DNA of 64,000 nt from Mesorhizobium sp. BR1-1-16 (GTDB lineage Bacteria; Pseudomonadota; Alphaproteobacteria; Rhizobiales; Kaistiaceae): NCBI RefSeq assembly GCF_020165495.1, contig NZ_JAIUIE010000007.1:1-64000 (forward strand). Reading direction: 5' to 3'. The position numbers were made by a program, and so were the translations under genes. Position 1 is the first letter of the stretch, and the number at the start of each line of letters is the position of its first letter. Shown in pieces: positions 1-64,000 of this stretch. Under the pieces are notes generated by a model that was not told the DNA's origin, searched no databases, and was given only the letters and a program-made list of their open reading frames with translations.

Positions 1-34
1 GGCTCATTGAGCCGACGTCGATGGCCTGAAGCCG

Positions 35-847
35 TCAGAGGCTGGGCACGATGACGGCCGTAACGGCCCAGTGGCCTTCGACCTTGCCGTAGCAGACGCT
101 GACCGCCTGGAATCCGAGCGAAGCGTCATCCGAGGCATAGCCGGTCTTGCCCGAAGGCAGCGCAACCGAATACCAGCCGCCATCATCGGCCTCGTCTGTT
201 CCATCCGCGGGAACGTCGACCGATCCCTCGATGAAGGGAACCACTGAATGGGCCGGCAGCGTCTCGATCACTGGCGACTTGGCGTCGGGCTTCTCGTGGA
301 AATCCGTCTTGTCGGAGAGAATCCAGAGATTGCCCGGCGGCACATCCGCAGCCGTCGCCATCGCGAGCGCCTTGTCGCGATCGAAGATCGGCTCCGCCGG
401 GGAGCACAGCCTGTCGCCAGCGATCTCGGATTTGCCCAGCGTCTGCGGCTCGATCGCTGTTCCGAACAGATCGATCACCATGCTGTCGAGATCGTCGCGT
501 GTGTAGTCGACATCCGCGGCACCCATGAGGATCGCGGCCTCATCGAGCCGCTGGTCGCCGACATGCTTGTCGGGATTGGAAAGCGGGCTGGGCGTCGAGG
601 CGTCGGGAAAGCCGACCGGCGGCGCATAGATCGCGAGGTCTTTGGCGACCTGCAGCTTCAGGAAAGCGGCATCGCCGCTATCGATCGCCTTCTGCAGCGA
701 ATCGACAAAGGCCTTGAGGTCGGCGTCGTCGGCGCCGGTCGTGTCATATGTCGCAACGACGGGTGCGTAAGGCTGGGCGGCAAGGGCGTGCGGGCCGACA
801 AGCGCCGACGTCGCGGCAAGAAACAGCGCGAGAGTTCTTTTTTTCAT
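35..847 (-). CDS. Secreted SH3-domain protein of unknown role
   Basis: The 270-residue protein begins with a clear Sec signal peptide (basic MKKR, hydrophobic stretch, Ala-x-Ala cleavage near residue 23), so it is periplasmic or outer-membrane exposed. The C-terminal third, about residues 165-250, reads as a bacterial SH3 fold (NLWILSDKTDFHEKPDAKSP, then GGWYSVALPSGKTGYA), a module that usually binds peptide or cell-wall ligands. The N-terminal part matches no family I recognise. Its start codon overlaps the stop of the upstream VOC gene by 4 nt (ATGA), so the two are probably co-transcribed. The SH3 call is fairly secure; the function is unknown. Confidence 0.75.
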   Translation of the reverse strand: MKKRTLALFLAATSALVGPHALAAQPYAPVVATYDTTGADDADLKAFVDSLQKAIDSGDAAFLKLQVAKDLAIYAPPVGFPDASTPSPLSNPDKHVGDQRLDEAAILMGAADVDYTRDDLDSMVIDLFGTAIEPQTLGKSEIAGDRLCSPAEPIFDRDKALAMATAADVPPGNLWILSDKTDFHEKPDAKSPVIETLPAHSVVPFIEGSVDVPADGTDEADDGGWYSVALPSGKTGYASDDASLGFQAVSVCYGKVEGHWAVTAVIVPSL

Positions 848-1293
848 GCAACGGGTCCGGGGAGGACGAGGCGGCCTGCCTCATCGAAGGAAACAAACGG
901 GTTGAAGGCCACCTCCCAGAGATGGCCGTCGGGGTCGGCGAAATAGCCGGAATAGCCGCCCCAGAAAACCTTGGACGCCGGCTTGACGATCCGGGCGCCA
1001 AAGCGCTCGGCATGGGCGAGGGCGGCGTCGACCTCGGCCTCCGAACCGACATTGTGCGCCAGCGTCACGGCGCGGAAACCGTCGCCGGCTGGAGCCACCG
1101 TGGCGTCATCGGCAAGATGGTTGCGATCGAACAGCGCCAGCACCACGCCGGAAAGCTGGAAGAAGATGATCTGCTCCTGGCTCGCCGAAGAAGGCCGCCA
1201 GCCAAGTGCCTCGTAGAATGCCTTCGCTTTCGCGACATTGGCGACACCAAGCGTCACGATGCTCAACCGGGGAGAAAGTCCGCTTTCCGTCAT
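844..1293 (-). CDS. VOC/glyoxalase-family protein
   Basis: A 149-residue protein with the vicinal-oxygen-chelate pattern: an opening SIVTLGVANVAKAKAFYEALGW strand-helix, a central FFQLSGVVLALFDRN, and the closing GYFADPDGHLWEVAFNP typical of the second beta-alpha-beta repeat. Such proteins are lactoylglutathione-lyase-like enzymes or antibiotic-binding proteins; no substrate can be assigned. I start it at the ATG giving MTESGLSP rather than at an upstream ATG 28 codons earlier, because homology begins just after it and the upstream extension looks non-coding. It overlaps the downstream SH3 gene by 4 nt. Confidence 0.8.
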   Translation of the reverse strand: MTESGLSPRLSIVTLGVANVAKAKAFYEALGWRPSSASQEQIIFFQLSGVVLALFDRNHLADDATVAPAGDGFRAVTLAHNVGSEAEVDAALAHAERFGARIVKPASKVFWGGYSGYFADPDGHLWEVAFNPFVSFDEAGRLVLPGPVA

Positions 1294-1417
1294 TGTCCGC
1301 TTCCTCGTCGCACGATCCGGCCAGCACGATAGCCGATCGCCCGGTTGCTGGAACAGGTCATCTCCGGCCGGAAACAATGAGCCCCATCATCATGGCGGAA
1401 TTCGGCCCGCGTCGATT

Positions 1418-1437
1418 TGCGGTAACATGATACCGCA
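1418..1437. promoter_or_regulatory. 20-bp dyad, candidate operator
   Basis: TGCGGTA at 1418-1424 is mirrored exactly by TACCGCA at 1431-1437; the six central bases ACATGA contain CATG, so 18 of 20 positions are symmetric. It sits 57 bp upstream of the predicted -35 of rplM and about 125 bp upstream of the divergent VOC gene. There is no T-run, so it is more like a protein-binding dyad than a terminator. The regulator is unknown. Confidence 0.45.
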
Positions 1438-1493
1438 CTTGCCAGAACTATGATTTTTATGATGGTTTTGCCGCCGATGCCGTTTCGTCATGG

Positions 1494-1522
1494 TTGACGC
1501 GCTGCCTGCGAAACTGTAGACA
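1494..1522 (+). promoter_or_regulatory. Candidate sigma-70 promoter of rplM-rpsI
   Basis: TTGACG (1494-1499) is followed after 17 bp by TGTAGACA, giving a weak extended -10 at about 1517-1522. It lies roughly 70 bp upstream of the rplM start. The -35 is strong and the -10 poor, so the call is tentative. Confidence 0.4.
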
Positions 1523-1593
1523 ACCCGCCGATCGACGGGCTCGTCCCGTTGCCTTCCCTTATGCCCCCGAGGGCACGAGAAACGAGTTCGATA

Positions 1594-2058
1594 ATGAGCA
1601 CCATTTCCACCAAGCCGGCGGATGTCGAGAAGAAGTGGATTCTGATCGACGCCGAAGGGCTGGTCGTCGGCCGGCTCGCCACCATCGTGGCGAACCGTCT
1701 CCGCGGCAAGCACAAGGCCAGCTTCACGCCGCATGTCGATGATGGCGACAACGTCATCATCATCAATGCCGAGAAGTGCGTCTTCACGGGCCGCAAGTAC
1801 CAGGACAAGCGCTACTACTGGCACACCGGCTATATCGGCGGCATCAAGGAGCGCAGCCCGCGCCAGATCATCGAGGGGCGTTTCCCCGAGCGCGTGATCG
1901 AGAAGGCCGTCGAGCGCATGCTTCCCGAGGGCCCGCTTGGCCGTCGGCAGTTCAGCAACCTGCGCGTCTATGGCGGTTCTGCCCATCCGCACGAGGCTCA
2001 GCAGCCTGAAGTGCTCGATGTCGCCGCGCTCAATCCCAAGAACAAGAGGGTTGCCTGA
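1594..2058 (+). CDS. rplM: 50S ribosomal protein L13
   Basis: The 154-residue protein is a full-length L13, with family landmarks [50 protein letters not shown] and [23 protein letters not shown]. It binds 23S rRNA early in assembly of the large subunit. The ATG of [10 protein letters not shown] is preferred over an in-frame ATG 15 codons upstream because bacterial L13 begins here. rpsI follows after 2 nt, the usual L13-S9 operon, and a strong terminator lies beyond it. Confidence 0.98.
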
Positions 2059-2060
2059 AC

Positions 2061-2531
2061 ATGGCCGATCTTCAGTCGCTCCAGGACCTCGTCTCGACTT
2101 CGTCCGAGAACGCCGCCCCGGTCCATGTCCAGAAGCTGGACGCCCAGGGCCGCGCCTATGCCACCGGCAAGCGCAAGAACGCGATTGCCCGTGTCTGGAT
2201 CCGTCCGGGCACCGGCAAGATCACCGTGAACACGCGTGAGTTCTCGGCTTATTTTGCACGCCCCGTGCTGCAGATGCTGGTTCGCCAGGCGATCGGCGTT
2301 GCCAATCGCAATGGCCAGTATGACATCGTCGCCACCGTTGCCGGCGGCGGTCTCTCCGGCCAGGCTGGCGCGCTGCGCCACGGTATCTCGAAGGCGCTCA
2401 CCTATTACGAGCCCGAGCTGCGCGGCGTCCTCAAGAAGGGCGGCTTCCTGACCCGTGATAGCCGCGTTGTCGAGCGCAAGAAGTACGGCCGCGCCAAGGC
2501 GCGTCGCAGCTTCCAGTTCTCCAAGCGCTAA
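2061..2531 (+). CDS. rpsI: 30S ribosomal protein S9
   Basis: A 156-residue S9. The conserved block [19 protein letters not shown], the [19 protein letters not shown] segment and the terminal [18 protein letters not shown] tail, which reaches the P-site tRNA, are all present. The roughly 30-residue N-terminal extension before the conserved core is common in alphaproteobacterial S9. It is the second gene of the rplM-rpsI operon, with a perfect intrinsic terminator 26 nt after the stop. Confidence 0.98.
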
Positions 2532-2556
2532 GCCGCGTCGTCAGACGTTTCGGAAA

Positions 2557-2587
2557 GGGCGCTTCGGGAAACCGGAGCGCCCTTTTT
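2557..2587 (+). terminator. Rho-independent terminator of rplM-rpsI
   Basis: An 11-pair stem (2557-2567 with 2572-2582, one G-U pair) closes a GAAA tetraloop and is followed directly by five Ts. Its position 26 nt after the rpsI stop makes it the operon terminator. Confidence 0.93.
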
Positions 2588-2672
2588 GCATGCGCCTGTC
2601 ACACCCATTTGATAGGGCCGAGGCGGCGGCTTCATCCGCACAATCCCACGACGCGCTCAAGCGGAGACGATC

Positions 2673-3656
2673 ATGTCAGCCAAGGTCTTCATCGACGGCG
2701 AAGCTGGAACCACCGGGCTGCAGATCCGCCAGCGCCTTGAGGGTCGGCCGGATATCGCGCTGCTGTCGATCGAAACCGAGCGTCGCAAGGAGACTGCGGC
2801 GCGGGCCGAGATGATGAACGCCGCCGACGCGGTGATCCTGTGCCTGCCGGACGATGCCGCGCGCGAGGCGGTGACGCTCGTCACCAACCCGCAGACGCGG
2901 ATCATCGATGCTTCGACGGCCCATCGTGTCTTCCCCGGCTGGGCCTATGGCTTCGCCGAGTTGGCACCCGGACAGCGCGAGAAGATCGCAGGCGCGACTC
3001 GCATCGCCAATCCCGGCTGCTATGCGACCGGAGCCATCGCGCTCATCCGGCCGCTTGTCGATGCCGGTCTTCTCCCGGCGGACTGGCCGCTCTTTGTTAA
3101 TGGGATTTCCGGCTATTCCGGCGGCGGCAAGGGCCTCATTGCCGAGTTCGAGCAGCAGAGCCCGCCGCCCGGTTCGCATGACGCCTTCCGGCCTTATGGT
3201 CTCAATCTCGCGCACAAGCACCTTCCCGAAGTCGTGCGCTATGGCGCGATCAAGGAGCCGCCGCTGTTCACGCCGGCGGTCGGCCGTTTCGCGCAGGGCA
3301 TGATCATCGAACTGCCGCTGCATCTCGGCCGTCTTCCCGGCAAGCCTTCGGCCGTCGATCTCACCGCGGCTTACCAAGCTCATTACAAGGGCGAGCGCTT
3401 CATCGAAGTTCTGACCGCGGACGAGGCAGCCGAAGTTCAGAAGGCGCGGACCGGTGCAGCCGGCTTCCATGCTCTGATCGACCCGGAAGACCTCAACGGT
3501 ACCAATCGGCTGCGCATCATGGCCTTCGACAATCCGGCGAACGGGCAGGGGATGGCATTGGCACTGCTGGATAATCTCGGCAAGGGCGCATCGGGCGCCG
3601 CCGTGCAGAACCTCAATCTTGCGCTCGGCCTCGACGAGGCAGCCGGGCTGTCCTGA
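2673..3656 (+). CDS. argC: N-acetyl-gamma-glutamyl-phosphate reductase
   Basis: The 327-residue enzyme reduces N-acetylglutamyl phosphate to the semialdehyde with NADPH in arginine synthesis. The opening [17 protein letters not shown] is the nucleotide-binding start of the short (type 2) ArgC group, the active-site cysteine is C116 in ANPGCYATG, and [12 protein letters not shown] follows. Length suits the type 2 family. The ATG is preceded by GGAG. In alphaproteobacteria argC commonly follows rpsI, as here; the terminator between them implies its own promoter in 2588-2672, which I could not identify with confidence. Confidence 0.95.
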
Positions 3657-3684
3657 CCGCCCTTCGCGTCGGCTCCAATGATTT

Positions 3685-3705
3685 CGTTCCCAAAGCGCGG
3701 GAACG
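3685..3705 (+). terminator. Weak stem-loop after argC
   Basis: CGTTCCC (3685-3691) pairs with GGGAACG (3699-3705) around a 7-nt loop, 28 nt past the argC stop. There is no uridine tract, so it is at best a Rho-assisted terminator or an mRNA end-protecting hairpin. Confidence 0.3.
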
Positions 3706-3761
3706 GGTCTAGCGTTTCCTCAGCCCGCGCCAACGGGCGAGAAAAAACGAGGGAGCAGGAA

Positions 3762-4337
3762 ATGTCTGAGACGGTTCTTCTCCACCCGGCGATCGATGGT
3801 GGCATCGCCGCTGGGTCCGAAAGCTTTGCCGGCGGTACGCTCGCCTGCCTTTGCACGGAAAAGCCGGTCAAGGTGCGGATCGACGGGCAAGTGGTGCACA
3901 ACCACGCTTGCGGCTGCACCAAATGCTGGAAGCCGTCGGGCGCGATCTTCGCCATCGTCGCTGTCGCCCCGACGGCGAATGTCCATGTCGTCGAGAATGG
4001 CGACAAGCTGGCGATCGTGGATCCGGACGCGCTGATCCTGCGGCATGCCTGCAAGGTCTGCGGCGCCCACATGCACGGGCCGGTCGAACGCGACCATGCC
4101 TTCAAGGGGCTCACCTTCGTCCACACTGAGCTCTCGCCCGACAAGGGGTGGCAGGCGCCGCAATTCGCGGCCTTTGTCTCCTCGGTGATCGAGGGCGGCG
4201 TTCCGCCAAGGTCGATGGACGGCATTCGTGCGCGCATTCGCGAAGTTGGCCTCGAACCGTATGACTGCCTGTCGCCGACGCTGATGGATGCGCTCGCGAC
4301 CTTTACGGCAAAGAAAGCCGGCACCCTCAGGGAGTAG
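3762..4337 (+). CDS. gfa: S-(hydroxymethyl)glutathione synthase (Gfa)
   Basis: A 191-residue zinc protein of the Gfa/CENP-V family that promotes condensation of formaldehyde with glutathione. Zinc ligands are visible as C29-x-C31, C50-x-C52-x-x-C55 and C97-x-x-C100 ([28 protein letters not shown]). Length equals the usual 188-194. The start at MSETVLL has a GGGAG-type ribosome site. No formaldehyde dehydrogenase gene is adjacent. Its last 11 nt overlap the end of the convergent GlxA-type regulator. Confidence 0.9.
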
Positions 4338-5349
4338 CTGCTACGGCCTCGTCGTCCGGCTCCTGCAACACAGTGCCGAACCGGCGCCGGTAATCAGCTG
4401 GCGCCAAGCCGGCAAGCCGCTGGAAGATACGGCGGAAGGCGGAGACGTCGCCATAGCCGACGTCCCATGCGATCTGCTCGATGCTCTTGCGGCTCGTCTC
4501 GAGCAATTCGCGCGCCTTGGCGACGCGGATATGCTGGGCATATTCCGTCGGACGCAGTCCGGTCGCCTTGTGGAAGCGACGCTGGAACGTCCGCTCACCG
4601 AGCCCGGCCCGCCCGGCGAGTGCCTCGATCGCGTGATCGCGCGCACCCGTTGCCTGCAGCCAGTTCTGGACCTTCAGGATCGCCTCGTCGCCATGATCGC
4701 GGCGCTGCACGAAACCGATGAAGGGCTGCTGCAGTCGGCCGGGCGGATCAGTGAGCAAGAATCGCGCGGTATCGAGCATGATCGAAGGCCCGAGCTGCTG
4801 CGCCACGAGCGTCAGGCCGAGATCGGTCCAGGCGAGAATGCCGCCGGCGGTGACGATGTCGCCATCGTCGATCACCATACGGTCGGCATCGACCCGCAGC
4901 TTCGGGTAGCGCTCGGCAAGTTCGGCGGCGAATGCCCAATGGGTGGTGACGTCGCGCCCGTCCAGGAGACCGGTATCGGCGGCAAGGAATGCGCCCGCGC
5001 AGACCGAGCACAGACGCGACCCCTTGCCATGTTGCGCCGTCAGCCAGGCCGCAAGCGCCTGCATCGGCTGCATCCGCGATGGCACGATGAGGCTGGGCGG
5101 GATGACGATATGACCAAGGCGGTGCGGCCGCCCCGGATGGCTGTCGAAGGTGCAGACGACATCAGCGCCCGCCGCATCAAGCTGCCAATGGCTGACGCGG
5201 ATGATCGGTGTGGCCTCGTCGTCACCGCGGTCGCGGCTGATCTCTCCGGCGATCCGGAAGAGGTCGGTCAATCCGTAGACCGCTGCCAGCTGGCAGTCCG
5301 GATAGCAGAGGATCGCGACCTCGGTGCAGATGCTGTCGTCTGTATCCAT
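4327..5349 (-). CDS. GlxA-type transcriptional regulator (DJ-1/PfpI + AraC)
   Basis: The 340-residue protein has an N-terminal DJ-1/PfpI-like glutamine-amidotransferase fold (about 10-195, with nucleophile-elbow-like [18 protein letters not shown] and the THW motif) fused to a C-terminal AraC double helix-turn-helix (about 230-330; [44 protein letters not shown]). Members regulate diverse genes; the effector here is unknown. I use the ATG giving MDTDDSIC; an ATG 25 codons upstream gives a low-complexity extension. It diverges from the haloperoxidase-like hydrolase gene, a plausible target. Confidence 0.88.
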
Positions 5350-5464
5350 CTTGTCGCTTTTGCCCCGTAGAATGTCAGTCTTGCCACGCATCCTATCATG
5401 CGCGGTCGAGTTACATGGACACATGAAGGCGGGCGCGATGCCCGCTTAGGCCGAGGGAGCCATC

Positions 5465-6301
5465 ATGAGCACGATCACGACTGCCGACGGAACAGAGATT
5501 TTCTACAAGGACTGGGGCCCGAAAGAAGCGCAGCCCATCGTCTTTCATCACGGCTGGCCCCTGTCGAGTGACGACTGGGATGCGCAGATGCTGTTTTTCC
5601 TCAGCAAGGGCTTCCGTGTCGTCGCCCATGATCGTCGCGGCCATGGCCGTTCGGCGCAGGTCAGCGATGGGCATGACATGGACCATTACGCGGCCGACGC
5701 TTCGGCGGTGGCCGAACATCTCGACCTCCGCAACGCCGTGCATATCGGCCATTCGACCGGCGGCGGCGAAGTCGCGCGCTATGTCGCCCAATATGGCGAG
5801 CCCCAGGGGCGCGTCGCCAAGGCGATCCTGGTCAGCGCCGTGCCGCCGCTGATGCTGAAGACCGACGCCAATCCAGGCGGCCTGCCGATCGAGGTCTTCG
5901 ATGGCATTCGCGCTGGCGTTGCCGCCAATCGCGCGCAGCTCTTCGTCGACTTCCCGACTGGCCCGTTCTACGGCTTCAACCGGGAGGGCGCCGAAGTCTC
6001 CCAGGGCGTCATCGACAACTGGTGGCGGCAGGGCATGATGGGCAGCGCCAAGGCACATTACGAAGGCATCAAGGCCTTTTCGGAGACCGATCAGACCGAG
6101 GACTTGAAGGCGATCACCGTGCCGACCCTCGTGCTGCATGGCGACGACGACCAGGTCGTTCCGATCGCCGACAGCGCACTGCTCTCGGTCAAGCTGCTGA
6201 AGAACGGCACGCTCAAGATCTACAAGGGCTATCCGCACGGCATGCTGACGGTACATGCAGACGTGATCAACCCCGATCTTCTGGCCTTCGTCACCAGCTG
6301 A
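5465..6301 (+). CDS. Alpha/beta hydrolase, non-heme haloperoxidase type
   Basis: A 278-residue hydrolase. The triad is Ser97 in the GHSTGG elbow, Asp228/229 in [10 protein letters not shown] and His258 in GYPHGM; the oxyanion HHGWP motif is at 28-32. The STGGGE variant and the [14 protein letters not shown] segment are typical of the cofactor-free chloroperoxidase/esterase group, which shows perhydrolase activity in vitro but whose natural job is usually ester hydrolysis. There is no signal peptide. It diverges from the GlxA-type regulator 115 bp away, suggesting control by it. Confidence 0.88.
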
Positions 6302-6311
6302 TCTACGATTG

Positions 6312-6336
6312 GCCCGTCGGCTCAGCGCGGACGGGC
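6312..6336. terminator. Stem-loop between convergent genes
   Basis: GCCCGTC (6312-6318) pairs with GACGGGC (6330-6336). It lies between the converging hydrolase and phaC genes and could end both transcripts, but there is no T-run on either strand. Confidence 0.3.
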
Positions 6337-6376
6337 ATCAACGTGATGGCCAGGGCGGCAGAGCGCGCTGCCCGGC

Positions 6377-8212
6377 TCAGGACATCACTTTGACATAGCT
6401 GCCCGGCGCGTCTTCGATCGGCTTGACGCGCCGGCCGCCGGGAACGCGCGCTTTGACGCGCGTCGAGTCGAGGCTCTCGATCCACGCCTGCCAATGCGGC
6501 CACCACGAGCCGGCATGCTCTTCGGCATTGGCCTGCCACGCGTCGAAACCGTCGCCGGAAGGCGCGGGCCCAGTCCAGTACTGGTATTTCTTGCGCGACG
6601 GCGGATTAACGACGCCGGCAATATGCCCGGAGCCGGACAACACGAAGGTCACGGGGCCGCCAAAGAACGACGAGCCGTAGAAGACGGATCGTGCCGGCGC
6701 GATATGATCCTCGCGCGTCGCGAGGTTGTAGATCGGGATCTTGATGTCGCCGAGCGACAACCTGGTGTCGCCGACCGACAATTCGCCCCTGGCCAGCTTG
6801 TTATCAAGGTAGCAATTGCGCAGATAAAACGAATGGTTAGCGGCCGGCATTCGCGTGGCGTCTGAATTCCAGAACAGTAGATCGAACGGGATCGGCTCGC
6901 GGCCACGGAAGTAATTGTTAACCACGTAGGACCAGATCAGCTCGTTCGAGCGCAGCATATTGAAGGAAGATGCCATGTTCTTGCCTTCGAGATAGCCCCG
7001 AACGCTCATCTTCTTTTCGATCTGCTCGATCTGCTCCTCGTCGATGAACACCTTGAGATCGCCGGCGAAAGTGAAGTCGACCTGCGTCGCGAACAATGTC
7101 GCGGCGGCGATGCGCGTGTCGCCGGTCGCTGCCATATAGGCCATCGTGAAGGAAAGCAGCGTCCCCCCGACGCAATAGCCGATAGCGTTCACTTCCTTCT
7201 CGCGCGTTATCTTCTCGATGACATCGAGCGATTCGAGGATGCCCTCGCGCATGTAATGCTCGAAGCTCTTGCCGGCCTGCTTCTCCCCGGGGTTGATCCA
7301 GGAAACCACAAAGACCGTGTGGCCCTGCTCGACGGCCCATTTGATGAAGGATTTTTCGGGCGTCAGGTCGAGGATGTAGAACTTGTTGATCCACGGCGGC
7401 ACGATGAAGAGAGGCCGTTTCAGCACCTCCGATGTCGCGGCCTTGTACTGGATCAGCTGGCAGACCTCGTTTTGATGCACAACCTTGCCGGGGGTCAGCG
7501 CCAGGTTGCCGCCGATGGTGAAGCTCGACGTGTCGACCTGGCGGATCTTCAGCTCACCCTCGCCGGCGGCAATGTCATCGGCAAACATGTTGACGCCGCG
7601 AACAAGATTTTCCGCGCTCGAATCAAGCGTGTCGCGCAGGATCTCGGGATTCGTGAAGAGGAAGTTCGAGGGCGAGATCGCGTTGGCGACCTGCCTGACA
7701 TAAAAGCGCGCCTTGAGCCGCGTATGGGCATCGAGATCTTCCGCATCGCGCGCCATCTCGTCGGCCCACTGCGCGGTGATGAGATAGAACTGTTTGACGA
7801 AGTCGAAATACTGATTGTCGGTCCATTCCCGATCCTGGAAGCGCTTGTCGCGCGCATCCGGGACGGCCGTCGGCGGCATCTGGGCGCCGGCCATCCGCGC
7901 GATGGCGGAATTCCAGAGCGCGAAATAGCGTCCGAACAGCCGCGCCTGAGCCTGCACGCTGCGCGTCGGATCGGCAGTCCAGTACTCGACCACCTTGGAG
8001 AGGGTCTTGATGATCTCGGTGATCTCGTCGACGACGTCGGCCGAGACGGAGCCGTTCTCCCGGGGCTTCAGGAAGTTCGCGGCCGCGCGAGAGGCGCCTT
8101 CGAGGATGAGCGCGATATTGCGCGCCAAGCGCTCGGGATCCTTGACCATGAGGTTGATCGGCGTTCCCGTCGGCCCCTTGGGTCCGCCCGATGCGCTCTT
8201 GTCGCCGGCCAT
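6377..8212 (-). CDS. phaC: Class I poly(3-hydroxyalkanoate) synthase
   Basis: The 611-residue enzyme polymerises (R)-3-hydroxyacyl-CoA into storage polyester on PHA granules. The catalytic cysteine is C347 in the lipase-like box GYCVGG, with D502 (ATREDHIAP) and H530 (SGSGHIAG) completing the triad; PPWINKFYILDL and VSWINPG are family landmarks. Length and the roughly 100-residue N-terminal region match class I synthases, which act without a PhaE or PhaR partner. No other pha gene is in the window. Translation starts at MAGDKSASGG, preceded by a GGAAG-type site. Confidence 0.96.
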   Translation of the reverse strand: MAGDKSASGGPKGPTGTPINLMVKDPERLARNIALILEGASRAAANFLKPRENGSVSADVVDEITEIIKTLSKVVEYWTADPTRSVQAQARLFGRYFALWNSAIARMAGAQMPPTAVPDARDKRFQDREWTDNQYFDFVKQFYLITAQWADEMARDAEDLDAHTRLKARFYVRQVANAISPSNFLFTNPEILRDTLDSSAENLVRGVNMFADDIAAGEGELKIRQVDTSSFTIGGNLALTPGKVVHQNEVCQLIQYKAATSEVLKRPLFIVPPWINKFYILDLTPEKSFIKWAVEQGHTVFVVSWINPGEKQAGKSFEHYMREGILESLDVIEKITREKEVNAIGYCVGGTLLSFTMAYMAATGDTRIAAATLFATQVDFTFAGDLKVFIDEEQIEQIEKKMSVRGYLEGKNMASSFNMLRSNELIWSYVVNNYFRGREPIPFDLLFWNSDATRMPAANHSFYLRNCYLDNKLARGELSVGDTRLSLGDIKIPIYNLATREDHIAPARSVFYGSSFFGGPVTFVLSGSGHIAGVVNPPSRKKYQYWTGPAPSGDGFDAWQANAEEHAGSWWPHWQAWIESLDSTRVKARVPGGRRVKPIEDAPGSYVKVMS

Positions 8213-8366
8213 GCTTCCTCGCTCGTTCGGTCTTTTTACTGACGCCGCTGCTTTCGCCGCGCGTCAAGTGTAATAGGTTCGCAGGATGAGGGATATCCGG
8301 GGGGCGTTTACGAGACGCTTACCCTCGCAGCGGAAAATGATGGTGGCTTCAATGGTCGGTGACGAG

Positions 8367-8753
8367 ATGCGGCAGCGCCGGAGAATGGTTCTTTGGCTGT
8401 CGATCGGGATTGTCGCTGCGCTTTCGGGCTGCACGACGGTCAAGAAGACGCTCGATTTCAGCGCGGATCCGGAGCTGCAGCGAAAGGGCGCCTATCCCAA
8501 CATCAATGTTGGCGGCGCGCCGCAGCCGGGCAAGCCGCTGACGCCCGAGGAACAGCAAAAGGCGAAGGCCGCGCTTTCCGCGGAGGGCAAGGTCGCCGGC
8601 CCCGAAGCCGGCGCCGACGCCAAGAAGCAGGGCGCCGAGCGCGCCAGCGAACTCGATGCGCTCGCCAAGAATCACGCGGCACAAACGATCGAAGAGATTC
8701 AAAACGGGTGCGGGACCGACAAGGTGATCGACGCCACGAAATGCCCGCAATGA
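8367..8753 (+). CDS. Small putative lipoprotein
   Basis: A 128-residue protein opening with MRQRRRMVLWLSIGIVAALSGC: basic n-region, hydrophobic core and a lipobox (LSGC, Cys22) for lipid modification. The mature part is charged and Ala/Lys-rich with a likely helical PEEQQKAKAALSAEGK segment, and ends in a short segment with two cysteines (NGCGTD...ATKCPQ). No family recognised. Starts at 8337 or 8358 would lengthen the signal peptide; 8367 gives a standard-length one. It diverges from phaC, with about 150 bp between the starts. Confidence 0.65.
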   Translation: MRQRRRMVLWLSIGIVAALSGCTTVKKTLDFSADPELQRKGAYPNINVGGAPQPGKPLTPEEQQKAKAALSAEGKVAGPEAGADAKKQGAERASELDALAKNHAAQTIEEIQNGCGTDKVIDATKCPQ

Positions 8754-8773
8754 AAGCGCTCCCTTTTGAAGCC

Positions 8774-8791
8774 GGTTCAATGATATGAACC
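8774..8791. promoter_or_regulatory. Inverted repeat upstream of the aminotransferase gene
   Basis: GGTTCA and TGAACC (8774-8779, 8786-8791) flank the AT-rich spacer ATGATA, 73 bp before the aminotransferase start. It may be an operator or part of a weak terminator of the lipoprotein gene; there is no T-run. Confidence 0.3.
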
Positions 8792-8864
8792 CCGCCGCGC
8801 CGGCAAAGGCGCAACGATAAGTGCATCCAGTCAACGTGCATCGAGCCAGGATGGATCCGGAGCA

Positions 8865-10085
8865 ATGAGCGAGTTCCACAGCGTGCGGCGACTGCCGCAA
8901 TACGTCTTCGAGCAGGTCAACCGGCTTAAGGCGAGCGCACGGGCCGCAGGCGCCGACATCATCGATCTCGGCATGGGCAATCCGGACCTGCCGACTCCCG
9001 CCCATATCGTGCAGAAGCTCGCCGAAACGGCGGCGCGTCCCGATGTGCATGGCTATTCGGCCTCGCGCGGCATCAATGGCCTCCGCAAGGCGCAGGCTGC
9101 CTATTATGAGCGCCGCTTCGGCGTGAAGCTTGATCCCGCGACCCAGATCGTCGCGACGATCGGTTCGAAGGAAGGCTTCGCCAACATGGCGCAGGCCATC
9201 ACCGCGCCTGGCGACGTGGTTCTTTGCCCCAATCCGAGCTATCCGATTCACGCTTTCGGCTTCCTGATGGCCGGCGGCGTGATCCGCTCCGTTCCCTCCG
9301 AGCCTGGTCCCGAATTCTTCCACGCGATGGAGCGGGCGGTCATCCACTCGATCCCGAAGCCGATCGCCGTGGTGCTCTGCTATCCCTCGAACCCGACCGC
9401 TCATGTCGCTGATCTCGATTTCTATCGCGACGTCGTGACATTCGCCCGCCGGCACGACCTCTTCGTGCTCTCGGACCTCGCTTATGCCGAGATCTATTTC
9501 GACGACGTCCCGCCGCCCTCGATCCTGCAGGTTCCGGGCGCGATGGATGTCGCCGTCGAGTTCACGTCGATGTCGAAGACTTATTCCATGGCCGGATGGC
9601 GCATGGGTTTCGCGGTCGGCAATGAGCGGCTGATCGCGGCGCTGGCCCGCGTGAAGTCCTATCTCGACTATGGCGCCTACACGCCGATCCAGGTCGCGGC
9701 GACGGCCGCCCTCAACGGCCCGCAGAATTGCATCGACGACATGCGCGCGACCTACAAGCATCGCCGCGACGCCCTCGTCGAAAGTTTCGGCCGTGCCGGC
9801 TGGCAGATTCCGGCGCCTCGTGCCTCGATGTTTGCCTGGGTGCCGATCCCCGAGCCGTTTCGTTCCCTCGGCAGCCTCGAATTCTCGAAGCTGCTGATCG
9901 AAAAGGCGGATGTCGCGGTGGCGCCCGGCGTCGGCTTCGGTGAGCATGGCGACGAGTATGTCCGCATCGCCCTGGTCGAGAACGAACAGCGCATCCGTCA
10001 GGCCGGCCGCAATATCCGCCGCTTCCTTGAATCGGCAGACAAAACGTTGCACAACGTCGTCCCGATCAGCAGCGCCCGGCGGTAA
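8865..10085 (+). CDS. PLP-dependent class I aminotransferase (AlaC / LL-DAP-aminotransferase-like)
   Basis: The 406-residue fold-type I aminotransferase carries the PLP lysine in SMSKTYSMAGWRMGFAVG, the DLGMGNPDLPTP entry, HGYSASRGINGLRKA, and CYPSNPTAHV for cofactor and substrate contacts. The sequence is closest to the AlaC group (glutamate-pyruvate aminotransferase), whose rhizobial members are often labelled LL-diaminopimelate aminotransferase; sequence alone does not separate these. It lies 23 nt upstream of homoserine dehydrogenase, pointing to a role in aspartate-family or alanine metabolism. A GGAG site precedes the ATG. Confidence 0.88.
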   Translation: MSEFHSVRRLPQYVFEQVNRLKASARAAGADIIDLGMGNPDLPTPAHIVQKLAETAARPDVHGYSASRGINGLRKAQAAYYERRFGVKLDPATQIVATIGSKEGFANMAQAITAPGDVVLCPNPSYPIHAFGFLMAGGVIRSVPSEPGPEFFHAMERAVIHSIPKPIAVVLCYPSNPTAHVADLDFYRDVVTFARRHDLFVLSDLAYAEIYFDDVPPPSILQVPGAMDVAVEFTSMSKTYSMAGWRMGFAVGNERLIAALARVKSYLDYGAYTPIQVAATAALNGPQNCIDDMRATYKHRRDALVESFGRAGWQIPAPRASMFAWVPIPEPFRSLGSLEFSKLLIEKADVAVAPGVGFGEHGDEYVRIALVENEQRIRQAGRNIRRFLESADKTLHNVVPISSARR

Positions 10086-10108
10086 GCCGGGCCCCTCTGG
10101 GGCGACTT

Positions 10109-11437
10109 ATGAATCAAACGGTATTGAGGCTGGGCGTTGCCGGTCTGGGCACGGTCGGCGCGTCCCTGCTTCGCCTGGTTGAGCGGCACGGCCGCGATCT
10201 CGCTGTCCGAACCCGCCGGCCGATCGCGGTCACAGGCGTCTCGGCGCGTGACCGCGATCGCGATCGCGCCGTCGATATTTCCGGGTGTGCCTGGTTCGAC
10301 GATCCGGTCGCGCTGGCGCGCTCTCCCGAGATCGACGTCTTCGTTGAACTGATTGGCGGCGCCGAAGGGCCGGCCAATGACGCTGTCCGCGCTGCCATCG
10401 CGGCCGGCAAGCATGTCGTGACCGCCAACAAGGCGCTGCTCGCCAAGCATGGCGCCGAACTGGCCGCCGCGGCCGAAGCCAGCGGCGTCTCGCTCGATTT
10501 CGAAGCGGCTGCCGCCGGCGGTATCCCGATTATCAAGACGCTGCGCGAGTCGCTGGCCGGCAATACCGTCTCGCGGGTGTTCGGCATCCTGAACGGCACC
10601 TGCAACTACATCCTGACGCGGATGGAGCGGGAGGGGCTGTCCTTCGAGGCATGTCTCGCCGATGCGCAGCGGCTTGGCTATGCCGAGTCCGATCCGACCT
10701 TCGACGTCGACGGCTTCGATTCCGCCCATAAGCTGTCGCTGCTCGCGGCGATCGCATTCGGGACAACGATCGACGCCGACGCCGTGTATGTCGAAGGCAT
10801 TCGCTCGATCACGACCGCCGACATCGAAGCGGCCGACGAACTCGGCTATCGCATCAAGCTGCTCGGCGTCGCGAGCCGGACCGATACCGGCTTCGAGCAG
10901 CGCGTGCATCCGACCATGGTGCCGAAATCCTCGCCGATCGCGCGCGTCGACGGCGTCACGAACGCGGTCGCGGTCGAGGCTGATTTCGTCGGCAGGCTGG
11001 TTCTTTCCGGACCAGGGGCAGGCGGCGACGCCACAGCGTCGTCGGTGATGAGTGACATCGCGGATATTGCGCGCGGCGATGTGGTCGGCACGTTCGGCCG
11101 GCCGTCCAGCGCGCTGCAGCCCTATCGCCGGGCGCAGATGCGGGCGCATGAAGGTGGCTATTACGTCCGCCTCGCGGTTTTTGATCGCCCCGGCGCTTTC
11201 GCATCGATCGCGCAGCGCATGGCCGAAAACGACATCTCGCTCGAATCGATCGTGCAGCGGCGCCGCGCGCCACGGGCCGATGCGCCGGACCATCCGACGC
11301 CACTCGAGCCTCAACCTGTCATCCTGATCACCTATGATACGACGGAAGCGCAGATCAAGGATGCGCTGGATCGCATCACGATCGACGGCCATATCGCCGA
11401 GCAGCCGCAGATGATACGCATCGAACAGTTCGCATAA
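10109..11437 (+). CDS. hom: Homoserine dehydrogenase
   Basis: A 442-residue enzyme reducing aspartate semialdehyde to homoserine, leading to threonine and methionine. The Rossmann motif GVAGLGTVGASLLRLV is at the start, VTANKALLAKHG and GGIPIIKTLRESL...GILNGTCNYILTRM form the catalytic domain, and a C-terminal ACT domain (about 350-435; LAVFDRPGAFASIAQRMAEND) suggests threonine feedback. Length matches monofunctional enzymes. It sits between the aminotransferase and glpX with short gaps, consistent with one operon. Confidence 0.96.
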   Translation: MNQTVLRLGVAGLGTVGASLLRLVERHGRDLAVRTRRPIAVTGVSARDRDRDRAVDISGCAWFDDPVALARSPEIDVFVELIGGAEGPANDAVRAAIAAGKHVVTANKALLAKHGAELAAAAEASGVSLDFEAAAAGGIPIIKTLRESLAGNTVSRVFGILNGTCNYILTRMEREGLSFEACLADAQRLGYAESDPTFDVDGFDSAHKLSLLAAIAFGTTIDADAVYVEGIRSITTADIEAADELGYRIKLLGVASRTDTGFEQRVHPTMVPKSSPIARVDGVTNAVAVEADFVGRLVLSGPGAGGDATASSVMSDIADIARGDVVGTFGRPSSALQPYRRAQMRAHEGGYYVRLAVFDRPGAFASIAQRMAENDISLESIVQRRRAPRADAPDHPTPLEPQPVILITYDTTEAQIKDALDRITIDGHIAEQPQMIRIEQFA

Positions 11438-11449
11438 GTGGGGAAAGCG

Positions 11450-12448
11450 ATGGCTTTGACGGAAGCGAAGACGGCGGGTCTCGATCGAATCCTGACACTC
11501 GAGCTCGTTCGCGTGACGGAGCGGGCAGCCGTGGCCGCTGCGCGCTGGCGTGGTCGTGGCGATGAGAAGGCTGCCGATCAGGCGGCCGTCGACGCCATGC
11601 GGAAGGAACTCAACAACCTCGCCATCGAAGGCACCGTCGTCATCGGCGAGGGCGAACGCGACGAGGCGCCGATGCTCTATATCGGCGAGGAAGTCGGCAC
11701 CGGTTACGGACCGCAGGTCGATATCGCGCTGGATCCGCTCGAAGGCACCACGATTTGTGCCAAGAACCTGCCAAACTCGCTGGCCGTGGTCGCGATTGCC
11801 GAAGGCGGCACGCTGCTGCATGCGCCTGATGTCTACATGGACAAGATCGCCATCGGCCCGGGCTATCCCGAGGGCACCGTCGATCTCGACCGTACGCCAT
11901 CCGAGAACATCGCCGCGCTGGCCAAGGCGAAAGGCGTGCGCGTCAACGAAATCACCGCCTGCATTCTCGACCGTCCCCGTCATGCCAAGCTGATCGACGA
12001 GGTGCGCGCCACCGGCGCCGCTGTGCGCCTGATCGGCGATGGCGACGTGGCCGGCATCATCGACGTGACCGACCCGGACGCAACCGGCATCGATATCTAT
12101 CTCGGCACCGGCGGCGCGCCCGAGGGTGTGCTGGCTGCTGCTGCCCTTTGCTGCACCGGCGGCCAGATGCAGGGCCGGCTGATCACCCAGTCGGACTCCC
12201 AGAAGGCGCGTGCCAGCAAGATGGGCATTGCCAATTTTGACAAGAAGTACACCCATCTGGAGATGTGCCGCGGCGAAGTGCTGTTTGCGGCGACGGGCGT
12301 CACCGACGGCAACATGCTGAACGGTGTCCATTATGCGCGCGACGGCCGCATCACGACGGAAACGCTGGTGATGCGCTCGTCCAAGGGCACGATCCGTTTC
12401 ATCAAGGCGACCCATCGCGACGACGAGAAATTCGCGACGGAGAGTTGA
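11450..12448 (+). CDS. glpX: Class II fructose-1,6-bisphosphatase
   Basis: The 332-residue GlpX-type phosphatase converts fructose-1,6-bisphosphate to fructose-6-phosphate in gluconeogenesis. Metal-binding motifs GEGERDEAPMLYIGEEVG and DPLEGTT are intact, as are GGAPEGVLAAAAL and the C-terminal MRSSKGTIRFI. I choose the ATG (MALTEAK) rather than a GTG directly after the hom stop, since GGGGAAAG lies 3 to 9 nt before the ATG. The hom-glpX-recJ order is common in Hyphomicrobiales. Confidence 0.95.
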   Translation: MALTEAKTAGLDRILTLELVRVTERAAVAAARWRGRGDEKAADQAAVDAMRKELNNLAIEGTVVIGEGERDEAPMLYIGEEVGTGYGPQVDIALDPLEGTTICAKNLPNSLAVVAIAEGGTLLHAPDVYMDKIAIGPGYPEGTVDLDRTPSENIAALAKAKGVRVNEITACILDRPRHAKLIDEVRATGAAVRLIGDGDVAGIIDVTDPDATGIDIYLGTGGAPEGVLAAAALCCTGGQMQGRLITQSDSQKARASKMGIANFDKKYTHLEMCRGEVLFAATGVTDGNMLNGVHYARDGRITTETLVMRSSKGTIRFIKATHRDDEKFATES

Positions 12449-12460
12449 TCGGACTGAGCG

Positions 12461-14275
12461 ATGTCTGACTTCGGCACGGCCGCGCGGCGCAGCTTCCTCG
12501 GCGTCGAGCGGTCAGCCACAGGCCGGCGGTGGGACGATCGCCTCGATGTCGCGGCGGGCCTTTCGGCCACTGCGATGGTCCAGCGGCACGAATTGCCCGA
12601 GCTTCTGGCCCGCGTCCTCGCGGCCCGAGGCGTCGCCGTTGATCAAGCGGCTGACTTTCTCAATCCAAGCCTCCGCCAGCTGATGCCCGATCCCTCGGTG
12701 CTGACCGATATGGACAGCGCCGCCGAGCGCATCGCCGATGCCGTCGAGCGGGGCGAGGCGGTCGCAATCTTTGGTGATTATGACGTTGATGGCGCCACCT
12801 CTTCGGCGCTGCTCGCCCGTTTTCTCGAAAGCCAGGGCGTCCCGACGCGGATCTATATCCCCGACCGCATCTTCGAAGGCTATGGCCCCAACCCCGACGC
12901 GATCCGCCTGTTGATCGATGAAGGGGCAGGACTGATCGTTACCGTCGATTGCGGCTCGACCAGCCATCAGGCCCTCGCCGTTGCGGCAGAGCGCGGTCAT
13001 CCCGCTGTTGTCCTCGATCATCACCAGATGGGTGCGGACCTGCCGCCGGCCCATGCCGTGGTCAATCCAAACCGGCAGGACGATCTTTCGGGCCTTGGTT
13101 ATCTCGCGGCAGTCGGCGTCACCTTCCTTGCCGTGGTCGCCGTCAACCGCGCGCTGCGCCGGCGCGGCTGGTATCGCGAGGGTCGCTCCGAGCCGGACCT
13201 GCTGCAGTGGCTCGATCTCGTGGCGCTTGGCACGGTCTGCGATGTCGTGCCGCTCATCGGGCTCAACCGCGCCTTTGTCGTGAAGGGGCTGATCACGCTC
13301 CGCCGTGGCGCCAATCCCGGCATTTCAGCGTTGGCGCGGCTGGCACGGATCGATTCGCCGGTCTCGCCCTATCATCTCGGCTTTCTGATCGGGCCCCGCA
13401 TCAATGCGGGCGGACGGATCGGCGATGCCGCGCTTGGCGCGCGCCTGCTGTCGCTCGATGGGGCGGCCGAGGCCGAAGTCATCGCCGCCTCACTCGATGA
13501 TCTCAACCGCCAGCGGCAGGCCGTCGAAGCGGCCATGCTCGAACAGGCTCTGGGCGAAGCCGAAGCGGAGATCGGCGGCGGCGAGGGCCCGGCAGTGCTG
13601 GTTACGGTGGATGAGCATTGGCATCCCGGCATCGTTGGCCTCATCGCGGCGCGTCTCAAGGAGCGGTTCCAGCGTCCGGCTTTCGCCATCGCCATGATGC
13701 CGAACGGGCTCGGCACCGGTTCCGGCCGTTCAGTGCCCGGCGTCGATCTCGGCGCGCTGGTGCGGGCAGCTGTAGGCGAGGGGCTGCTCGTCAAAGGCGG
13801 CGGCCATGCCATGGCGGCCGGCATCACGGTCGAAAAGGCACGACTCGGCGACTTCAGGGCATTCCTGGAAGTGCGGGCGGCAGCGGCGTCCCGCGCAGCG
13901 CGTTCGGCGAGTTCGCTGCTCGTCGATGGTGCACTGACGGCGCGGGCCGCGACGTCCGACTTCATCGATCAGATCGAGCGGGCAGGGCCCTTCGGCGCCG
14001 GCCACGCCGAGCCTATCTTTGCGTTTCCGGCACACCGGATCGGCTATGTCGAGACCGTGGGCAATGGCCATGTCCGCGTGCAGTTGTCGGGTGGCGACCA
14101 AAATCTGCGCGCCATCGCCTTTCGTGCCGCCGATAGCGATCTCGGCCGCGTGCTGCTCGAGAGCCGCGGCCGCCCGCTACATGTCGCTGGCGTGCTCGGC
14201 CTCGATCACTGGCAGGGCCGCAAGCAGGCAAGCCTCAGGATTCTCGATGCTGCGGAGCCGGAACCGGTGCGCTGA
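12461..14275 (+). CDS. recJ: Single-stranded-DNA-specific exonuclease RecJ
   Basis: The 604-residue 5'-3' exonuclease of recombination and mismatch repair. The DHH phosphoesterase motifs are complete: DYDVDG at 106-111, DCGS, and D186-H187-H188 in VVLDHHQMG; the DHHA1 motif KGGGHAMAAG follows, then a C-terminal OB-like domain. Length is in the usual 560-610 range. The start lies 12 nt after glpX. Its last 41 nt overlap the 3' end of the convergent EamA transporter gene. Confidence 0.95.
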   Translation: MSDFGTAARRSFLGVERSATGRRWDDRLDVAAGLSATAMVQRHELPELLARVLAARGVAVDQAADFLNPSLRQLMPDPSVLTDMDSAAERIADAVERGEAVAIFGDYDVDGATSSALLARFLESQGVPTRIYIPDRIFEGYGPNPDAIRLLIDEGAGLIVTVDCGSTSHQALAVAAERGHPAVVLDHHQMGADLPPAHAVVNPNRQDDLSGLGYLAAVGVTFLAVVAVNRALRRRGWYREGRSEPDLLQWLDLVALGTVCDVVPLIGLNRAFVVKGLITLRRGANPGISALARLARIDSPVSPYHLGFLIGPRINAGGRIGDAALGARLLSLDGAAEAEVIAASLDDLNRQRQAVEAAMLEQALGEAEAEIGGGEGPAVLVTVDEHWHPGIVGLIAARLKERFQRPAFAIAMMPNGLGTGSGRSVPGVDLGALVRAAVGEGLLVKGGGHAMAAGITVEKARLGDFRAFLEVRAAAASRAARSASSLLVDGALTARAATSDFIDQIERAGPFGAGHAEPIFAFPAHRIGYVETVGNGHVRVQLSGGDQNLRAIAFRAADSDLGRVLLESRGRPLHVAGVLGLDHWQGRKQASLRILDAAEPEPVR

Positions 14276-15134
14276 CAGCGGAGGTCGCATCAGTCGATCT
14301 GGCCGGCAGGAAGTTTAGAACGCCCGAAAGCAGCACGAGCCCAATGCCGGCAAAGGCCAGCGCGTCGGGGAGTTCTTCGAACAGCAATCCCCCAAGCACG
14401 ACGGCCCAGACGATCTGGCTGTATTGCGTCGGTCCAATGCGGTTGGCCGGGGCGTTCCGCGTCGCCGCCATGATCAGGAGATGGCCGGCGCCGGCCAGCA
14501 GCCCGCAAAGACCCAGCAGAACCACCTCGCGCATCGTCGGCCACTCGAAGACGAACAGCGTGATGAAACCGTTGACCACCAGCGAGCCGAGCATCAGCGT
14601 GCCGAGCAGCGTCACCTGCCGCTCGGTCCGTCCGATAACCCGCAGCATCAGAAGCGACAATGCGCCAAGGAGCGCCGTGGCAATGGCCGCCAGATGACCG
14701 GGGAGGATTTCCCGGAAGCCCGGCCGCACGACCAGCAGAACACCGGCAAGACCGACCAGGAGGCCGATGAAGCGCGCTACATTGGTCCGCTCGCGCAGAT
14801 AGAAGTACGAGAATGCGGCCACGAACAGCGGCAACAGGAAGATCAGCGAATAGGCGTCGGCCAGCGGCAATGTCGTGAAGGCATAGGCACTCGCAAGGCC
14901 CGCTCCGACGGCCGCCGACATGCGTGCCAGCACCAGGCCCGGACGCTGCATGCGGAGCATGTCGCTCCAGCGTTCTTGCCGAGGCTTGGCGAAATAGACT
15001 GCCAAGCATGAGAACATGGTCAGGATCAGCGTCATCTCGGCAACATGCAGCCGGCCGCCGGCCGCCTTGATGGCCGCGTCGGCGCACGAAAAGACGGCAT
15101 AGCTCGCAAGCGCGAAAACGACGCCCTTTGTCAT
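14235..15134 (-). CDS. EamA/DMT-family transporter
   Basis: A 299-residue inner-membrane protein with about ten hydrophobic segments arranged as two EamA repeats, beginning MTKGVVFALASYAVFSCADAAIK and with the second repeat's ANRIGPTQYSQIVWAVVLGGLLF...GIGLVLLSGVL. Such drug/metabolite transporters export amino acids, nucleosides or other metabolites; the substrate cannot be read here. The chosen ATG places the first membrane helix at the N-terminus; a further upstream ATG adds 16 polar residues. Its 3' end overlaps recJ antisense. Confidence 0.88.
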   Translation of the reverse strand: MTKGVVFALASYAVFSCADAAIKAAGGRLHVAEMTLILTMFSCLAVYFAKPRQERWSDMLRMQRPGLVLARMSAAVGAGLASAYAFTTLPLADAYSLIFLLPLFVAAFSYFYLRERTNVARFIGLLVGLAGVLLVVRPGFREILPGHLAAIATALLGALSLLMLRVIGRTERQVTLLGTLMLGSLVVNGFITLFVFEWPTMREVVLLGLCGLLAGAGHLLIMAATRNAPANRIGPTQYSQIVWAVVLGGLLFEELPDALAFAGIGLVLLSGVLNFLPARSTDATSAVSAPVPAPQHRES

Positions 15135-15311
15135 GTCGGGATTCCGGTGACGGGAAGACACGCGATATTCCACTGGCGGCACGCAAATGCAATCGGCCGC
15201 AGACGCATTACACCGCTTGTTTCACCGGCCTTTGCGTCGCGACAATTGACAGCCGCGCGATCGGCGCGCGAGTGTTCCCGCCTTCGCGAAACCGGCCAGG
15301 GCAGACATGGA

Positions 15312-16862
15312 ATGAACGGTGCTGACCGACTCTGCGATACGCTGCTGGCCAGCGGCGTCGATGTCTGCTTCGCCAATCCCGGCACGTCGGAGATGCACTT
15401 CGTCGCGGCGCTAGACCGCAAGCCCGCCATGCGATGCGTTCTCGCGCTGTTCGAGGGCGTCGCGACAGGGGCTGCCGACGGATATGGCCGTATGGCCGGC
15501 AAACCTGCCGCGACGCTTCTGCATACCGGACCTGGTCTTGGGAATGGGCTAGCCAATCTGCACAATGCCAGGCGCGCCCGGACGCCGCTCGTCAACATCG
15601 TCGGCGATCATGCGAGTTACCATCTCGGCTTTGATGCGCCGCTGACGAGCGATATCGACTCCATCGCGCGGCCCATGTCGGCCTTCGTCCGCCGGGCCAC
15701 GGGACCCGACGACGTCGGCCCGGCGGCGGAAGCAACGATTGCGGCGGCCATCGAGCGGCAAGGTGTCGCGACGCTCATTCTTCCCTCCGACGCAGCCTGG
15801 AGCCCGGTTGGTCCGAGCGACGCTCGCCCGGCCGCCATTGCGTCACCGCCGAAGGTCGACGAAGCACGGCTTGCCGATCTGGCCACGGCCCTCATTGCAG
15901 CGGGCGGTCGGGCAGGCCTCCTCTTGGCGGGCAAGGCCCCGCGCGGCGCGGCATTGGAAATGGCCGGACGAATCGCTGCCCGGACGGGCGCGCGGCTGTT
16001 TGAGGAAGTCCTGAACGGACGCAGCGAGCGGGGTGGCGACCGCGTTCCTCTGGAACGGATTCCCTATCCGATCGACCAGGCCGTTGCGGCATTGGCCGAT
16101 CTCGATCTCCTCGTCCTCGTCGGCGCTCGCGAGCCGGTCGCTTTCTTCGCTTATCCCGGCAAACCGAGCCGCCTGCTGCCGGATGGTTGCCGCATCGAAA
16201 CGCTGGCCGGGCCCGGCGACGACATTCCCGATGCGCTTAAGCGTCTTGCCGAACGGCTGGGGGCGACAAGACCCCCACCACGCCGGGTGGCCGCCACAAC
16301 GGCGCCGGGAAGCCCGAGCGGGCCGCTGACGGAGGATGCCGTCTCGGTGATCGCCGCAGCCGGCCTTACCGAGGATGCAATCGTCGTGGACGAAGCACTG
16401 ACCTCTGGCCGGCGGTTCTATGCGCTCAGTGCCAGCGGGCCGCGCCACGACTACATGATGTGCACAGGCGGGGCGATCGGCACGGGCATGCCGCTTTCAG
16501 TCGGCGCTGCCATCGCCTGTCCCGGCCGAAAGGTGGTGACGTTGCAGGCCGACGGCAGTGGCATGTACACGCTGCAGGCGCTCTGGACCGCCGCGCGCGA
16601 GAAACTCGACGTCCTCGTCGTCATCTTCGCCAACCGCGCCTATGCCATCCTTCGCCTGGAAATGGGCAATGTCGGCGTCACCGGTTTCGGCCACAATGCC
16701 GATCGGATGTTGCGGCTCGACGAACCGGCGCTCGACTGGGTGTCGCTGGCGCGCGGTATGGGCGTCGAGGCCGCTCGCGCAGACACCTGCGAGCGCTTCG
16801 CCGATCTTTACCGGTCGGCCGTCGGGACCAAGGGCCCCTTTCTGATCGAGGCGGTAATCTGA
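15312..16862 (+). CDS. Thiamine-pyrophosphate-dependent decarboxylase/synthase-like enzyme
   Basis: The 516-residue protein has the three-domain layout of TPP enzymes: N-terminal pyrimidine domain with the activating glutamate E48 (ALFEGVATGAADGYGR), central domain, and C-terminal PP domain with ADGSGMYTLQALWTAAREKLDVLVVIFANRAY, a GDG...NN motif in which the first Gly is Ala and the first Asn is Ala. It belongs to the acetolactate-synthase/benzoylformate-decarboxylase assemblage often annotated as acetolactate synthase large subunit, but no regulatory subunit gene is present. Start chosen at MNGADRL where homology begins. Its stop overlaps the start of the next gene (TGATG). Confidence 0.85.
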   Translation: MNGADRLCDTLLASGVDVCFANPGTSEMHFVAALDRKPAMRCVLALFEGVATGAADGYGRMAGKPAATLLHTGPGLGNGLANLHNARRARTPLVNIVGDHASYHLGFDAPLTSDIDSIARPMSAFVRRATGPDDVGPAAEATIAAAIERQGVATLILPSDAAWSPVGPSDARPAAIASPPKVDEARLADLATALIAAGGRAGLLLAGKAPRGAALEMAGRIAARTGARLFEEVLNGRSERGGDRVPLERIPYPIDQAVAALADLDLLVLVGAREPVAFFAYPGKPSRLLPDGCRIETLAGPGDDIPDALKRLAERLGATRPPPRRVAATTAPGSPSGPLTEDAVSVIAAAGLTEDAIVVDEALTSGRRFYALSASGPRHDYMMCTGGAIGTGMPLSVGAAIACPGRKVVTLQADGSGMYTLQALWTAAREKLDVLVVIFANRAYAILRLEMGNVGVTGFGHNADRMLRLDEPALDWVSLARGMGVEAARADTCERFADLYRSAVGTKGPFLIEAVI

Positions 16863-17581
16863 TGGCGCGGTTGAAAGCGCTCCTCTTCGACAAGGACGGC
16901 ACGCTGGTCGATTTTGCGATCACATGGAATGGCGCCGCGACCGCCGTCCTCGCGACGCTCGCCGGCGACGACGACGAGATGCATCGCGCGCTCGCCACCA
17001 TCCTTCATTATGATCGTGTCACCGCGGCGATCCTGCCGACGTCGCCCTTTGTCGGCGGAACCGTGCCCGATATCGCCGCGCATTTCGCGCCCGTGGTTGG
17101 CATTGAGGCGGACGATCACGAGGGCTTCATCGAACACCTGTCCCGGCTCTTCAACGAGGGCGCGCTCGAATCCGTCGCCCCGATCGGCGATCCGCTCGGC
17201 CTGCTCACGAGCTTGAAGTCCCAAGGCTATCTCCTCGGCATCGTCACCAACGACACCGAATCCGGCGCCCGGGCGCAAAGCGAGAAGCTCGGCCTAGACG
17301 GGCTGTTCGATGCGATCATCGGCTATGACTCGGGGCATGGCCGCAAGCCCGATCCCGGCCAGATCCACGCCTTCATCGACCGCTTCGGCTCGGCGCCCGA
17401 AGAGACGGCGCTGATCGGCGACACGCTGCATGATCTCGACGCCGCCCGCGCCGCCGGCGTTCTGGCCATCGGCGTTGCATCAGGCTATCTCTCGGAAGAA
17501 GCCCTCGCACCCCACGCTGACCATGTCATCAAGGATATCATGGGCTTGCCGGAGCTCCTTGACCGTTTGAGCGAAAGCTAG
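16862..17581 (+). CDS. HAD-superfamily hydrolase (phosphoglycolate-phosphatase-like)
   Basis: A 239-residue HAD phosphatase with motif I DKDGTLVD (nucleophile D10, acid D12), motif II IVTNDTE, and motifs III/IV GRKPDP and IGDTLHDLDAARAAGV. An alpha-helical cap inserted after motif I places it with phosphoglycolate-phosphatase-like enzymes. The DKD variant of the usual DxD is acceptable for the family. It shares a 1-nt stop/start overlap with the preceding TPP enzyme, so the two are translationally coupled and may act on related metabolites. Substrate unknown. Confidence 0.9.
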   Translation: MARLKALLFDKDGTLVDFAITWNGAATAVLATLAGDDDEMHRALATILHYDRVTAAILPTSPFVGGTVPDIAAHFAPVVGIEADDHEGFIEHLSRLFNEGALESVAPIGDPLGLLTSLKSQGYLLGIVTNDTESGARAQSEKLGLDGLFDAIIGYDSGHGRKPDPGQIHAFIDRFGSAPEETALIGDTLHDLDAARAAGVLAIGVASGYLSEEALAPHADHVIKDIMGLPELLDRLSES

Positions 17582-17778
17582 GGCCGGCTGCATTCTGAGT
17601 GAGCCGCGGCAAAGCGCTGTTATTCATCCAGCTTATATCAGCATTTGGAACGACCTTCGTGGCCGTTCGGACGGGGGTCGCCATGGCGATGTGAGGCGGT
17701 GCGCGCTATTTTCGCCATTCCGTCGCGGTAGAACCGCCGGTGCCACTTCGACCACGCAGCATCCCAAGGATCAACTCC

Positions 17779-19251
17779 ATGACCACATCCGCCCTCATCG
17801 AGCTTGACCTGATCGACCCGACGCTGCTGAAGGAGCGCTGTTATGTCGATGGCGCCTGGATCGGAGAGCCGGAAATCGACGTGACCAATCCGGCGACAGG
17901 CGCGATCATCGGACGGGTTCCCCGTTTTGGCGCCGACGAGACGACGGCCGCAGTCGATGCAGCGGCTGCGGCGTTCAAGGGTTGGGCAGCCAAGACTGCC
18001 AAGGAGCGTTCGAAGCTGATCCGCCAATGGTATGAGCGGATCATGGCCCATCGCGAGGATCTGGCGCTGATCCTCACCAGCGAGCAGGGCAAGCCGCTGG
18101 CCGAGGCGCGCGGCGAGATCGACTATGCGGCGAGCTACATCGAATTTTATGCCGAAGAAGCGAAGCGCATCGCCGGCGAGACGCTGCCGAGCCACCGCGC
18201 CGATGCGCGCATCCTCGTGCTGCGCCAGCCGACCGGCGTCGTCGGCGCGATCACGCCCTGGAACTTCCCGGCAGCGATGATCACCCGCAAGGCCGCCCCG
18301 GCGATCGCGGCCGGCTGCCCGATCGTTGTGAAGCCGGCCGGCGAGACGCCTCTTACGGCGCTGGCACTGGCAGAACTCGCCGATCGGGCCGGAATTCCCA
18401 AGGGCGTGTTCAACGTCGTCACGGGCGATTCAAAGGCGATTGGCGGCGTGCTGACGTCGCATCCGGCTATCCGGCTCGTCAATTTCACGGGTTCCACCGA
18501 AATCGGCAAGCTACTGATGCGGCAGGCAGCCGGCACCGTGAAGAAGGTCGCCCTCGAACTTGGCGGCAATGCACCCTTCATCGTCTTTGACGATGCCGAT
18601 CTTGATGCCGCCGTCGAAGGCGCGATGGTCTCGAAATTCCGGAACATGGGACAGACCTGCGTCTGCGCCAACCGCATCTACGCCCAGGCCGGCATCCATG
18701 ATGCGTTTGTCGAAAAGCTGACCGCGGCGGTCGCCAAGCTGAAGGTCGGGGACGGCACGGCCGATGGCGTCACGCAGGGACCGCTGATCAACGACAAGGC
18801 AATCGACAAGGTCGAGCAACATCTGGCCGACGCCAAGGCCAAGGGCGCGAAGGTCGTGCTCGGCGGCCATCGACACGGCCTCGGCGGCGCCTTCTTCGAG
18901 CCGACGGTTCTGACTGGCGCATCGGCTGCGATGACGCTCGCTCGCGAAGAGACGTTCGGCCCGGTTGCCCCGATCTTCCGCTTCGAGACGGAGGAGGAGG
19001 TGATCCATGCGGCCAACGACACCGAGTTCGGCCTTGCGGCCTATTTCTATTCCCGCGACATCGGCCGCATCTTCCGTGTCGGGGAAGGGCTGGAATATGG
19101 CATGGTGGGCATCAATTCCGGGCTGATCTCGACGGAGCTTGCTCCGTTCGGCGGTGTCAAGGAAAGCGGCAACGGACGCGAGGGCTCGCATCACGGCATC
19201 GACGAGTTCGTCGAGAAGAAATACCTGCTGCTGGCCGGCCTCGACAGATAA
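17779..19251 (+). CDS. gabD: NAD(P)-dependent succinate-semialdehyde dehydrogenase
   Basis: The 490-residue aldehyde dehydrogenase oxidises succinate semialdehyde to succinate (GABA and related degradation). The general base E260 lies in ALELGGNAPF and the nucleophile C294 in GQTCVCANRI; VGAITPWNFPAAMITRK binds the cofactor, and GLEYGMVGINSG plus GGVKESGNGREGSHHGIDEF are typical of GabD. The double-cysteine TCVCAN is characteristic of this subfamily. I start at MTTSALIEL, matching family length (about 480-490). No gabT is adjacent. Confidence 0.92.
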   Translation: MTTSALIELDLIDPTLLKERCYVDGAWIGEPEIDVTNPATGAIIGRVPRFGADETTAAVDAAAAAFKGWAAKTAKERSKLIRQWYERIMAHREDLALILTSEQGKPLAEARGEIDYAASYIEFYAEEAKRIAGETLPSHRADARILVLRQPTGVVGAITPWNFPAAMITRKAAPAIAAGCPIVVKPAGETPLTALALAELADRAGIPKGVFNVVTGDSKAIGGVLTSHPAIRLVNFTGSTEIGKLLMRQAAGTVKKVALELGGNAPFIVFDDADLDAAVEGAMVSKFRNMGQTCVCANRIYAQAGIHDAFVEKLTAAVAKLKVGDGTADGVTQGPLINDKAIDKVEQHLADAKAKGAKVVLGGHRHGLGGAFFEPTVLTGASAAMTLAREETFGPVAPIFRFETEEEVIHAANDTEFGLAAYFYSRDIGRIFRVGEGLEYGMVGINSGLISTELAPFGGVKESGNGREGSHHGIDEFVEKKYLLLAGLDR

Positions 19252-19317
19252 GCCGGCCGGCCGCCAATCATCTGCCATCCGAAGCGGCTTCGCGCCGAAC
19301 AAGGAGAGGGGACTGGC

Positions 19318-19863
19318 ATGTCGAAGGCAGTGCGCTGGAAGAGTTGGGACGGAAACGGCACCGAGCATCTGGTCTTTGCCGACCGCGAGGCTGGGATCAG
19401 CGGCGAGGGCGCGATCCTCTCGGGTGGCGATGCTCATTTCGCCGCCGCCTATGAAGTCGCCTGCCATGCTTCGGGTGCCGTGGCACGAGCGCAGGTTGCG
19501 GTGGTCGGTGGGCCGAAACTGACACTGCAATCCGATGGCGACGGCAAATGGCGGAACGGAGAGGGCAAGCGGCTGACGTCTCTCGCGGGCGCTCTCGATG
19601 TCGACTTCTCGGCGAGCCCGTTCACCAATACGTTGCCGATCCGGAGGCTCGGCCTTGCCGAAGGCCAGTCCGGCGAGATCACGGTCCTCTATGTCCGCTT
19701 CCCGGATCTCGAACTCTCGCTCGACCGCCAGCGCTATACCTGCCTCGAACGGGACCGGCTCTATCGCTATGCGGCCGCGGATGGCAGTTTCGAAGCGGTG
19801 ATCGAGGTCGACGGGCAGGGGCTCGTCACGCTCTACGATGGCCTCTTCCGCCGCATCCTTTAG
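19318..19863 (+). CDS. Putative glycolipid-binding family protein
   Basis: A 181-residue cytosolic protein matching the DUF1089/Glycolipid_bind family (PF06475, related to Pseudomonas PA1994): MSKAVRWKSWDGNGTEHLVF opening, RWRNGEGKRL-like centre, DVDFSASPFTNTLPIRRL, and YTCLERDRLYRY near the end. The fold is a lipid-binding beta-barrel related to LolA/LppX folds, but function is unproven. It lies 66 bp after gabD on the same strand with a GGAGAGG ribosome site, and converges with a VOC gene, 1 nt apart. Confidence 0.82.
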   Translation: MSKAVRWKSWDGNGTEHLVFADREAGISGEGAILSGGDAHFAAAYEVACHASGAVARAQVAVVGGPKLTLQSDGDGKWRNGEGKRLTSLAGALDVDFSASPFTNTLPIRRLGLAEGQSGEITVLYVRFPDLELSLDRQRYTCLERDRLYRYAAADGSFEAVIEVDGQGLVTLYDGLFRRIL

Positions 19864-19864
19864 C

Positions 19865-20272
19865 TCAATCGGCAGGCTTCATCATCGGATCATACGTGCC
19901 GAACGACCATTCATAGCCTTCGATATCGCGGCAGGAATATTCGCGGGAGCCGTAATCCGTATCGGCAAGCGGGCGCGTGACGACTGCGCCCGCGGCAATC
20001 GCCTTGTCGTGGTGACCGTCGACATAGGCGACCGACACGTAAATGCTGCTTGTGCCGCCACTGACCGTTCGACCCGTGGCGGCAAGGTCCGGCCCGATTG
20101 CGCCGATCATCACCATGTCCTCGCCAAGCCGCAGCTCAGCATGGGCGATGACACCTTCGGGCGTCGCGTGGATCGCGTGTGGCGTGAAGCCAAAAGCGGC
20201 GACGAGGAAATCGATCGCAGCCCGCGGGTCATGGTAGCGGAGTGCCGGGAACAGACGCGAACGGTCGGTCAT
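19865..20272 (-). CDS. VOC/glyoxalase-family protein (PhnB-like)
   Basis: The 135-residue single-domain VOC protein has the pattern LFPALRYHDPRAAIDFLVAAFGF, GVIAHAELRLGEDMVMIG, SIYVSVAYVDGHHDKAIAAGA and REYSCRDIEGYEWSFGTYDP, typical of PhnB-like glyoxalase superfamily proteins. No catalytic role can be inferred. It is on the opposite strand to its left neighbour and co-directional with the DsbA-like gene, with a 101-bp gap between them. Confidence 0.85.
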   Translation of the reverse strand: MTDRSRLFPALRYHDPRAAIDFLVAAFGFTPHAIHATPEGVIAHAELRLGEDMVMIGAIGPDLAATGRTVSGGTSSIYVSVAYVDGHHDKAIAAGAVVTRPLADTDYGSREYSCRDIEGYEWSFGTYDPMMKPAD

Positions 20273-20373
20273 GGCGCCGTTTCCTTCAAGTCGAGACAGA
20301 GCACATCATGCTCGGGCTGAAACGCTCGGGCAGCCGCAATAGTTTCCGGCGATGAGGCTGCAAGAACAAGCCG

Positions 20374-21012
20374 CTACGCAGCCGGCTCCGCAGCGACTGC
20401 CTGACGCATCGCGTCGGCCATCACCGTTTCCGGCTGCGCCCCCGAGAGCGCCAAGGCCCGGTTGAAGACGAAGAATGGCACACCGCCGATCCCCATATCC
20501 GCCATCGCCGCCGCCTCCTGGCGCGTCTGACTGAGTGCATCGGCATCAAGGATCACGGCGCGGGCCTCGTCATCGGCAAAGCCAAAACCGGCCGCGATCT
20601 CGGCCAGAACATCGGCGTCGGCGATGTTGCGCGACTGGATGAAATGCGCCTCGAACAGCGCGCGGGCGAGGGCGTGCTGCGTGCCCTTCTCCGCCGCGGC
20701 GCGGATCAGCGTATGGGCCCGGTCGGTCGGGCGCTGGCGCGGCTGCTTTGACAGATCGAGCGGGATGCCGCTCTTGCGTGCCTCGGCCTCCACGCGCGCA
20801 AACATCGCTTTGACATCGCCGCCATATTTCGCCTTGAGCCGCTCCGCGACGTCGACGCCCTCGGCCGGAAGGTCGGGATCGAGGAAATAAGGGTGGTGGA
20901 TGATCGTAGCGTCCGTCCCGGTCTCGCGAAGCACATTGTCGAGCCGCATCAGCCCGATGAAGCACCAGGGGCAGACGATATCGGTCACCAGGTCGATCGA
21001 AAGCGTGCCCAT
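20374..21012 (-). CDS. DsbA-family oxidoreductase (FrnE-like)
   Basis: A 212-residue thioredoxin-fold protein with active-site C14-P-W-C17 (DIVCPWCFIG) and the late cis-proline loop GIGGVPFFVFN. No signal peptide, so it is the cytosolic FrnE/2-hydroxychromene-2-carboxylate-isomerase-like branch rather than periplasmic DsbA. It may act as a disulfide isomerase under oxidative stress or as a glutathione-linked isomerase. Start chosen at MGTLSIDLVTD, adjacent to the fold's first strand. Confidence 0.88.
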   Translation of the reverse strand: MGTLSIDLVTDIVCPWCFIGLMRLDNVLRETGTDATIIHHPYFLDPDLPAEGVDVAERLKAKYGGDVKAMFARVEAEARKSGIPLDLSKQPRQRPTDRAHTLIRAAAEKGTQHALARALFEAHFIQSRNIADADVLAEIAAGFGFADDEARAVILDADALSQTRQEAAAMADMGIGGVPFFVFNRALALSGAQPETVMADAMRQAVAAEPAA

Positions 21013-21144
21013 CGGTGAAACTCTCCTCGCAGCCAAGCGTTACATGTCAGCGGGCGGAACATGGCCGTGAAGCTGATCACTGGCAAGCAGGCACGCCGGT
21101 GTTACCGAAATGGCCGCCAACTCAATCATGGAGACGATTATCTG

Positions 21145-21234
21145 ATGCGCAAATTTTTCGCGCTCGCCTTTGCCATTCTCTGCGGCGGTGCCATTGGCGC
21201 CATGCTCGGCCTCGGCGCCTCGCTGGTATTCTGA
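21145..21234 (+). CDS. Possible 29-residue membrane peptide
   Basis: ATG at 21145 opens a 29-codon frame ending TGA: two basic residues (MRKFF) then a continuous hydrophobic, glycine-rich stretch (AFAILCGGAIGAMLGLGA) able to span the membrane. A GGAGAC element lies about 9 nt upstream. It occupies an otherwise empty 229-bp gap between two leftward genes. Small hydrophobic frames also occur by chance, so this needs conservation evidence. Confidence 0.4.
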   Translation: MRKFFALAFAILCGGAIGAMLGLGASLVF

Positions 21235-21241
21235 GAAACCC

Positions 21242-21970
21242 TCAATCCGCCTTCCCCGTAAAGACGTAACCAACGCCTCGCACGGATTTGACCAGGAGAG
21301 GGTTCTTGGGATCGGCCTCGATCTTCTTGCGCAAGCGCGCAATCTGCGCGTCGATGGTGCGATCGAAGACATCGAGCTGGCGGCCCCTTGTGAGGTCCAT
21401 CAGCATATCGCGCGTAAAGACGCGGCCGGGACTGCGGGCGAGGATCGACAGGATTTCGAACTCGCCGGTCGTGAGCGTCACTTCGGAACCATCAGGGCGG
21501 ACCACGCGGCGGCGCTCGATGTCGAGCTCCCAGCCATCGAAGCGGATCGGCCGGCCGGCAGACACTTCGGAAACGCGCTGAGCCGGGGCACGACGGCGGA
21601 GCACCGTCTTGATTCGGGCCAGCACTTCGCGAAGGTGAAACGGCTTGGCGATATAGTCGTCCGCGCCGACTTCCAACCCGACGATCCGATCGACGACATC
21701 GTCACGCCCTGTGAGCATGATGATGGGGATGTCCGAGCGAGCTCGAAGTTCGCGCGCGATGTCGAGGCCGCTTTCGCCGGGGCCGAGCATCAGGTCGAGC
21801 AATACGAGGTCGGCGGCGCCACGGGCCATCGCCTCGCGCATGGCCTTGCCGTCGCCAACCGTGGTGATCCGATAGCCTTCGTCCTCGAAATACCGGGCGA
21901 GCATCTGGCGAATGCGAGCATCGTCGTCGACCACCAGCAGATGCTCTTGCCGCATGGGCGGCTCAGCCAT
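21242..21970 (-). CDS. OmpR/PhoB-family response regulator (FxkR-like)
   Basis: A 242-residue regulator: receiver domain (about 9-122; phosphoacceptor D59 in LVLLDLMLGPG, acidic pocket VVDDDAR, K in DDYIAKPFHLREV) and winged-helix DNA-binding domain (about 140-238; TTGEFEILSILARSPGRVFTRDMLMD, DRTIDAQIARLRKKIE, VRGVGYVF). No cognate kinase is transcribed with it, but it diverges from the FixK-like gene beside a FixL-like hybrid kinase. In Rhizobium etli an OmpR-type regulator, FxkR, links hybrid FixL to fixK; synteny suggests this is its counterpart. MRQEHLLV five codons downstream is an alternative start. Confidence 0.88.
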   Translation of the reverse strand: MAEPPMRQEHLLVVDDDARIRQMLARYFEDEGYRITTVGDGKAMREAMARGAADLVLLDLMLGPGESGLDIARELRARSDIPIIMLTGRDDVVDRIVGLEVGADDYIAKPFHLREVLARIKTVLRRRAPAQRVSEVSAGRPIRFDGWELDIERRRVVRPDGSEVTLTTGEFEILSILARSPGRVFTRDMLMDLTRGRQLDVFDRTIDAQIARLRKKIEADPKNPLLVKSVRGVGYVFTGKAD

Positions 21971-22016
21971 GACACGTCTCTGCGGTTCCGGTCCCGGTAT
22001 GCATCATTCGACCGCT

Positions 22017-22032
22017 GTCACACTCTGTTACG
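22017..22032. promoter_or_regulatory. Direct repeat resembling the FxkR 'K-box'
   Basis: GTCACA-CTCT-GTTACG is a 10-bp-spaced imperfect direct repeat, the usual geometry for OmpR/PhoB-type dimers. As I recall it, the rhizobial K-box is GTTACA-N4-GTTACA; this site would match at 10 of 12 defined bases. It lies 90 bp upstream of the FixK-like gene and 46 bp upstream of the divergent regulator. Confidence 0.5.
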
Positions 22033-22122
22033 AACGAGCACCGAGCGTAGCACGCGCATCGTCCCCGCGTCACCGATCGCCCTTCAGATGGCACCCGGCA
22101 GCAACGCAAGCGAGGAATTCCG

Positions 22123-22875
22123 ATGTACTCCGAACCGATGATGGCTCTGGCTCGCCAAGACCACACCCCCGGCGAGGTCGGTTCCGGCGACGGCTTGGCC
22201 AGCGTCTTCCGCCGCCAGGCCGATGAGCGATTCGAACCCGGGGCCGCGGTGTTCTGGGAAGGGGATGCAGCCGCGCATCTCTTCCAGATCATCGAAGGCG
22301 TGCTCCGCGTCTACAAGATCATCGGCGACGGCCGCCGTGTCATCACGGGCTTCCTCTATCCCGGGGATCTCGTCGGCCTCTCTCAGCGTCGCTGCTATCT
22401 TTATACCGCTGAGGCCGTCACCCGGGTGAAGCTTCGGCGCGTCTCGCGGAGCCGTTTCGACGAGGAGGTCAACGGTTCGCCGACGCTGCGGCCGGAATTG
22501 TTTGCCCGCCTGTCCGACGAAATGGAGGCAGCACAGGACCAGATGGTGCTTTTGGCGCGCAAGAGTGCCGAGGAGCGGGTTGCCAGCTTCCTGCTGACGA
22601 TCGCGCGGCGCGCGTCCGCCCATCCGAATGGCCAGTCGCCGATCGAGCTGCCGATGACACGGCTCGACATGGCCGACTATCTCGGTCTGACCATCGAGAC
22701 GGTCTCCCGAATCATGACGCGCCTCACCAGCCGTGGCGTCATCTCCGCCAGCGGTCGCCACGCGATTGTCGTCCGCCAGCCGTTGAAGCTTGAGATTCTG
22801 GCCGGCCAAGGCGACGATAGCGCTCATGATCCTATCGCCGTCGCCTATTCCCGCCAGGCGGTCTGGCCCAACTAG
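22123..22875 (+). CDS. fixK: Crp/Fnr-family regulator, FixK-like
   Basis: The 250-residue protein has a cyclic-nucleotide-binding-like beta roll (about 30-145) and a C-terminal helix-turn-helix. The recognition helix LTIETVSRIMTRL has E192, S195 and R196, the E-xx-SR signature that reads TTGAT-N4-ATCAA. The N-terminus lacks the cysteine cluster of Fnr, so it should not sense oxygen itself, fitting FixK. A ribosome site AGGAA precedes the ATG. It lies between the OmpR-type regulator (divergent) and the FixL-like kinase 30 nt downstream. A perfect candidate target site lies 3.2 kb away at 26125. Confidence 0.85.
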   Translation: MYSEPMMALARQDHTPGEVGSGDGLASVFRRQADERFEPGAAVFWEGDAAAHLFQIIEGVLRVYKIIGDGRRVITGFLYPGDLVGLSQRRCYLYTAEAVTRVKLRRVSRSRFDEEVNGSPTLRPELFARLSDEMEAAQDQMVLLARKSAEERVASFLLTIARRASAHPNGQSPIELPMTRLDMADYLGLTIETVSRIMTRLTSRGVISASGRHAIVVRQPLKLEILAGQGDDSAHDPIAVAYSRQAVWPN

Positions 22876-22905
22876 CCGGGTTTCATTCCCCAACGAGGCC
22901 CGATC

Positions 22906-24834
22906 GTGACTGAAGCCAAGGATGCCGCGCTCGTCGGCGACGCCAACCTCGATACCATCGCCGCCCTTCTCGACGCGGGCAGCATCATCATCTACCGCAC
23001 TTCGGATGGCGTAATTTCCCATTGGAGCAGCGGCTCGGAGGCGCTCTACGGCTGGACACGCCAGGAGGCCGTGGGCCGTGTTCTTCAGGAACTGCTCGCC
23101 ACCGGCTTTGTTTCGCCGCGGGCGGCGATGGGCAACGCACTGGCGAAAACGGGCACCTGGGACGGAGAAGTTCAGCAGCGTCATCGCGACGGGCACATGC
23201 TGGCGATCGCCAGCCGCATGATCGCGGTTCCGCCAGGCTCGGTACTTTCGATCAATCACGATGTCAGTGACCTCAAGCGGGCGCAGCTGGAAATCGCGCG
23301 GCGCGAGGCGCATCTCCGGTCGATCCTCGAAACGGTTCCCGAAGCGATGGTCGTCATCGACGAAAAGGGCACAATCGATTCGTTCAGCGCGGCCGCGGAG
23401 CGGCTGTTCGGCTATTCCACAAGTGAAGTGCACGGAAACAACGTGCGCATGCTGATGCCACCGCCGGACCGCGAAAATCACGACACCTATCTCGAGCGCT
23501 ACCTCACCACCGGCCGCAGGCACATCATCGGTTATGGCCGCATCGTTACCGGCATCAAAAAAAGCGGCGAGCGGTTTCCGATGGAACTTGCCATTGGCGA
23601 GACCATCGCCAATGGGCAGCGCATTTTTACGGGCTTTATCCGCGACCTCACCAGCCGCCACAAGCTGGAAGAAGAGCTGCGGCAGGCTCAGAAGATGGAG
23701 GCCATCGGGCAGCTGACGGGCGGAATCGCGCATGATTTCAACAATCTTCTTACCGTCATCAGCGGCAATCTCGAAATGATCGAGCGCCGGGCCGAGCCAG
23801 GGTCAATCCGTGAGCTGGTTCAGGCAGCGCAGGAGGCGGCCGACGACGGGGCACGGCTGACGGGCCAATTGCTCGCCTTCGGCCGACGCCAGCCGCTCAA
23901 CGCCCAGTTGGCCGACATCAGCCAGCTCGTCGCGCATTTCTCCGACCTGCTCCGCCGTGCGCTTGGCGAGACGATCGAGCTGCGCACCGTGGTCACGGGC
24001 TCTTCCAATCACGCGATGGTCGACGCATCGCAATTGCAGAACGCGCTTCTCAACCTGGCGCTCAACGCCCGCGATGCGATGCCGCGCGGTGGCCGGCTGA
24101 CGGTCGAGATCAGTCATGCCGAAATCGCGCTGGCCGAAACGGGAACACGGCCCGACATGCGCCCCGGTGAATATGTGCTGATCGCGGTCTCCGATACGGG
24201 CACAGGGATGACGCCCGCCGTGCGGGAGCGCGCGTTCGAACCGTTCTTCACGACGAAGGGGGTCGGCGCCGGCACGGGACTTGGCCTCAGCATGGTCTAT
24301 GGCTTCGTCACGCAATCGGGCGGCCTCATCCGCCTCGAGAGCGAACCCGGACACGGCACAACGGTTCGCATCTACCTGCCAGGCGTGCGCCCTCAGGCCT
24401 CGCCGGAAACCACGGACGGAAATGCGAGGAGGGAGCCGGCGCGGCCGCCGGGCGGCACGGAGACCATCCTTGTCGTCGAGGACGAGCCGCGGGTGCGGCG
24501 GGTCGCGGTCGCACGGCTGCGCGATCTCGGCTATGAGGTGATCGAGGCCTCGAACGCCGCCGAAGCGCTCGCGACCGCCGGCGAAGCGCGGACGATCGAC
24601 CTTCTCTTCAGCGATGTCGTCATGCCCGGCGGTATGGATGGCGGCACGCTCGCTGCTGAAATCCGCGCGTTAAGGCCCGGGATCAAGGTATTGCTCACCT
24701 CCGGCTTTGCGGAGCCGAGCATCGCCGAGCGCGGACAGGCCGAGACCGGAACATGGCTGCGCAAGCCCTATACGACGGCGGCGCTTGCCACCCGCCTGCG
24801 TACGCTGCTCGGCCCAGGCGCAGGCGGCGGCTGA
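22906..24834 (+). CDS. fixL: FixL-like heme-PAS hybrid sensor histidine kinase
   Basis: A 642-residue soluble hybrid kinase: PAS (about 15-125), heme-type PAS (about 135-255), HisKA with H276 in GGIAHDFNNLL, HATPase (N-box LNLALNARDAMP, G-boxes SDTGTGM and GAGTGLGLS), and a C-terminal receiver (about 520-638, phosphoacceptor D570). In PAS2 the spacing H192, R198, H206, R212 (DRENHDTYLERY...RRHIIGYGR) reproduces His200/Arg206/His214/Arg220 of Bradyrhizobium FixL, the heme ligand and oxygen-contacting residues. It starts at GTG with an upstream ACGAGG. No FixJ is present; the attached receiver and the OmpR-type regulator probably carry the signal. Confidence 0.9.
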   Translation: MTEAKDAALVGDANLDTIAALLDAGSIIIYRTSDGVISHWSSGSEALYGWTRQEAVGRVLQELLATGFVSPRAAMGNALAKTGTWDGEVQQRHRDGHMLAIASRMIAVPPGSVLSINHDVSDLKRAQLEIARREAHLRSILETVPEAMVVIDEKGTIDSFSAAAERLFGYSTSEVHGNNVRMLMPPPDRENHDTYLERYLTTGRRHIIGYGRIVTGIKKSGERFPMELAIGETIANGQRIFTGFIRDLTSRHKLEEELRQAQKMEAIGQLTGGIAHDFNNLLTVISGNLEMIERRAEPGSIRELVQAAQEAADDGARLTGQLLAFGRRQPLNAQLADISQLVAHFSDLLRRALGETIELRTVVTGSSNHAMVDASQLQNALLNLALNARDAMPRGGRLTVEISHAEIALAETGTRPDMRPGEYVLIAVSDTGTGMTPAVRERAFEPFFTTKGVGAGTGLGLSMVYGFVTQSGGLIRLESEPGHGTTVRIYLPGVRPQASPETTDGNARREPARPPGGTETILVVEDEPRVRRVAVARLRDLGYEVIEASNAAEALATAGEARTIDLLFSDVVMPGGMDGGTLAAEIRALRPGIKVLLTSGFAEPSIAERGQAETGTWLRKPYTTAALATRLRTLLGPGAGGG

Positions 24835-24837
24835 TCG

Positions 24838-26019
24838 TCACGACCCTGCGGCGATAAGAGACGCGGCCTCTTCGGCGATCACCTGTTCCTCGTCGGTCGG
24901 GATCACGAACACGGCGATGCGGCTCGACGCTGCATCGATCCGCTGCGCATTGCGGGCGTTCTTGGCCGCGTCGATGGCGACGCCGAGAAATCCAAGTCGC
25001 CGGCAGACATCGGCCCTCAGGGCCGGCTGATGCTCGCCGATCCCGGCGGTGAAGACGATAGCATCGAGACCCTCGAGCACAGCACCGAGAGACGCCGTTG
25101 TCTCCGCGATCGTGCGCGCAAAATGATTGAGCGCGTCATGGGCCTCCGGCGCGGCACTGGCCGCCAGGTCGCGCGCGTCGGCGCTGATGCCGGAGAGTCC
25201 GAGCAATCCCGAGCGGTGATAGAGCATGTCCTCGATCGCATCGACGGAAAGGCCCCCTTTGGCGAGGTGAATGATGACGCCGGGATCAAGCGAACCTGGC
25301 CGCGTTGCCATGACGATGCCGTCCAGCGTCGAGAACGTCATCGACGTTGCCCGGCTTTCGCCGTTCTCGATCGCGCAGAGACTGGCACCGCTGCCAAGAT
25401 GCGCAACGACGACCTTGCGCGCCGCGATATCCGGCGCAATGCGGGCGAGTTCGCTGGCGACGAAGCGATAAGAAAGGCCGTGAAAGCCGTAGCGTTTGAC
25501 GCCGCGGTCAAACCACTCGCGCGGCAGCGGCAGGCGCCTGATGGCGTCGGTCTGCGTCTGATGAAAGGCGGTATCGAAGGATGCCGACTGCGGGATATCG
25601 GGCCTCAGCCGACGGAGCGAACGGATCAGCCGCAGCCCCTGCGGTTGATGCAGCGGCGCGAGGGGCACCAGATCCTCGATCGCTTTCAGCGTTTCATCAT
25701 CGATCCGCGCAGGGCCGTGAAACCGGTCGCCGCCATGCACGATGCGGTGGCCGGCTCCGGCAATGGCCTCATGCGCGAAATGCGTCGCGAGCACATCGAG
25801 CGTTTCCGCGACCACCTCGTCGAGTTCCTCGGCCACCTTGGCGTCGAGCGGAATATCGGCCGTTTCCGCTCCCTCGGTGACGTGCAGCATCAGCGGCTCG
25901 CGGCGAAGGTCCACCATGCCGTTGCCGAACCGCCGCGGCGTCGCCTCCTCCATTGCGAACAGGCCCAATTTGACCGTGGAAGAACCGGCGTTGAAGGTGA
26001 GCAGCGTGGGCTGGGCCAT
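24838..26019 (-). CDS. ackA: Acetate kinase
   Basis: The 393-residue ASKHA-fold kinase interconverts acetate + ATP and acetyl phosphate + ADP. LTFNAGSSTVKLGLF (phosphate 1), GAGHRIVHGGDRF, SFDTAFHQT, YGFHGLSYRFVA, VVAHLGSGASLCAIENG and FTAGIGEHQPALR are all present, covering the catalytic Asn, Arg, His and Asp residues. Length is usual. No pta is adjacent. A perfect FNR/FixK box sits 105 bp upstream of its start, suggesting induction when oxygen is low. It converges with the FixL-like gene with a 3-nt gap. Confidence 0.94.
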   Translation of the reverse strand: MAQPTLLTFNAGSSTVKLGLFAMEEATPRRFGNGMVDLRREPLMLHVTEGAETADIPLDAKVAEELDEVVAETLDVLATHFAHEAIAGAGHRIVHGGDRFHGPARIDDETLKAIEDLVPLAPLHQPQGLRLIRSLRRLRPDIPQSASFDTAFHQTQTDAIRRLPLPREWFDRGVKRYGFHGLSYRFVASELARIAPDIAARKVVVAHLGSGASLCAIENGESRATSMTFSTLDGIVMATRPGSLDPGVIIHLAKGGLSVDAIEDMLYHRSGLLGLSGISADARDLAASAAPEAHDALNHFARTIAETTASLGAVLEGLDAIVFTAGIGEHQPALRADVCRRLGFLGVAIDAAKNARNAQRIDAASSRIAVFVIPTDEEQVIAEEAASLIAAGS

Positions 26020-26124
26020 GGCGATTTCCTTCGGCAGGCTTATGATGGGCGGGTACAGCCGATTTCGACTCTAGCGGCGCTGGCGCCAGCAGGGAATTCC
26101 TGCTTGGCGGGTCCGACTGAGGCC

Positions 26125-26138
26125 TTGATCGTGATCAA
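26125..26138. promoter_or_regulatory. Perfect FNR/FixK box between ackA and the CBS-BON gene
   Basis: TTGAT-CGTG-ATCAA matches the FNR/FixK consensus TTGAT-N4-ATCAA at every defined base. It is 72 bp from the rightward CBS-BON start, so a centre at -41.5 would put transcription start near 26173 with a roughly 38-nt leader. It is 105 bp from the leftward ackA start and may serve both. Confidence 0.8.
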
Positions 26139-26210
26139 GGCTCCTGCATTGGTATCGGCTAGAAGTGGAACAGGGACCGCAAGGCCCGCAGACTTTCAGG
26201 GAGACCCGCC

Positions 26211-26930
26211 ATGCACGCCGAAACCGTGATGACCTCGCCGGTGATCAGCGTCGAGCCGACGACCAGCATCGATGACGCCGCGAAACTGATGTTGTCGCAC
26301 AAGGTTAGCGGCCTTCCGGTCGTCGAGGCCGATGGCAGGTTGGTCGGGATCGTCAGCGAGGGCGACTTCCTGCGACGCAGCGAGCTCGCGACCGGCCGCA
26401 AGCGGTCGCGCTGGCTGGAATTCCTGCTGAGCCCCGGTCAGGCGGCGTCCGATTATGTCGAGTCGCATGCCCGGCGGGTCGGGGATGTTATGACGCACGA
26501 TGTCGAAACGGCATCGCCCGCGACGCCACTCGAAACCATCGTCGAGATCATGACGCGCCGACGCGTCAAGAGGGTGCCCATCATCGATGGCAATGGCAGC
26601 CTGCTCGGCATTGTTAGCCGATCCGATCTCATGAAGGCCATGGTGCGGGCGCGCGAGGAAGCCGCAGCGGCCCCGAGCGACGATGCGACCATCCGCTCCG
26701 CCCTGGCCCAGGAATTTGGCCGCCAGTCCTGGAGCGGCAACGGGCTCATTCGCGTGCATGTCGAAGACGGTTCGGTCGATCTGACCGGCACGATCTTCGA
26801 CGAACGGGAGCGGGCGGCGGCTCGTGTGGTTGCCGAGAACGTGCCGGGCGTCCGCACCGTCGTCGACAACCTCGTCTGCGTCGAGCCGATCTCCGGGCTC
26901 GTCATCATGCCGCCGAAACAGACAAGCTGA
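26211..26930 (+). CDS. CBS-pair protein with BON domain
   Basis: A 239-residue cytosolic protein with two CBS motifs (about 5-60, VMTSPVISVEPTTSIDDAAKLM; about 90-145, VMTHDVETASPATPLETIVEIM...GIVSRSDLMKAM) followed by a BON domain (about 155-225, LIRVHVEDGSVDLTGTIFDERERAAARVVAENVPGV). CBS pairs bind adenine nucleotides and act as energy sensors; BON domains bind phospholipid or partner proteins. The combination occurs in stress and low-oxygen regulons of alphaproteobacteria. The FixK box upstream supports micro-oxic induction. Partner unknown. Confidence 0.88.
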   Translation: MHAETVMTSPVISVEPTTSIDDAAKLMLSHKVSGLPVVEADGRLVGIVSEGDFLRRSELATGRKRSRWLEFLLSPGQAASDYVESHARRVGDVMTHDVETASPATPLETIVEIMTRRRVKRVPIIDGNGSLLGIVSRSDLMKAMVRAREEAAAAPSDDATIRSALAQEFGRQSWSGNGLIRVHVEDGSVDLTGTIFDERERAAARVVAENVPGVRTVVDNLVCVEPISGLVIMPPKQTS

Positions 26931-26937
26931 TCGTGAA

Positions 26938-27378
26938 CTAATTCACGCGCCAGCGCTCGGCGAGCGCCGGCGCGAGCGTCAGGCAGGGCGGCAGCGGTGC
27001 TTCCGGCGGCGGATGCTTGACGGCGCTGACAAGGAACTTCAGCGCCTCGGCCACGCCTGTCTGGCTGTAAGGCTTGCTGATGATGCCGATCGCCCCGGAA
27101 AAATCTGCCGGGATGCGTCGCGCGTTCGCCGTCATGAAGACGACCGGCAGGCCCATGTCGGCGAGCGCGCGACCCACCTCGACCCCTGTCGGGCCATCGG
27201 CGAGGTGAATGTCGACGAGAGCGAGATCCGCCCCGGCGGTCGGCGCCCGGGTGATCGCCTCGTGCATCGTGGTCGCGCTTCCGACCATCAGATGTCCGGC
27301 CTCATCAAGAAAGACCTCGAGCTGCATTTGCAGCAACACCTCATCCTCGACGACGAAGACGCGCAATTGAGTGTCCAT
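26938..27378 (-). CDS. Single-domain response regulator
   Basis: The 146-residue protein is a stand-alone receiver: acidic pair in VVEDEVLLQ, phosphoacceptor D56 in LALVDIHLADGPTG, T in VFMTANARR, and K in IISKPYSQTGVAEAL. The C-terminal 20 residues are a proline-rich tail with no output domain. It starts immediately after the LOV-kinase stop (TGA-ATG), so the two are translationally coupled and likely partners. Such receivers work as phosphate sinks or relay through protein contacts. Confidence 0.9.
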   Translation of the reverse strand: MDTQLRVFVVEDEVLLQMQLEVFLDEAGHLMVGSATTMHEAITRAPTAGADLALVDIHLADGPTGVEVGRALADMGLPVVFMTANARRIPADFSGAIGIISKPYSQTGVAEALKFLVSAVKHPPPEAPLPPCLTLAPALAERWRVN

Positions 27379-28536
27379 TCAACCTCCGCGTGGCGGTTCG
27401 TCGATTGGCAGATCGACGCATATGCTGTGACTGGGCCCGACATACCCGTTCCAATGAACCTTGGCATGCAATTGTGTAGCCAAAAGTTCAATGAAACTCT
27501 TCTGGTCCGGCTCGATGCTCGTGATGATGCCTTCCGCCGTCCCATCGTCTGCGATGCAGAAGCGGTAAAGTGCGTCGCTCGTGGGCTTGATGCTGAGCGA
27601 GATGTAACGCTCGGTTCCGCTCGCCAGTGCGTGCGTGATCGCGATCCGCACCAACTCGCTTGCCATCAAGGCAACAGGAGCAGCAAACGCCGCTGCCACG
27701 CTGATCGAATCGAGGTCTAGCTTTAACCCTACAGGCGGCTTGCCGCGCGCTTGCGCTGCCTCCGCAGCGAATTCGCGGATGAAGCCGGCGACGTCGAACC
27801 GGACAACATTGTCGTTGCGATAAAGCAGCCGATGGACGGCTGAAAGCGCTTCCACGCGTTCGCGCAGTGTCGTCAGAGTTGCCTTGGTCGCCGCGTCGGT
27901 TGCCTTCCGCCGTTCGATCAGCACGAGCGCCGAAATGAGCTGAAGGTTGTTCTTGACCCGATGATCGACTTCATGGAGCAGATCGGTGCGAGCTTGAAGT
28001 GCGACCTCAAGCTCCTGCGTGCGCTCGGCGACGGCCGCCTCGACTCGGTCACGTTCCTCGATCACATCGAGTTCCGCGCGCTTGCGCTGCGTTACGTCGA
28101 GTTGGCTGGCAAAGAAGAAAAGCAACTCGCCGTCGTCATCCGTCACCGGCGAGAGATAGAGCGCATTCCAGAACGGCGTGCCGTCGCGGCGATAGTTCAG
28201 GATGTCGATCGCGATATCGGTCTTGCTCTCGACAGCGGCGCGGATGGCCGAAACGGCAGCCTGGTCGGTGTCCGGCCCCTGCAGGAAGCGGCAATTGCGG
28301 CCAATGACCTGATGGCGCTCATAGCCCGTCAGCTGCAGAAAGGCGTCGTTGACGAAGACGATCGGATTGTCGGGCTGGCCCGGATCGGTCACCACCATCG
28401 GCATTCGCGTCGCCCGGACCGCGGCTGCGAAGGGATCGCCCTTGCCACTCGGCGCCTGCAGCCGATCGGTCAATTTCCAGGCATCGCGCGCCTCCAAGAT
28501 CCACTTTCCTCCAAAACATCGAGGGCGAGGCCACAT
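27379..28536 (-). CDS. LOV-domain HWE/HisKA_2-type histidine kinase with degenerate ATP site
   Basis: The 385-residue protein has a LOV domain (about 40-150) with photoadduct C82 in GRNCRFLQG, flavin contacts NYRRDGTPFWN and Q145 in ASQLDVTQR, so blue-light sensing through FMN is very likely. A coiled coil (150-185) leads to a HisKA_2 dimerisation segment with H192 in EVDHRVKNNLQ. In the ATPase domain the expected NELVTNA N-box reads SELVRIA (both Asn lost) and the G-box is only DDGTAEG, so ATP binding may be lost. Start uncertain: TTG at 28494 has GGAGG upstream. Confidence 0.85.
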   Translation of the reverse strand: MWPRPRCFGGKWILEARDAWKLTDRLQAPSGKGDPFAAAVRATRMPMVVTDPGQPDNPIVFVNDAFLQLTGYERHQVIGRNCRFLQGPDTDQAAVSAIRAAVESKTDIAIDILNYRRDGTPFWNALYLSPVTDDDGELLFFFASQLDVTQRKRAELDVIEERDRVEAAVAERTQELEVALQARTDLLHEVDHRVKNNLQLISALVLIERRKATDAATKATLTTLRERVEALSAVHRLLYRNDNVVRFDVAGFIREFAAEAAQARGKPPVGLKLDLDSISVAAAFAAPVALMASELVRIAITHALASGTERYISLSIKPTSDALYRFCIADDGTAEGIITSIEPDQKSFIELLATQLHAKVHWNGYVGPSHSICVDLPIDEPPRGG

Positions 28537-28649
28537 CGGCAGCCGAGCCAGCTTCTTTGTTGCCCATCAAGAACCAGGTTAGCCGAAGGTTCCGAAAAAA
28601 CGTTGCAGGAGAGAGTCTTGGGCGAATCACTTCAACGTCTTGCGACGAC

Positions 28650-29507
28650 TCAGCCGGTCTCATTCGAGTGGAGGCGACCGTCGGCGCCGACGATCGGACT
28701 GTCCGGATAGACGCCTTTCAGGACTTCATCAAAATGACGCCGCACAGCCGTGTGGCAGGAGCAGGCGAGGTGGCCAAGGCCATGGGGATTGGTGACCGTC
28801 AGCACCCCGCGCTGCGTCTCGATCAACCGGCGATGCTTCAGGGTCTGGATGACACGGCTGACATAGCTGCGCCCAACCCCAAGCATTCCCGCGAGTTGCT
28901 CCTGCGTCATCGGCAGCGAGGCCTCGTTGGTGCGATCCATGGCCGAGACCAACCATTTGGCGGCGCGTTGTTCGATGGAATGGGCCGCGTTGCAGGCGAC
29001 GGACTGGAACACCTGCGCCATCAGGCAGTCGGCGTAGCGTGCGAAGATGTGGCGCAAGACAAGCGACTTCATCTTCGCTTCCTCGAGATCCTCGAGATCC
29101 ATCGACAGGAGCGGTCCGCCAAGATGCACCTCGGCGCGTGAATAGGCCGGCAGTCGCCCCTGGCTCACAATCCCCGCGACCGCGCCCTCACGGCCGACCA
29201 GGGCTGTTTCCACCGCACGGCCGTCATCAAGTTGGATGCGAAAGATGAGCAATGTCGAATCGCAGGGGAAATATACCTTCTGCACATTGTCGCCAGGTTC
29301 ATAGAGCACAGTCCCCGAGGCGAGAGTCATCTCGACAAGATGGGGTTCCAGCAGCGCAAAATCGGCGGGCCGAAGCGCACGCAGCAGATTGTTTACGCGC
29401 CCATCCTTGGATCGATGAGGTGTCAGCAAGAGTCTCTCCCTTACGGCGATCGTCAGGTTTCTTTGGGGTTCCTGAAATCGCAACGCGCGAGAGACCAATA
29501 TGTTCAC
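28650..29507 (-). CDS. Crp/Fnr-family transcriptional regulator
   Basis: The 285-residue protein has an effector beta-roll domain (about 45-165; SGTVLYEPGDNVQKVYFPCDSTLLIF) and a Crp-type winged helix (about 170-250; LPMTQEQLAGMLGVGRSYVSRVIQTLKHRRLIE). The recognition helix has GRSYVSR, lacking Glu at the FixK-type position, so it should bind another sequence than its FixK-like neighbour. This subgroup is common in Hyphomicrobiales and has no assigned ligand. A GTG at 29444 is a plausible alternative start. It diverges from the PAS-HWE kinase. Confidence 0.85.
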   Translation of the reverse strand: MNILVSRALRFQEPQRNLTIAVRERLLLTPHRSKDGRVNNLLRALRPADFALLEPHLVEMTLASGTVLYEPGDNVQKVYFPCDSTLLIFRIQLDDGRAVETALVGREGAVAGIVSQGRLPAYSRAEVHLGGPLLSMDLEDLEEAKMKSLVLRHIFARYADCLMAQVFQSVACNAAHSIEQRAAKWLVSAMDRTNEASLPMTQEQLAGMLGVGRSYVSRVIQTLKHRRLIETQRGVLTVTNPHGLGHLACSCHTAVRRHFDEVLKGVYPDSPIVGADGRLHSNETG

Positions 29508-29586
29508 TTGTGCGCAGACGATGGCTGCGCTTGTGTCTACAAGGCGACACTGCCGGTTCGTCGGCGGTTTGGAGAGCTGCGATATA

Positions 29587-30996
29587 ATGGTAATTTATGG
29601 CCCAGGGGCTCGGCCGGGCCCCGGCAGCGAGGCCAGGCTTCGCCTGGCGCTTGATGCGGCTGGCGGCGTCGGGGCCTGGGAGTTCGACGTCGGAACGGAT
29701 TGGCTTTCCGCCGATGACAGCTTCTGGTCGCTGCACGGGCTACCAAGAGCGCTTCAGGAGCCGCCGGGTAATATCCAGGGCTGGCTGGCCATGGTGCATA
29801 TCGAGGATCGCGAGGCGCTGGCGACGGCGTTGCACGATGCCGCGACGCGTCGGGTCGAGCAGCTTCGTTTCGACTACCGTGTCGCGGGCAGCGATGGCCA
29901 GACGGTGTGGCTGCTGGCGCGCGGCCGGATGCGGACGCCGGAGGAGGGCGGCACGGGCCGCCTCATCGGCGTCGTCGTCGACGTGACCGAGCAGCACCAG
30001 ACCGAAAAGGCTTTGCGTGCCAGCGAGGAGCGCTACGAAGCGATCACCAATTCCATCGATCAGATGATCTGGTCGACGCGGCCCGATGGATTCCACGACT
30101 ACTATAATTTGCGTTGGTATGAATTCACGGGCATGCCGATCGGATCAACCGACGGCGAGGCCTGGAACGGCATGTTCCATCCCGACGACCAGCAACGGGC
30201 CTGGGAGCGCTGGCGCCACAGCCTCGAGACTGGCGAGCCCTATCATATCGAGTATCGCCTGCGGCATCGCTCTGGCCAATATCGCTGGGTGATCGGCCGC
30301 GCCCAGTGTGTGCGCGATGCCGAAGGCCGTATCGTTCGCTGGTATGGCACCTGCACGGATATCGACGATCTGAAGGAGGCCGAGGCCCAGCGCGAACTCA
30401 TTGCGCGCGAGCTGTCGCACCGCATTCGCAACATCTTCGCGGTGGTCTCGAGCCTGGTGATGCTGCCGGCCCGCGACCAGCCCGAAGCGCGGCCGTTCGC
30501 GATGTCCGTCCAGGCGCGCATTCAGGCGCTGGCTTCCGCGCATGAATATGTCCGTCCGCACAGCGCAGCCTCCGCTCCCGCGGACGGCGCCCATACAGTC
30601 AAGGGGCTGCTGGATCTGCTGGTCTCGCCCTACAACGCGCCGGGCCGTGGCCACATCGCCATCGAGGGCGACGATCGGCCGATCGGGCCACAGGCCGCGA
30701 CCGCTATGGCGCTGACCATCCACGAGCTCGCCACCAACGCGGTGAAATACGGCGCTCTGTCGAGCGATGGCGGCCTTGTGACAATCGTCTGCTCCGATAT
30801 CGGCGAGCAATTCTCGATCCGTTGGCAGGAGACTGGCGGGCCAGCGATCGATGGCATGCCGACCCGCCGCGGCTTCGGCACCACGCTCTCGGAGCGGGTC
30901 GCCTCGACGCAGCTCGGGGCCACTCTGGAGCGCGAATGGCTGCCGGAGGGCCTTGTCGTCGTCCTGGTTATCCCAGTCAGCCGCCTGCTGGCCTGA
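29587..30996 (+). CDS. PAS-domain HWE-family histidine kinase
   Basis: A 469-residue soluble kinase with two PAS domains, about 18-138 (PAS_3 style) and 150-265 (YNLRWYEFTGMPIG...RWYGTCTDIDDLKEAE), then an HWE-type module: H278 in ARELSHRIRNIFAVV, N-box IHELATNAVKYGALS and the family's diagnostic WQETGG in place of the usual D-box, then GFGTTL. Unlike the LOV kinase nearby its ATP site is intact. I start at MVIYGPGARP (GGAGAG upstream) instead of an ATG at 29500 that would overlap the divergent Crp gene. Ligand of the PAS domains unknown. Confidence 0.87.
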   Translation: MVIYGPGARPGPGSEARLRLALDAAGGVGAWEFDVGTDWLSADDSFWSLHGLPRALQEPPGNIQGWLAMVHIEDREALATALHDAATRRVEQLRFDYRVAGSDGQTVWLLARGRMRTPEEGGTGRLIGVVVDVTEQHQTEKALRASEERYEAITNSIDQMIWSTRPDGFHDYYNLRWYEFTGMPIGSTDGEAWNGMFHPDDQQRAWERWRHSLETGEPYHIEYRLRHRSGQYRWVIGRAQCVRDAEGRIVRWYGTCTDIDDLKEAEAQRELIARELSHRIRNIFAVVSSLVMLPARDQPEARPFAMSVQARIQALASAHEYVRPHSAASAPADGAHTVKGLLDLLVSPYNAPGRGHIAIEGDDRPIGPQAATAMALTIHELATNAVKYGALSSDGGLVTIVCSDIGEQFSIRWQETGGPAIDGMPTRRGFGTTLSERVASTQLGATLEREWLPEGLVVVLVIPVSRLLA

Positions 30997-31000
30997 AGTC

Positions 31001-31762
31001 CTAGCCGCGCGCCGGACCGATGCGCCGTACGGAGAGGACTCGGCTCAATCCGAACGCAATGATCGCCGTCATGATTTCGACGGCACGCGGCGGCTCGCCG
31101 GCCTCGATTGCTGCGACGAGCGTCTGGCTGTTCGCCGTCAGTTCGGCGCGCACCAGGCGACTCTTCTCGGTGTCGTGACCGGCGACGGCGACAAGGGCCA
31201 GCGTCAGCTCGACGAGACCGATCGATGAGCGCAGCAACGGATTGCCCGATGCCTCCGCGATGATCCGGTGCACTTCGAGCTCGGCCAGCGCATGCGTCTC
31301 GGCATCGCCCTCGGCCAGCTCCATCTGGTGGATCCAGTATTTGAGCAGGCGGATCTGTTCGGCAGTGCGTCGCCGCGAAGCAAGATCGGCCGCCCGCGCC
31401 TCGAGCGAGCCGCGGATGTCGAACAGGCCGGCGATGAAATCGGCGTCGAGCTCGGCCTCGAAATGCCAGGCCAGCACCTGCTGGTCGAAGAGGTTCCAGC
31501 GGCTCCTTTGCGAGACCCTCGTGCCGACCTTCGGCCGCGCCTCGACCATGCCCTTCGCCTCGAGCGTCCGCAGCGCCTCGCGCAGCACGGTGCGCGAGAC
31601 GCCGTAGCTCGCCATCATCTCCGCGTCGCTCGGCAGGATCGTGCCCACCGCGAAGCGGCCGGAGACGATACCGGCGCCGATCTCGTTGATGACGAAGGTG
31701 TGGAAGTTGCGCGCAGCCGGCTTGCCTGACAGCGAGCGCAGAAGGCTGCCTGGCTCGCTCAT
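31001..31762 (-). CDS. GntR-family (FadR/FCD) transcriptional regulator
   Basis: The 253-residue repressor-type protein has an N-terminal winged helix (about 25-85; GTILPSDAEMMASYGVSRTVLREALRTLEAKGMVEARPKVGTRV) and a C-terminal FCD ligand domain (about 100-240) with the metal-binding histidines expected in H-x-x-I and later segments. It is the last gene of the sugar-transporter operon, 1 nt after the permease stop, so it probably controls that operon in response to the imported sugar or a product. Confidence 0.9.
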   Translation of the reverse strand: MSEPGSLLRSLSGKPAARNFHTFVINEIGAGIVSGRFAVGTILPSDAEMMASYGVSRTVLREALRTLEAKGMVEARPKVGTRVSQRSRWNLFDQQVLAWHFEAELDADFIAGLFDIRGSLEARAADLASRRRTAEQIRLLKYWIHQMELAEGDAETHALAELEVHRIIAEASGNPLLRSSIGLVELTLALVAVAGHDTEKSRLVRAELTANSQTLVAAIEAGEPPRAVEIMTAIIAFGLSRVLSVRRIGPARG

Positions 31763-31763
31763 G

Positions 31764-32741
31764 CTAGGCGGTCTCGGATGATCTGTCTCCGCGAGCCGAG
31801 GCGGCGAAGACCAGCCGCTGCAGCACGATGAACAGGAACAGGAGGATGCCGATCACGATCTTGGTCCACCAGCTCGACAGCGTCCCGTCGAAGATAATGT
31901 AGGTCTGCACCAGACCGAGCAGCATCACGCCCACAAACGTTCCAAAGACAAAGCCATAGCCGCCCGTCAGAAGCGTTCCGCCGATAACGACAGCGCCGAT
32001 CGCGTCCAGTTCGACACCAACCGCCGCAAGGGGATAACCGGCCGACGTATAGAGCGAGAAAACGATTCCGGCCAGACAGGCGAGCACGCTCGAGAGCATG
32101 TAAATCTGAACGGTCGTGCGGGCGACCGGCACGCCCATGAGCGAGGCGGAGGTGGCATTGCCGCCGAGCGCATAGACATAGGAACCGAAGCGCGTCCGAT
32201 GGGCGAGGATGGCGCCGAACACGAACACGGCGATCATCAAAAGCCCGACGAAGCTCAGCCGCCCTCCGCCCGGAAGGCGGAAATAGAGCGATGAGATCAT
32301 CGTGTAGAATTCATTGTTGATGGGCACGGAGTCCTGCGTGATCACCGACGCGCCGCCCCTGGCGAGGAACATGCCGGCCAGCGTCACGATGAAAGCCGGC
32401 ACTTCGAGATAGTGGATCGCGAGCCCCATCGCCGCCCCGAACAGTGCCGCCACAACGAAAGCGATAGCAAAGGCCACCAGCGGGTGCAGGCCGAAGCTCG
32501 AGATCAGCACCGCGACCAGAACGCCGGTGAAGCCGATCACCGCGCCCACCGAAAGATCGATGCCGCCGGAGATGATCACGAAGGTCATGCCGACGGCCGT
32601 GATGCCGAGAAACGCGTTGTCGGTGAGGAAATTGCCGAGAACGCGGGTCGAGAGCAGTCCGGGAAACTGGAACACGGCAGCGGCATAGGCCACGAGGAAG
32701 ATGGCGACCGTCGCCAAGAGAGGGCGCATGCTGCGGTTCAT
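31764..32741 (-). CDS. yjfF: Sugar ABC transporter permease, YjfF-like
   Basis: A 325-residue inner-membrane permease of the ribose/galactofuranose class with about nine or ten hydrophobic helices. FVIISGGIDLSVGAVIGFTG and the ATPase-contact region GGNATSASLMGVPVARTTVQIYMLSS...AVVIGGTLLTGGYG are typical. It is one of two different permeases in the operon, as in E. coli ytfQRT-yjfF. It overlaps the preceding permease gene by 4 nt. Confidence 0.9.
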   Translation of the reverse strand: MNRSMRPLLATVAIFLVAYAAAVFQFPGLLSTRVLGNFLTDNAFLGITAVGMTFVIISGGIDLSVGAVIGFTGVLVAVLISSFGLHPLVAFAIAFVVAALFGAAMGLAIHYLEVPAFIVTLAGMFLARGGASVITQDSVPINNEFYTMISSLYFRLPGGGRLSFVGLLMIAVFVFGAILAHRTRFGSYVYALGGNATSASLMGVPVARTTVQIYMLSSVLACLAGIVFSLYTSAGYPLAAVGVELDAIGAVVIGGTLLTGGYGFVFGTFVGVMLLGLVQTYIIFDGTLSSWWTKIVIGILLFLFIVLQRLVFAASARGDRSSETA

Positions 32742-33739
32742 CGCGAGGCACCGGATTTCTTGCGGCCGAAGAAGCCGAGGACCTGGCCGGCAAGCGGCGA
32801 CTGGATCATCAGGATCACCGTGATGATGCCTGCCTTGACCACGAGATTGAATTCAGGCGGGTAGCCGGAAACGAGGATGCCGGTGTTCATCGCCTGGATA
32901 ATGAGCGCGCCGATCACCGACATCGGGATCGAGAAGCGGCCGCCTAGCAGGGACGTCCCGCCGATGACCGCCGCCAGGATGGCGTCCAGCTCCAGCCAAA
33001 GACCGGCATTGTTGGCATCGGCGCCTCGGATGTCGCCGGCGACGATAATGCCGGCGATCGCCGCACAGAGGCCGCTGACCGAATAGACCGAGATCAGCAG
33101 CAGGCGGCTTCGGATGCCCGCAAGCGTCGCGGCGGATCGATTGATGCCGACCGCCTCAATGAAGAGCCCGATCGCCGTCTTGCGGACAGCAAGCGTCACC
33201 AGCACCATCAGCGCGAAGGCGATGACCACGGGCATCGGCATGCCGAGGAATGATCCGGTGCCGATGAAGATCAGCGTCGGATCGGAGAAGGTGACGATGG
33301 AGCCTTCGGTGATGAGCTGGGCGATGCCGCGTCCCGCGACCATCAGCACCAGCGTCGCGATGATCGGCTGGATATCGAGCACCGCCACGAGGATGCCGTT
33401 CCAGAGCCCGCAGGCCAGCCCGACAGCCAGTGCGCCGCCGACCGCAACCGGACCGGAATAGCCTGCGACCACGAGCGTCGCCGCGACCGCGCCGGACATC
33501 GCCATAACGGCGCCGACGGACAGGTCGACGCCCTTGGTCGCGATTACCGCCGTCATGCCGATGGCAAGGATCGCCACGGGAGCGCCGCGATTGAGAACGT
33601 CGATGAGACTGCCGAACAGGCGGCCATCCTGCCATTCAATCTTGAAGAAGCCGGGGAACAGGATCCAGTTCAGGAGCAGCACGCTCACGAGCGCGATGGT
33701 CTGTGTATTGAGGATCCGGCCGAACGAGATGCGCGTCAT
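32738..33739 (-). CDS. ytfT: Sugar ABC transporter permease, YtfT-like
   Basis: The 333-residue permease has the class motifs VIATKGVDLSVGAVMAMSG and EAVGINRSAATLAGIRSRLLLISVYSVSG, then AVIGGTSLLGGRFSIPMSVIGAL. It should pair with the YjfF-like permease to form the membrane channel driven by the YtfR-like ATPase. It overlaps the ATPase gene upstream and the second permease downstream by 4 nt each, indicating tight coupling. Confidence 0.9.
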   Translation of the reverse strand: MTRISFGRILNTQTIALVSVLLLNWILFPGFFKIEWQDGRLFGSLIDVLNRGAPVAILAIGMTAVIATKGVDLSVGAVMAMSGAVAATLVVAGYSGPVAVGGALAVGLACGLWNGILVAVLDIQPIIATLVLMVAGRGIAQLITEGSIVTFSDPTLIFIGTGSFLGMPMPVVIAFALMVLVTLAVRKTAIGLFIEAVGINRSAATLAGIRSRLLLISVYSVSGLCAAIAGIIVAGDIRGADANNAGLWLELDAILAAVIGGTSLLGGRFSIPMSVIGALIIQAMNTGILVSGYPPEFNLVVKAGIITVILMIQSPLAGQVLGFFGRKKSGASR

Positions 33740-35286
33740 GCCGCCGTTTCCTCAGATGTCGCCTCGCCATGGGTGGCGATTGCCTGGACGATCACGGCCG
33801 GGCTAATGTCCTCGCCGCGCAGCTCGGCTACCATTTCGCGATCCCGCATAACCACGACGCGGGAGGAATAGGCGACGACCTCGTCGATTTCCGACGAGAT
33901 GACAACCAGCGCCATGCCGTCGTCGCGCAGTCGGTTGATAGTCCGCACGATCTCGGCATGGGCGCCGACATCGATGCCGCGCGTCGGCTCGTCGAGGATC
34001 AGGAAAGCGGGGTCCGTCGCCAGCCAGCGGGCGAGGATGACCTTCTGCTGGTTACCGCCCGAAAGCAACTTGACCGGCATGTCGAGCGAGGCGGCGCGGA
34101 TATCCATCGACTCGCCGAACTGACCCGCCAGATCGAGCTGTTCGTCCCGATTGAGCGCGCGGAACCAGCCGAGCTTGCCCTGCAGGGCGATGACGATGTT
34201 CTCTCGTACTGACAGATCGCCGAAGATGCCGTCGGCCTTCCGATCTTCCGGGCAGAAGCCGAAGCCATGTGCGATCGCATCGGTCGCAGCCCGGATCGAT
34301 ATCGGCTTGCCATTGAGAGTGACCGATCCTTCATCCGATGGATCGATGCCGAACATGACCCGCGCCATTTCCGTCCGGCCGGAACCGAGCAGCCCAGCGA
34401 CGCCGATGACTTCACCCTTGTGGATGGTCAGCGTGAATGGCCGGACGCTGCGCTTGCGGCCATAGTTCTTGAACTCGAGCAGCACGTCGGTGACAGGACG
34501 CTGCGCCTCCAGGCTGGTGGAGCCGGAAAAGGCGATGTCCTTGCCGAGCATCTTGCGCACGAGTTCGGTGCGCGTCAGATCGCTGAGGCGGCTGGTATCG
34601 ACCAGCTTGCCATTGCGCAGGATCGTCACGCGATCGGCGAGCGCAAAGACCTGATCAAGGAAATGCGTGATGAAGACGATGGCGAGCCCATCGCGCTTGA
34701 GACTCGCGACCACTTCGAACAACCGTTGCACCTCGTCGCGATCAAGGCTCGCGGTCGGCTCGTCGAGGATCAGCACCTTGCCGGAAAGCTGGACCGCTCT
34801 TGCAATCGCGACGATCTGCTGGACGGCGACGGAGTGGCTCCCGAGCTCGCTTGCGGGGTCGATTTCGAGCCCGTAGCGCTTCAGCAGGACGCGCGCGTCC
34901 TTGTTCATGCGCTTGCGGTCGACAAGGCCGAAACGAGTGGGTTGATGTCCGAGGAAGAGATTTTCGGCGACGGAACGGTTCGGCAGGAGATTGACCTCCT
35001 GATAGACAGTGCCGATGCCGAACGACTGCGCGTGAAGCGGGCTGTCGAGATGGACGGGGGTGCCATCCACCAGAACCTCCCCACCATCAGGCTGATAGGC
35101 GCCGGTCAGGATCTTGATGAGGGTCGATTTGCCGGCTCCGTTTTCACCGAGCAGCGCGTGCACTTCGCCCGCCAGAAGGCCGAAATCGACCGTATCGAGC
35201 GCCTTGTGGGTCCCAAAGATCTTGGAGACCCCGCGCGCTTCCATGCGAAAGGCGGTCTCTGCCACGTCGCGTCCCCCAAGCCTCAT
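33736..35286 (-). CDS. ytfR: Sugar ABC transporter ATP-binding protein, YtfR-like
   Basis: A 516-residue double ATPase. The first cassette has Walker A GENGAGKSTLIK, a degenerate signature (GSHSVAVQQIVAIARA) and Walker B VLILDEPTASLD; the second has GLLGSGRTEMARV in the Walker A position, signature LSGGNQQKVILARWL and FLILDEPTRGID. This two-copy layout is that of RbsA/YtfR-type sugar importers. The ATG giving MRLGGRDVAE is chosen over one 15 codons upstream, which lies at the intergenic hairpin. Confidence 0.92.
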   Translation of the reverse strand: MRLGGRDVAETAFRMEARGVSKIFGTHKALDTVDFGLLAGEVHALLGENGAGKSTLIKILTGAYQPDGGEVLVDGTPVHLDSPLHAQSFGIGTVYQEVNLLPNRSVAENLFLGHQPTRFGLVDRKRMNKDARVLLKRYGLEIDPASELGSHSVAVQQIVAIARAVQLSGKVLILDEPTASLDRDEVQRLFEVVASLKRDGLAIVFITHFLDQVFALADRVTILRNGKLVDTSRLSDLTRTELVRKMLGKDIAFSGSTSLEAQRPVTDVLLEFKNYGRKRSVRPFTLTIHKGEVIGVAGLLGSGRTEMARVMFGIDPSDEGSVTLNGKPISIRAATDAIAHGFGFCPEDRKADGIFGDLSVRENIVIALQGKLGWFRALNRDEQLDLAGQFGESMDIRAASLDMPVKLLSGGNQQKVILARWLATDPAFLILDEPTRGIDVGAHAEIVRTINRLRDDGMALVVISSEIDEVVAYSSRVVVMRDREMVAELRGEDISPAVIVQAIATHGEATSEETAA

Positions 35287-35322
35287 CCGGCCGTCTCCGA
35301 ATGATTCCGCAAAGAATAGCCC

Positions 35323-35340
35323 CGCCGGCACGAGCCGGCG
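35323..35340 (-). other. Stem-loop between ytfQ-like and ytfR-like genes
   Basis: CGCCGGC (35323-35329) and GCCGGCG (35334-35340) form a 7-bp GC stem with a 4-nt loop, 23 nt after the binding-protein stop on the minus strand. There is no T-run. Such hairpins often protect binding-protein mRNA and reduce read-through to the membrane genes. Confidence 0.55.
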
Positions 35341-35363
35341 AGGCGTGGTTTGTCGCTGACCGA

Positions 35364-36326
35364 TCAGTAGCCGAGGCTCTTGCGGCGCTCGGCTTCCCCC
35401 TTCGGATCATCGGCGGGCGTATAGAGCTTCGACTCGGTGATGATGAACTTCGGCGGCATGGTGCCGTCTTTCTTGTAGGCGGCGAGGGCGTCGAAAGCCG
35501 GGCCGGCCATGTTCGGCGTCAGCTCGACAGTGGCATTGGCCTCGCCGGCCGCCATGGCCGAGAAGAGATCCGGCACGCCGTCGATCGAAACGACGAGAAT
35601 ATCCGTACCCGGCTTCAGGCCCGCATCCTTGATGGCCTGGATCGCGCCGACAGCCATGTCGTCGTTATGCGCATAGACGGCGCAGATATTCTTGCCGCCG
35701 TTCTCGGCCTTCAGGAAGCCTTCCATCACTTCCTTGCCCTTCGAGCGGGTGAAGTCACCCGTCTGGCTGCGGACGATGGAAATATTGGAATGACCGGCAA
35801 TCGCCTCCTCGAAGCCCTTCTTGCGATTGATCGCCGGCGTCGAGCCGACGGTCCCCTGCAATTCGACGACGCGGCAATCCTTATCCTTCACGGTGCCGAC
35901 GAGCCAGTCGCCCGCGACCTTGCCTTCCTTCACCTGATCGGACGCGACCGACGTTAGGTAAAGATCCTCCGGCCCGTCAATGCCACGGTCAAGCAGGATC
36001 ACCGGGATTTTGGCTTCCTTGGCTTCGCTGAGCACGTCTTCCCAGCCGGTCGCGACCACAGGCGCAACCAGGATCGCATCGACGCCCTGGGCGATGAAGC
36101 CGCGGATCGCCTTGATCTGGTTTTCCTGCTTTTGCTGAGCGTCGGCGAATTTCAGGTTGATGCCGCGGCTCTCGGCCTGCTGCTTGGTGACCGATGTCTC
36201 GGCGGCGCGCCAGCCGGACTCGGAGCCGATCTGCGAGAAGCCGACCGTCATATCCGCAGCCATGGCTGCCGACGACAAGGCAGTGGCGATGCCCGCCGCG
36301 AGGGCGAGTTTCTTCAAGATGCTCAA
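35364..36326 (-). CDS. ytfQ: Sugar ABC transporter substrate-binding protein, YtfQ-like
   Basis: The 320-residue periplasmic protein has a Sec signal peptide (LKKLALAAGIATALSSAAMA, cut before ADMTVGF) and is very close to E. coli YtfQ: VGFSQIGSESGWRAAETSV, QQKQENQIKAIRGFIAQGVDAI, APVVATGWEDVL, ELQGTVGSTPAINRKKGF, RSQTGDFTRSKGKEVMEGF, VYAHNDDMAVGAIQAIK. YtfQ binds galactofuranose, so that or a related sugar is the likely ligand. I start it at a TTG at 36326 because GGGAG lies 7 nt upstream and the signal peptide begins there; ATG starts further upstream add non-signal sequence. Confidence 0.93.
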   Translation of the reverse strand: MSILKKLALAAGIATALSSAAMAADMTVGFSQIGSESGWRAAETSVTKQQAESRGINLKFADAQQKQENQIKAIRGFIAQGVDAILVAPVVATGWEDVLSEAKEAKIPVILLDRGIDGPEDLYLTSVASDQVKEGKVAGDWLVGTVKDKDCRVVELQGTVGSTPAINRKKGFEEAIAGHSNISIVRSQTGDFTRSKGKEVMEGFLKAENGGKNICAVYAHNDDMAVGAIQAIKDAGLKPGTDILVVSIDGVPDLFSAMAAGEANATVELTPNMAGPAFDALAAYKKDGTMPPKFIITESKLYTPADDPKGEAERRKSLGY

Positions 36327-36711
36327 GATTTTCTCCCTTGGCCGCGCGGCGTTCCTCCCCAGCACGGCATGAAGCGTCGATAGCATTAGTACTATTATAT
36401 GTAAATAGGGCCGGCTTCGTCGCTGCGCCGGCTCACCATTTCTACTCAAGATCGGCATTTCGACGCTCTGGCCGGCGTAGAGCGGGCTGCCGAACGGCCG
36501 AGGATTGTCCGCCAAGGATTGGCGATACCGGCTGACCCGCATCGAACCAACCTCTGATGACGAGCGTTTTTCGGGAACGCCACCGCTTCGAGTGGGTTGG
36601 CATCAGGAGCGTGGCCGCTGGCCGGCGCTCATTTCGCCTGCTTCTGCCTTGCAGCGGCGCATGAAGGGATGCCGAGCGACCCGCCTCGATATCTTCCGAA
36701 AGTCCACTCCC
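36327..36711. other. 385-bp intergenic region, divergent ytfQ / gcd promoters
   Basis: No gene is supported here. An unusually AT-rich patch (36381-36415, TATTATATGTAAAT) next to the 8-bp palindrome TAGTACTA at 36387-36394 lies 60 bp upstream of the ytfQ-like start and is the best promoter/operator candidate. In-frame codons upstream of the gcd ATG exist but look non-coding. Confidence 0.55.
36387..36394. promoter_or_regulatory. Palindrome TAGTACTA, candidate operator of the ytfQ-like operon
   Basis: An exact 8-bp dyad in the only AT-rich patch of the region, 60 bp from the ytfQ-like start codon. GntR/FadR-type regulators often bind short T/A-flanked dyads with GT...AC cores, so the operon's own GntR protein is a reasonable candidate. 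This is inference. Confidence 0.35.
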
Positions 36712-39033
36712 ATGATCATTATGCTGACCTCACTCGTTTTTGCTCTTCTCGGGCTGGCGCTGGCCGCCGGCGGCATTTTCCTCGTCGTCCTCGGCGGCAG
36801 TCCCTTCTATCTCCTGATCGGCGCTGCGCTCCTGCTGACTGCCTATCTGATCTATCGACGCAAACGCGCCGCGCTCGCTGTCCATGGCGTTCTCGTATTG
36901 GTGACGCTCGGCTGGGCGGTATGGGAAGTGGGGTTCGATTGGTGGCAGCTCGCACCGCGCGGTGGTCTGCTCGTGGTTCTCGGCCTCTGGCTGTTGACGC
37001 CGTGGGTCTGGCGTCGCCTCGATTCCGGCCCCGGCCGTGCCGGCTGGGCCTCGACTTGGTCGCTCATTGCCCCGCTGGCGATTGCGATCATCGTGGCCGG
37101 CTATGCGATGACGCAGGATCCGCATGACATCGCAGGCGCGCTGCCGACCGCGCAAACTGCTGCCGCGATGGGAGGAAACGTTCCGGACAGCGACTGGCAC
37201 CAATATGGCCGGACGCCCTATGGCCAGCGTTATTCGCCGCTCGATTCAATCAATACGGACAATGTCTCGCAGCTGAAGGTCGCCTGGCAGTATCAGACGG
37301 GAGACGTGAAACTGCCGCAGGATGTCGGCGAAACGACCTACCAGGTCACGCCGCTGAAGGTGGGCAATACGCTCTATCTCTGCACGCCGCATAATTGGGC
37401 GATCGCGCTCGATGCCAAGACCGGCCAGCAGAAGTGGAAATTCGACTCCAATTCGGGCCTTAACCCCGACCGGCAGCACCAGACCTGTCGCGGCGTCACC
37501 TATTGGGCCGACCCTGAGGCGGCCGCGGGCGCTGCCTGCGCGACCCGCGTCTATCTGCCGACCTCCGACGCGCGGCTCATCGCGCTCGACGCCGCCACCG
37601 GCGAGGTCTGCACTGACTTTGCCGACAAGGGCGCTCTGCATCTTGAGCAGGGCATGAAATACGATCCCGCGGGCTATTATTACTCGACTTCTCCGCCCGT
37701 CGCCATCGACGGCAAGATCATCATAGGCGGAGCGGTCAACGACAATTATTCGGTGGACGCCCAGTCCGGTGTGATCCGCGCTTTTGACATTCGGACCGGC
37801 GCGCTGATCTGGAATTGGGACTCCGGCAATCCGGACCAGACCGCGCCGCTGCCGCCCGGCCAGACCTACACGACGAATTCGCCCAACAGCTGGTCGGTCT
37901 TCAGCGCTGATCCCGAGCTCGGCCTCGTCTATATCCCGCTCGGCAACCAGGTTCCCGACCAGCTCGGCATGGGCCGCAGCGCCAATGTCGAGCGTTTCTC
38001 ATCGTCCATCGTCGCGCTTGATGTCGCCACCGGCAAGCTGCGCTGGGTTCTCCAGACGGTGCATCATGACCTCTGGGACATGGACGTTCCGGCGCAGCCG
38101 GTTCTGTTTGATCTGAGGAAAGCGGATGGCAGCGTCGTGCCGGCGCTGGTCGGCCCGACCAAGCAGGGCGATATCTATGTGCTCGACCGGCGCACCGGCG
38201 AGCCGATCATCCCGATCCACGAAATCCCGGCACCCGGCGGCACGATCCCCGAGGATTCGGCAGCGCCGACCCAGCCCATCTCTGACCTGACCTTCTCGCC
38301 GCCGCCTTTGACGGAGAAGGACATGTGGGGCGTCTCGCTGATCGACCAGATGGTCTGCCGCATCGCGTTCCATCAATATCGCTACGAGGGCCGTTACACG
38401 CCGCCCTCCGTGCAGGGCACGATCGTCTATCCGGGCAATTTCGGCACCTTCAACTGGGGCAGCGTCGCCGTCGACCCGGAGCGGCAGGTGATGTTCGCGA
38501 TGCCAACCTATCTCGCCTTCACATCGCGCCTCGTGCCGGCTGCCAAGTTGCCGCCGAAGGGCGATGAGACGGCGAGCGAGCAGGGACTGAACCGCAACGA
38601 AGGCGCGCCTTATGGCGTGTTGATGGGCCCGTTCCTCAGCCCCCTCGGCATCCCCTGCCAAGCGCCGCCATGGGGCTATGTCGCCGGCGTTGACCTCACC
38701 ACGGGCAAGATCGCCTACAAGCACAAGAACGGAACCGTCTACGACATGACGCCGCTGCCACTGCCGATCAAGCTGGGCGTGCCCGGCATCGGCGGACCGT
38801 TGCTGACGAAGGGCGGCGTCGCCTTCCTCGGCGCAACTGTCGACGACTTCTTGCGCGCCTATGACGTCACGACCGGCAAACAGCTCTGGCAGGCCCGCTT
38901 GCCTGCCGGCGGACAGGCAACGCCCATGACCTACAGTCTCCACGGCAAGCAGTATGTCGTTATGGTCGCCGGCGGACACGGATCGATCGGCACCAAGCCA
39001 GGCGATTATGTCATCGCCTATACTTTGCCGTAG
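36712..39033 (+). CDS. gcd: Membrane-bound PQQ-dependent glucose dehydrogenase
   Basis: The 773-residue quinoprotein oxidises glucose and other aldoses to lactones in the periplasm and passes electrons to ubiquinone. Residues 1-145 hold about five membrane helices; the rest is the eight-bladed PQQ propeller, with DWHQYGRTPYGQRYSPLDSINTDNV, TPHNWAIALDAKTG, WVLQTVHHDLWDMDVPAQPVL and GGPLLTKGGVAFLGATVDDFLRAYD. Length is slightly below the usual 790-800. Start at MIIMLTSLVF opens the first helix. PQQ synthesis genes are not in the window. Its position beside a sugar importer suggests periplasmic sugar use. Confidence 0.93.
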   Translation: MIIMLTSLVFALLGLALAAGGIFLVVLGGSPFYLLIGAALLLTAYLIYRRKRAALAVHGVLVLVTLGWAVWEVGFDWWQLAPRGGLLVVLGLWLLTPWVWRRLDSGPGRAGWASTWSLIAPLAIAIIVAGYAMTQDPHDIAGALPTAQTAAAMGGNVPDSDWHQYGRTPYGQRYSPLDSINTDNVSQLKVAWQYQTGDVKLPQDVGETTYQVTPLKVGNTLYLCTPHNWAIALDAKTGQQKWKFDSNSGLNPDRQHQTCRGVTYWADPEAAAGAACATRVYLPTSDARLIALDAATGEVCTDFADKGALHLEQGMKYDPAGYYYSTSPPVAIDGKIIIGGAVNDNYSVDAQSGVIRAFDIRTGALIWNWDSGNPDQTAPLPPGQTYTTNSPNSWSVFSADPELGLVYIPLGNQVPDQLGMGRSANVERFSSSIVALDVATGKLRWVLQTVHHDLWDMDVPAQPVLFDLRKADGSVVPALVGPTKQGDIYVLDRRTGEPIIPIHEIPAPGGTIPEDSAAPTQPISDLTFSPPPLTEKDMWGVSLIDQMVCRIAFHQYRYEGRYTPPSVQGTIVYPGNFGTFNWGSVAVDPERQVMFAMPTYLAFTSRLVPAAKLPPKGDETASEQGLNRNEGAPYGVLMGPFLSPLGIPCQAPPWGYVAGVDLTTGKIAYKHKNGTVYDMTPLPLPIKLGVPGIGGPLLTKGGVAFLGATVDDFLRAYDVTTGKQLWQARLPAGGQATPMTYSLHGKQYVVMVAGGHGSIGTKPGDYVIAYTLP

Positions 39034-39041
39034 TGGGTGCC

Positions 39042-39074
39042 GCCAGCCCGGCAGGCCTACGCCGCCGGGCTGGC
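39042..39074. terminator. Bidirectional stem-loop between gcd and a convergent gene
   Basis: An exact 11-bp inverted repeat (GCCAGCCCGGC at 39042-39052, its complement at 39064-39074) lies between two converging genes and includes the stop codon of the leftward one. It lacks a T-run, so termination efficiency is uncertain. Confidence 0.5.
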
Positions 39075-39686
39075 GTCGTCGTGAACGACCGCAAGATTGA
39101 AATGCGTCGTGCCGAGCTTCTCCTCGAGACGCATCCACAGCGGGATCAATTGTTCCATCGCCCGGCAGGCGGTGAGATCGCCGAGATCGAGGATCGAAGC
39201 CCAGCCGAAGGAGCGCAGCAGTTCCGTGACCTCGCTCTTGGCGGAGATGTCGTTGCTGGCGACGAAGACGTGGTGCGGCCGGCCAAGGCTTGTGGGCTCG
39301 ACCATCAGATGCGCGCTGACGCTGTTCAGCGTCTTGACGAGCCGGGCGCGGGGGAATGCCGCCTGGATCGCCTCGCCAATCGGCGTCACGATCGGCTGGT
39401 CGACGGCGGAATTGTAATTGGCGATATCGATCAGGATTTTGTCGTCGATGGCGCAGCCCCTAAGGATGCCGATCGCTTCCTCGCCCGGCAGTGCATTGAA
39501 CACCCATTCGGCGTGAGCGGCCGCTTCCCGGTAGCTACCGATTCCCGCTCCGGTCCGCGCACCGAGCGCGCGCGCCTTGTCGCCGCCCGGTTGGCGCGAT
39601 CCGATAACGACATCATGGCCGAGCTGCATCAGCTTGCCGCCGATGGCGCTGCCAACCTCTCCCGTTCCCAGAACGCCGAATTTCAT
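39057..39686 (-). CDS. NADP oxidoreductase, F420-dependent-like (PF03807)
   Basis: A 209-residue Rossmann protein opening MKFGVLGTGEVGSAIGGKLMQLGHDVVIGSR, with VFNALPGEEAIGIL, LIDIANY and LVKTLNSVSAHLMVEP, the pattern of NADPH:F420-reductase-like proteins widespread in bacteria that lack F420. Its reaction is unknown. A start 32 codons upstream would add unstructured sequence, so the ATG at 39686 is used. It converges with gcd. Confidence 0.87.
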   Translation of the reverse strand: MKFGVLGTGEVGSAIGGKLMQLGHDVVIGSRQPGGDKARALGARTGAGIGSYREAAAHAEWVFNALPGEEAIGILRGCAIDDKILIDIANYNSAVDQPIVTPIGEAIQAAFPRARLVKTLNSVSAHLMVEPTSLGRPHHVFVASNDISAKSEVTELLRSFGWASILDLGDLTACRAMEQLIPLWMRLEEKLGTTHFNLAVVHDDASPAA

Positions 39687-39805
39687 GATGGATCCCTTGC
39701 CTCCGCTATGGATGGGCAGCCTATCGGGCGTCCCTACGAAGTCCAATTGCTGCCGTCGGTCAGTCGGCGAGTCTGAGCGCAATACTGTAGATCAGACTGC
39801 GTATC

Positions 39806-40756
39806 CTACCGGCCCCAGACGACCGCATTCTCGTGGCGCTTGATGATGTGCTTCAGATTCTCGAAGGCGGTCGTGACATGCCCGGCGAAGCGCTCGGCCG
39901 CCGGCGAGCGCGGCGCGCCGACGCGTCGCAAAATGCCGAGTGAACGGTTTGGCTGCGGAATTTCGTAGGGCAGCACCGTCACGCGGTTTTCCTTGCGCTG
40001 CGCGAACACCACGGAGAAGGGCAACACCGCCAGTGCGTCGGTTTCGGCGAGGAAGTTGATGACGCTCATCAGCGAGCCGCCGGAATAGCGGATGTTGAGA
40101 TCCGACATGCCTATGCTCATCAGGATCATCTGGAGATCGGACATCAGCGGCGAGCCGGGAAGGGGAGCGACCCAGGGAAAGCTCGTCAGGTCGTGGGCGC
40201 GAAGGCGGCGATTGCGTAAGAGCGGATGATCAGGGCGGCAGGCGACGATGTTCCGGCCGGGCAGAATTTCCGTGAATTCGAAGCCGGGGCCAAGATCGAG
40301 CACGCCGATCGGAACGATCCCAAGGTCGATCTGATCACCCTGCAGCGCGCCGACCATCTCCGGCAAATTGAGATAGCTCTGCTGGATCGTGACTTCGGGC
40401 TCCAGATTTTGGAACTCGCCGATCATCCGGCTGATCATGGCATCCATGAAGAACGGCACGCCGCCGACCCGGACAATGCCCTTGGTGCCCTTCAAAAAGC
40501 CCTGCACGGCATCGCTGGCCTTGCGTGAGGCGGTGATGATCGTGCGGCCCTGCGCGGCGAGCTGTGCCCCGAGCGGCGTCGCCTGCATCGGGCGGCGGCC
40601 TTTCAGGAACAGCGGCTCGCCGACGCGCGCTTCGAGCATGGCTAGCGAGCGGCTGACGGCCGGCTGGGTCAGGCCCAGCATGGCCGCGCCTTCCGAAACC
40701 CCGCCAGCATCCAGCACGGCGGCGAGCTGCATCAGGTGGCGTTCATTCAGCTTCAT
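39806..40756 (-). CDS. LysR-family regulator of the aromatic cluster
   Basis: The 316-residue LysR protein has the N-terminal winged helix (MKLNERHLMQLAAVLDAGGVSEGAAMLGLTQPAVSRSLAMLEARVGEPLF) and a periplasmic-binding-like effector domain (about 90-300). It diverges from the first dioxygenase gene of the catabolic run 93 bp away, the classic arrangement for an activator of aromatic degradation. A T-N11-A dyad overlaps its own start codon, implying autoregulation. The inducer is unknown. Confidence 0.92.
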   Translation of the reverse strand: MKLNERHLMQLAAVLDAGGVSEGAAMLGLTQPAVSRSLAMLEARVGEPLFLKGRRPMQATPLGAQLAAQGRTIITASRKASDAVQGFLKGTKGIVRVGGVPFFMDAMISRMIGEFQNLEPEVTIQQSYLNLPEMVGALQGDQIDLGIVPIGVLDLGPGFEFTEILPGRNIVACRPDHPLLRNRRLRAHDLTSFPWVAPLPGSPLMSDLQMILMSIGMSDLNIRYSGGSLMSVINFLAETDALAVLPFSVVFAQRKENRVTVLPYEIPQPNRSLGILRRVGAPRSPAAERFAGHVTTAFENLKHIIKRHENAVVWGR

Positions 40757-40769
40757 AGCAAAATGCTAT
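40755..40769. promoter_or_regulatory. LysR-type T-N11-A dyad
   Basis: ATAGCA-AAA-TGCTAT is a perfect 15-bp dyad containing T-N11-A (T at 40756, A at 40768), the LysR-family core site. It overlaps the LysR start codon and is about 80 bp from the divergent dioxygenase start, fitting joint control. Confidence 0.6.
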
Positions 40770-40849
40770 ACAAGCCGCTGCACAACTCATCAAGCGCCGT
40801 CAGCAGCCGTGCTATCCCGATTAACAAGGGGAAGGGAGGCCCCGGCGGA

Positions 40850-41758
40850 ATGCACGGCCAGCATGACGGTCCGACGAGGGAGGAACTCCCCGGGGCGATT
40901 TCGGCACAGGCGGAGGAATTCTCGCGTCGTCTGACGGCTGCCGGGCAGACCCGTGTCGCTGCGGCGGCGCAGGCAACAGTCGATGGTCTGCACGCCCTCA
41001 TCGCCGAACTCCGTCCCTCGGGGGAGGAGTTCCGCCTGGCTATCGATTTCCTGACCGAAGTCGGCCATTACGCCGATGCCCGGCGGCAGGAATGGGTGTT
41101 GTTCGCCGATGTGCTCGGCGTGTCCTCGCTGATCGAGGACTTGAACAATCCGCGCCCTGCCGGGGCGACGCCCAACACGCTGGCGGGCCCGTTTTACCGC
41201 TCCGACGTTCCGGACATGGCACCGGGCGCCAACATATCGCGCGACCATAAGGGCGATCCCCTGGCCGTCGAGGGCAGGGTTCTCGCGCTCGATGGCTCAC
41301 CGGTCGCCGGCGCGCTGGTCGAGGTCTGGCAGGCCAACGCCGAAGGCCTCTACGAGAACCAGGAGCCGGATCGGCAGCCGGAATTCAATCTGCGCGGCCG
41401 TTTCCGGACCGACCCTCAGGGCAGGTTTCATTTCCTGACGGTCAAGCCCAAAGGCTATGCGCTGCCCTCGGACGGGCCGGTGGGCCAGTTGATGTCGGCG
41501 CTTGGCCTAGGCCTTGAACGTCCCGCCCACATTCATTTCCGCGTCTCGGGGGACGGTTTCGAGACGCTCACGACCCACATTTTCGACCGGTCGGACCCGG
41601 CGATCAACCGCGACGCGATTTTCGGGGTGAAGCCCGAACTCATGGCCGAGTTTCGTGCCCTGCCGCCAGCGGGCGGCAAGCGGAAATACGCGCTCGACCT
41701 CAATCTGGTGCTCTGCCCGGCGCGGCAGGGCGAAAACGAAACCTCTGGGAGGAGATGA
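40850..41758 (+). CDS. Intradiol ring-cleavage dioxygenase (hydroxyquinol/catechol 1,2-dioxygenase)
   Basis: The 302-residue non-heme Fe(III) enzyme cleaves catechol-type rings between the hydroxylated carbons. All four iron ligands are visible: Y116 (LAGPFYRSD), Y203 (KPKGYALPSDGP), H227 and H229 (RPAHIHFRV). An N-terminal helical dimerisation domain (about 10-100) and overall length match hydroxyquinol 1,2-dioxygenases. Start at MHGQHDG has GGGAGG upstream. With maleylacetate reductase three genes downstream, hydroxyquinol to maleylacetate is the likely step; catechol is an alternative. Confidence 0.9.
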   Translation: MHGQHDGPTREELPGAISAQAEEFSRRLTAAGQTRVAAAAQATVDGLHALIAELRPSGEEFRLAIDFLTEVGHYADARRQEWVLFADVLGVSSLIEDLNNPRPAGATPNTLAGPFYRSDVPDMAPGANISRDHKGDPLAVEGRVLALDGSPVAGALVEVWQANAEGLYENQEPDRQPEFNLRGRFRTDPQGRFHFLTVKPKGYALPSDGPVGQLMSALGLGLERPAHIHFRVSGDGFETLTTHIFDRSDPAINRDAIFGVKPELMAEFRALPPAGGKRKYALDLNLVLCPARQGENETSGRR

Positions 41759-41761
41759 CCG

Positions 41762-42721
41762 ATGGCCCGTGTAAGCGGCTACCACCATCTGACGATGTCG
41801 ACGGACGGCGCACAGGACGATTTCGACTTCTACACGAAGGCGCTCGGCCTGCATTCCGTGAAGCGCACGGTGCTCTTCGATGGCGTGATCCCCGTCTATC
41901 ACCTCTATTATGGCTCGCCGAACGGCGATGCCTCGACGATCATCACGACCTTTCCGTTCCGCAAGCCTGGCGTCTATGGCCGTCGCGGCACCAATCAGTC
42001 GCGGACAATCCTGCAGTCCATCCCTAAAGGCGCTGCGGATTTCTGGGTCGACCGGCTAAACGCACGCGGCATAGAGACGAAGAAAATCACCCGGTTCGGC
42101 GCCGACCGCGCCGCCTTTGCGCATCCCTCGGGCATCCTGCACGAGCTGGTCGAAAGCGACAGCGATCCGCGCGAGCCGATCACCAACACGGTTCAGGGCA
42201 TCGGCAAGGCGCATGGCATCAAGGGCATCTACGGCGCCTCCATCGCCGTGACCGACCGGACGGCGATGGACGACTTTCTGACCATCGCGCTACCGCTCAC
42301 CAAGGAGGCCGATACGCATGAGGGCCTCGTCTACCGCGTGCCTGACGAGACGGGCGCCAATCAGCGCGTCGAGGTAATCGTCGACCGCGAGAGCCCCCAG
42401 GGCACATGGACGCTGGCCGGCGGCACCATCCACCATCTCGCTCTCAACACCGGCAACGAAGAGAACCAGCTGAAGCTCCGCGCTCATATCGAAGGCCTCG
42501 GCTTTACCGATATTTCCGAGCAGAAGGACCGCAACTACTTCAAGTCCTGCTATGTCCGCTCGCCCGGCGGCGCGCTGTTCGAACTCGCCTGGACGACGCC
42601 GGAAGGCTGGGCCAAGGACGAACCGCCGGGTGCGATCGGCAAGACGCTGGTGTTCCCGCCGTGGTTCAAGGATCGCGAGGACGAACTGCGGGCCGGCCTG
42701 GAGCAGGCAGAGTTCGCATGA
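41762..42721 (+). CDS. VOC ring-cleaving dioxygenase-like protein (MhqO-like)
   Basis: A 319-residue protein with two VOC modules (about 5-145 and 150-290). Candidate Fe(II) ligands appear in SGYHHLTM, GTIHHLALNT and GGALFELAWTTPEGWA, and the tail GKTLVFPPWFKDREDEL is typical of MhqO/YdfO-type proteins, proposed hydroquinone-specific extradiol dioxygenases in Bacillus. It could cleave a hydroquinone or detoxify a quinone formed in the pathway. It follows the intradiol gene by 3 nt with GGAGGAG, and overlaps the hydrolase by 4 nt. Confidence 0.85.
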   Translation: MARVSGYHHLTMSTDGAQDDFDFYTKALGLHSVKRTVLFDGVIPVYHLYYGSPNGDASTIITTFPFRKPGVYGRRGTNQSRTILQSIPKGAADFWVDRLNARGIETKKITRFGADRAAFAHPSGILHELVESDSDPREPITNTVQGIGKAHGIKGIYGASIAVTDRTAMDDFLTIALPLTKEADTHEGLVYRVPDETGANQRVEVIVDRESPQGTWTLAGGTIHHLALNTGNEENQLKLRAHIEGLGFTDISEQKDRNYFKSCYVRSPGGALFELAWTTPEGWAKDEPPGAIGKTLVFPPWFKDREDELRAGLEQAEFA

Positions 42722-43377
42722 GCGCAGGCGGCGGTCCTTTGAGGCTCGGGTCCAGAGCTCCTGAAGCGAAGGCGATCTGCGTCTTCGTGCATGGCCGCGG
42801 CCAGACGCCGGAGGACATGCAGTCCCATGTGCTGGCGCGGCTTTCCGCGCCATCCGTGGCGTTTGTCCTGCCGCGTGCCCCGACGGGCGCGTGGTGGGAG
42901 GCGCGTGCGGTCGATCCGCTGACGCCGGTCGCAAGGGCCCAGCTCTCGTCGGCGCTCGATCATCTTGCCGCTGCGGTCGCCGCGGCGCGAGGTGAATTGC
43001 CGGGACTGCCGCTGCTACTCGCGGGTTTCTCGCAAGGCGCATGCCTCGCCATTGAGTATCTCTGCGCGGGATTGCCGCCGCCGGAGGCGCTGGCTGCCTT
43101 CACGGGCTGCCGCGTCGGCGTTCCCAGCGATGCTCGGGTCGAGGCTGTGCCGGCCGGCGTACCTGTCTATCTCTCGGGCGCCGATGCCGATCCCTGGATC
43201 CCTGTTTCCGCCTTTGCGGAGGCAGTGGGGACGCTCGGTCGGCGGGGCGCAAGCCTGCGGGCCGATCTCTTTCCTGGGCGCCCCCACGAGGTTTCGGATC
43301 CCGAGATCGCCATGCTGGGCGGGATGCTCGCGGACCTCGGCGCCGGACGCGGCCCACGCATGGAGGCGGCGCGATGA
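42718..43377 (+). CDS. Phospholipase/carboxylesterase-family hydrolase (MhqD-like)
   Basis: The 219-residue alpha/beta hydrolase has S105 in GFSQGA, Asp in LSGADADPWIP and His in PGRPHEVS, with the HGRGQTPEDM oxyanion region. Bacillus mhqD-type hydrolases are partnered with MhqO-type dioxygenases in quinone/catechol detoxification, the same pairing as here. The start codon overlaps the stop of the VOC gene (ATGA), and its end overlaps the maleylacetate reductase start, so all four genes are translationally coupled. Substrate not known. Confidence 0.85.
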   Translation: MSAGGGPLRLGSRAPEAKAICVFVHGRGQTPEDMQSHVLARLSAPSVAFVLPRAPTGAWWEARAVDPLTPVARAQLSSALDHLAAAVAAARGELPGLPLLLAGFSQGACLAIEYLCAGLPPPEALAAFTGCRVGVPSDARVEAVPAGVPVYLSGADADPWIPVSAFAEAVGTLGRRGASLRADLFPGRPHEVSDPEIAMLGGMLADLGAGRGPRMEAAR

Positions 43378-44438
43378 TGGATAATTTCGTCTTTCCGGGA
43401 CTAACGACGCGGGTTGTTTTCGGCTCTGGCACCCTTGCACGAGCGGGCGAAGAGGTCAGCCGGCTCGGTCATGAAAAGGCACTGGTGCTCTCGACACCGC
43501 ATCAAAAGGCAGATGCCGAGAAGCTGGCGGACAGTCTAGGCGGTCTCGCGGCCGGCGTCTTTGCCGATGCCACCATGCACACGCCGGTCGAGGTCACCGA
43601 AACGGCCGTCGAAGCGTTCCGCGTCAGCGGCGCCACGGCTGTCGTTAGCCTCGGCGGAGGATCGACAACCGGGCTCGGCAAGGCGATCGCGCTGCGCACC
43701 GGCGCGGACCAGGTCGTGATCCCGACAACCTATGCCGGCTCGGAGATGACCGACATCCTCGGCGAGACGGCCAATGGCGAGAAGACGACGCGCCGTTCGC
43801 CGGTTATTCGCCCGGAGACCGTGATCTACGACGTCGACCTGACGCTTTCGCTGCCGGTCGGGCTCACGGTCACGTCGGCGATGAACGCGATCGCTCATGC
43901 GATGGAGGCGTTCTACGCGCCGGATCGCAATCCGGTGATCTTGCTGATGATCAAGGATGCCATGTCGGCTTTTCGCGACGGCATCCCGAGGCTGATCGAG
44001 GATCCGCATGATCGGGCGGCCCGGACCAAGGCCCTCTATGCCGCCTGGTGCTGCTCGACGGCGCTCGGCTATGTCCAGATGGCGCTGCACCACAAGCTCG
44101 CGCATGTGTTTGGCGGCTCATTCGACAGGCCGCATGCCGAAACGCACGCGATCCTGCTGCCCTATACGGCGGCATTCAATGAGGTCGCGGTGCCGAAACT
44201 GCTTGCGCCGATTGCCGAGGCATTTGGTGGCGGATCGGCGGGCGGCGCGCTCTGGGATTTTGCGAATAGCGTGGGCTCGCCGCTGAGCCTCAAGGCCATC
44301 GGCATCAGCGAGGCGGATCTCGACCGGGCAACCGCGATCGCCGTCAAGAATGCCTACGCCAATCCAAGGCCTATCGACCCGGGATCAATCCGGGAACTTC
44401 TCCAGGCGGCGTGGGAGGGACGCCGCCCTGGCGGCTGA
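43374..44438 (+). CDS. Maleylacetate reductase
   Basis: The 354-residue iron-type alcohol dehydrogenase family enzyme reduces maleylacetate to 3-oxoadipate with NAD(P)H. FVFPGLTTRVVFGSGTL, SLGGGSTTGLGKAIAL, IPTTYAGSEMTDILGETANGEK and the LHHKLAHVFGGSFDRPHAETHAILLPY segment are characteristic of MacA/TfdF-type enzymes. Its presence argues strongly that the ring is opened to maleylacetate, as from hydroxyquinol or chlorocatechols. It is 27 nt before the first binding-protein gene. Confidence 0.93.
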   Translation: MMDNFVFPGLTTRVVFGSGTLARAGEEVSRLGHEKALVLSTPHQKADAEKLADSLGGLAAGVFADATMHTPVEVTETAVEAFRVSGATAVVSLGGGSTTGLGKAIALRTGADQVVIPTTYAGSEMTDILGETANGEKTTRRSPVIRPETVIYDVDLTLSLPVGLTVTSAMNAIAHAMEAFYAPDRNPVILLMIKDAMSAFRDGIPRLIEDPHDRAARTKALYAAWCCSTALGYVQMALHHKLAHVFGGSFDRPHAETHAILLPYTAAFNEVAVPKLLAPIAEAFGGGSAGGALWDFANSVGSPLSLKAIGISEADLDRATAIAVKNAYANPRPIDPGSIRELLQAAWEGRRPGG

Positions 44439-44465
44439 GAACAAACAAGAGGGAGGAGGGAAATC

Positions 44466-45740
44466 ATGCTGACAAGACGTAATCTGCTGAAGGGCTCGGC
44501 GGCGACAGGTCTGGCGCTGGCGACGGGAGGGCTTGCCGCGCCCGCGATCGCGCAGGGGGCCAAGATCAAGCTCGGCTATGTGTCGCCGCAGACCGGCCCG
44601 CTCGCCGGCTTTGCCGAAAGCGACGCCTATAACATCAAGGCTTTCCTTGCGTCGGAGGCTGGCAAGAACTTCGAAGTCATCGTCAAAGACAGCCAGTCCA
44701 ATCCGAACCGGGCCGCAGAAGTCGCCAAGAGCCTGATCGTCGACGACGAGATCAACCTGATGCTCGTCGGCTCGACGCCGGAGAACACCAATCCGGTAGC
44801 GACGACCTGCGAGGCGGAAGGCATTCCCGTCATCTCGACCATGGCGCCGTGGCAGCCCTGGTTCATCGGCCAGCAGGGCAATCCGGGCGACCCCGCCTCA
44901 TGGAAGCCGTTCAAATTCGCCTACCACTATTTCTGGGGTCTCGAGGACATCATCGCTGTCTACACAGCGATGTGGAAGCAGCTCGAGACCAACGGCAAGG
45001 TCGGCGGGCTCTTCCCGAACGATGCCGACGGCAATGCCTGGGGCGACCCCAAGAACGGCCTGAAGCCAGGGCTCGAAGCCGCAGGATTCACGCTGACCGA
45101 TCCTGGCCGCTACCAGAATCTCTCGGATGATTTCACCGCGCAGGTCAACGCGTTCAAGGCGGCCTATGCCGAGATCGTCACCGGTGTCGTGATCCCGCCG
45201 GACTTCACCACCTTCTGGAACCAGGCGCGCCAGCAGGGCTTCAAGCCCAAAGCCGTGACGGTCGCAAAGGCGATCCTGTTCCCGCAATCCGTCGAGACGC
45301 TCGGCGCTGCCGGCAACAATCTCTCCTCCGAAGTCTGGTGGTCCGCTTCGCATCCGTTCAAATCGACGCTGACGGGCCAGTCATCGGCTGAACTCGCCGC
45401 CGATTTCACGGCGAAGACCGGCCGTCCCTGGACGCAGCCGATCGGCTTTGTGCATTCGCTGTTCGAGGTCGCGGCCAATGTCATGGGTCGTGTTTCGGAC
45501 CCGGAGGATGCCGAGGCGATCGCTGAGGCCATCGCGGCCACCGACATGACGACCGTCGTCGGCAAGGTCGTGTGGAATGGCGCCGGTGTTCCGCCCTTCG
45601 CGGCGAAGAATGTCTGCAAGACGCCGCTCGTCGGCGGCCAGTGGCGGCAGAAGTCCGATGGCAGCTTCGATCTCGTGATCGTCGAGAACGGCACGGCGCC
45701 GGAGATCCCTGCGGCCGGCAAGATGGAAGCGCTTTCCTGA
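44466..45740 (+). CDS. Branched-chain-type ABC substrate-binding protein 1 (Tat signal)
   Basis: A 424-residue periplasmic binding protein with a twin-arginine signal (TRRNLLKGSAATGLALATGG, AxA cleavage near residue 30). The mature part is a Peripla_BP_6 fold: KIKLGYVSPQTGPLAGFAESD, VKDSQSNPNRAAEVAKSLI, FKFAYHYFWGLED. Members of this group often bind aromatic or other hydrophobic acids rather than leucine. It heads the first transporter set; a strong hairpin after its stop probably boosts its mRNA relative to the membrane genes. It is paralogous to the gene at 52729. Confidence 0.92.
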   Translation: MLTRRNLLKGSAATGLALATGGLAAPAIAQGAKIKLGYVSPQTGPLAGFAESDAYNIKAFLASEAGKNFEVIVKDSQSNPNRAAEVAKSLIVDDEINLMLVGSTPENTNPVATTCEAEGIPVISTMAPWQPWFIGQQGNPGDPASWKPFKFAYHYFWGLEDIIAVYTAMWKQLETNGKVGGLFPNDADGNAWGDPKNGLKPGLEAAGFTLTDPGRYQNLSDDFTAQVNAFKAAYAEIVTGVVIPPDFTTFWNQARQQGFKPKAVTVAKAILFPQSVETLGAAGNNLSSEVWWSASHPFKSTLTGQSSAELAADFTAKTGRPWTQPIGFVHSLFEVAANVMGRVSDPEDAEAIAEAIAATDMTTVVGKVVWNGAGVPPFAAKNVCKTPLVGGQWRQKSDGSFDLVIVENGTAPEIPAAGKMEALS

Positions 45741-45747
45741 CCCGATC

Positions 45748-45775
45748 ATGCGGACCGGTGAGGCCCGGTCCGCAT
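45748..45775 (+). other. Strong stem-loop after binding protein 1
   Basis: ATGCGGACCGG (45748-45758) pairs perfectly with its complement at 45765-45775 around TGAGGC. It lies 7 nt after the stop in the 63-bp gap before the ATPase gene, with no T-run: likely an mRNA-stabilising or partial-termination element. Confidence 0.7.
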
Positions 45776-45803
45776 TCCCCGCCTTTCGAGGAACACCACG
45801 ACA

Positions 45804-46520
45804 ATGATCCTGAGGCTTGAAAACGTCTCGAAGTCCTACGGCGCGCTGAAGGTTGCGGATTCCGTGACCTTCGACGTGCCGCGTGGCGAGGCGCTCGGCA
45901 TCATTGGGCCGAACGGCGCCGGTAAATCGACGCTGTTCAACCTCATCACCGGCAATGTGCTGGCCAATGCGGGGCGGATCGAATTCCTCGGCCGCGACGT
46001 CACGCGTGCGCCGGCCATGGAGCGGGTGCGCATGGGCGTCGGCCGCTCGTTCCAGATCCCGCAGCCCTTCGAAGGACTGACCGTATTCGAGAACCTCCTG
46101 ACCGCCGCGGCCTTTGGCCGGGGCCGTCGCGAGGCCGATATGGTTGACGATTGCGCGCGCATCCTGGAGGAGACCGAGCTTCTCCGAAAGGCGAATGTCG
46201 TGGCCGGCGCGCTCAGCCTTCTCGACCGCAAGCGGCTCGAACTTGCCCGCGCGCTGGCAACCGGGCCCGAACTGCTGCTGCTCGACGAGATCGCTGGTGG
46301 GCTCACGGATGGCGAGTGCAAGGCGCTGGTCGCGACAATCAAGGCCATCCATGCGCAGGGCACGACGATCATCTGGATCGAGCATGTGCTGCACGCCCTG
46401 ACCTCGGTCGTGGAGCGGCTGCTGGTGCTCGATTTTGGGCGCGTGATCGCGATCGGTTCGCCCGACGACATCATGGCCTCGAAAGAGGTTCGCGAGATCT
46501 ATCTGGGGCTCGAGGTTTGA
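45804..46520 (+). CDS. ABC transporter ATP-binding protein, LivG-like (set 1)
   Basis: The 238-residue ATPase has Walker A GPNGAGKSTLFN (about 35-46), LivG-specific GVGRSFQIPQPFEGLTVFENLL and Walker B LLLLDE (157-162) with H-loop IEHVLHAL. The signature motif is unusual: LSLLDRKRLELARAL instead of the standard LSGGQ. It pairs with the LivF-like protein encoded next, whose start overlaps this stop by 1 nt. Confidence 0.92.
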   Translation: MILRLENVSKSYGALKVADSVTFDVPRGEALGIIGPNGAGKSTLFNLITGNVLANAGRIEFLGRDVTRAPAMERVRMGVGRSFQIPQPFEGLTVFENLLTAAAFGRGRREADMVDDCARILEETELLRKANVVAGALSLLDRKRLELARALATGPELLLLDEIAGGLTDGECKALVATIKAIHAQGTTIIWIEHVLHALTSVVERLLVLDFGRVIAIGSPDDIMASKEVREIYLGLEV

Positions 46521-47224
46521 TGCTGCTCGAAACCCATAATCTCACCGCAAGCTACGGACAGTTCCGCGCGCTGTTCGGCGTCGACATCGCCGTCGACACT
46601 GGCGAATGCGTCGCGATCATCGGCGCAAACGGCGCCGGCAAGTCGACGCTGATGCGTTCGATCACGGGCATCATCCGCAACGAACCCGCCATGGTGCTGC
46701 ACTGGGGTGAGCCGATCGGGGCGCGGCCCTCGGCCGAGATCATGAAGCGTGGCATCGCCATGGTGCCGGAGGGTCGCCGGCTGTTTCCCTCGCTCTCCGT
46801 CGAGGAGAATCTTCTGATCGGCGGTCAGGCGCGGAAAGGCGACGGGCCGTGGAACCTCGAAGCCGTCTATGATCTCTTCCCGATCCTCCGCGAGCGGCGG
46901 AAGAATGCCGGCACGGCGCTTTCCGGCGGCCAGCAACAGATGGTGGCGATCGGCCGGGCGCTGATGTCGAACCCGGAATTGCTGCTCTGCGACGAGATCA
47001 GCCTCGGCCTCGCGCCCGTGGTTATCCGTGACATCTACGCTGCCTTGCCGAAGGTGCGCGCCGGAGGCACGGCGATCGTCGTGGTCGAGCAGGACATCGG
47101 CAAGGCGCTCGCCGTCGCGGACCGCGTCTATTGCATGATGGAAGGCCGCGTGACGCTTGTGGCCAAGCCGGCCGATGTGACGCGCCAGGACATTCATGCC
47201 GCCTATTTCGGAGAGGCGGCATGA
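46520..47224 (+). CDS. ABC transporter ATP-binding protein, LivF-like (set 1)
   Basis: A 234-residue ATPase with Walker A GANGAGKSTLMR, VPEGRRLFPSLSVEENL (LivF hallmark), an intact signature LSGGQQQMVAIGRAL and Walker B LLLCDEISLGLAP. It supplies the complete signature site of the LivG/LivF heterodimer. The 1-nt overlap with the LivG-like gene and a 4-nt overlap with the permease gene show translational coupling. Confidence 0.93.
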   Translation: MLLETHNLTASYGQFRALFGVDIAVDTGECVAIIGANGAGKSTLMRSITGIIRNEPAMVLHWGEPIGARPSAEIMKRGIAMVPEGRRLFPSLSVEENLLIGGQARKGDGPWNLEAVYDLFPILRERRKNAGTALSGGQQQMVAIGRALMSNPELLLCDEISLGLAPVVIRDIYAALPKVRAGGTAIVVVEQDIGKALAVADRVYCMMEGRVTLVAKPADVTRQDIHAAYFGEAA

Positions 47225-48084
47225 TCTGGGTCGACACGCTGGTGCAAGGCATTTTGCTCGGCGGGCTCTACGCGCTGTTCGCGGCGGGCCTCAGCCTCGT
47301 CTTCGGCATCATGCGCCTCGTCAATCTCGCGCATGGGGATCTCATCGTCTTTGCTGCCTATCTCGTGCTGATGGGTGTGACGCTGCTCGGACTCTCGCCC
47401 TGGGTGGCGGCGCTCATCGCGATGCCGCTGATGTTCGCGCTTGGCTGGTTGCTACAGATCGGCGTGCTCAATCGGGTGCTGGGCAAGGATATCCTGCCGC
47501 CGCTGCTCGTCACCTTCGGGCTCTCCGTGGCGCTTCAGAACGGCCTGCTCGAAGCCTTCTCGGCCGATAGCCGGCGCATCCCGGCCGGCGCGCTCGAAGG
47601 CGCGTCGCTCGATCTCGGGATTGTCACGGTCGGCGTGATGCCCCTTTTGACCTTCATCTCGGCGATCATCGTTATCGTGGCGCTCAACGCGCTCTTCTAT
47701 CATACGGCGCTTGGCCGGGCCTTCCGCGCGACGTCTGATGACGCGGTGACGGCCGGCCTCATGGGCATCGAGCCGAAGCGCGTCTTCGCCATGGCAACAG
47801 GCATTGCCATGGTCGTGGTGACCATCGCCGCGCTCTATCTCGGCATGCGCGCCAATTTCGACCCCTCGATCGGGCCGGCGCGGCTGATCTACGCTTTTGA
47901 GGCGGTGATCATCGGCGGCCTCGGCAGCCTCTGGGGAACGCTCGCCGGGGGCGTGATCATCGGCGTCGCGCAAACCTTTGGCGCCGCCGTCAATCCTGAA
48001 TGGCAGATCCTGGCCGGTCATATCGCCTTCCTCGCCGTCATGCTGCTGAAGCCGCGCGGCCTCTTTCCGCGCGCTGTGGATTGA
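47221..48084 (+). CDS. ABC transporter permease, LivH-like (set 1)
   Basis: The 287-residue membrane protein has about eight helices and the LivH pattern VQGILLGGLYALFAAGLSLVFGIMRLVNLAHGD, LVTFGLSVALQNGLLEAF, GRAFRATSDDAVTAGLMGI and AVIIGGLGSLWGTLAGG. It forms half of the membrane pore with the LivM-like protein. The start codon overlaps the upstream ATPase stop (ATGA). Confidence 0.92.
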   Translation: MIWVDTLVQGILLGGLYALFAAGLSLVFGIMRLVNLAHGDLIVFAAYLVLMGVTLLGLSPWVAALIAMPLMFALGWLLQIGVLNRVLGKDILPPLLVTFGLSVALQNGLLEAFSADSRRIPAGALEGASLDLGIVTVGVMPLLTFISAIIVIVALNALFYHTALGRAFRATSDDAVTAGLMGIEPKRVFAMATGIAMVVVTIAALYLGMRANFDPSIGPARLIYAFEAVIIGGLGSLWGTLAGGVIIGVAQTFGAAVNPEWQILAGHIAFLAVMLLKPRGLFPRAVD

Positions 48085-48092
48085 GGCGCGGC

Positions 48093-49142
48093 ATGTACAA
48101 GCTCACCACCCGCACCCGCGCCGGAACAGCCACCGCGATCCTCATCGTCATTCTCGTCCTGGCGGGATTGGCCTTGCCGGCCGTTGCCACCCGCGGGATC
48201 ATCCAGGATCTCTTCTTCATCCTGACGATGCTGACCCTCGCTCAGCTCTGGAACCTGCTCGCCGGCTATGGCGGCCTCGTTTCGGTCGGCCAGCAGGCCT
48301 TCGTCGGCATCGGCGCCTATGCGATGTTCGCGGGCGTCATCCTCGCTGGCTGGAATCCGGTCTGGGCCATCCTGCTTGGCGGGCTCGCCGGGCTGGTGCT
48401 GGCAGTGCCGACGGCCTTCTTCGCCTTTCGCCTGCAAGGGGCCTATTTCGCCATCGGCACCTGGGTAATCGCCGAGGTGACGCGGCTGCTGGTCGCCCAG
48501 TGGAAGACGCTCGGCGGCGGCACCGGCACCTCGCTGCCACGCGAAGCGACGAGCAACATCCTTGGCACCGATGCGATCCGGGCGCTGTTCGGCGTCCGCG
48601 AAGCTGCCGCGCGCGACATCCTCGCCTATTGGCTGGCGCTTCTGCTCGTCGTCCTAGTCACCGGTGGCATCTATTGGCTCCTGAAGAGCCGACTTGGCCT
48701 CGCGCTGTCGGCCGTGCGCGACAACTCCGAGGCGGCGCGGTCGGTCGGCGTCGATACTGGGCGGCTCAAATGGGCGGTGTTCCTGATCGCCGCTGCCGCG
48801 ACCGGGCTCACCGGCGCGCTGATCTTCATGCAGACCGCGCGCATCTCGCCGGATGCGGCCTTCGCCGTCACCGACTGGACCGCCTACGTGATCTTCATCG
48901 TCGTCATCGGCGGCATCGGCACGATCGAGGGGCCGATCCTTGGCGTCATCGTCTTCTTCATCCTGCGCTCCGCGCTGGCCGATTACGGCAGCTGGTATCT
49001 GATGACGCTCGGCCTCATCGCCATCGTCGTCATGCTTTTCGCCCCGAAGGGGCTCTGGGGGCTGATCTCGGCAAGATCCGGCCTGCACCTGTTTCCGGTC
49101 CGCCGCAGGCTGACCGGTCCGAAGATCGAGGGAGGATTCTGA
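48093..49142 (+). CDS. ABC transporter permease, LivM-like (set 1)
   Basis: A 349-residue permease of about ten helices with LivM landmarks LAQLWNLLAGYGGLVSVGQQAFVGIGAY, FAFRLQGAYFAIGTWVIAEV, LGLALSAVRDNSEAARSVGVDTGRLK and VVIGGIGTIEGPILG. It completes the first transporter. Its stop overlaps the start of the flavin hydroxylase gene by 1 nt, tying transport directly to the first catabolic step. Confidence 0.92.
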   Translation: MYKLTTRTRAGTATAILIVILVLAGLALPAVATRGIIQDLFFILTMLTLAQLWNLLAGYGGLVSVGQQAFVGIGAYAMFAGVILAGWNPVWAILLGGLAGLVLAVPTAFFAFRLQGAYFAIGTWVIAEVTRLLVAQWKTLGGGTGTSLPREATSNILGTDAIRALFGVREAAARDILAYWLALLLVVLVTGGIYWLLKSRLGLALSAVRDNSEAARSVGVDTGRLKWAVFLIAAAATGLTGALIFMQTARISPDAAFAVTDWTAYVIFIVVIGGIGTIEGPILGVIVFFILRSALADYGSWYLMTLGLIAIVVMLFAPKGLWGLISARSGLHLFPVRRRLTGPKIEGGF

Positions 49143-50896
49143 TGGCGGATATCGAGACTGACGTGCTGATCGTGGGGACGGGCCCGGCAGGCTCGGCCAC
49201 GGCCGCGCTGCTCGCGAGCGCTGGCGTCGCCAACATGGTCGTCAACCGCTACCGCTGGCTGGCGAACACACCGCGCGCCCACATCACCAACCAGCGCGCC
49301 ATGGAAGTGCTGCGCGATCTCGGCCACGACGTCGAGGCCGAGGCTGTCATGCACGCTTCGCCGCAGGAACTGATGGGCGAGAACGTCTTCTGCGAGAGCC
49401 TCGCCGGGGAGGAAATCGGCCGGATGAAGAGCTGGGGCACGCACCCCAATTCGAAGGCCGAGCATCTCCTGTCCTCGCCGACCTTCATGAACGACCTGCC
49501 GCAGACCTTCATGGAGCCGATCCTGTTCAAGACGGCCTGCTCGCGCGGCACGCAGGCCCGCATGAGCACCGAATATCTGAGCCACGTCCAGGACACCGAC
49601 GGCGTCACGACGACGCTGCGCGACCGCCTTTCGGGTGGCACGTTCACGGTACGCTCGAAGTTCCTTGTCGGCGCTGATGGCGGCAACTCGCTGGTCGCCG
49701 AGCATCTTGGCCTGCCCTTCGAAGGCAAGATGGGCGTCGGCGGCTCGATGAACATCCTGTTCCGCGCCGATCTCTCCAAATATGTCGCCCACCGTCCGAG
49801 CGTTCTCTACTGGGTCATGCAGCCAGGCGCCGATGTCGGCGGCATTGGCATGGGCCTCGTGCGCATGGTGCGGCCATGGAACGAATGGCTCATCGTCTGG
49901 GGCTACGACATCAACCAGCCGCCGCCCGAGGTGACGCCGGAACTGGCGACCGAAGTCGCGCGCCAGTTGGTCGGTGATCCCGAACTCGAGATCGAGCTTC
50001 TCGGCGCCAATACCTGGACCGTGAACAACTGCTTCGCGACGGAGATGCAGAAGGGCCGCGTCTTCATCATGGGCGACGCCGCGCATCGGCATCCGCCCTC
50101 GAACGGCCTCGGCTCCAACACCTCGATCCAGGATGCCTTCAACCTCGCCTGGAAGCTGGCCAAGGTCGTCAAGGACCAGGCAGGGATCGGACTGCTCGAC
50201 AGTTACACCACAGAGCGTGCGCCGATTGCCCGCCAGATCGTGACGCGCGCCAACCAGTCGATCGCGGAGTTCGGGCCGATCTTCGAGGCGCTCGGCATGG
50301 ATGGCGGCGTCGATCACGAGAAGATCCAGCGCAACATGGAAGCGCGCTGCGACGCGACGCCGGCGGCCGAGGCTCAGCGCGAGGCGCTGCGCAAGGCGAT
50401 CGCGTTTAAGAAATACGAGTTCGACGCGCATGGCGTCGAGATGAACCAGCGCTATCGCTCCGGTGCGGTCGCGACCGATGGCCAGGAAGAGCCGCCTTTC
50501 GCGGCCGATCGCGAGTTGCATTATGCGCCGACCACCTGGCCTGGCGCCCGGCTTCCGCATGTCTGGGTTTTCGATCGTGCTGGCAAGAAACTCTCGACGC
50601 TGGATCTCTGCGGCCATGGCGAGTTCACGCTGCTGACCGGCATTGGCGGCGAGGCGTGGGTGTCGGCCGCCGAGACGGTTGGCGCCGAACTCGGCCTGCC
50701 GATCCGCACCCATGTGATCGGCCCGCGCCGCGCGATCGAGGATCACACCGGCGACTGGGCGCGCGCCCGGGAGATCCGCGATGCCGGCTGCCTGCTGGTT
50801 CGCCCGGACCACCACGTCGCCTGGCGCTCCGAGGCTCTGGCCGCTGACCCGGCAGCGGAGCTGCGCCGGGTGCTTGCTTCCATTCTCGCGCGCTGA
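49142..50896 (+). CDS. TfdB-like FAD-dependent phenol hydroxylase
   Basis: The 584-residue class A flavin monooxygenase hydroxylates a phenol ortho to the OH using NADPH and O2. GTGPAG (12-17) binds FAD, PRAHITNQRAMEVLRDLG, the FAD/NADPH motif GADGGNSLVA, and RVFIMGDAAHRHPPSNGLGSNTSIQDAFNLAWKL follow; the C-terminal thioredoxin-like domain ends GDWARAREIRDAGCLLVRPDHHVAWRS. From memory it resembles 2,4-dichlorophenol 6-monooxygenase throughout. Here, with hydroxyquinol-type genes, phenol, resorcinol or hydroquinone are as likely as chlorophenols. Confidence 0.9.
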   Translation: MADIETDVLIVGTGPAGSATAALLASAGVANMVVNRYRWLANTPRAHITNQRAMEVLRDLGHDVEAEAVMHASPQELMGENVFCESLAGEEIGRMKSWGTHPNSKAEHLLSSPTFMNDLPQTFMEPILFKTACSRGTQARMSTEYLSHVQDTDGVTTTLRDRLSGGTFTVRSKFLVGADGGNSLVAEHLGLPFEGKMGVGGSMNILFRADLSKYVAHRPSVLYWVMQPGADVGGIGMGLVRMVRPWNEWLIVWGYDINQPPPEVTPELATEVARQLVGDPELEIELLGANTWTVNNCFATEMQKGRVFIMGDAAHRHPPSNGLGSNTSIQDAFNLAWKLAKVVKDQAGIGLLDSYTTERAPIARQIVTRANQSIAEFGPIFEALGMDGGVDHEKIQRNMEARCDATPAAEAQREALRKAIAFKKYEFDAHGVEMNQRYRSGAVATDGQEEPPFAADRELHYAPTTWPGARLPHVWVFDRAGKKLSTLDLCGHGEFTLLTGIGGEAWVSAAETVGAELGLPIRTHVIGPRRAIEDHTGDWARAREIRDAGCLLVRPDHHVAWRSEALAADPAAELRRVLASILAR

Positions 50897-50905
50897 GGAA
50901 CGGCC

Positions 50906-51796
50906 ATGAGCAACGAGCATGAATATGGCTACTTCACCGAGGAAAACTCGGCCGAGGTCGTTGTTGCGCGCAACAAGAACGCGAAAGACGAGCGGCTGAA
51001 GCAGGTGATGGAGGTCATCACCCGCAAGCTGCATGAGGCGGTGAAGGAGATCGAGCCAACCCAGGAGGAGTGGTTTCGCGCGATCATGTTCCTCACCGAG
51101 ACCGGCCAGATCTGCAACGAATGGCGGCAAGAATATATCCTGCTCTCGGACGTTCTCGGCGTTTCCATGCTGGTCGACGCGATCAACAACCGAAAGCCGT
51201 CAGGCGCCTCGGAATCGACGGTGCTGGGCCCGTTTCATGTCGACGACGCGCCCGAGCTGCCGATGGGCGCTGACATCTGCCTCGACCAGAAGGGCGAGCC
51301 GATGTTCGTCCACGGCCATATCCTCGACACGAAGGGCAACCCTATCGCGGGCGCCAAGATCGATGTCTGGCAGGCCAATGACGAGGGCTTCTACGACGTG
51401 CAGCAGAAGGGCATCCAGCCCGACTTCAACCTGCGCGGCGTGTTCCGGACCGGGGACGACGGGCGCTACTGGTTCCGCGGCGTCAAGCCGAAATACTACC
51501 CGATTCCTGATGATGGTCCGGTCGGCAAGCTGCTCGGCGCGCTGGGGCGTCATCCAAACCGCCCGGCGCATCTCCACTACATCATCTCGGCCGAGGGCTT
51601 CGACTCTCTCACCACGCACATTTTCGACCCCGACGATCCCTACATCAATTCGGACGCCGTCTTCGGCGTGAAGAAAAGCCTCCTGGCCGAGTTCGCCAAG
51701 GTCGATGACCCCGCTGCCGCCGCCACGGTCGGCGTGACGGCTCCCTATTACGACGTGGAATTCGACTTCGTGCTGTCGCGGGCGAAGGCCGGCTAG
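50906..51796 (+). CDS. Second intradiol dioxygenase, Tyr-to-His at an iron ligand position
   Basis: A 296-residue homologue of the enzyme at 40850, with the same helical N-terminus and hydroxyquinol-dioxygenase length. Ligands Y198 (KPKYYPIPDDGP), H222 and H224 (RPAHLHYII) are kept, but the first tyrosine is replaced by H111 (LGPFHVDDAPELP). The site might still bind iron with three histidines and one tyrosine, altering colour and chemistry, or act on another substrate. It follows the TfdB-like gene by 9 nt, so it probably acts on that enzyme's product. Confidence 0.88.
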   Translation: MSNEHEYGYFTEENSAEVVVARNKNAKDERLKQVMEVITRKLHEAVKEIEPTQEEWFRAIMFLTETGQICNEWRQEYILLSDVLGVSMLVDAINNRKPSGASESTVLGPFHVDDAPELPMGADICLDQKGEPMFVHGHILDTKGNPIAGAKIDVWQANDEGFYDVQQKGIQPDFNLRGVFRTGDDGRYWFRGVKPKYYPIPDDGPVGKLLGALGRHPNRPAHLHYIISAEGFDSLTTHIFDPDDPYINSDAVFGVKKSLLAEFAKVDDPAAAATVGVTAPYYDVEFDFVLSRAKAG

Positions 51797-51835
51797 CCGC
51801 GCCTCGAACAGCTTGAGACCAATGGGAGGAAATGA

Positions 51836-52654
51836 ATGGCCGCACTCGAGAAGATGTTTGATGTCCGGGGCAAGTCGGTGATCGTCACCGGCGGCGCCAG
51901 CGGTATCGGGCGGGCCTATGCCGAGGTGATGGCCGAAAACAGCGCGTCGGTCTGCATTTTCGACATCGATCCGGACGGCCTCGCGCGTGTCGTCGCCGAG
52001 ATGACGGCGAAGGGCTGGGACGTCTCCGGCCAGGTGGTGGATGTCAGCGACCGCGCCGCGATGGCGGCAGCCTTCGACGCCGTCGCGGCGCGGCAAGGTC
52101 GCATCGACACGGTCTTCGCCAATGCCGGCATCGATCCCGGCCCAGGCTTCAACACTGTGACGGGCGAGCGCTATCCGGATGGCGCGATCGAGAACATTCC
52201 CGACGAACAGTGGGATCGCGGCATCGAGGTCAACCTGACCTCCGTCTATACGACGGTGAAGAACGCCGTCCGCCACATGAAGCCGAATGGCGGCGGCGAG
52301 ATCATCGTCACCTCGTCCATCGCCTCAATGATCAATGAGAGCATCGTCGGCACGTCCTACATGCCGGCCAAGGCCGCGGTGAACCACTTCGTGCGCCATA
52401 TGGCGATGGAGCTCGGCGCCTATGGCATCCGCGTCAACGCGGTCCTGCCGGGGCCCTTCATTACCAATATCGCGGGGGGAAGGCTGCGCAACAAGGCGGA
52501 TCGCGCCGCCTTCGAGAGCCAGTCGCTGATCGGCCGCATCGGCGATGTCGAGGACATCAAGGGTCTGGCGCTGCTGCTCGCCTCGCCGGCCGGCTCGCTG
52601 TTCACCGGCTCGCTGATCGTCATCGACGGGGGCGCTCTGACCCGCATGACCTGA
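51836..52654 (+). CDS. Short-chain dehydrogenase/reductase
   Basis: The 272-residue classical SDR has the cofactor motif TGGASGIG (18-25), D in FDIDPDG favouring NAD(H), NAG in FANAGID, and the active-site serine/YxxxK in IVTSSIASM and SYMPAKAAVNHF. PGPFITNI follows. It sits between the second dioxygenase and the second binding-protein gene, so it likely oxidises or reduces a pathway intermediate or side chain; which one is unknown. Confidence 0.9.
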   Translation: MAALEKMFDVRGKSVIVTGGASGIGRAYAEVMAENSASVCIFDIDPDGLARVVAEMTAKGWDVSGQVVDVSDRAAMAAAFDAVAARQGRIDTVFANAGIDPGPGFNTVTGERYPDGAIENIPDEQWDRGIEVNLTSVYTTVKNAVRHMKPNGGGEIIVTSSIASMINESIVGTSYMPAKAAVNHFVRHMAMELGAYGIRVNAVLPGPFITNIAGGRLRNKADRAAFESQSLIGRIGDVEDIKGLALLLASPAGSLFTGSLIVIDGGALTRMT

Positions 52655-52665
52655 CAGACGCGTCC

Positions 52666-52687
52666 GGCGCGCCAGGGAGGGCGCGCC
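52666..52687 (+). other. Stem-loop of duplicated GGCGCGCC
   Basis: Two copies of the self-complementary octamer GGCGCGCC (52666-52673, 52680-52687) are separated by AGGGAG, forming an 8-bp GC stem in the 74-bp gap before the second binding-protein gene. No T-run follows. Confidence 0.5.
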
Positions 52688-52728
52688 GCTACCACAAGAA
52701 ACAATCCATCCAGAAGGAGGAGTCTCGG

Positions 52729-54036
52729 ATGACCTATTACAATCGCATCGTCAAATCGGGCCTGAACATCAATCGTCGAAGCCTGATGAAGGGCCTCGCG
52801 GCCAGCGCCGCGGCCAGTTCCCTCGCGCTGCCCGGCTATGCCCGCGCGGAGACGGCCGGCAAGATCAAGGTCGGCTATATCAGCCCGACCACGGGCCCGC
52901 TGGCGCTGTTCGGCGAGACCGACGGCTACACGCTGCAGAAGATCCGCGCGGCGCTTGGCGGCCAGCTGCAGTCGTCGAATGGCAAGACCTACGAAATCGA
53001 GATCCTCGATCGCGACAGCCAGTCGAACCCGAACAAGTCGTCGGAAATCGCCGGCAATCTCATCCTCAATGACGAGATCCACCTGCTCTTGCCGGCCTCG
53101 ACCACCGACACGATCCTGCCGGCGGCCGAACAGGCCGAACTCTACGAGACGCCGTGCCTCTCGTCCGGCGCGCCGTGGCAGGCAGTTGTATTCCCGCGCG
53201 GCGGCGGCAAGCAGACCTTCGAGTGGACCTACCACTTCTTCTGGGGCCTCGACGAAGCGCTGAACACGTTTGTCGGTCTCTGGAACGGCCTGGAGACCAA
53301 CAAGAAGGTCGGCATGCTGTTCCCGCAGAACATCGACGGCGAAACATGGGGCAATGACGAATACGGCCTGCCTGTCCCGACCAAGAAGGCGGGCTACGAG
53401 GTGTTCGTCCCGGGCTATTTCCAGCCGCGCACCAATGATTTCTCGGCCCAGATTGCCGAATTCAAGAAGAACAACTGCGAGATCATTGGCGGTATCACCT
53501 ATCCCGACGATCTGAAGACCTTCGTTACCCAGTGCAACCAGCAGGGCTTCAAGCCCAAGGCGATCACTGTGGCGGCCGCTCTGCTGTTCCCCAGCGGTGT
53601 CGAAGCCATGGGTCCGCTCGGCAATGGCATGTCGTCGGAAGTCTGGTGGACGCCGGCCTTCCCGTTCAAGTCTTCGCTGACCGGCCAGGTCAGCAAGGAC
53701 ATCGCCGACCAGTGGGAAGCCGACACCAAGAAGCAGTGGACGCAGCCGCTTGGCTATTCACATGCGCTGCTCGAGGTCGCGATCGACATCCTGAAGCGCT
53801 CCTCGGATCCGCTGAGCCGCGAGGCCAATCGCGATGCGCTGGCCGCGACCGATCTGCAGTCGCTTGTCGGGCACATCAAGTTCGACGGCGCCGTTCACAA
53901 GAACATCTGCAAGACGCCGATCTTCGGCGGCCAGTGGGTGAAGGGCGAGAAGTGGCCGTATGACCTGAAGATCGTCGACAACTCCGTCAATCAGCTCTTC
54001 GCGCCGCAGCAGAAGATCGTGCCGATCGCCTGGTGA
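52729..54036 (+). CDS. Branched-chain-type ABC substrate-binding protein 2 (Tat signal)
   Basis: A 435-residue paralogue of the protein at 44466, with a Tat-type signal (NRRSLMKGLAASAAASSLALPG). Both share KIK-GYISP-TGPLA, DSQSNPN, YHFFWGL, NQQGFKPKA, SSEVWW, FKS-LTGQ, WTQPLGYSH and NICKTP...GGQW, marking one distinct subfamily. The ligand-pocket stretches differ, suggesting a different but related substrate. GGAGGAG precedes the ATG. It heads the second transporter set. Confidence 0.92.
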   Translation: MTYYNRIVKSGLNINRRSLMKGLAASAAASSLALPGYARAETAGKIKVGYISPTTGPLALFGETDGYTLQKIRAALGGQLQSSNGKTYEIEILDRDSQSNPNKSSEIAGNLILNDEIHLLLPASTTDTILPAAEQAELYETPCLSSGAPWQAVVFPRGGGKQTFEWTYHFFWGLDEALNTFVGLWNGLETNKKVGMLFPQNIDGETWGNDEYGLPVPTKKAGYEVFVPGYFQPRTNDFSAQIAEFKKNNCEIIGGITYPDDLKTFVTQCNQQGFKPKAITVAAALLFPSGVEAMGPLGNGMSSEVWWTPAFPFKSSLTGQVSKDIADQWEADTKKQWTQPLGYSHALLEVAIDILKRSSDPLSREANRDALAATDLQSLVGHIKFDGAVHKNICKTPIFGGQWVKGEKWPYDLKIVDNSVNQLFAPQQKIVPIAW

Positions 54037-54062
54037 TGTGAGTGCGGGACGCGGGGGAAGTG

Positions 54063-54791
54063 ATGGACAGGGAAATCCTGCTGAAAGCGCGCGGTGTGTC
54101 GAAGTCCTTCGGCGCCATCCGCGTCCTGCATGAAGTGAGCTTCGATGTCGCGCGGGGCGAGGTGCTTGGCATCCTCGGCCCGAACGGCGCCGGCAAGACG
54201 ACGCTGTTCAACATGATCAGCGGCGACATGAAGGTGTCGGGCGGCGAAATCCAGCTCGGCGGCACGATGCTTCGCGGCGAGCCGCCGTTTCGGCGCTGCC
54301 AGATGGGGATCGGGCGGACCTACCAGATCCCGAGACCCTATTCCGGCATGACCACCTTTGAAAACCTGCTGGTCGCCGCCGCGTTTGGCGGCGGCCGGTC
54401 CGAGAAGAGGAGTTACGCCTTCTGTGCTGAGGTGCTGCGCGATTGTGAGTTGATCGACAAGGCCAACGCCTCGGCGGGCGCGCTGACGCTGCTCGACCGG
54501 AAGCGCCTCGAACTCGCGCGCGCACTCGCCTCCGATCCAAAGCTGCTGCTCCTCGACGAGATCGCGGGTGGGCTGACCGATGATGAATCGAAGGCGCTGG
54601 TGGCGCTGGTCCGCCGCATTCGCGACCGCGGCGTCACCATCGTCTGGATCGAGCATGTGCTGCATGCGCTGCTCGCTGTGGCCGACCGGCTGATGGTGCT
54701 GAATTTCGGCGAGAAGATCGCGGAGGGGCTCCCGGCCGAAGTGATCGCGCTGCCCGAGGTTCGGCGCGTCTATATGGGGATCGAAGGATGA
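54063..54791 (+). CDS. ABC transporter ATP-binding protein, LivG-like (set 2)
   Basis: The 242-residue ATPase has Walker A GPNGAGKTTLFN, GIGRTYQIPRPYSGMTTFENLL, Walker B LLLLDEIAGGLTDDE and IEHVLHALLAV. As in set 1 the signature is LTLLDRKRLELARAL rather than LSGGQ, so this variant is a property of the subfamily. I choose the ATG at 54063 (GGGGGAAG upstream) over a GTG seven codons earlier. Confidence 0.92.
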   Translation: MDREILLKARGVSKSFGAIRVLHEVSFDVARGEVLGILGPNGAGKTTLFNMISGDMKVSGGEIQLGGTMLRGEPPFRRCQMGIGRTYQIPRPYSGMTTFENLLVAAAFGGGRSEKRSYAFCAEVLRDCELIDKANASAGALTLLDRKRLELARALASDPKLLLLDEIAGGLTDDESKALVALVRRIRDRGVTIVWIEHVLHALLAVADRLMVLNFGEKIAEGLPAEVIALPEVRRVYMGIEG

Positions 54792-55516
54792 CCGCCGTTC
54801 TCTCCACCCATGGGCTGATCGCGCGCTATGGGGATTTCCAGGCGCTTTACGGTGTCGATACCGAGCTGAATGCCGGCGAAGCCGTGGCCCTGATTGGCGC
54901 GAACGGGGCAGGGAAGTCGACCTTCCTGCGTTCGATCATGGGCTTGCTGCCCGTCAGCCGCGACATGGTCCGTCTCGATGGCGAGCCGGTGGGCGGAACG
55001 CCGACCGACCGCATGGTGCAGAAGGGCATTGCTATCGTCCCGGAGGGGCGCCGCCTCTTCACCGGCATGTCGGTCGAGGACAATCTTCGCGTTGCCATCG
55101 ACCAGGCGACACGGGTCGGGGCCAAGGGCGGCTGGACGCTCGGACGGCTGCATCAGCTCTTCCCGATCCTCAAGGAGAAGGCGCGCACGCCGGTGCAGAG
55201 CCTATCCGGCGGCCAACAGCAGATGGTCTCGATCGGCCGCGCGCTGCTCTGCCAGCCGAGGGTGCTGCTCTGCGACGAGATCAGTCTCGGCCTCGCGCCG
55301 AAAGTGATCCGCGAAATCTATGCCGCGCTCCCCGAGATCCGCGCAGCCGGCACCGCGATGATCGTCGTCGAGCAGGATGTCGGTCTCGCGCAATCCGCGA
55401 CCGACCGCCTCTACTGCATGCTCGAGGGGCGCGTGACCCTCACAGGACGATCCGCCGAAGTCACGCGCGAACAGATCGGCGAAGCGTATTTTGGAGCGGG
55501 CCATGCAGTGGTTTGA
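54788..55516 (+). CDS. ABC transporter ATP-binding protein, LivF-like (set 2)
   Basis: A 242-residue ATPase with GANGAGKSTFLRSIMGLL, IVPEGRRLFTGMSVEDNLRV, the intact signature LSGGQQQMVSIGRALL and LLCDEISLGLAPKVI. It pairs with the LivG-like ATPase of set 2, whose stop it overlaps by 4 nt; its own 3' end overlaps the permease gene by 14 nt. Confidence 0.93.
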   Translation: MTAVLSTHGLIARYGDFQALYGVDTELNAGEAVALIGANGAGKSTFLRSIMGLLPVSRDMVRLDGEPVGGTPTDRMVQKGIAIVPEGRRLFTGMSVEDNLRVAIDQATRVGAKGGWTLGRLHQLFPILKEKARTPVQSLSGGQQQMVSIGRALLCQPRVLLCDEISLGLAPKVIREIYAALPEIRAAGTAMIVVEQDVGLAQSATDRLYCMLEGRVTLTGRSAEVTREQIGEAYFGAGHAVV

Positions 55517-56360
55517 CGCATTGGTGCAGGGCATCCTGCTGGGCGGCATGTATGCCCAATATGCGCTCGGCATGGCGCTGATGTTCGGCGTCATGCGGAT
55601 CGTCAATATCAGCCATGGCGATCTGGTGATCCTGCTGTCGCTGGTCGGCATATCGATGGCGTCCGCCTGGGGATGGGGACCGCTGCCCGTTCTCATCGCC
55701 CTGGTCCCGCTCGCCGTCCTGATGGGATGGGTTTTGCAGAAGACGGTGCTGAACAAGGTGGTCGGCAGCGACCCGCTGCCTTCGCTGATCGCGACATTCG
55801 GCCTCTCTGTGGCGCTGCAGAACCTGATGCTCCAGATCTGGTCGGCGAACAGTCGTTCGCTCCCGGGCGGCGGCATCGAGAGCCAGTCGATCGAGATCGG
55901 CGGCATCTATATCGGCCTCCTGCCGGTGATCGTGCTCATCGTAGCGACAGCGCTCACCTGGGGCCTCGACATCATGCTGAAGCGAACCCGTTTCGGCCGT
56001 GCGCTGCGCGCCGCTTCCGCCGATGTCGAGGCGGCAGCGATGACCGGCATCAATCCGCGAGCCATCTACGCGCTCGCAACCGCCGTCGCGGTCGGCATCC
56101 TCGGCTTCGCCGCCGTGTTCCAGGCGCTGCGGTCGACCGTCGCGCCAGCGGATGGCCCGGCGCAGCTGATCTACGCGTTCGAGGCGGTGATCATCGGCGG
56201 CATGGGCTCCGTGTGGGGTGCCTTCATTGGCTCGATGGTGCTCGGCATCTCGCAAGGCATCGGCTTTCGCATCGATCCCGGCTTTGGCGTCCTCGCCGGC
56301 CATATCGTCTTCCTGATCGTGCTGGCGACCCGCCCGCAGGGCCTGTTCGGAAGGGCATGA
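55503..56360 (+). CDS. ABC transporter permease, LivH-like (set 2)
   Basis: The 285-residue permease has DALVQGILLGGMYAQYALGMALMFGVMRIVNISHGD, LIATFGLSVALQNLMLQIW, GRALRAASADVEAAAMTGINPRAIYA and AVIIGGMGSVWGAFIGS, with about eight helices. I use the ATG at 55503 (MQWFDALVQG), inside the end of the ATPase gene; a near-cognate start four codons earlier is possible. Its stop overlaps the LivM-like start (ATGA). Confidence 0.91.
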   Translation: MQWFDALVQGILLGGMYAQYALGMALMFGVMRIVNISHGDLVILLSLVGISMASAWGWGPLPVLIALVPLAVLMGWVLQKTVLNKVVGSDPLPSLIATFGLSVALQNLMLQIWSANSRSLPGGGIESQSIEIGGIYIGLLPVIVLIVATALTWGLDIMLKRTRFGRALRAASADVEAAAMTGINPRAIYALATAVAVGILGFAAVFQALRSTVAPADGPAQLIYAFEAVIIGGMGSVWGAFIGSMVLGISQGIGFRIDPGFGVLAGHIVFLIVLATRPQGLFGRA

Positions 56361-57388
56361 CCATGACCGCAATCCCCTATGCCGACACCGAGGCGCCGGA
56401 CGTGCTGGTCGAGCGGCAATCGCGCTCGGGCCGCGTCGCCATGACGCTTGCGGTACTTGGACTGATCGGCCTCGCCGTCATGCCGTGGTGGGCATCGACC
56501 GGCACGATCCGCTCGGTGCTTGAGCTCTGCTGCTACATCGCGGTCGCGCAGATGTGGAACCTGCTTGCCGGCTATGCGGGCCTCGTCTCGGTCGGCCAGC
56601 AGGCCTTCATGGGCGCGGCCGGCTATGCGCTGTTCGTTCTGGCGCAGACCTACGGCATCAACCCGTTCGTGGCGATTTTCCTGTCGCTCCTGGTGCCGGC
56701 AGTGCTCGCCGTCCCGATCTACTTCCTGCTGCACCGCCTCGACGGTCCTTACTTTTCGATCGGAACCTGGGTGGTCGCGGAGGTCTTCCGCCTGACCGCG
56801 TCCAACATGCCGATCGTCAATTCGGGTGCTGGTATGTCGCTACGCGTGATGAAGGATTTCTCGTCCTTCGAGCGCAACGTCGCCATGTCGCTGCTCTGCG
56901 CCTTCATGCTGCTTGTGACGCTCGGCGGCAGCTATTGGCTGCTGCGCTCGCGCTTCGGCTTGGCGCTGATCGCGATGCGCGACAATCCGATCGCGGCGGC
57001 CAGCCAGGGCGTCAATGTCGCCAAGCTGCGCTTCCTCATCTATGTCGCCGCCGCCGTCGGCTGCGGTCTCGCCGGCTCGATCTACTTCATGGCGCAACTG
57101 CGCATCACCCCAGGCTCGGCCTTCGATCCGATGTGGGCGAATGTCGCGATCTTCATCGTCATGATCGGCGGCATCGGCTCGATCGAGGGCGTGCTGATCG
57201 GCTCGCTGATCTATTTCATCGCCGATCGCTGGTTCGGAGAATATGGCGCGACCTACTTCGTCGTGCTCGGTCTGATGACGCTGCTGGTGGCGCTCTATGC
57301 GCGAACCGGCATCTGGGGCCTCGTCTCGAAGCGATGGGACGCCCCGTGGTTCCCGATCCGCCGCAAGCTCGTCCATCGGAAACTCTGA
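56357..57388 (+). CDS. ABC transporter permease, LivM-like (set 2)
   Basis: A 343-residue permease with VAQMWNLLAGYAGLVSVGQQAFMGAAGY, LDGPYFSIGTWVVAEVFRL, LALIAMRDNPIAAASQGVNVAKLR and IGGIGSIEGVLIGS. About ten helices follow a roughly 28-residue cytoplasmic N-terminus. Two ATGs lie two codons apart; the first overlaps the LivH-like stop. It completes the second importer, 14 nt before the alcohol dehydrogenase. Confidence 0.91.
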   Translation: MTMTAIPYADTEAPDVLVERQSRSGRVAMTLAVLGLIGLAVMPWWASTGTIRSVLELCCYIAVAQMWNLLAGYAGLVSVGQQAFMGAAGYALFVLAQTYGINPFVAIFLSLLVPAVLAVPIYFLLHRLDGPYFSIGTWVVAEVFRLTASNMPIVNSGAGMSLRVMKDFSSFERNVAMSLLCAFMLLVTLGGSYWLLRSRFGLALIAMRDNPIAAASQGVNVAKLRFLIYVAAAVGCGLAGSIYFMAQLRITPGSAFDPMWANVAIFIVMIGGIGSIEGVLIGSLIYFIADRWFGEYGATYFVVLGLMTLLVALYARTGIWGLVSKRWDAPWFPIRRKLVHRKL

Positions 57389-57402
57389 GGGAGAAGGGCA
57401 CC

Positions 57403-58419
57403 ATGAAAGCGGCCATTTTCGAGGCAGTCGGCGCTCCGCTCAGGATCGGTACCGTCGCTGATCCAACGCCGGCACCGGACGAGGTTGTCATCCGCGTCGC
57501 CGCCTGCGGCATCTGCGGCAGCGATCTGCACATCACCGAAGACCCGATGCCGTTCGGCGTCGGAGCCGGCTTCGTGCTCGGTCACGAATTCGCGGGCACC
57601 ATCGTCGCGCTCGGCGCCGAGGTGACCGACTTTGCGATCGGCGACCGCGTTGCGGTGGTTCCGATGCGCGGTTGCGGCCATTGCGAGGCCTGCCGACGCG
57701 GCGATCCCGGACGCTGCGCCGAGATGTCCCTGATCGGCGGCGGCTATGCGGAATTCGTCGCCGTCGCAGCACGCCAATGTCACATCCTGCCCGACGACGT
57801 GGCGCTGGAGGATGGGGCGCTCGCCGAGCCGCTGTCGGTGGCGCTTCATTGCATCGTCCGCTCGGGCATGAAGCCCGGCGACCGCGTCGCCATTCTTGGC
57901 GCCGGGCCGATCGGGCTGCTCGTCGCCTTCTGGGCGCGGCGCATGGGGGCATCGCGCATCGTGGTCGCCGACATCCACGCACATCAGCGGGAGCGCGCTC
58001 TGGCGCTCGGCGCCACCGGCTTCGCGCTCTCGGGGAGCAATCTCACCGAAAACCTCGCGGAACTCTGCGAGGGCGCACCGGACATCGTCTTCGAATGCGT
58101 CGGCAAGCGCGGCCTGCTCGCGGCGGCGGTCGATGCCGTGCGCCTGCAGGGCACGGTCGTCGGCGTCGGGCTCTGCATCGGCGGCGACGAATGGGATCCG
58201 TTCGTGGCGCTCAGCAAGGAAGTGAGCCTGCTGTTCTCCGTCTTCTTCCATCAGCGCAACGAATTCGGCGTCGCGCTCGATGCGCTGCGCGGCGGCCCGT
58301 TCGCGCCGCAGGCGCTCATCACGGATCGCATCGACCTGTCGCCCGTCCCGCAGATTTTCGAGAGCCTTCGCCGCCGCACCACGCAATGCAAGGTGCTGAT
58401 CCAGCCAGAACTCGCTTGA
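57403..58419 (+). CDS. Zinc-dependent medium-chain alcohol dehydrogenase
   Basis: The 338-residue MDR enzyme has catalytic-zinc residues C35 (ACGICGSDLH) and H61-E62 (LGHEFAG), all four structural-zinc cysteines (C91, C94, C97, C105 in GCGHCEACRRGDPGRC), and the cofactor motif LGAGPIGLLVAFWARRMGA followed by ADIHAHQR, suggesting NAD(H). It resembles sorbitol/threonine-dehydrogenase-like enzymes. It probably oxidises an alcohol side chain of the substrate, or an intermediate; the context gives no more. Confidence 0.9.
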   Translation: MKAAIFEAVGAPLRIGTVADPTPAPDEVVIRVAACGICGSDLHITEDPMPFGVGAGFVLGHEFAGTIVALGAEVTDFAIGDRVAVVPMRGCGHCEACRRGDPGRCAEMSLIGGGYAEFVAVAARQCHILPDDVALEDGALAEPLSVALHCIVRSGMKPGDRVAILGAGPIGLLVAFWARRMGASRIVVADIHAHQRERALALGATGFALSGSNLTENLAELCEGAPDIVFECVGKRGLLAAAVDAVRLQGTVVGVGLCIGGDEWDPFVALSKEVSLLFSVFFHQRNEFGVALDALRGGPFAPQALITDRIDLSPVPQIFESLRRRTTQCKVLIQPELA

Positions 58420-58425
58420 GGAGCA

Positions 58426-59220
58426 ATGAAGATGACCGTGTCGTTCGAGACGCTGGAATATGATGTCGGCGGCGTGAAGACCGTGGTGAAGGCTGTCGGC
58501 AAGGGCAAGCCCGTGCTCTTCCTCCATGGTGCCTCGACGCTGGAAGGCTTTGACTTCGCCGAAGGTCTTGCCGACCGTTTCCGCATTCTGGCGGCGAGCC
58601 ATCCAGGCTTCGGCCATTCCGGCGATGCGCCACACATTGCCGGGATGTCCGACATGGTGCTGCATTACCTCAACCTTCTCGACGCGATGGATCTCGGCGA
58701 AAAGCCGCATCTCCTCGGCTTCTCCATGGGCGGATGGATGGCGATCGAGCTGGCGGCTATAGCCCGCGAGCGCTTCGACAAGGTGGTGCTCGTCGCACCG
58801 GCCGGCCTCAATGATCCCGCCCATCCGGCCACCAACCTCGGAGCTGTCGCCCCGCAGGAACTGCCAGCCTATCTGGCGCATGACGTTTCGGCAGCGCTTC
58901 GCTATTTCCCCGATGGGACTGACGCAGCTTTCGCGGAAGCCTTCGGCGCCGACCGCGCGCGCGAAGGGGCGACGCTCGGCCGTCTGCTGACACCCTTCGG
59001 CATGGGCCATCCGAACCTTCGCCGCTTCCTTGCGCGCATCACCAATCCCGCCCTGGTCGTCTGGGGCACTGAGGACCGCCTGTTGCCGGCGAGCCAGGCG
59101 CCGCTCTTCGTCGAGGCCCTGCCCGACGCAAGGCTGCTGCTGGTCGAGGATGCCGGCCATTTCGTCATGCAGGAAAAGCCCGAAACGCTGAACAGGATCG
59201 GCGATTTCCTCGCCGGCTGA
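58426..59220 (+). CDS. Alpha/beta-fold hydrolase (C-C hydrolase/esterase-like)
   Basis: The 264-residue hydrolase has S100 in LGFSMGGW, Asp in WGTEDRLLP and His in EDAGHFVMQEKPE, with oxyanion region FLHGAS. Its overall pattern is that of MhpC/BphD-like C-C bond hydrolases and simple esterases; these cannot be separated by eye. It might split an acyl or ester group from the aromatic substrate. An ATG two codons downstream has better ribosome-site spacing (GAGGAG). Confidence 0.88.
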   Translation: MKMTVSFETLEYDVGGVKTVVKAVGKGKPVLFLHGASTLEGFDFAEGLADRFRILAASHPGFGHSGDAPHIAGMSDMVLHYLNLLDAMDLGEKPHLLGFSMGGWMAIELAAIARERFDKVVLVAPAGLNDPAHPATNLGAVAPQELPAYLAHDVSAALRYFPDGTDAAFAEAFGADRAREGATLGRLLTPFGMGHPNLRRFLARITNPALVVWGTEDRLLPASQAPLFVEALPDARLLLVEDAGHFVMQEKPETLNRIGDFLAG

Positions 59221-59245
59221 ACGTGATTCAAGGAGGAGAACCATC

Positions 59246-60466
59246 ATGAACAAGCCCATCAAGCACAGCTATTGGGGCAGCACGATCGACTATCGCGACA
59301 TGCTGAAGAAGATCGAGGAAATCGGCCCGATCCTCGAAGCTAATGCCGATGCCGACGAGAAGAACGGCGAGCTGACGGCTGAGAGCTTCGAGGCGCTGAA
59401 GCCGTTGCGCATGTCGCATGTGCTGGCGACCGAAGCGCTTGGCGGCGCGCAGTTGCCCCCCACGCAGGTCCTCGAACTGCTGCAGGCGATCACCTGGCAT
59501 TCGGGTTCGGCGGGTTGGGTTTCGATGGTGCATGCCTGCATCGGCGCCATGTCCGCCGCCTTCCTGCCGGACAGCGCCGTCGAACGGCTGTTCGGGCCGG
59601 GGACGGACAACCGTTTCTCGGGGCAGGGCGCGCCGCTCGGCATGCTGAAGAAGGTCGAGGGCGGCTACAGCCTGACCGGCAAATGGAGCTATGGCAGCGG
59701 GTTTAGCCATGCCACCTATTCACACAGCGCCGCCTTCGTCGATGACGGCACCGGCAAGCCGGCCAAGGACGAAAAGGGCAACGTCATCGTGATGTGCGCC
59801 CACGCGCCCATTCCCGAGCACAAGCAGCTCGGCAATTGGGACGTGCTCGGCCTTGGCGGCACCGGCAGCATTGACTATGCGGCCGAGAATGTCTTCATCC
59901 CCGACGATCTCGTGTTCCCGATCCTGACCGCGCCGCCGCAGCGGCTGAAGGAACTGTTCAGCCTCGGCGTCGTGGGCCTCGCCGCCATCGGCCATACCGG
60001 CTGGGCGCTCGGCACCGCGCGGCGCATGCTGGACGAGATTGCCAAATTCGCGCGCTCCAAATCCGGCCGCGCCGGCCTGATCGGCGAGAGCGAGAAGTTC
60101 TGGTATGATTATGGTCGCGCCGAAGCTCGCTACCGCGCCGCCCGCGCCTTCGTGTTCGAGACATGGAGCGACATCGAAGCGACCGTCGAGGCCGGGAACA
60201 GCGTTTCGACGCGGCAGATCAGCCTCGTCCATCTGGCAAAGTCAGAAATCCACGAGGCGGGCGTCGAGATCTGCAACTTCGCCTATCGTGCCGGCGGCGG
60301 CGCCTCGCTTCGCGCCGGGGTGATCCAGCGCACCTTCCGCGAGATGATGGTGGCGGCCAACCACTTCACCATCGCGCCGTCGATCGTCACCTCGGCCGGC
60401 CGCGATCTTGGCGGCCTGTGGGGCGGGCGCGTGTGGCAGTTCTACGACCTGATCGAAAAGAAGTAG
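59246..60466 (+). CDS. Two-component flavin monooxygenase, oxygenase subunit (acyl-CoA-dehydrogenase fold)
   Basis: The 406-residue protein belongs to the group D flavin monooxygenases (HsaA, HpaH-C2 and GraD type). EALGGAQLPPTQVLELLQAITWHSGSAGWV, a beta domain with GGYSLTGKWSYGSGFSHATY, and a helical C-terminus with FAYRAGGGASLRAGVIQRTFREMMVAANHFTIAPSI are typical; it lacks the catalytic base context of true acyl-CoA dehydrogenases. It takes reduced flavin from the reductase encoded next. GraD of Rhizobium hydroxylates resorcinol to hydroxyquinol, which would fit this cluster. Confidence 0.88.
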   Translation: MNKPIKHSYWGSTIDYRDMLKKIEEIGPILEANADADEKNGELTAESFEALKPLRMSHVLATEALGGAQLPPTQVLELLQAITWHSGSAGWVSMVHACIGAMSAAFLPDSAVERLFGPGTDNRFSGQGAPLGMLKKVEGGYSLTGKWSYGSGFSHATYSHSAAFVDDGTGKPAKDEKGNVIVMCAHAPIPEHKQLGNWDVLGLGGTGSIDYAAENVFIPDDLVFPILTAPPQRLKELFSLGVVGLAAIGHTGWALGTARRMLDEIAKFARSKSGRAGLIGESEKFWYDYGRAEARYRAARAFVFETWSDIEATVEAGNSVSTRQISLVHLAKSEIHEAGVEICNFAYRAGGGASLRAGVIQRTFREMMVAANHFTIAPSIVTSAGRDLGGLWGGRVWQFYDLIEKK

Positions 60467-60474
60467 TCTTGAAG

Positions 60475-60503
60475 GGGCCGGGCGCGACGGTCCGGCCCTT
60501 TTT
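60475..60503 (+). terminator. Intrinsic terminator/attenuator between oxygenase and reductase genes
   Basis: GGGCCGG (60475-60481) pairs perfectly with CCGGCCC (60492-60498) around a 10-nt loop and is followed at once by TTTTT. It lies 8 nt after the oxygenase stop and 19 nt before the reductase ATG, so it either ends the operon or sets a low reductase level. Confidence 0.85.
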
Positions 60504-60522
60504 CGCCGTAGAAGGTAGATCG

Positions 60523-61071
60523 ATGAGCCATCCGAACCCGATGACAGCCGCCTTTCGCGAGGCCTTTCGCCGCCATCCGGCCGGCGTTGCCGTGATCACA
60601 GCCGATCCGGGCGACCGGCCGGTGGCGATGACCGTATCCTCGCTGATCTCGGTCAGCGCGGCGCCGCCGATCGTCGCCTTCTCGCTTTCGACGAAGTCCG
60701 CATCTTCAGAGCCTTTGTTAAGAGCGGAGACGATGGTGATCCATCTTTTGCGCTACACGGATATCGATCTCGCACAGCTCTGCGCGTCGAGCGGTGCCAA
60801 CCGCTTCGGGCCAGACGTCGCCTGGCAGCGGCTGCCCTCCGGCGAGCCGCGCTATACCAGCGTCGCGACCTGGTTCCGGGCCCGCCGCCTCGGCCTCTTG
60901 CCCATCGAGGGCGCGACTCTCGTCGCGGCGGAGTTGCTGGAAGGGGAGGCGCATCCGATGGAAGATCCACCGGAGGCGCACTCGCTGGTTTATCTCGACC
61001 GGCGCTGGCACCGCCTGCATAAGGAACTCGATGACGCGGTCAATCTCGTCGATTCCTCGCGGTTCATGTAA
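60523..61071 (+). CDS. Flavin reductase (two-component monooxygenase partner)
   Basis: A 182-residue protein of the flavin-reductase-like FMN-binding family: FREAFRRHPAGVAVITAD, RPVAMTVSSLISVSAAPPIVAFSL, and HSLVYLDRRWHRL near the end. It makes FADH2 or FMNH2 with NAD(P)H for the preceding oxygenase. It lies beyond a strong intrinsic terminator, with only 19 nt between the T-run and its ATG, so expression needs read-through or an internal promoter. Length is normal (160-185). Confidence 0.9.
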   Translation: MSHPNPMTAAFREAFRRHPAGVAVITADPGDRPVAMTVSSLISVSAAPPIVAFSLSTKSASSEPLLRAETMVIHLLRYTDIDLAQLCASSGANRFGPDVAWQRLPSGEPRYTSVATWFRARRLGLLPIEGATLVAAELLEGEAHPMEDPPEAHSLVYLDRRWHRLHKELDDAVNLVDSSRFM

Positions 61072-61106
61072 GCCGCCCTTTTCTCAACGCGACGACGGAC
61101 CACCGC

Positions 61107-62729
61107 ATGACCTCTACCCGTCAGCCCGCCGATTTCGGCACGTTCGATGTCGTGATCGTGGGGGCTGGATCAGCCGGGTGCGTCCTCGCCAATCGTCTCT
61201 CCGCCGATCCGGGGCGAAGGGTGCTCCTGATCGAGGCCGGCAAGAGCGACAATCACCCGTGGGTGCATATTCCGGTCGGCTATCTGTTCGCCATCGGCAA
61301 TCCACGCCTCGATTGGGGGTTCAAGACCGAGCCCGTGCCCGGCCTCAACGGCCGCAGCCTGCTCTATCCGCGCGGTAAGGTGCTCGGCGGCTGCTCATCG
61401 ATCAACGGCATGATCTATATGCGTGGGCAGGCGCAGGACTATGATGGCTGGCGCGATGCCGGCAATCCCGGCTGGGGCTGGTCCGACGTGCTGCCCCTCT
61501 TTCGCCGGTCCGAGCATCATTTCGGCGCCGCCGACGAGGCGCATGGGACGACCGGCGAATTGCGCGTCGAGCCGCAGCGCCTCCGCTGGGCAATCCTCGA
61601 CGAGGTCGCGAAGGCCGCCGAGGCCATGGGCATTCCGAGGGCGCGGGATTTCAACGCCGGCGACAATGAAGGGGTCGGCTATTTCCCGGTCAACCAGAAG
61701 CGCGGCATCCGCTGGAACGCCCGCAAGGCCTTCCTCGATCCCGCCCGTCGAAGGCCCAATCTGGCGATCCTGACGGAATGCCATGTCCAGCGTCTCTGTC
61801 TCGACGGCCGCCGGGTCACGGGCGTCGTGTTCTCGCGCGGCGACAGCCTGTTCGAGGCGAAGGCCCGGCAGGACGTCGTGCTGTCGGCTGGCGCGATCGG
61901 ATCGCCGCAAATCCTGGAACTGTCAGGCATCGGCAGGCCCGACATTCTCAAGCGCATCGGCATCCCGCTCGTCCATGCGCTGCCCGGCGTCGGAGAAAAC
62001 CTGCAGGACCACCTGCAGATCCGCACCATCTTTTCGGTCACCGGCGCGAAGACCTTGAACGACCGCGCCGCGACGCTGCATGGCAAAGCGGGCATCGCGC
62101 TTCAATACGCGCTGACTCAGAGCGGCCCGATGGCCATGGCGCCGAGCCAGCTCGGCATCTTCACGCGCAGCGGACCGGCGCATAACCGCGCCAATATCGA
62201 ATATCACGTCCAGCCGCTGTCGCTGGACGCGTTCGGCCAGCCCCTGCATCGGACGCCGGCGCTCACGGTTTCGGTCTGTAACTTGCGCCCCGCCAGCCGC
62301 GGATCGAGCCATGCGGCGAGCGCCGATCCGCAGGCCGCGCCGTCAATCCAGCCGAACTACCTTTCCACCGAGGCGGACCGTATCGTCGCCGCCGACAGCA
62401 TTCGTCATGCGCGCCGCCTGATGACTCAGTCGCCGCTCGCGCCCTATCGTCCGGTGGAGATCAGGCCAGGACCAGGACCCGAGGATGACGACGCTCTGGC
62501 GCGGCTGGCCGGCGAGATCGGAACCACGATTTTCCATCCGGTGGGCACAGCGAAGATGGGCAGCGACGCGGACGCCGTCGTCGATGGGGATCTGAAGGTG
62601 CGTGGCCTGGACGGCCTCCGCATCGCCGATTGCTCGATCATGCCGACCATCGTCTCAGGCAATACGCACGCGCCGGCCGTGATGATCGGCGAGAGAGCAG
62701 CTGAGCGCATCGCCGCGGCATCTCACTGA
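61107..62729 (+). CDS. GMC-family FAD oxidoreductase (choline-dehydrogenase-like)
   Basis: The 540-residue enzyme has the FAD motif VIVGAGSAGCVLANRLS, GMC signature 1 (YPRGKVLGGCSSINGMIYMRG), signature 2-like GAIGSPQILELSGIG, and C-terminal HPVGTAKMG and NTHAPAVMIGERAA, carrying the catalytic His-Asn pair. GMC enzymes oxidise alcohols to aldehydes. It is often annotated choline dehydrogenase, but there are no betaine genes here, so an alcohol in the aromatic substrate or its linker is more likely. It is last in the same-strand run. Confidence 0.9.
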   Translation: MTSTRQPADFGTFDVVIVGAGSAGCVLANRLSADPGRRVLLIEAGKSDNHPWVHIPVGYLFAIGNPRLDWGFKTEPVPGLNGRSLLYPRGKVLGGCSSINGMIYMRGQAQDYDGWRDAGNPGWGWSDVLPLFRRSEHHFGAADEAHGTTGELRVEPQRLRWAILDEVAKAAEAMGIPRARDFNAGDNEGVGYFPVNQKRGIRWNARKAFLDPARRRPNLAILTECHVQRLCLDGRRVTGVVFSRGDSLFEAKARQDVVLSAGAIGSPQILELSGIGRPDILKRIGIPLVHALPGVGENLQDHLQIRTIFSVTGAKTLNDRAATLHGKAGIALQYALTQSGPMAMAPSQLGIFTRSGPAHNRANIEYHVQPLSLDAFGQPLHRTPALTVSVCNLRPASRGSSHAASADPQAAPSIQPNYLSTEADRIVAADSIRHARRLMTQSPLAPYRPVEIRPGPGPEDDDALARLAGEIGTTIFHPVGTAKMGSDADAVVDGDLKVRGLDGLRIADCSIMPTIVSGNTHAPAVMIGERAAERIAAASH

Positions 62730-62755
62730 ATCCGGCAGCCGCATCCGCGGGGTGC

Positions 62756-63469
62756 TTACCAGGGAACGGTGCGTCCTTCGCGATCGACATAGCGGAGGCC
62801 GGGCTGGCCTTGCTGCGCCAGCAGCACGTCGACGACCTTGGGCACCGCGTCCTCGAGGGCTACCGGCGCGTTTGGACCACCGAGTTCCGTACGAATCCAG
62901 CCGGGCGCCAGCAAAAGCAGAGCGCGTGCCTGACCACCCTGCCGCGCAGCATAGCAACGCATATACTGGTTCAGCGCCGCCTTGGAGCCACGATAGACCT
63001 CATGGCCACCTCTAGTGTTGTTGGCGATGCTGCCCTGGCCTGACGACATGACGCCGATCATGCCGGTGGGTGAAACGAGATCCTGCAGCGCCTCGATCAC
63101 CCGCATCGGGCTCAGTGCATTGGTGACCATGACGCGGACGAAATCCTCCGTCGAAGTTTCGGCGATGGTTTCGTCCTGATCGGTATTGGCCGTTCCCGCA
63201 TTGACGAAGAGGATCTCGAAACTGCGGCCCGCGAGGCGGCTGCGCAAAGCCGCGATCTGATCCGGCTCGGTCACGTCGAGCTGCTCGATCTCGACGCGGT
63301 CCGGATAGCCGTCTGCGAGCTCGTGCAGCAATGTTCGCTGGGGACCGCGAACCGTGCCAATGACCTTCCAGCCCCTCCGCAGCAATTCCGCCGCCATAGC
63401 GTAGCCAAGGCCCCGCGAAGCGCCGATCAGCAGGATCGTGCCTGCCGCTTCAGTGTTGCTTTCTGACAT
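62756..63469 (-). CDS. Short-chain dehydrogenase/reductase
   Basis: A 237-residue SDR with cofactor motif GASRGLGYAMA, LFVNAGTAN (NAG), MSSGQGSIA and the catalytic YxxxK in VYRGSKAALNQYM, then PGWIRTELGG. It resembles C-factor/CsgA-like SDRs. The start at MSESNTEAAG is chosen over an ATG 26 codons upstream. It diverges from a LysR gene, its probable regulator, and is on the strand opposite to the catabolic run. Confidence 0.88.
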   Translation of the reverse strand: MSESNTEAAGTILLIGASRGLGYAMAAELLRRGWKVIGTVRGPQRTLLHELADGYPDRVEIEQLDVTEPDQIAALRSRLAGRSFEILFVNAGTANTDQDETIAETSTEDFVRVMVTNALSPMRVIEALQDLVSPTGMIGVMSSGQGSIANNTRGGHEVYRGSKAALNQYMRCYAARQGGQARALLLLAPGWIRTELGGPNAPVALEDAVPKVVDVLLAQQGQPGLRYVDREGRTVPW

Positions 63470-63538
63470 CCATAAATCCTCGTCCCCTGCAATGGTCCGA
63501 GGATGATTGTCCTTGCTAACGACGGGCGCCAGACGCAC

Positions 63539-63558
63539 GCAACGCAAACACGTGTTGC
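63539..63558. promoter_or_regulatory. Candidate LysR operator in divergent promoter region
   Basis: GCAAC-N10-GTTGC spans 63539-63558 and encloses the exact 10-bp palindrome AACACGTGTT at 63547-63556. It lies between the SDR gene (start 63469) and the LysR gene (start 63603). Confidence 0.4.
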
Positions 63559-63602
63559 ATCCGACGCTAGGTTAGGAAGAACCCCCAGCCTAATATGCGT
63601 CC

Positions 63603-64000
63603 ATGGACCCAATCGATCTCAACCTGCTCCCCGCGCTCGATGCGCTGCTCACCGAGGGGAGCGTAACCGGCGCGGCACGGCGCCTCGGTCTCAGTTCCTC
63701 GGCCATGAGCCGGACGCTCGCGCGCCTGCGCGCTGCGACGGGCGATCCGTTGCTCGTACGCGCCGGACGCGGACTTGTTCCGACGCCGCACGCCGCCGCT
63801 CTCCGCGCACGCGTGCATGAACTGGCCCGCGAGGCGAGGGACGTCCTCAGCCCGCAGCACGACCGTCTCGATCTGGCGATGCTCGATCGAACCTTCGTCA
63901 TTCGCGCGAATGAGGGCTTCATCGGGCTGTTCTCCGCGCCGCTCGTAGACGCGGTCACCAAGGCCGCGCCGCGCGTGCGCCTCTGCTTTGCTCCGAAACC
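63603..64000 (+). CDS. LysR-family transcriptional regulator (cut by window end)
   Basis: The first 132 codons of a LysR gene: MDPIDLNLLPALDALLTEG, winged helix VTGAARRLGLSSSAMSRTLARLRAATGDPLLVRAGRGLVPTP, then the linker helix and the beginning of the effector domain (FVIRANEGFIGLFSAPLVDAV). This NodD/PnbR-like beginning is typical of regulators of a divergent oxidoreductase gene. The rest lies beyond the window, so length and effector domain cannot be judged. Confidence 0.88.
   Translation, partial: MDPIDLNLLPALDALLTEGSVTGAARRLGLSSSAMSRTLARLRAATGDPLLVRAGRGLVPTPHAAALRARVHELAREARDVLSPQHDRLDLAMLDRTFVIRANEGFIGLFSAPLVDAVTKAAPRVRLCFAPK

Follow-up and report, generated by a model that had tools for sequence, protein, structure and literature searches.

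The cph cluster of Arthrobacter chlorophenolicus A6 degrades 4-chlorophenol via hydroquinone and hydroxyquinol, and plasmid pRL12 of Rhizobium johnstonii 3841 carries the gra (gamma-resorcylate) cluster. In Pseudomonas fluorescens ACB, the hap pathway takes the ketone side chain off 4-hydroxyacetophenone to leave hydroquinone, whose ring is then opened on the way to maleylacetate, as set out in the parts of the source available (PMC3727088). In MhqO/MhqD of Bacillus and Paenibacillus and in PcpA/LinE, a VOC dioxygenase lies beside an alpha/beta hydrolase, according to an extract of the literature (PMC12673573). HsaABCD is known from steroid degradation.

We analyzed a window of 64,000 nucleotides (the whole stretch of DNA under study) from Mesorhizobium sp. 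BR1-1-16, which holds a conserved and modular block of catabolic and transport genes. Matching loci place this host in Kaistia. The block consists of one LysR gene on the minus strand and 22 genes all on the plus strand (40850 to 62729), the 21 junctions of which range from -14 to +74 bp, with nine overlaps and one further gap of only 3 bp. An earlier note, made from the letters alone, had listed the same gene content, including two Liv importers and the enzyme families, at 39806-62729; all of this was confirmed and the coordinates fit. The family search covered 20 of the 23 genes against NCBIfam and 15 of the 23 against Pfam; the other three, the ATPases LivF1, LivG2 and LivF2, were named from 57% paralogue identity and annotated relatives. 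Paralogue pairs within the block are 41-57% identical, which rules out a recent duplication, and chance grouping is ruled out because the gene order or parts of it recur in dozens of genomes, as the comparison with relatives proposed in the earlier note revealed.

We divided the block into module A (MAR-SBP1-LivGFHM-FMO plus CHQ), module B (the PcpA-like VOC dioxygenase and the hydrolase hyd1), module C1 (SDR-SBP2-Liv2-ADH) and module C2 (hyd2-ACAD oxygenase-flavin reductase). Our preferred reading, held with a little more belief than doubt, is a LysR-controlled modular catabolic operon through which two types of phenol would be imported and converge on a shared hydroquinone/hydroxyquinol route. 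The analysis supports the earlier suggestion that catabolic modules, each with its own importer, are joined here and end in hydroxyquinol-type dioxygenases and maleylacetate reductase (MAR).

The block shares with the cph cluster a CphC-II-type FMO, two hydroxyquinol dioxygenases and MAR, the identities being 54.7% for the FMO (to the gene at CphC-II's place), 49% for CHQ2, 37-38% for CHQ1 and 36% for MAR. It adds a PcpA-like dioxygenase and two Liv importers, whereas the 17.7 kb of the cph cluster that were read contain no Liv importer genes and no SDR or ADH. CphC-I of that cluster is of the HpaB type, unlike CphC-II. A hydroxyquinol-type dioxygenase, MAR and a two-component flavin oxygenase are shared with the gra cluster, but the decarboxylase is missing here, the oxygenase pairs are only ~26% alike, and the gra cluster has an MFS transporter in place of Liv importers. 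The proposed logic resembles that of hap, in that a ketone side chain would be removed to give hydroquinone before the ring is opened. The hap genes encode a classical Baeyer-Villiger monooxygenase and a two-subunit hydroquinone dioxygenase, whereas neither found a match among the 20 genes searched here and the oxygenase is of the ACAD type. A VOC dioxygenase and a hydrolase lie side by side as in MhqO/MhqD, but inside a maleylacetate reductase operon with importers. Module C2 contains HsaA-, HsaB- and HsaD-like families, although their NCBIfam scores (95 of 450, 38 of 230 and 77 of 400 bits, respectively) are all far under the cut-offs and no HsaC-type dioxygenase was recognised. No published description of this cluster was recognised in the literature searched, as far as the texts were available, and a root-exudate paper, in the part available, names other aromatic genes (PMC8581550).

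Proposed ring hydroxylation and ring opening in modules A and B

All coordinates below refer to the plus strand unless stated otherwise. The FMO (49142..50896) belongs to the single-component FAD phenol hydroxylases of the HbpA/TfdB/CphC-II group, with HbpA (4cy6) matching at E 1e-179 and, among the 60 of 139 records listed, 56% identity to TfdB of JMP134. CHQ1 (40850..41758) has the Pfam Dioxygenase_N/C domains and Tyr/Tyr/His/His motifs of an intradiol (hydroxyquinol-type) dioxygenase and is 49% identical to CHQ2 (50906..51796), which is also hydroxyquinol-type. A PDB search, run for CHQ2 only, placed it nearer to hydroxyquinol enzymes (8r2x, 6-chlorohydroxyquinol dioxygenase, E 4e-97; 1tmx, hydroxyquinol dioxygenase, E 6e-73) than to catechol enzymes (best E 3e-43). 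The CHQ of a Martelella-type locus is 77% identical to that of a gamma-resorcylate cluster, and hydroxyquinol is therefore the probable ring-cleavage substrate. The MAR gene (43374..44438; Pfam Fe-ADH, relatives annotated maleylacetate reductase) lies within the same operon as the CHQ genes. A pcaF scoring above its curated cut-off is encoded elsewhere in the genome, and in Paracoccus versutus pcaF and CoA-transferase genes are found near module A. Homology thus suggests a lower pathway in which CHQ1 and CHQ2 would cleave the ring of hydroxyquinol to give maleylacetate, which MAR would reduce to 3-oxoadipate for onward metabolism via pcaF. Upstream of this, SBP1/LivGFHM1 would import a simple phenol that the FMO would hydroxylate to hydroxyquinol, its likeliest last step being hydroquinone to hydroxyquinol.

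Could the block instead serve the catabolism of resorcinol/gamma-resorcylate, as a gra-like pathway with an importer in which the ACAD oxygenase and flavin reductase act as resorcinol hydroxylase? The gra clusters have the same enzyme classes, and MAR and CHQ2 share 55% and 56% identity, respectively, with their gra-type counterparts in R. johnstonii. However, the family search of 20 genes recovered no gamma-resorcylate decarboxylase, the other three genes being ATPases, and the ACAD oxygenase and flavin reductase are each 26% identical (over 215 and 143 aa, respectively) to the gra-type pair of pRL12, outside the GraDA-type resorcinol hydroxylases. With salicylate, gra-like genes (assigned by product order) rose 2- to 6-fold, with P >0.1 for two of the four, in the part of the source available (PMC4136779). 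We regard this route as rather unlikely; the resorcinol route named in the earlier note is weakened because in R. johnstonii 3841 module A sits on the same plasmid, pRL12, as a gamma-resorcylate cluster that is separate from it.

The VOC dioxygenase of module B (41762..42721) is of the PcpA/LinE/MhqO type (hydroquinone 1,2-cleavage), its closest PDB entry being PcpA (4huz, E 9e-63), with MhqO (3oaj) at E 7e-40; H8/H9, H224/H225 and E274 form the His-His-Glu metal-site motifs of PcpA/MhqO dioxygenases. The alpha/beta hydrolase hyd1 (42718..43377; Pfam Abhydrolase_2, 34 bits) is MhqD-like by family and position, and it adjoins the VOC gene wherever the latter fell inside the stretch read. Module B may provide a second opening of the hydroquinone ring, the product of which would join at maleylacetate/MAR.

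The FMO match at CphC-II's place, the PcpA-like VOC dioxygenase and the proximity of CHQ2 to 6-chlorohydroxyquinol dioxygenase would all suit a cph-like halophenol pathway, running from chlorophenol through (chloro)hydroquinone and hydroxyquinol to maleylacetate, and the cph cluster likewise has two hydroxyquinol dioxygenases according to the sections available (PMC3975901). Such a route, however, has no need of SDR, ADH, hyd2 and a second importer, no counterpart of CphC-I was seen in the block, and many natural genera from soil and sea have kept the block, on chromosomes as well as on plasmids; we consider halophenols a very improbable substrate.

The two importers and the enzymes of module C

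Two complete Liv-type sets are present, each comprising a periplasmic binding protein, two ATPases and two permeases. The first consists of SBP1 (44466..45740; Peripla_BP_6 with a Tat signal, model pLDDT 80), LivG1 (45804..46520; NCBIfam UrtD/LivG-type, under cut-offs), LivF1 (46520..47224; 57% identical to LivF2, relatives annotated ABC ATP-binding), LivH1 (47221..48084; UrtB/LivH-type) and LivM1 (48081..49142; LivM/UrtC-type, TTG start). The second consists of SBP2 (52729..54036; Peripla_BP_6, 43% identical to SBP1, model pLDDT 85), LivG2 (54042..54791; 57% identical to LivG1), LivF2 (54788..55516; relatives annotated ABC ATP-binding), LivH2 (55503..56360; UrtB/LivH-type) and LivM2 (56357..57388; UrtC/LivM-type). 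Foldseek searches with the SBP1 and SBP2 models returned leucine, urea, pyroglutamate and aromatic binders intermixed; among the best 50 matches of each, leucine, urea and aromatic binders stood together at 12-19% identity, and a profile search was no clearer on ligand class. As the fold matches mix ligand classes, no ligand was assigned to either protein.

The remaining C1 genes encode an SDR (51836..52654; Pfam adh_short_C2, YxxxK and glycine motifs) and a Zn-dependent alcohol dehydrogenase, ADH (57403..58419; ADH_N and ADH_zinc_N). In module C2, hyd2 (58426..59220) is an alpha/beta hydrolase like HsaD, PcaD and esterases (5jz9 HsaD, E 7.5e-18; GxSxG, WGxxD and GH motifs), followed by an ACAD-fold group D flavin oxygenase (59246..60466; Rv3094c E 2e-30, 3-HSA hydroxylase 2rfq E 2e-19) and a flavin reductase, FRed (60523..61071; Pfam Flavin_Reduct). 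We propose that SBP2/LivGFHM2 would import a related phenol whose side chain is oxygenated, and that the SDR and ADH, and perhaps the GMC oxidoreductase, would oxidise this chain to a ketone; the ACAD oxygenase, its reductase and hyd2 would then cut the side chain off, leaving hydroquinone or hydroxyquinol to feed modules A and B, with entry probably at hydroquinone. We infer the side-chain step and this entry point from co-occurrence only. Neither a Baeyer-Villiger enzyme nor a 4-hydroxymuconic semialdehyde dehydrogenase was recognised among the 20 genes in the family search.

In all four rhodobacteral loci that have C1 without C2 at the locus (L071 and L104-L106), a cupin and an XylR-type activator lie beside C1. 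The one cupin tested matched 2,4'-dihydroxyacetophenone dioxygenase at E 3e-19, although the family is broad and an uncharacterised cupin scores almost equally. Side-chain removal by module C is still plausible, and the more so for this association, which upholds in part the earlier suggestion that hydrolases and dehydrogenases remove a side chain; hyd1, which goes with the VOC dioxygenase by position, is less likely to be a side-chain enzyme. A bolder proposal, tentative and somewhat unlikely as it stands, is that the ACAD-fold two-component flavin oxygenase, instead of a classical Baeyer-Villiger enzyme, works with the alpha/beta hydrolase to strip a hydroxyaryl compound of its ketone side chain, an undescribed route in a module with its own uptake; one operon would then serve two phenols, both of them imported, with PcpA-type and intradiol ring openings running in parallel.

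Distribution of the modules

Kaistia, Mesorhizobium, Rhizobium, Shinella, Martelella, Paracoccus and relatives carry the block or parts of it, so that it probably serves alphaproteobacteria of soil, rhizosphere and sea as an important outlet for phenols. In an order sample of 297 genomes, where counts depend on the cut-offs chosen, ACAD was found in 8, VOC in 15 and FMO in 27, nested so that modules B and C fall within module A; this nesting depends on the cut-offs, as in L088, scored VOC-less, a VOC relative at 40% lies next to the FMO. Of the 19 genomes with FMO but no close ACAD relative, 16 were read; all of these had MAR, SBP1 and Liv relatives, and 15 (not L090) a CHQ2 relative. VOC was present in 8/8 ACAD genomes and in 7/19 FMO genomes without ACAD (Fisher p 0.003 for VOC given ACAD, ignoring relatedness). 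The FMO lay within 10 kb of ACAD in 41 of the 52 named ACAD loci and elsewhere in the genome in 10 (a partial match, residues 99-458, in L055), with none in one fragmented MAG. VOC was found in 24/26 module C genomes searched (26 of the 52 loci), once at only 41%. The loci are dominated by Kaistia, Mesorhizobium and Rhizobium and the counts ignore phylogeny, so the co-occurrence P values overstate independence; plasmid-search counts mix close strains and paralogues and were not used as frequencies.

This frequent company of VOC and module C, together with the resemblance of ACAD, FRed and hyd2 to HsaA, HsaB and HsaD, is what an HsaABCD-like meta-cleavage would lead one to expect, ACAD/FRed hydroxylating a phenol, VOC opening its ring and hyd2 hydrolysing a C-C bond of the product. 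Yet the VOC dioxygenase is PcpA-type, not HsaC-type, and its neighbour is hyd1, not hyd2; it also occurs in FMO genomes without ACAD, as counted above, and the HsaA model gave the ACAD oxygenase 95 bits against a cut-off of 450. L042 and L045, moreover, keep hyd2-ACAD with no VOC found in their genomes, and meta-cleavage of this kind seems to us unlikely. Neither locus has C1 adjacent, from which it follows that C2 need not serve C1's substrate.

The earlier note had envisaged one complex substituted phenol, processed from start to finish by both modules. In this genome the genes follow one another on one strand without a break and under a single regulator, which agrees with that, as does an FMO in the genome for 51/52 named module C loci (one a partial match); against it stand the two different importers in the block, the absence of a close ACAD relative from 19/27 FMO genomes and the module's own XylR-type regulator in 13/52 loci. 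Among three genomes with C1 and cupin, two had neither FMO nor VOC and the third had both. Since FMO occurs without ACAD and C1 without FMO/VOC, two related, converging substrates fit better; the two-module part of the earlier claim stands, a single substrate is not required, and we give the latter very little credence. The way in which modules are swapped points to candidate substrates and perhaps to a new flavoenzyme that cleaves side chains, and the block would connect defined aromatic ligands with two Liv-type binding proteins that are so far uncharacterised.

Regulators and intergenic elements

The LysR-type regulator (39806..40756, minus strand; Pfam HTH_1 and LysR_substrate) had PcaQ as its best NCBIfam model, at 104 bits under a cut-off of 304. 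An inverted repeat at 40754..40770 (ATAGCA-AAA-TGCTAT, T-N11-A) is probably its operator: it shows 0-2 changes in 10/10 aligned gaps (two further fetched stretches, without LysR, were dropped) and, allowing ≤2 mismatches, is a single match in the whole window. The XylR-type activators in 13/52 distinct loci (five verified by Pfam) are divergent and upstream of SDR. A loose sigma-54 pattern upstream of SDR gave single matches in three loci, none with XylR, and scans of 40700-60600 for sigma-70 promoters (1 vs 2.3) and terminators (10 vs 11.0) were at chance level.

The gap between the oxygenase and reductase genes (60467..60522) contains a hairpin that is present in 38/38 loci with a gap of at least 30 bp and shows covariation at 3/10 pairs. 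We considered the hairpin (60475-60493) as a terminator and rejected this; because only 3/38 (the window, L016 and L025) precede at least five T, an intercistronic stability or attenuation element is preferred. Single-sequence z-scores ranged from -5.1 to +0.7, and their weakness in some gapped loci (L018 -0.6, L043 -0.3) counts against such an element.

At the downstream end, the GMC oxidoreductase gene (61107..62729), assigned by family search, is peripheral, with a relative of at least 60% identity in the flanks of 11/52 loci. The neighbouring frames outside the block, 39057-39782 and 62756-63547, are both on the minus strand, as read by eye.

Composition and conservation of the block

The block consists of one LysR gene (39806-40756, minus strand) and a run of 22 plus-strand genes (40850-62729) with junctions of -14 to +74 bp. 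Its gene list as drawn up in the earlier note (two Liv-type importers, ring-cleavage and hydroxylating enzymes, hydrolases and dehydrogenases) was borne out by family searches, for which 20 of the 23 genes were submitted to NCBIfam and 15 to Pfam. We distinguish module A (maleylacetate reductase MAR, SBP1-LivGFHM1, the FAD phenol hydroxylase FMO and the intradiol dioxygenases CHQ1 and CHQ2), module B (the PcpA-like dioxygenase VOC and the alpha/beta hydrolase hyd1) and module C, itself composed of C1 (SDR to ADH) and C2 (hyd2, the oxygenase ACAD and the flavin reductase FRed). Both importers are complete and, because their paralogous subunits share only 41-57% identity, they are old paralogues. 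The host belongs to Kaistia: relatives of the ACAD gene with 89-95% identity were retrieved from four named Kaistia genomes, and positions obtained in a search of the genus match these loci. This search detected the gene in 10 of 14 genomes, the window's own included. With CHQ2 as query, no intradiol gene beyond the window's two was found in its own genome. The cluster is real and conserved, and lower pathways of its kind have been described before. In the literature searched, we recognised no account of a pair of Liv importers combined with PcpA-type and intradiol ring opening in parallel and an exchangeable side-chain unit. Outside the block, positions 32001-34000 have the highest AT skew of the window in 2-kb steps (0.238).

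Modular architecture across genomes

Gene order was compared in 52 named ACAD-carrying loci and in 16 FMO loci from genomes lacking a close ACAD relative, each set together with plasmid loci. Module A but not module C is present at loci of Rhizobium leguminosarum WSM1325 (L007) and R. johnstonii 3841 (L070) and at all 16 FMO loci read, 15 of which have a CHQ2 relative. VOC and hyd1 either adjoin CHQ1 (L076, L077) or replace it next to MAR (L081, L084). Module C has the order SDR-SBP2-LivGFHM2-ADH-hyd2-ACAD-FRed. Three arrangements recur: a fused Kaistia/Mesorhizobium form, a Martelella/Paracoccus/rhodobacter form and a Rhizobium/Shinella form. In Rhizobium sp. RCAM05350 (L055), SDR, LivG2 and LivM2 are each split in two pieces and the FMO match is limited to residues 99-458, which reflects either decay or poor sequence. 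The plasmids NZ_CP066788.1 (Martelella lutilitoris) and CP070278.1 ('Dysgonomonadaceae bacterium zrk40') are near-equal in length (246197 vs 246192) with identical match scores, so one of them is probably misassigned.

Close relatives were defined by E-values of at most 1e-140 for ACAD, 1e-100 for VOC and 1e-240 for FMO. In a 297-genome sample of the order, ACAD was present in 8 genomes, VOC in 15 and FMO in 27, and at these cut-offs the three genome sets were nested. ACAD lay 9.5-10.1 kb from FMO in all eight ACAD genomes, and VOC and FMO share one contig in 14 of the 15 VOC genomes, always no more than 10.6 kb apart, and are on separate contigs in the remaining one (G288). FMO was found inside the 10-kb flank in 41 of the 52 named ACAD loci and beyond it in 10 (one merely a partial match); it was not found for one, a fragmented MAG. 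VOC was present in 24 of 26 searched genomes of these loci, in one at only 41% identity, and was not found in the genomes of L042 and L045, where SDR, SBP2, Liv2 and ADH are absent beside hyd2-ACAD.

Module C can itself be split, as SDR-SBP2-Liv2-ADH stands without adjoining hyd2-ACAD-FRed in four rhodobacteral loci, namely a Pseudosulfitobacter plasmid (L071) and three genomes (L104-L106) in the order of the Rhodobacteraceae MAG that carries L039. A search of that order retrieved a close SBP2 in 4 of 244 genomes, the fourth being the MAG itself with its usual module C. All four C1-only loci have a XylR-type regulator and a cupin. The enzyme 2,4'-dihydroxyacetophenone dioxygenase cleaves an aryl hydroxyketone, with 4-hydroxybenzoate and formate as products. 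The Pseudosulfitobacter cupin matched it at 3e-19, an uncharacterised cupin scoring nearly equally (3e-17); the two cupin motifs described in PMC4219425 line up at their H-x-H pair and third His. FMO and VOC were both not found in two of the three C1 and cupin genomes searched, and the third (G504) has both. From these loci and searches we therefore draw a division of roles, in which C1 looks like a unit for uptake and side-chain oxidation and C2, judged by association only, looks like an alternative cleavage step whose product is fed into the hydroxyquinol trunk. Elsewhere on the contig from which the window comes, there is a 35% relative of the Pseudosulfitobacter (L071) cupin (G000:C27:115039-115407).

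Predicted ring cleavage and lower pathway

Among solved structures, CHQ2 is closest to the hydroxyquinol-type dioxygenases 8r2x, 3n9t (PnpC) and 1tmx and far nearer to these than to catechol enzymes. FMO has 2-hydroxybiphenyl 3-monooxygenase as its top solved match and shares 56% identity with TfdB of JMP134, and the closest enzymes to VOC are PcpA and MhqO. The nearest relatives of hyd2 are HsaD-type hydrolases (Hsa, steroid degradation) and esterases, and ACAD is closest to Rv3094c, followed by hydroxylases including HsaA; both score far under the NCBIfam cut-offs for the Hsa families. Motifs expected for catalysis were found in the block's enzymes.

The single CHQ of the Martelella-type locus shares 77% identity with the CHQ encoded next to a gamma-resorcylate decarboxylase gene on the R. 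johnstonii plasmid pRL12, which supports hydroxyquinol as the substrate of ring cleavage. Module A lies about 123 kb from this gamma-resorcylate cluster and, since pRL12 carries both, R. johnstonii already has a probable resorcinol route. The oxygenase and reductase of the gamma-resorcylate cluster share only about 26% identity with ACAD and FRed. The block's FMO is a relative of CphC-II from the 4-chlorophenol cluster of Arthrobacter chlorophenolicus A6, with 54.7% identity to the gene at the CphC-II position. A mutational study of this cluster, concerning growth on 4-chlorophenol via hydroquinone and hydroxyquinol, terms CphC-II itself a putative monooxygenase (PMC3975901). As the operon described here also encodes a PcpA-like hydroquinone dioxygenase, the routes more likely converge on hydroquinone. 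In Agrobacterium sp. B1, a dioxygenase gene annotated mhqO adjoins maleylacetate reductase, according to PMC12673573.

Since a search for pcaF located a gene scoring above the curated cut-off on another contig of the window's genome, 3-oxoadipate can probably be degraded to completion. Paracoccus versutus has pcaF and CoA-transferase genes near module A, with an arylsulfatase in between. On its plasmid pTAV3, module A is immediately followed by genes for an arylsulfatase and a formylglycine-generating enzyme (L072, 17016-19681), which suggests sulfated phenols as a source.

Regulatory and intergenic elements

The gap between LysR and CHQ1 contains a perfect inverted repeat of the T-N11-A form (ATAGCA-AAA-TGCTAT, 40754-40770), a pattern found once in the window and retained with zero to two changes in all 10 aligned gaps (two LysR-less stretches left out). 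We regard it as a probable LysR operator. Divergent XylR-type activators stand upstream of SDR in 13 of 52 distinct loci (five confirmed by Pfam), and in none of those with the fused Kaistia/Mesorhizobium form, which suggests that fusion placed module C under the LysR promoter.

A hairpin occupies the oxygenase-reductase gap (60467-60522) and was present in all 38 loci with a gap of at least 30 bp (the window, L008-L031, L034-L043, L054, L056 and L058), a count leaving out 15 of 53 with a shorter, overlapping or undetermined gap. Its single-sequence z-scores were weak in some loci, and 3 of its 10 pairs had two-sided changes across 17 Kaistia/Mesorhizobium-type sequences.
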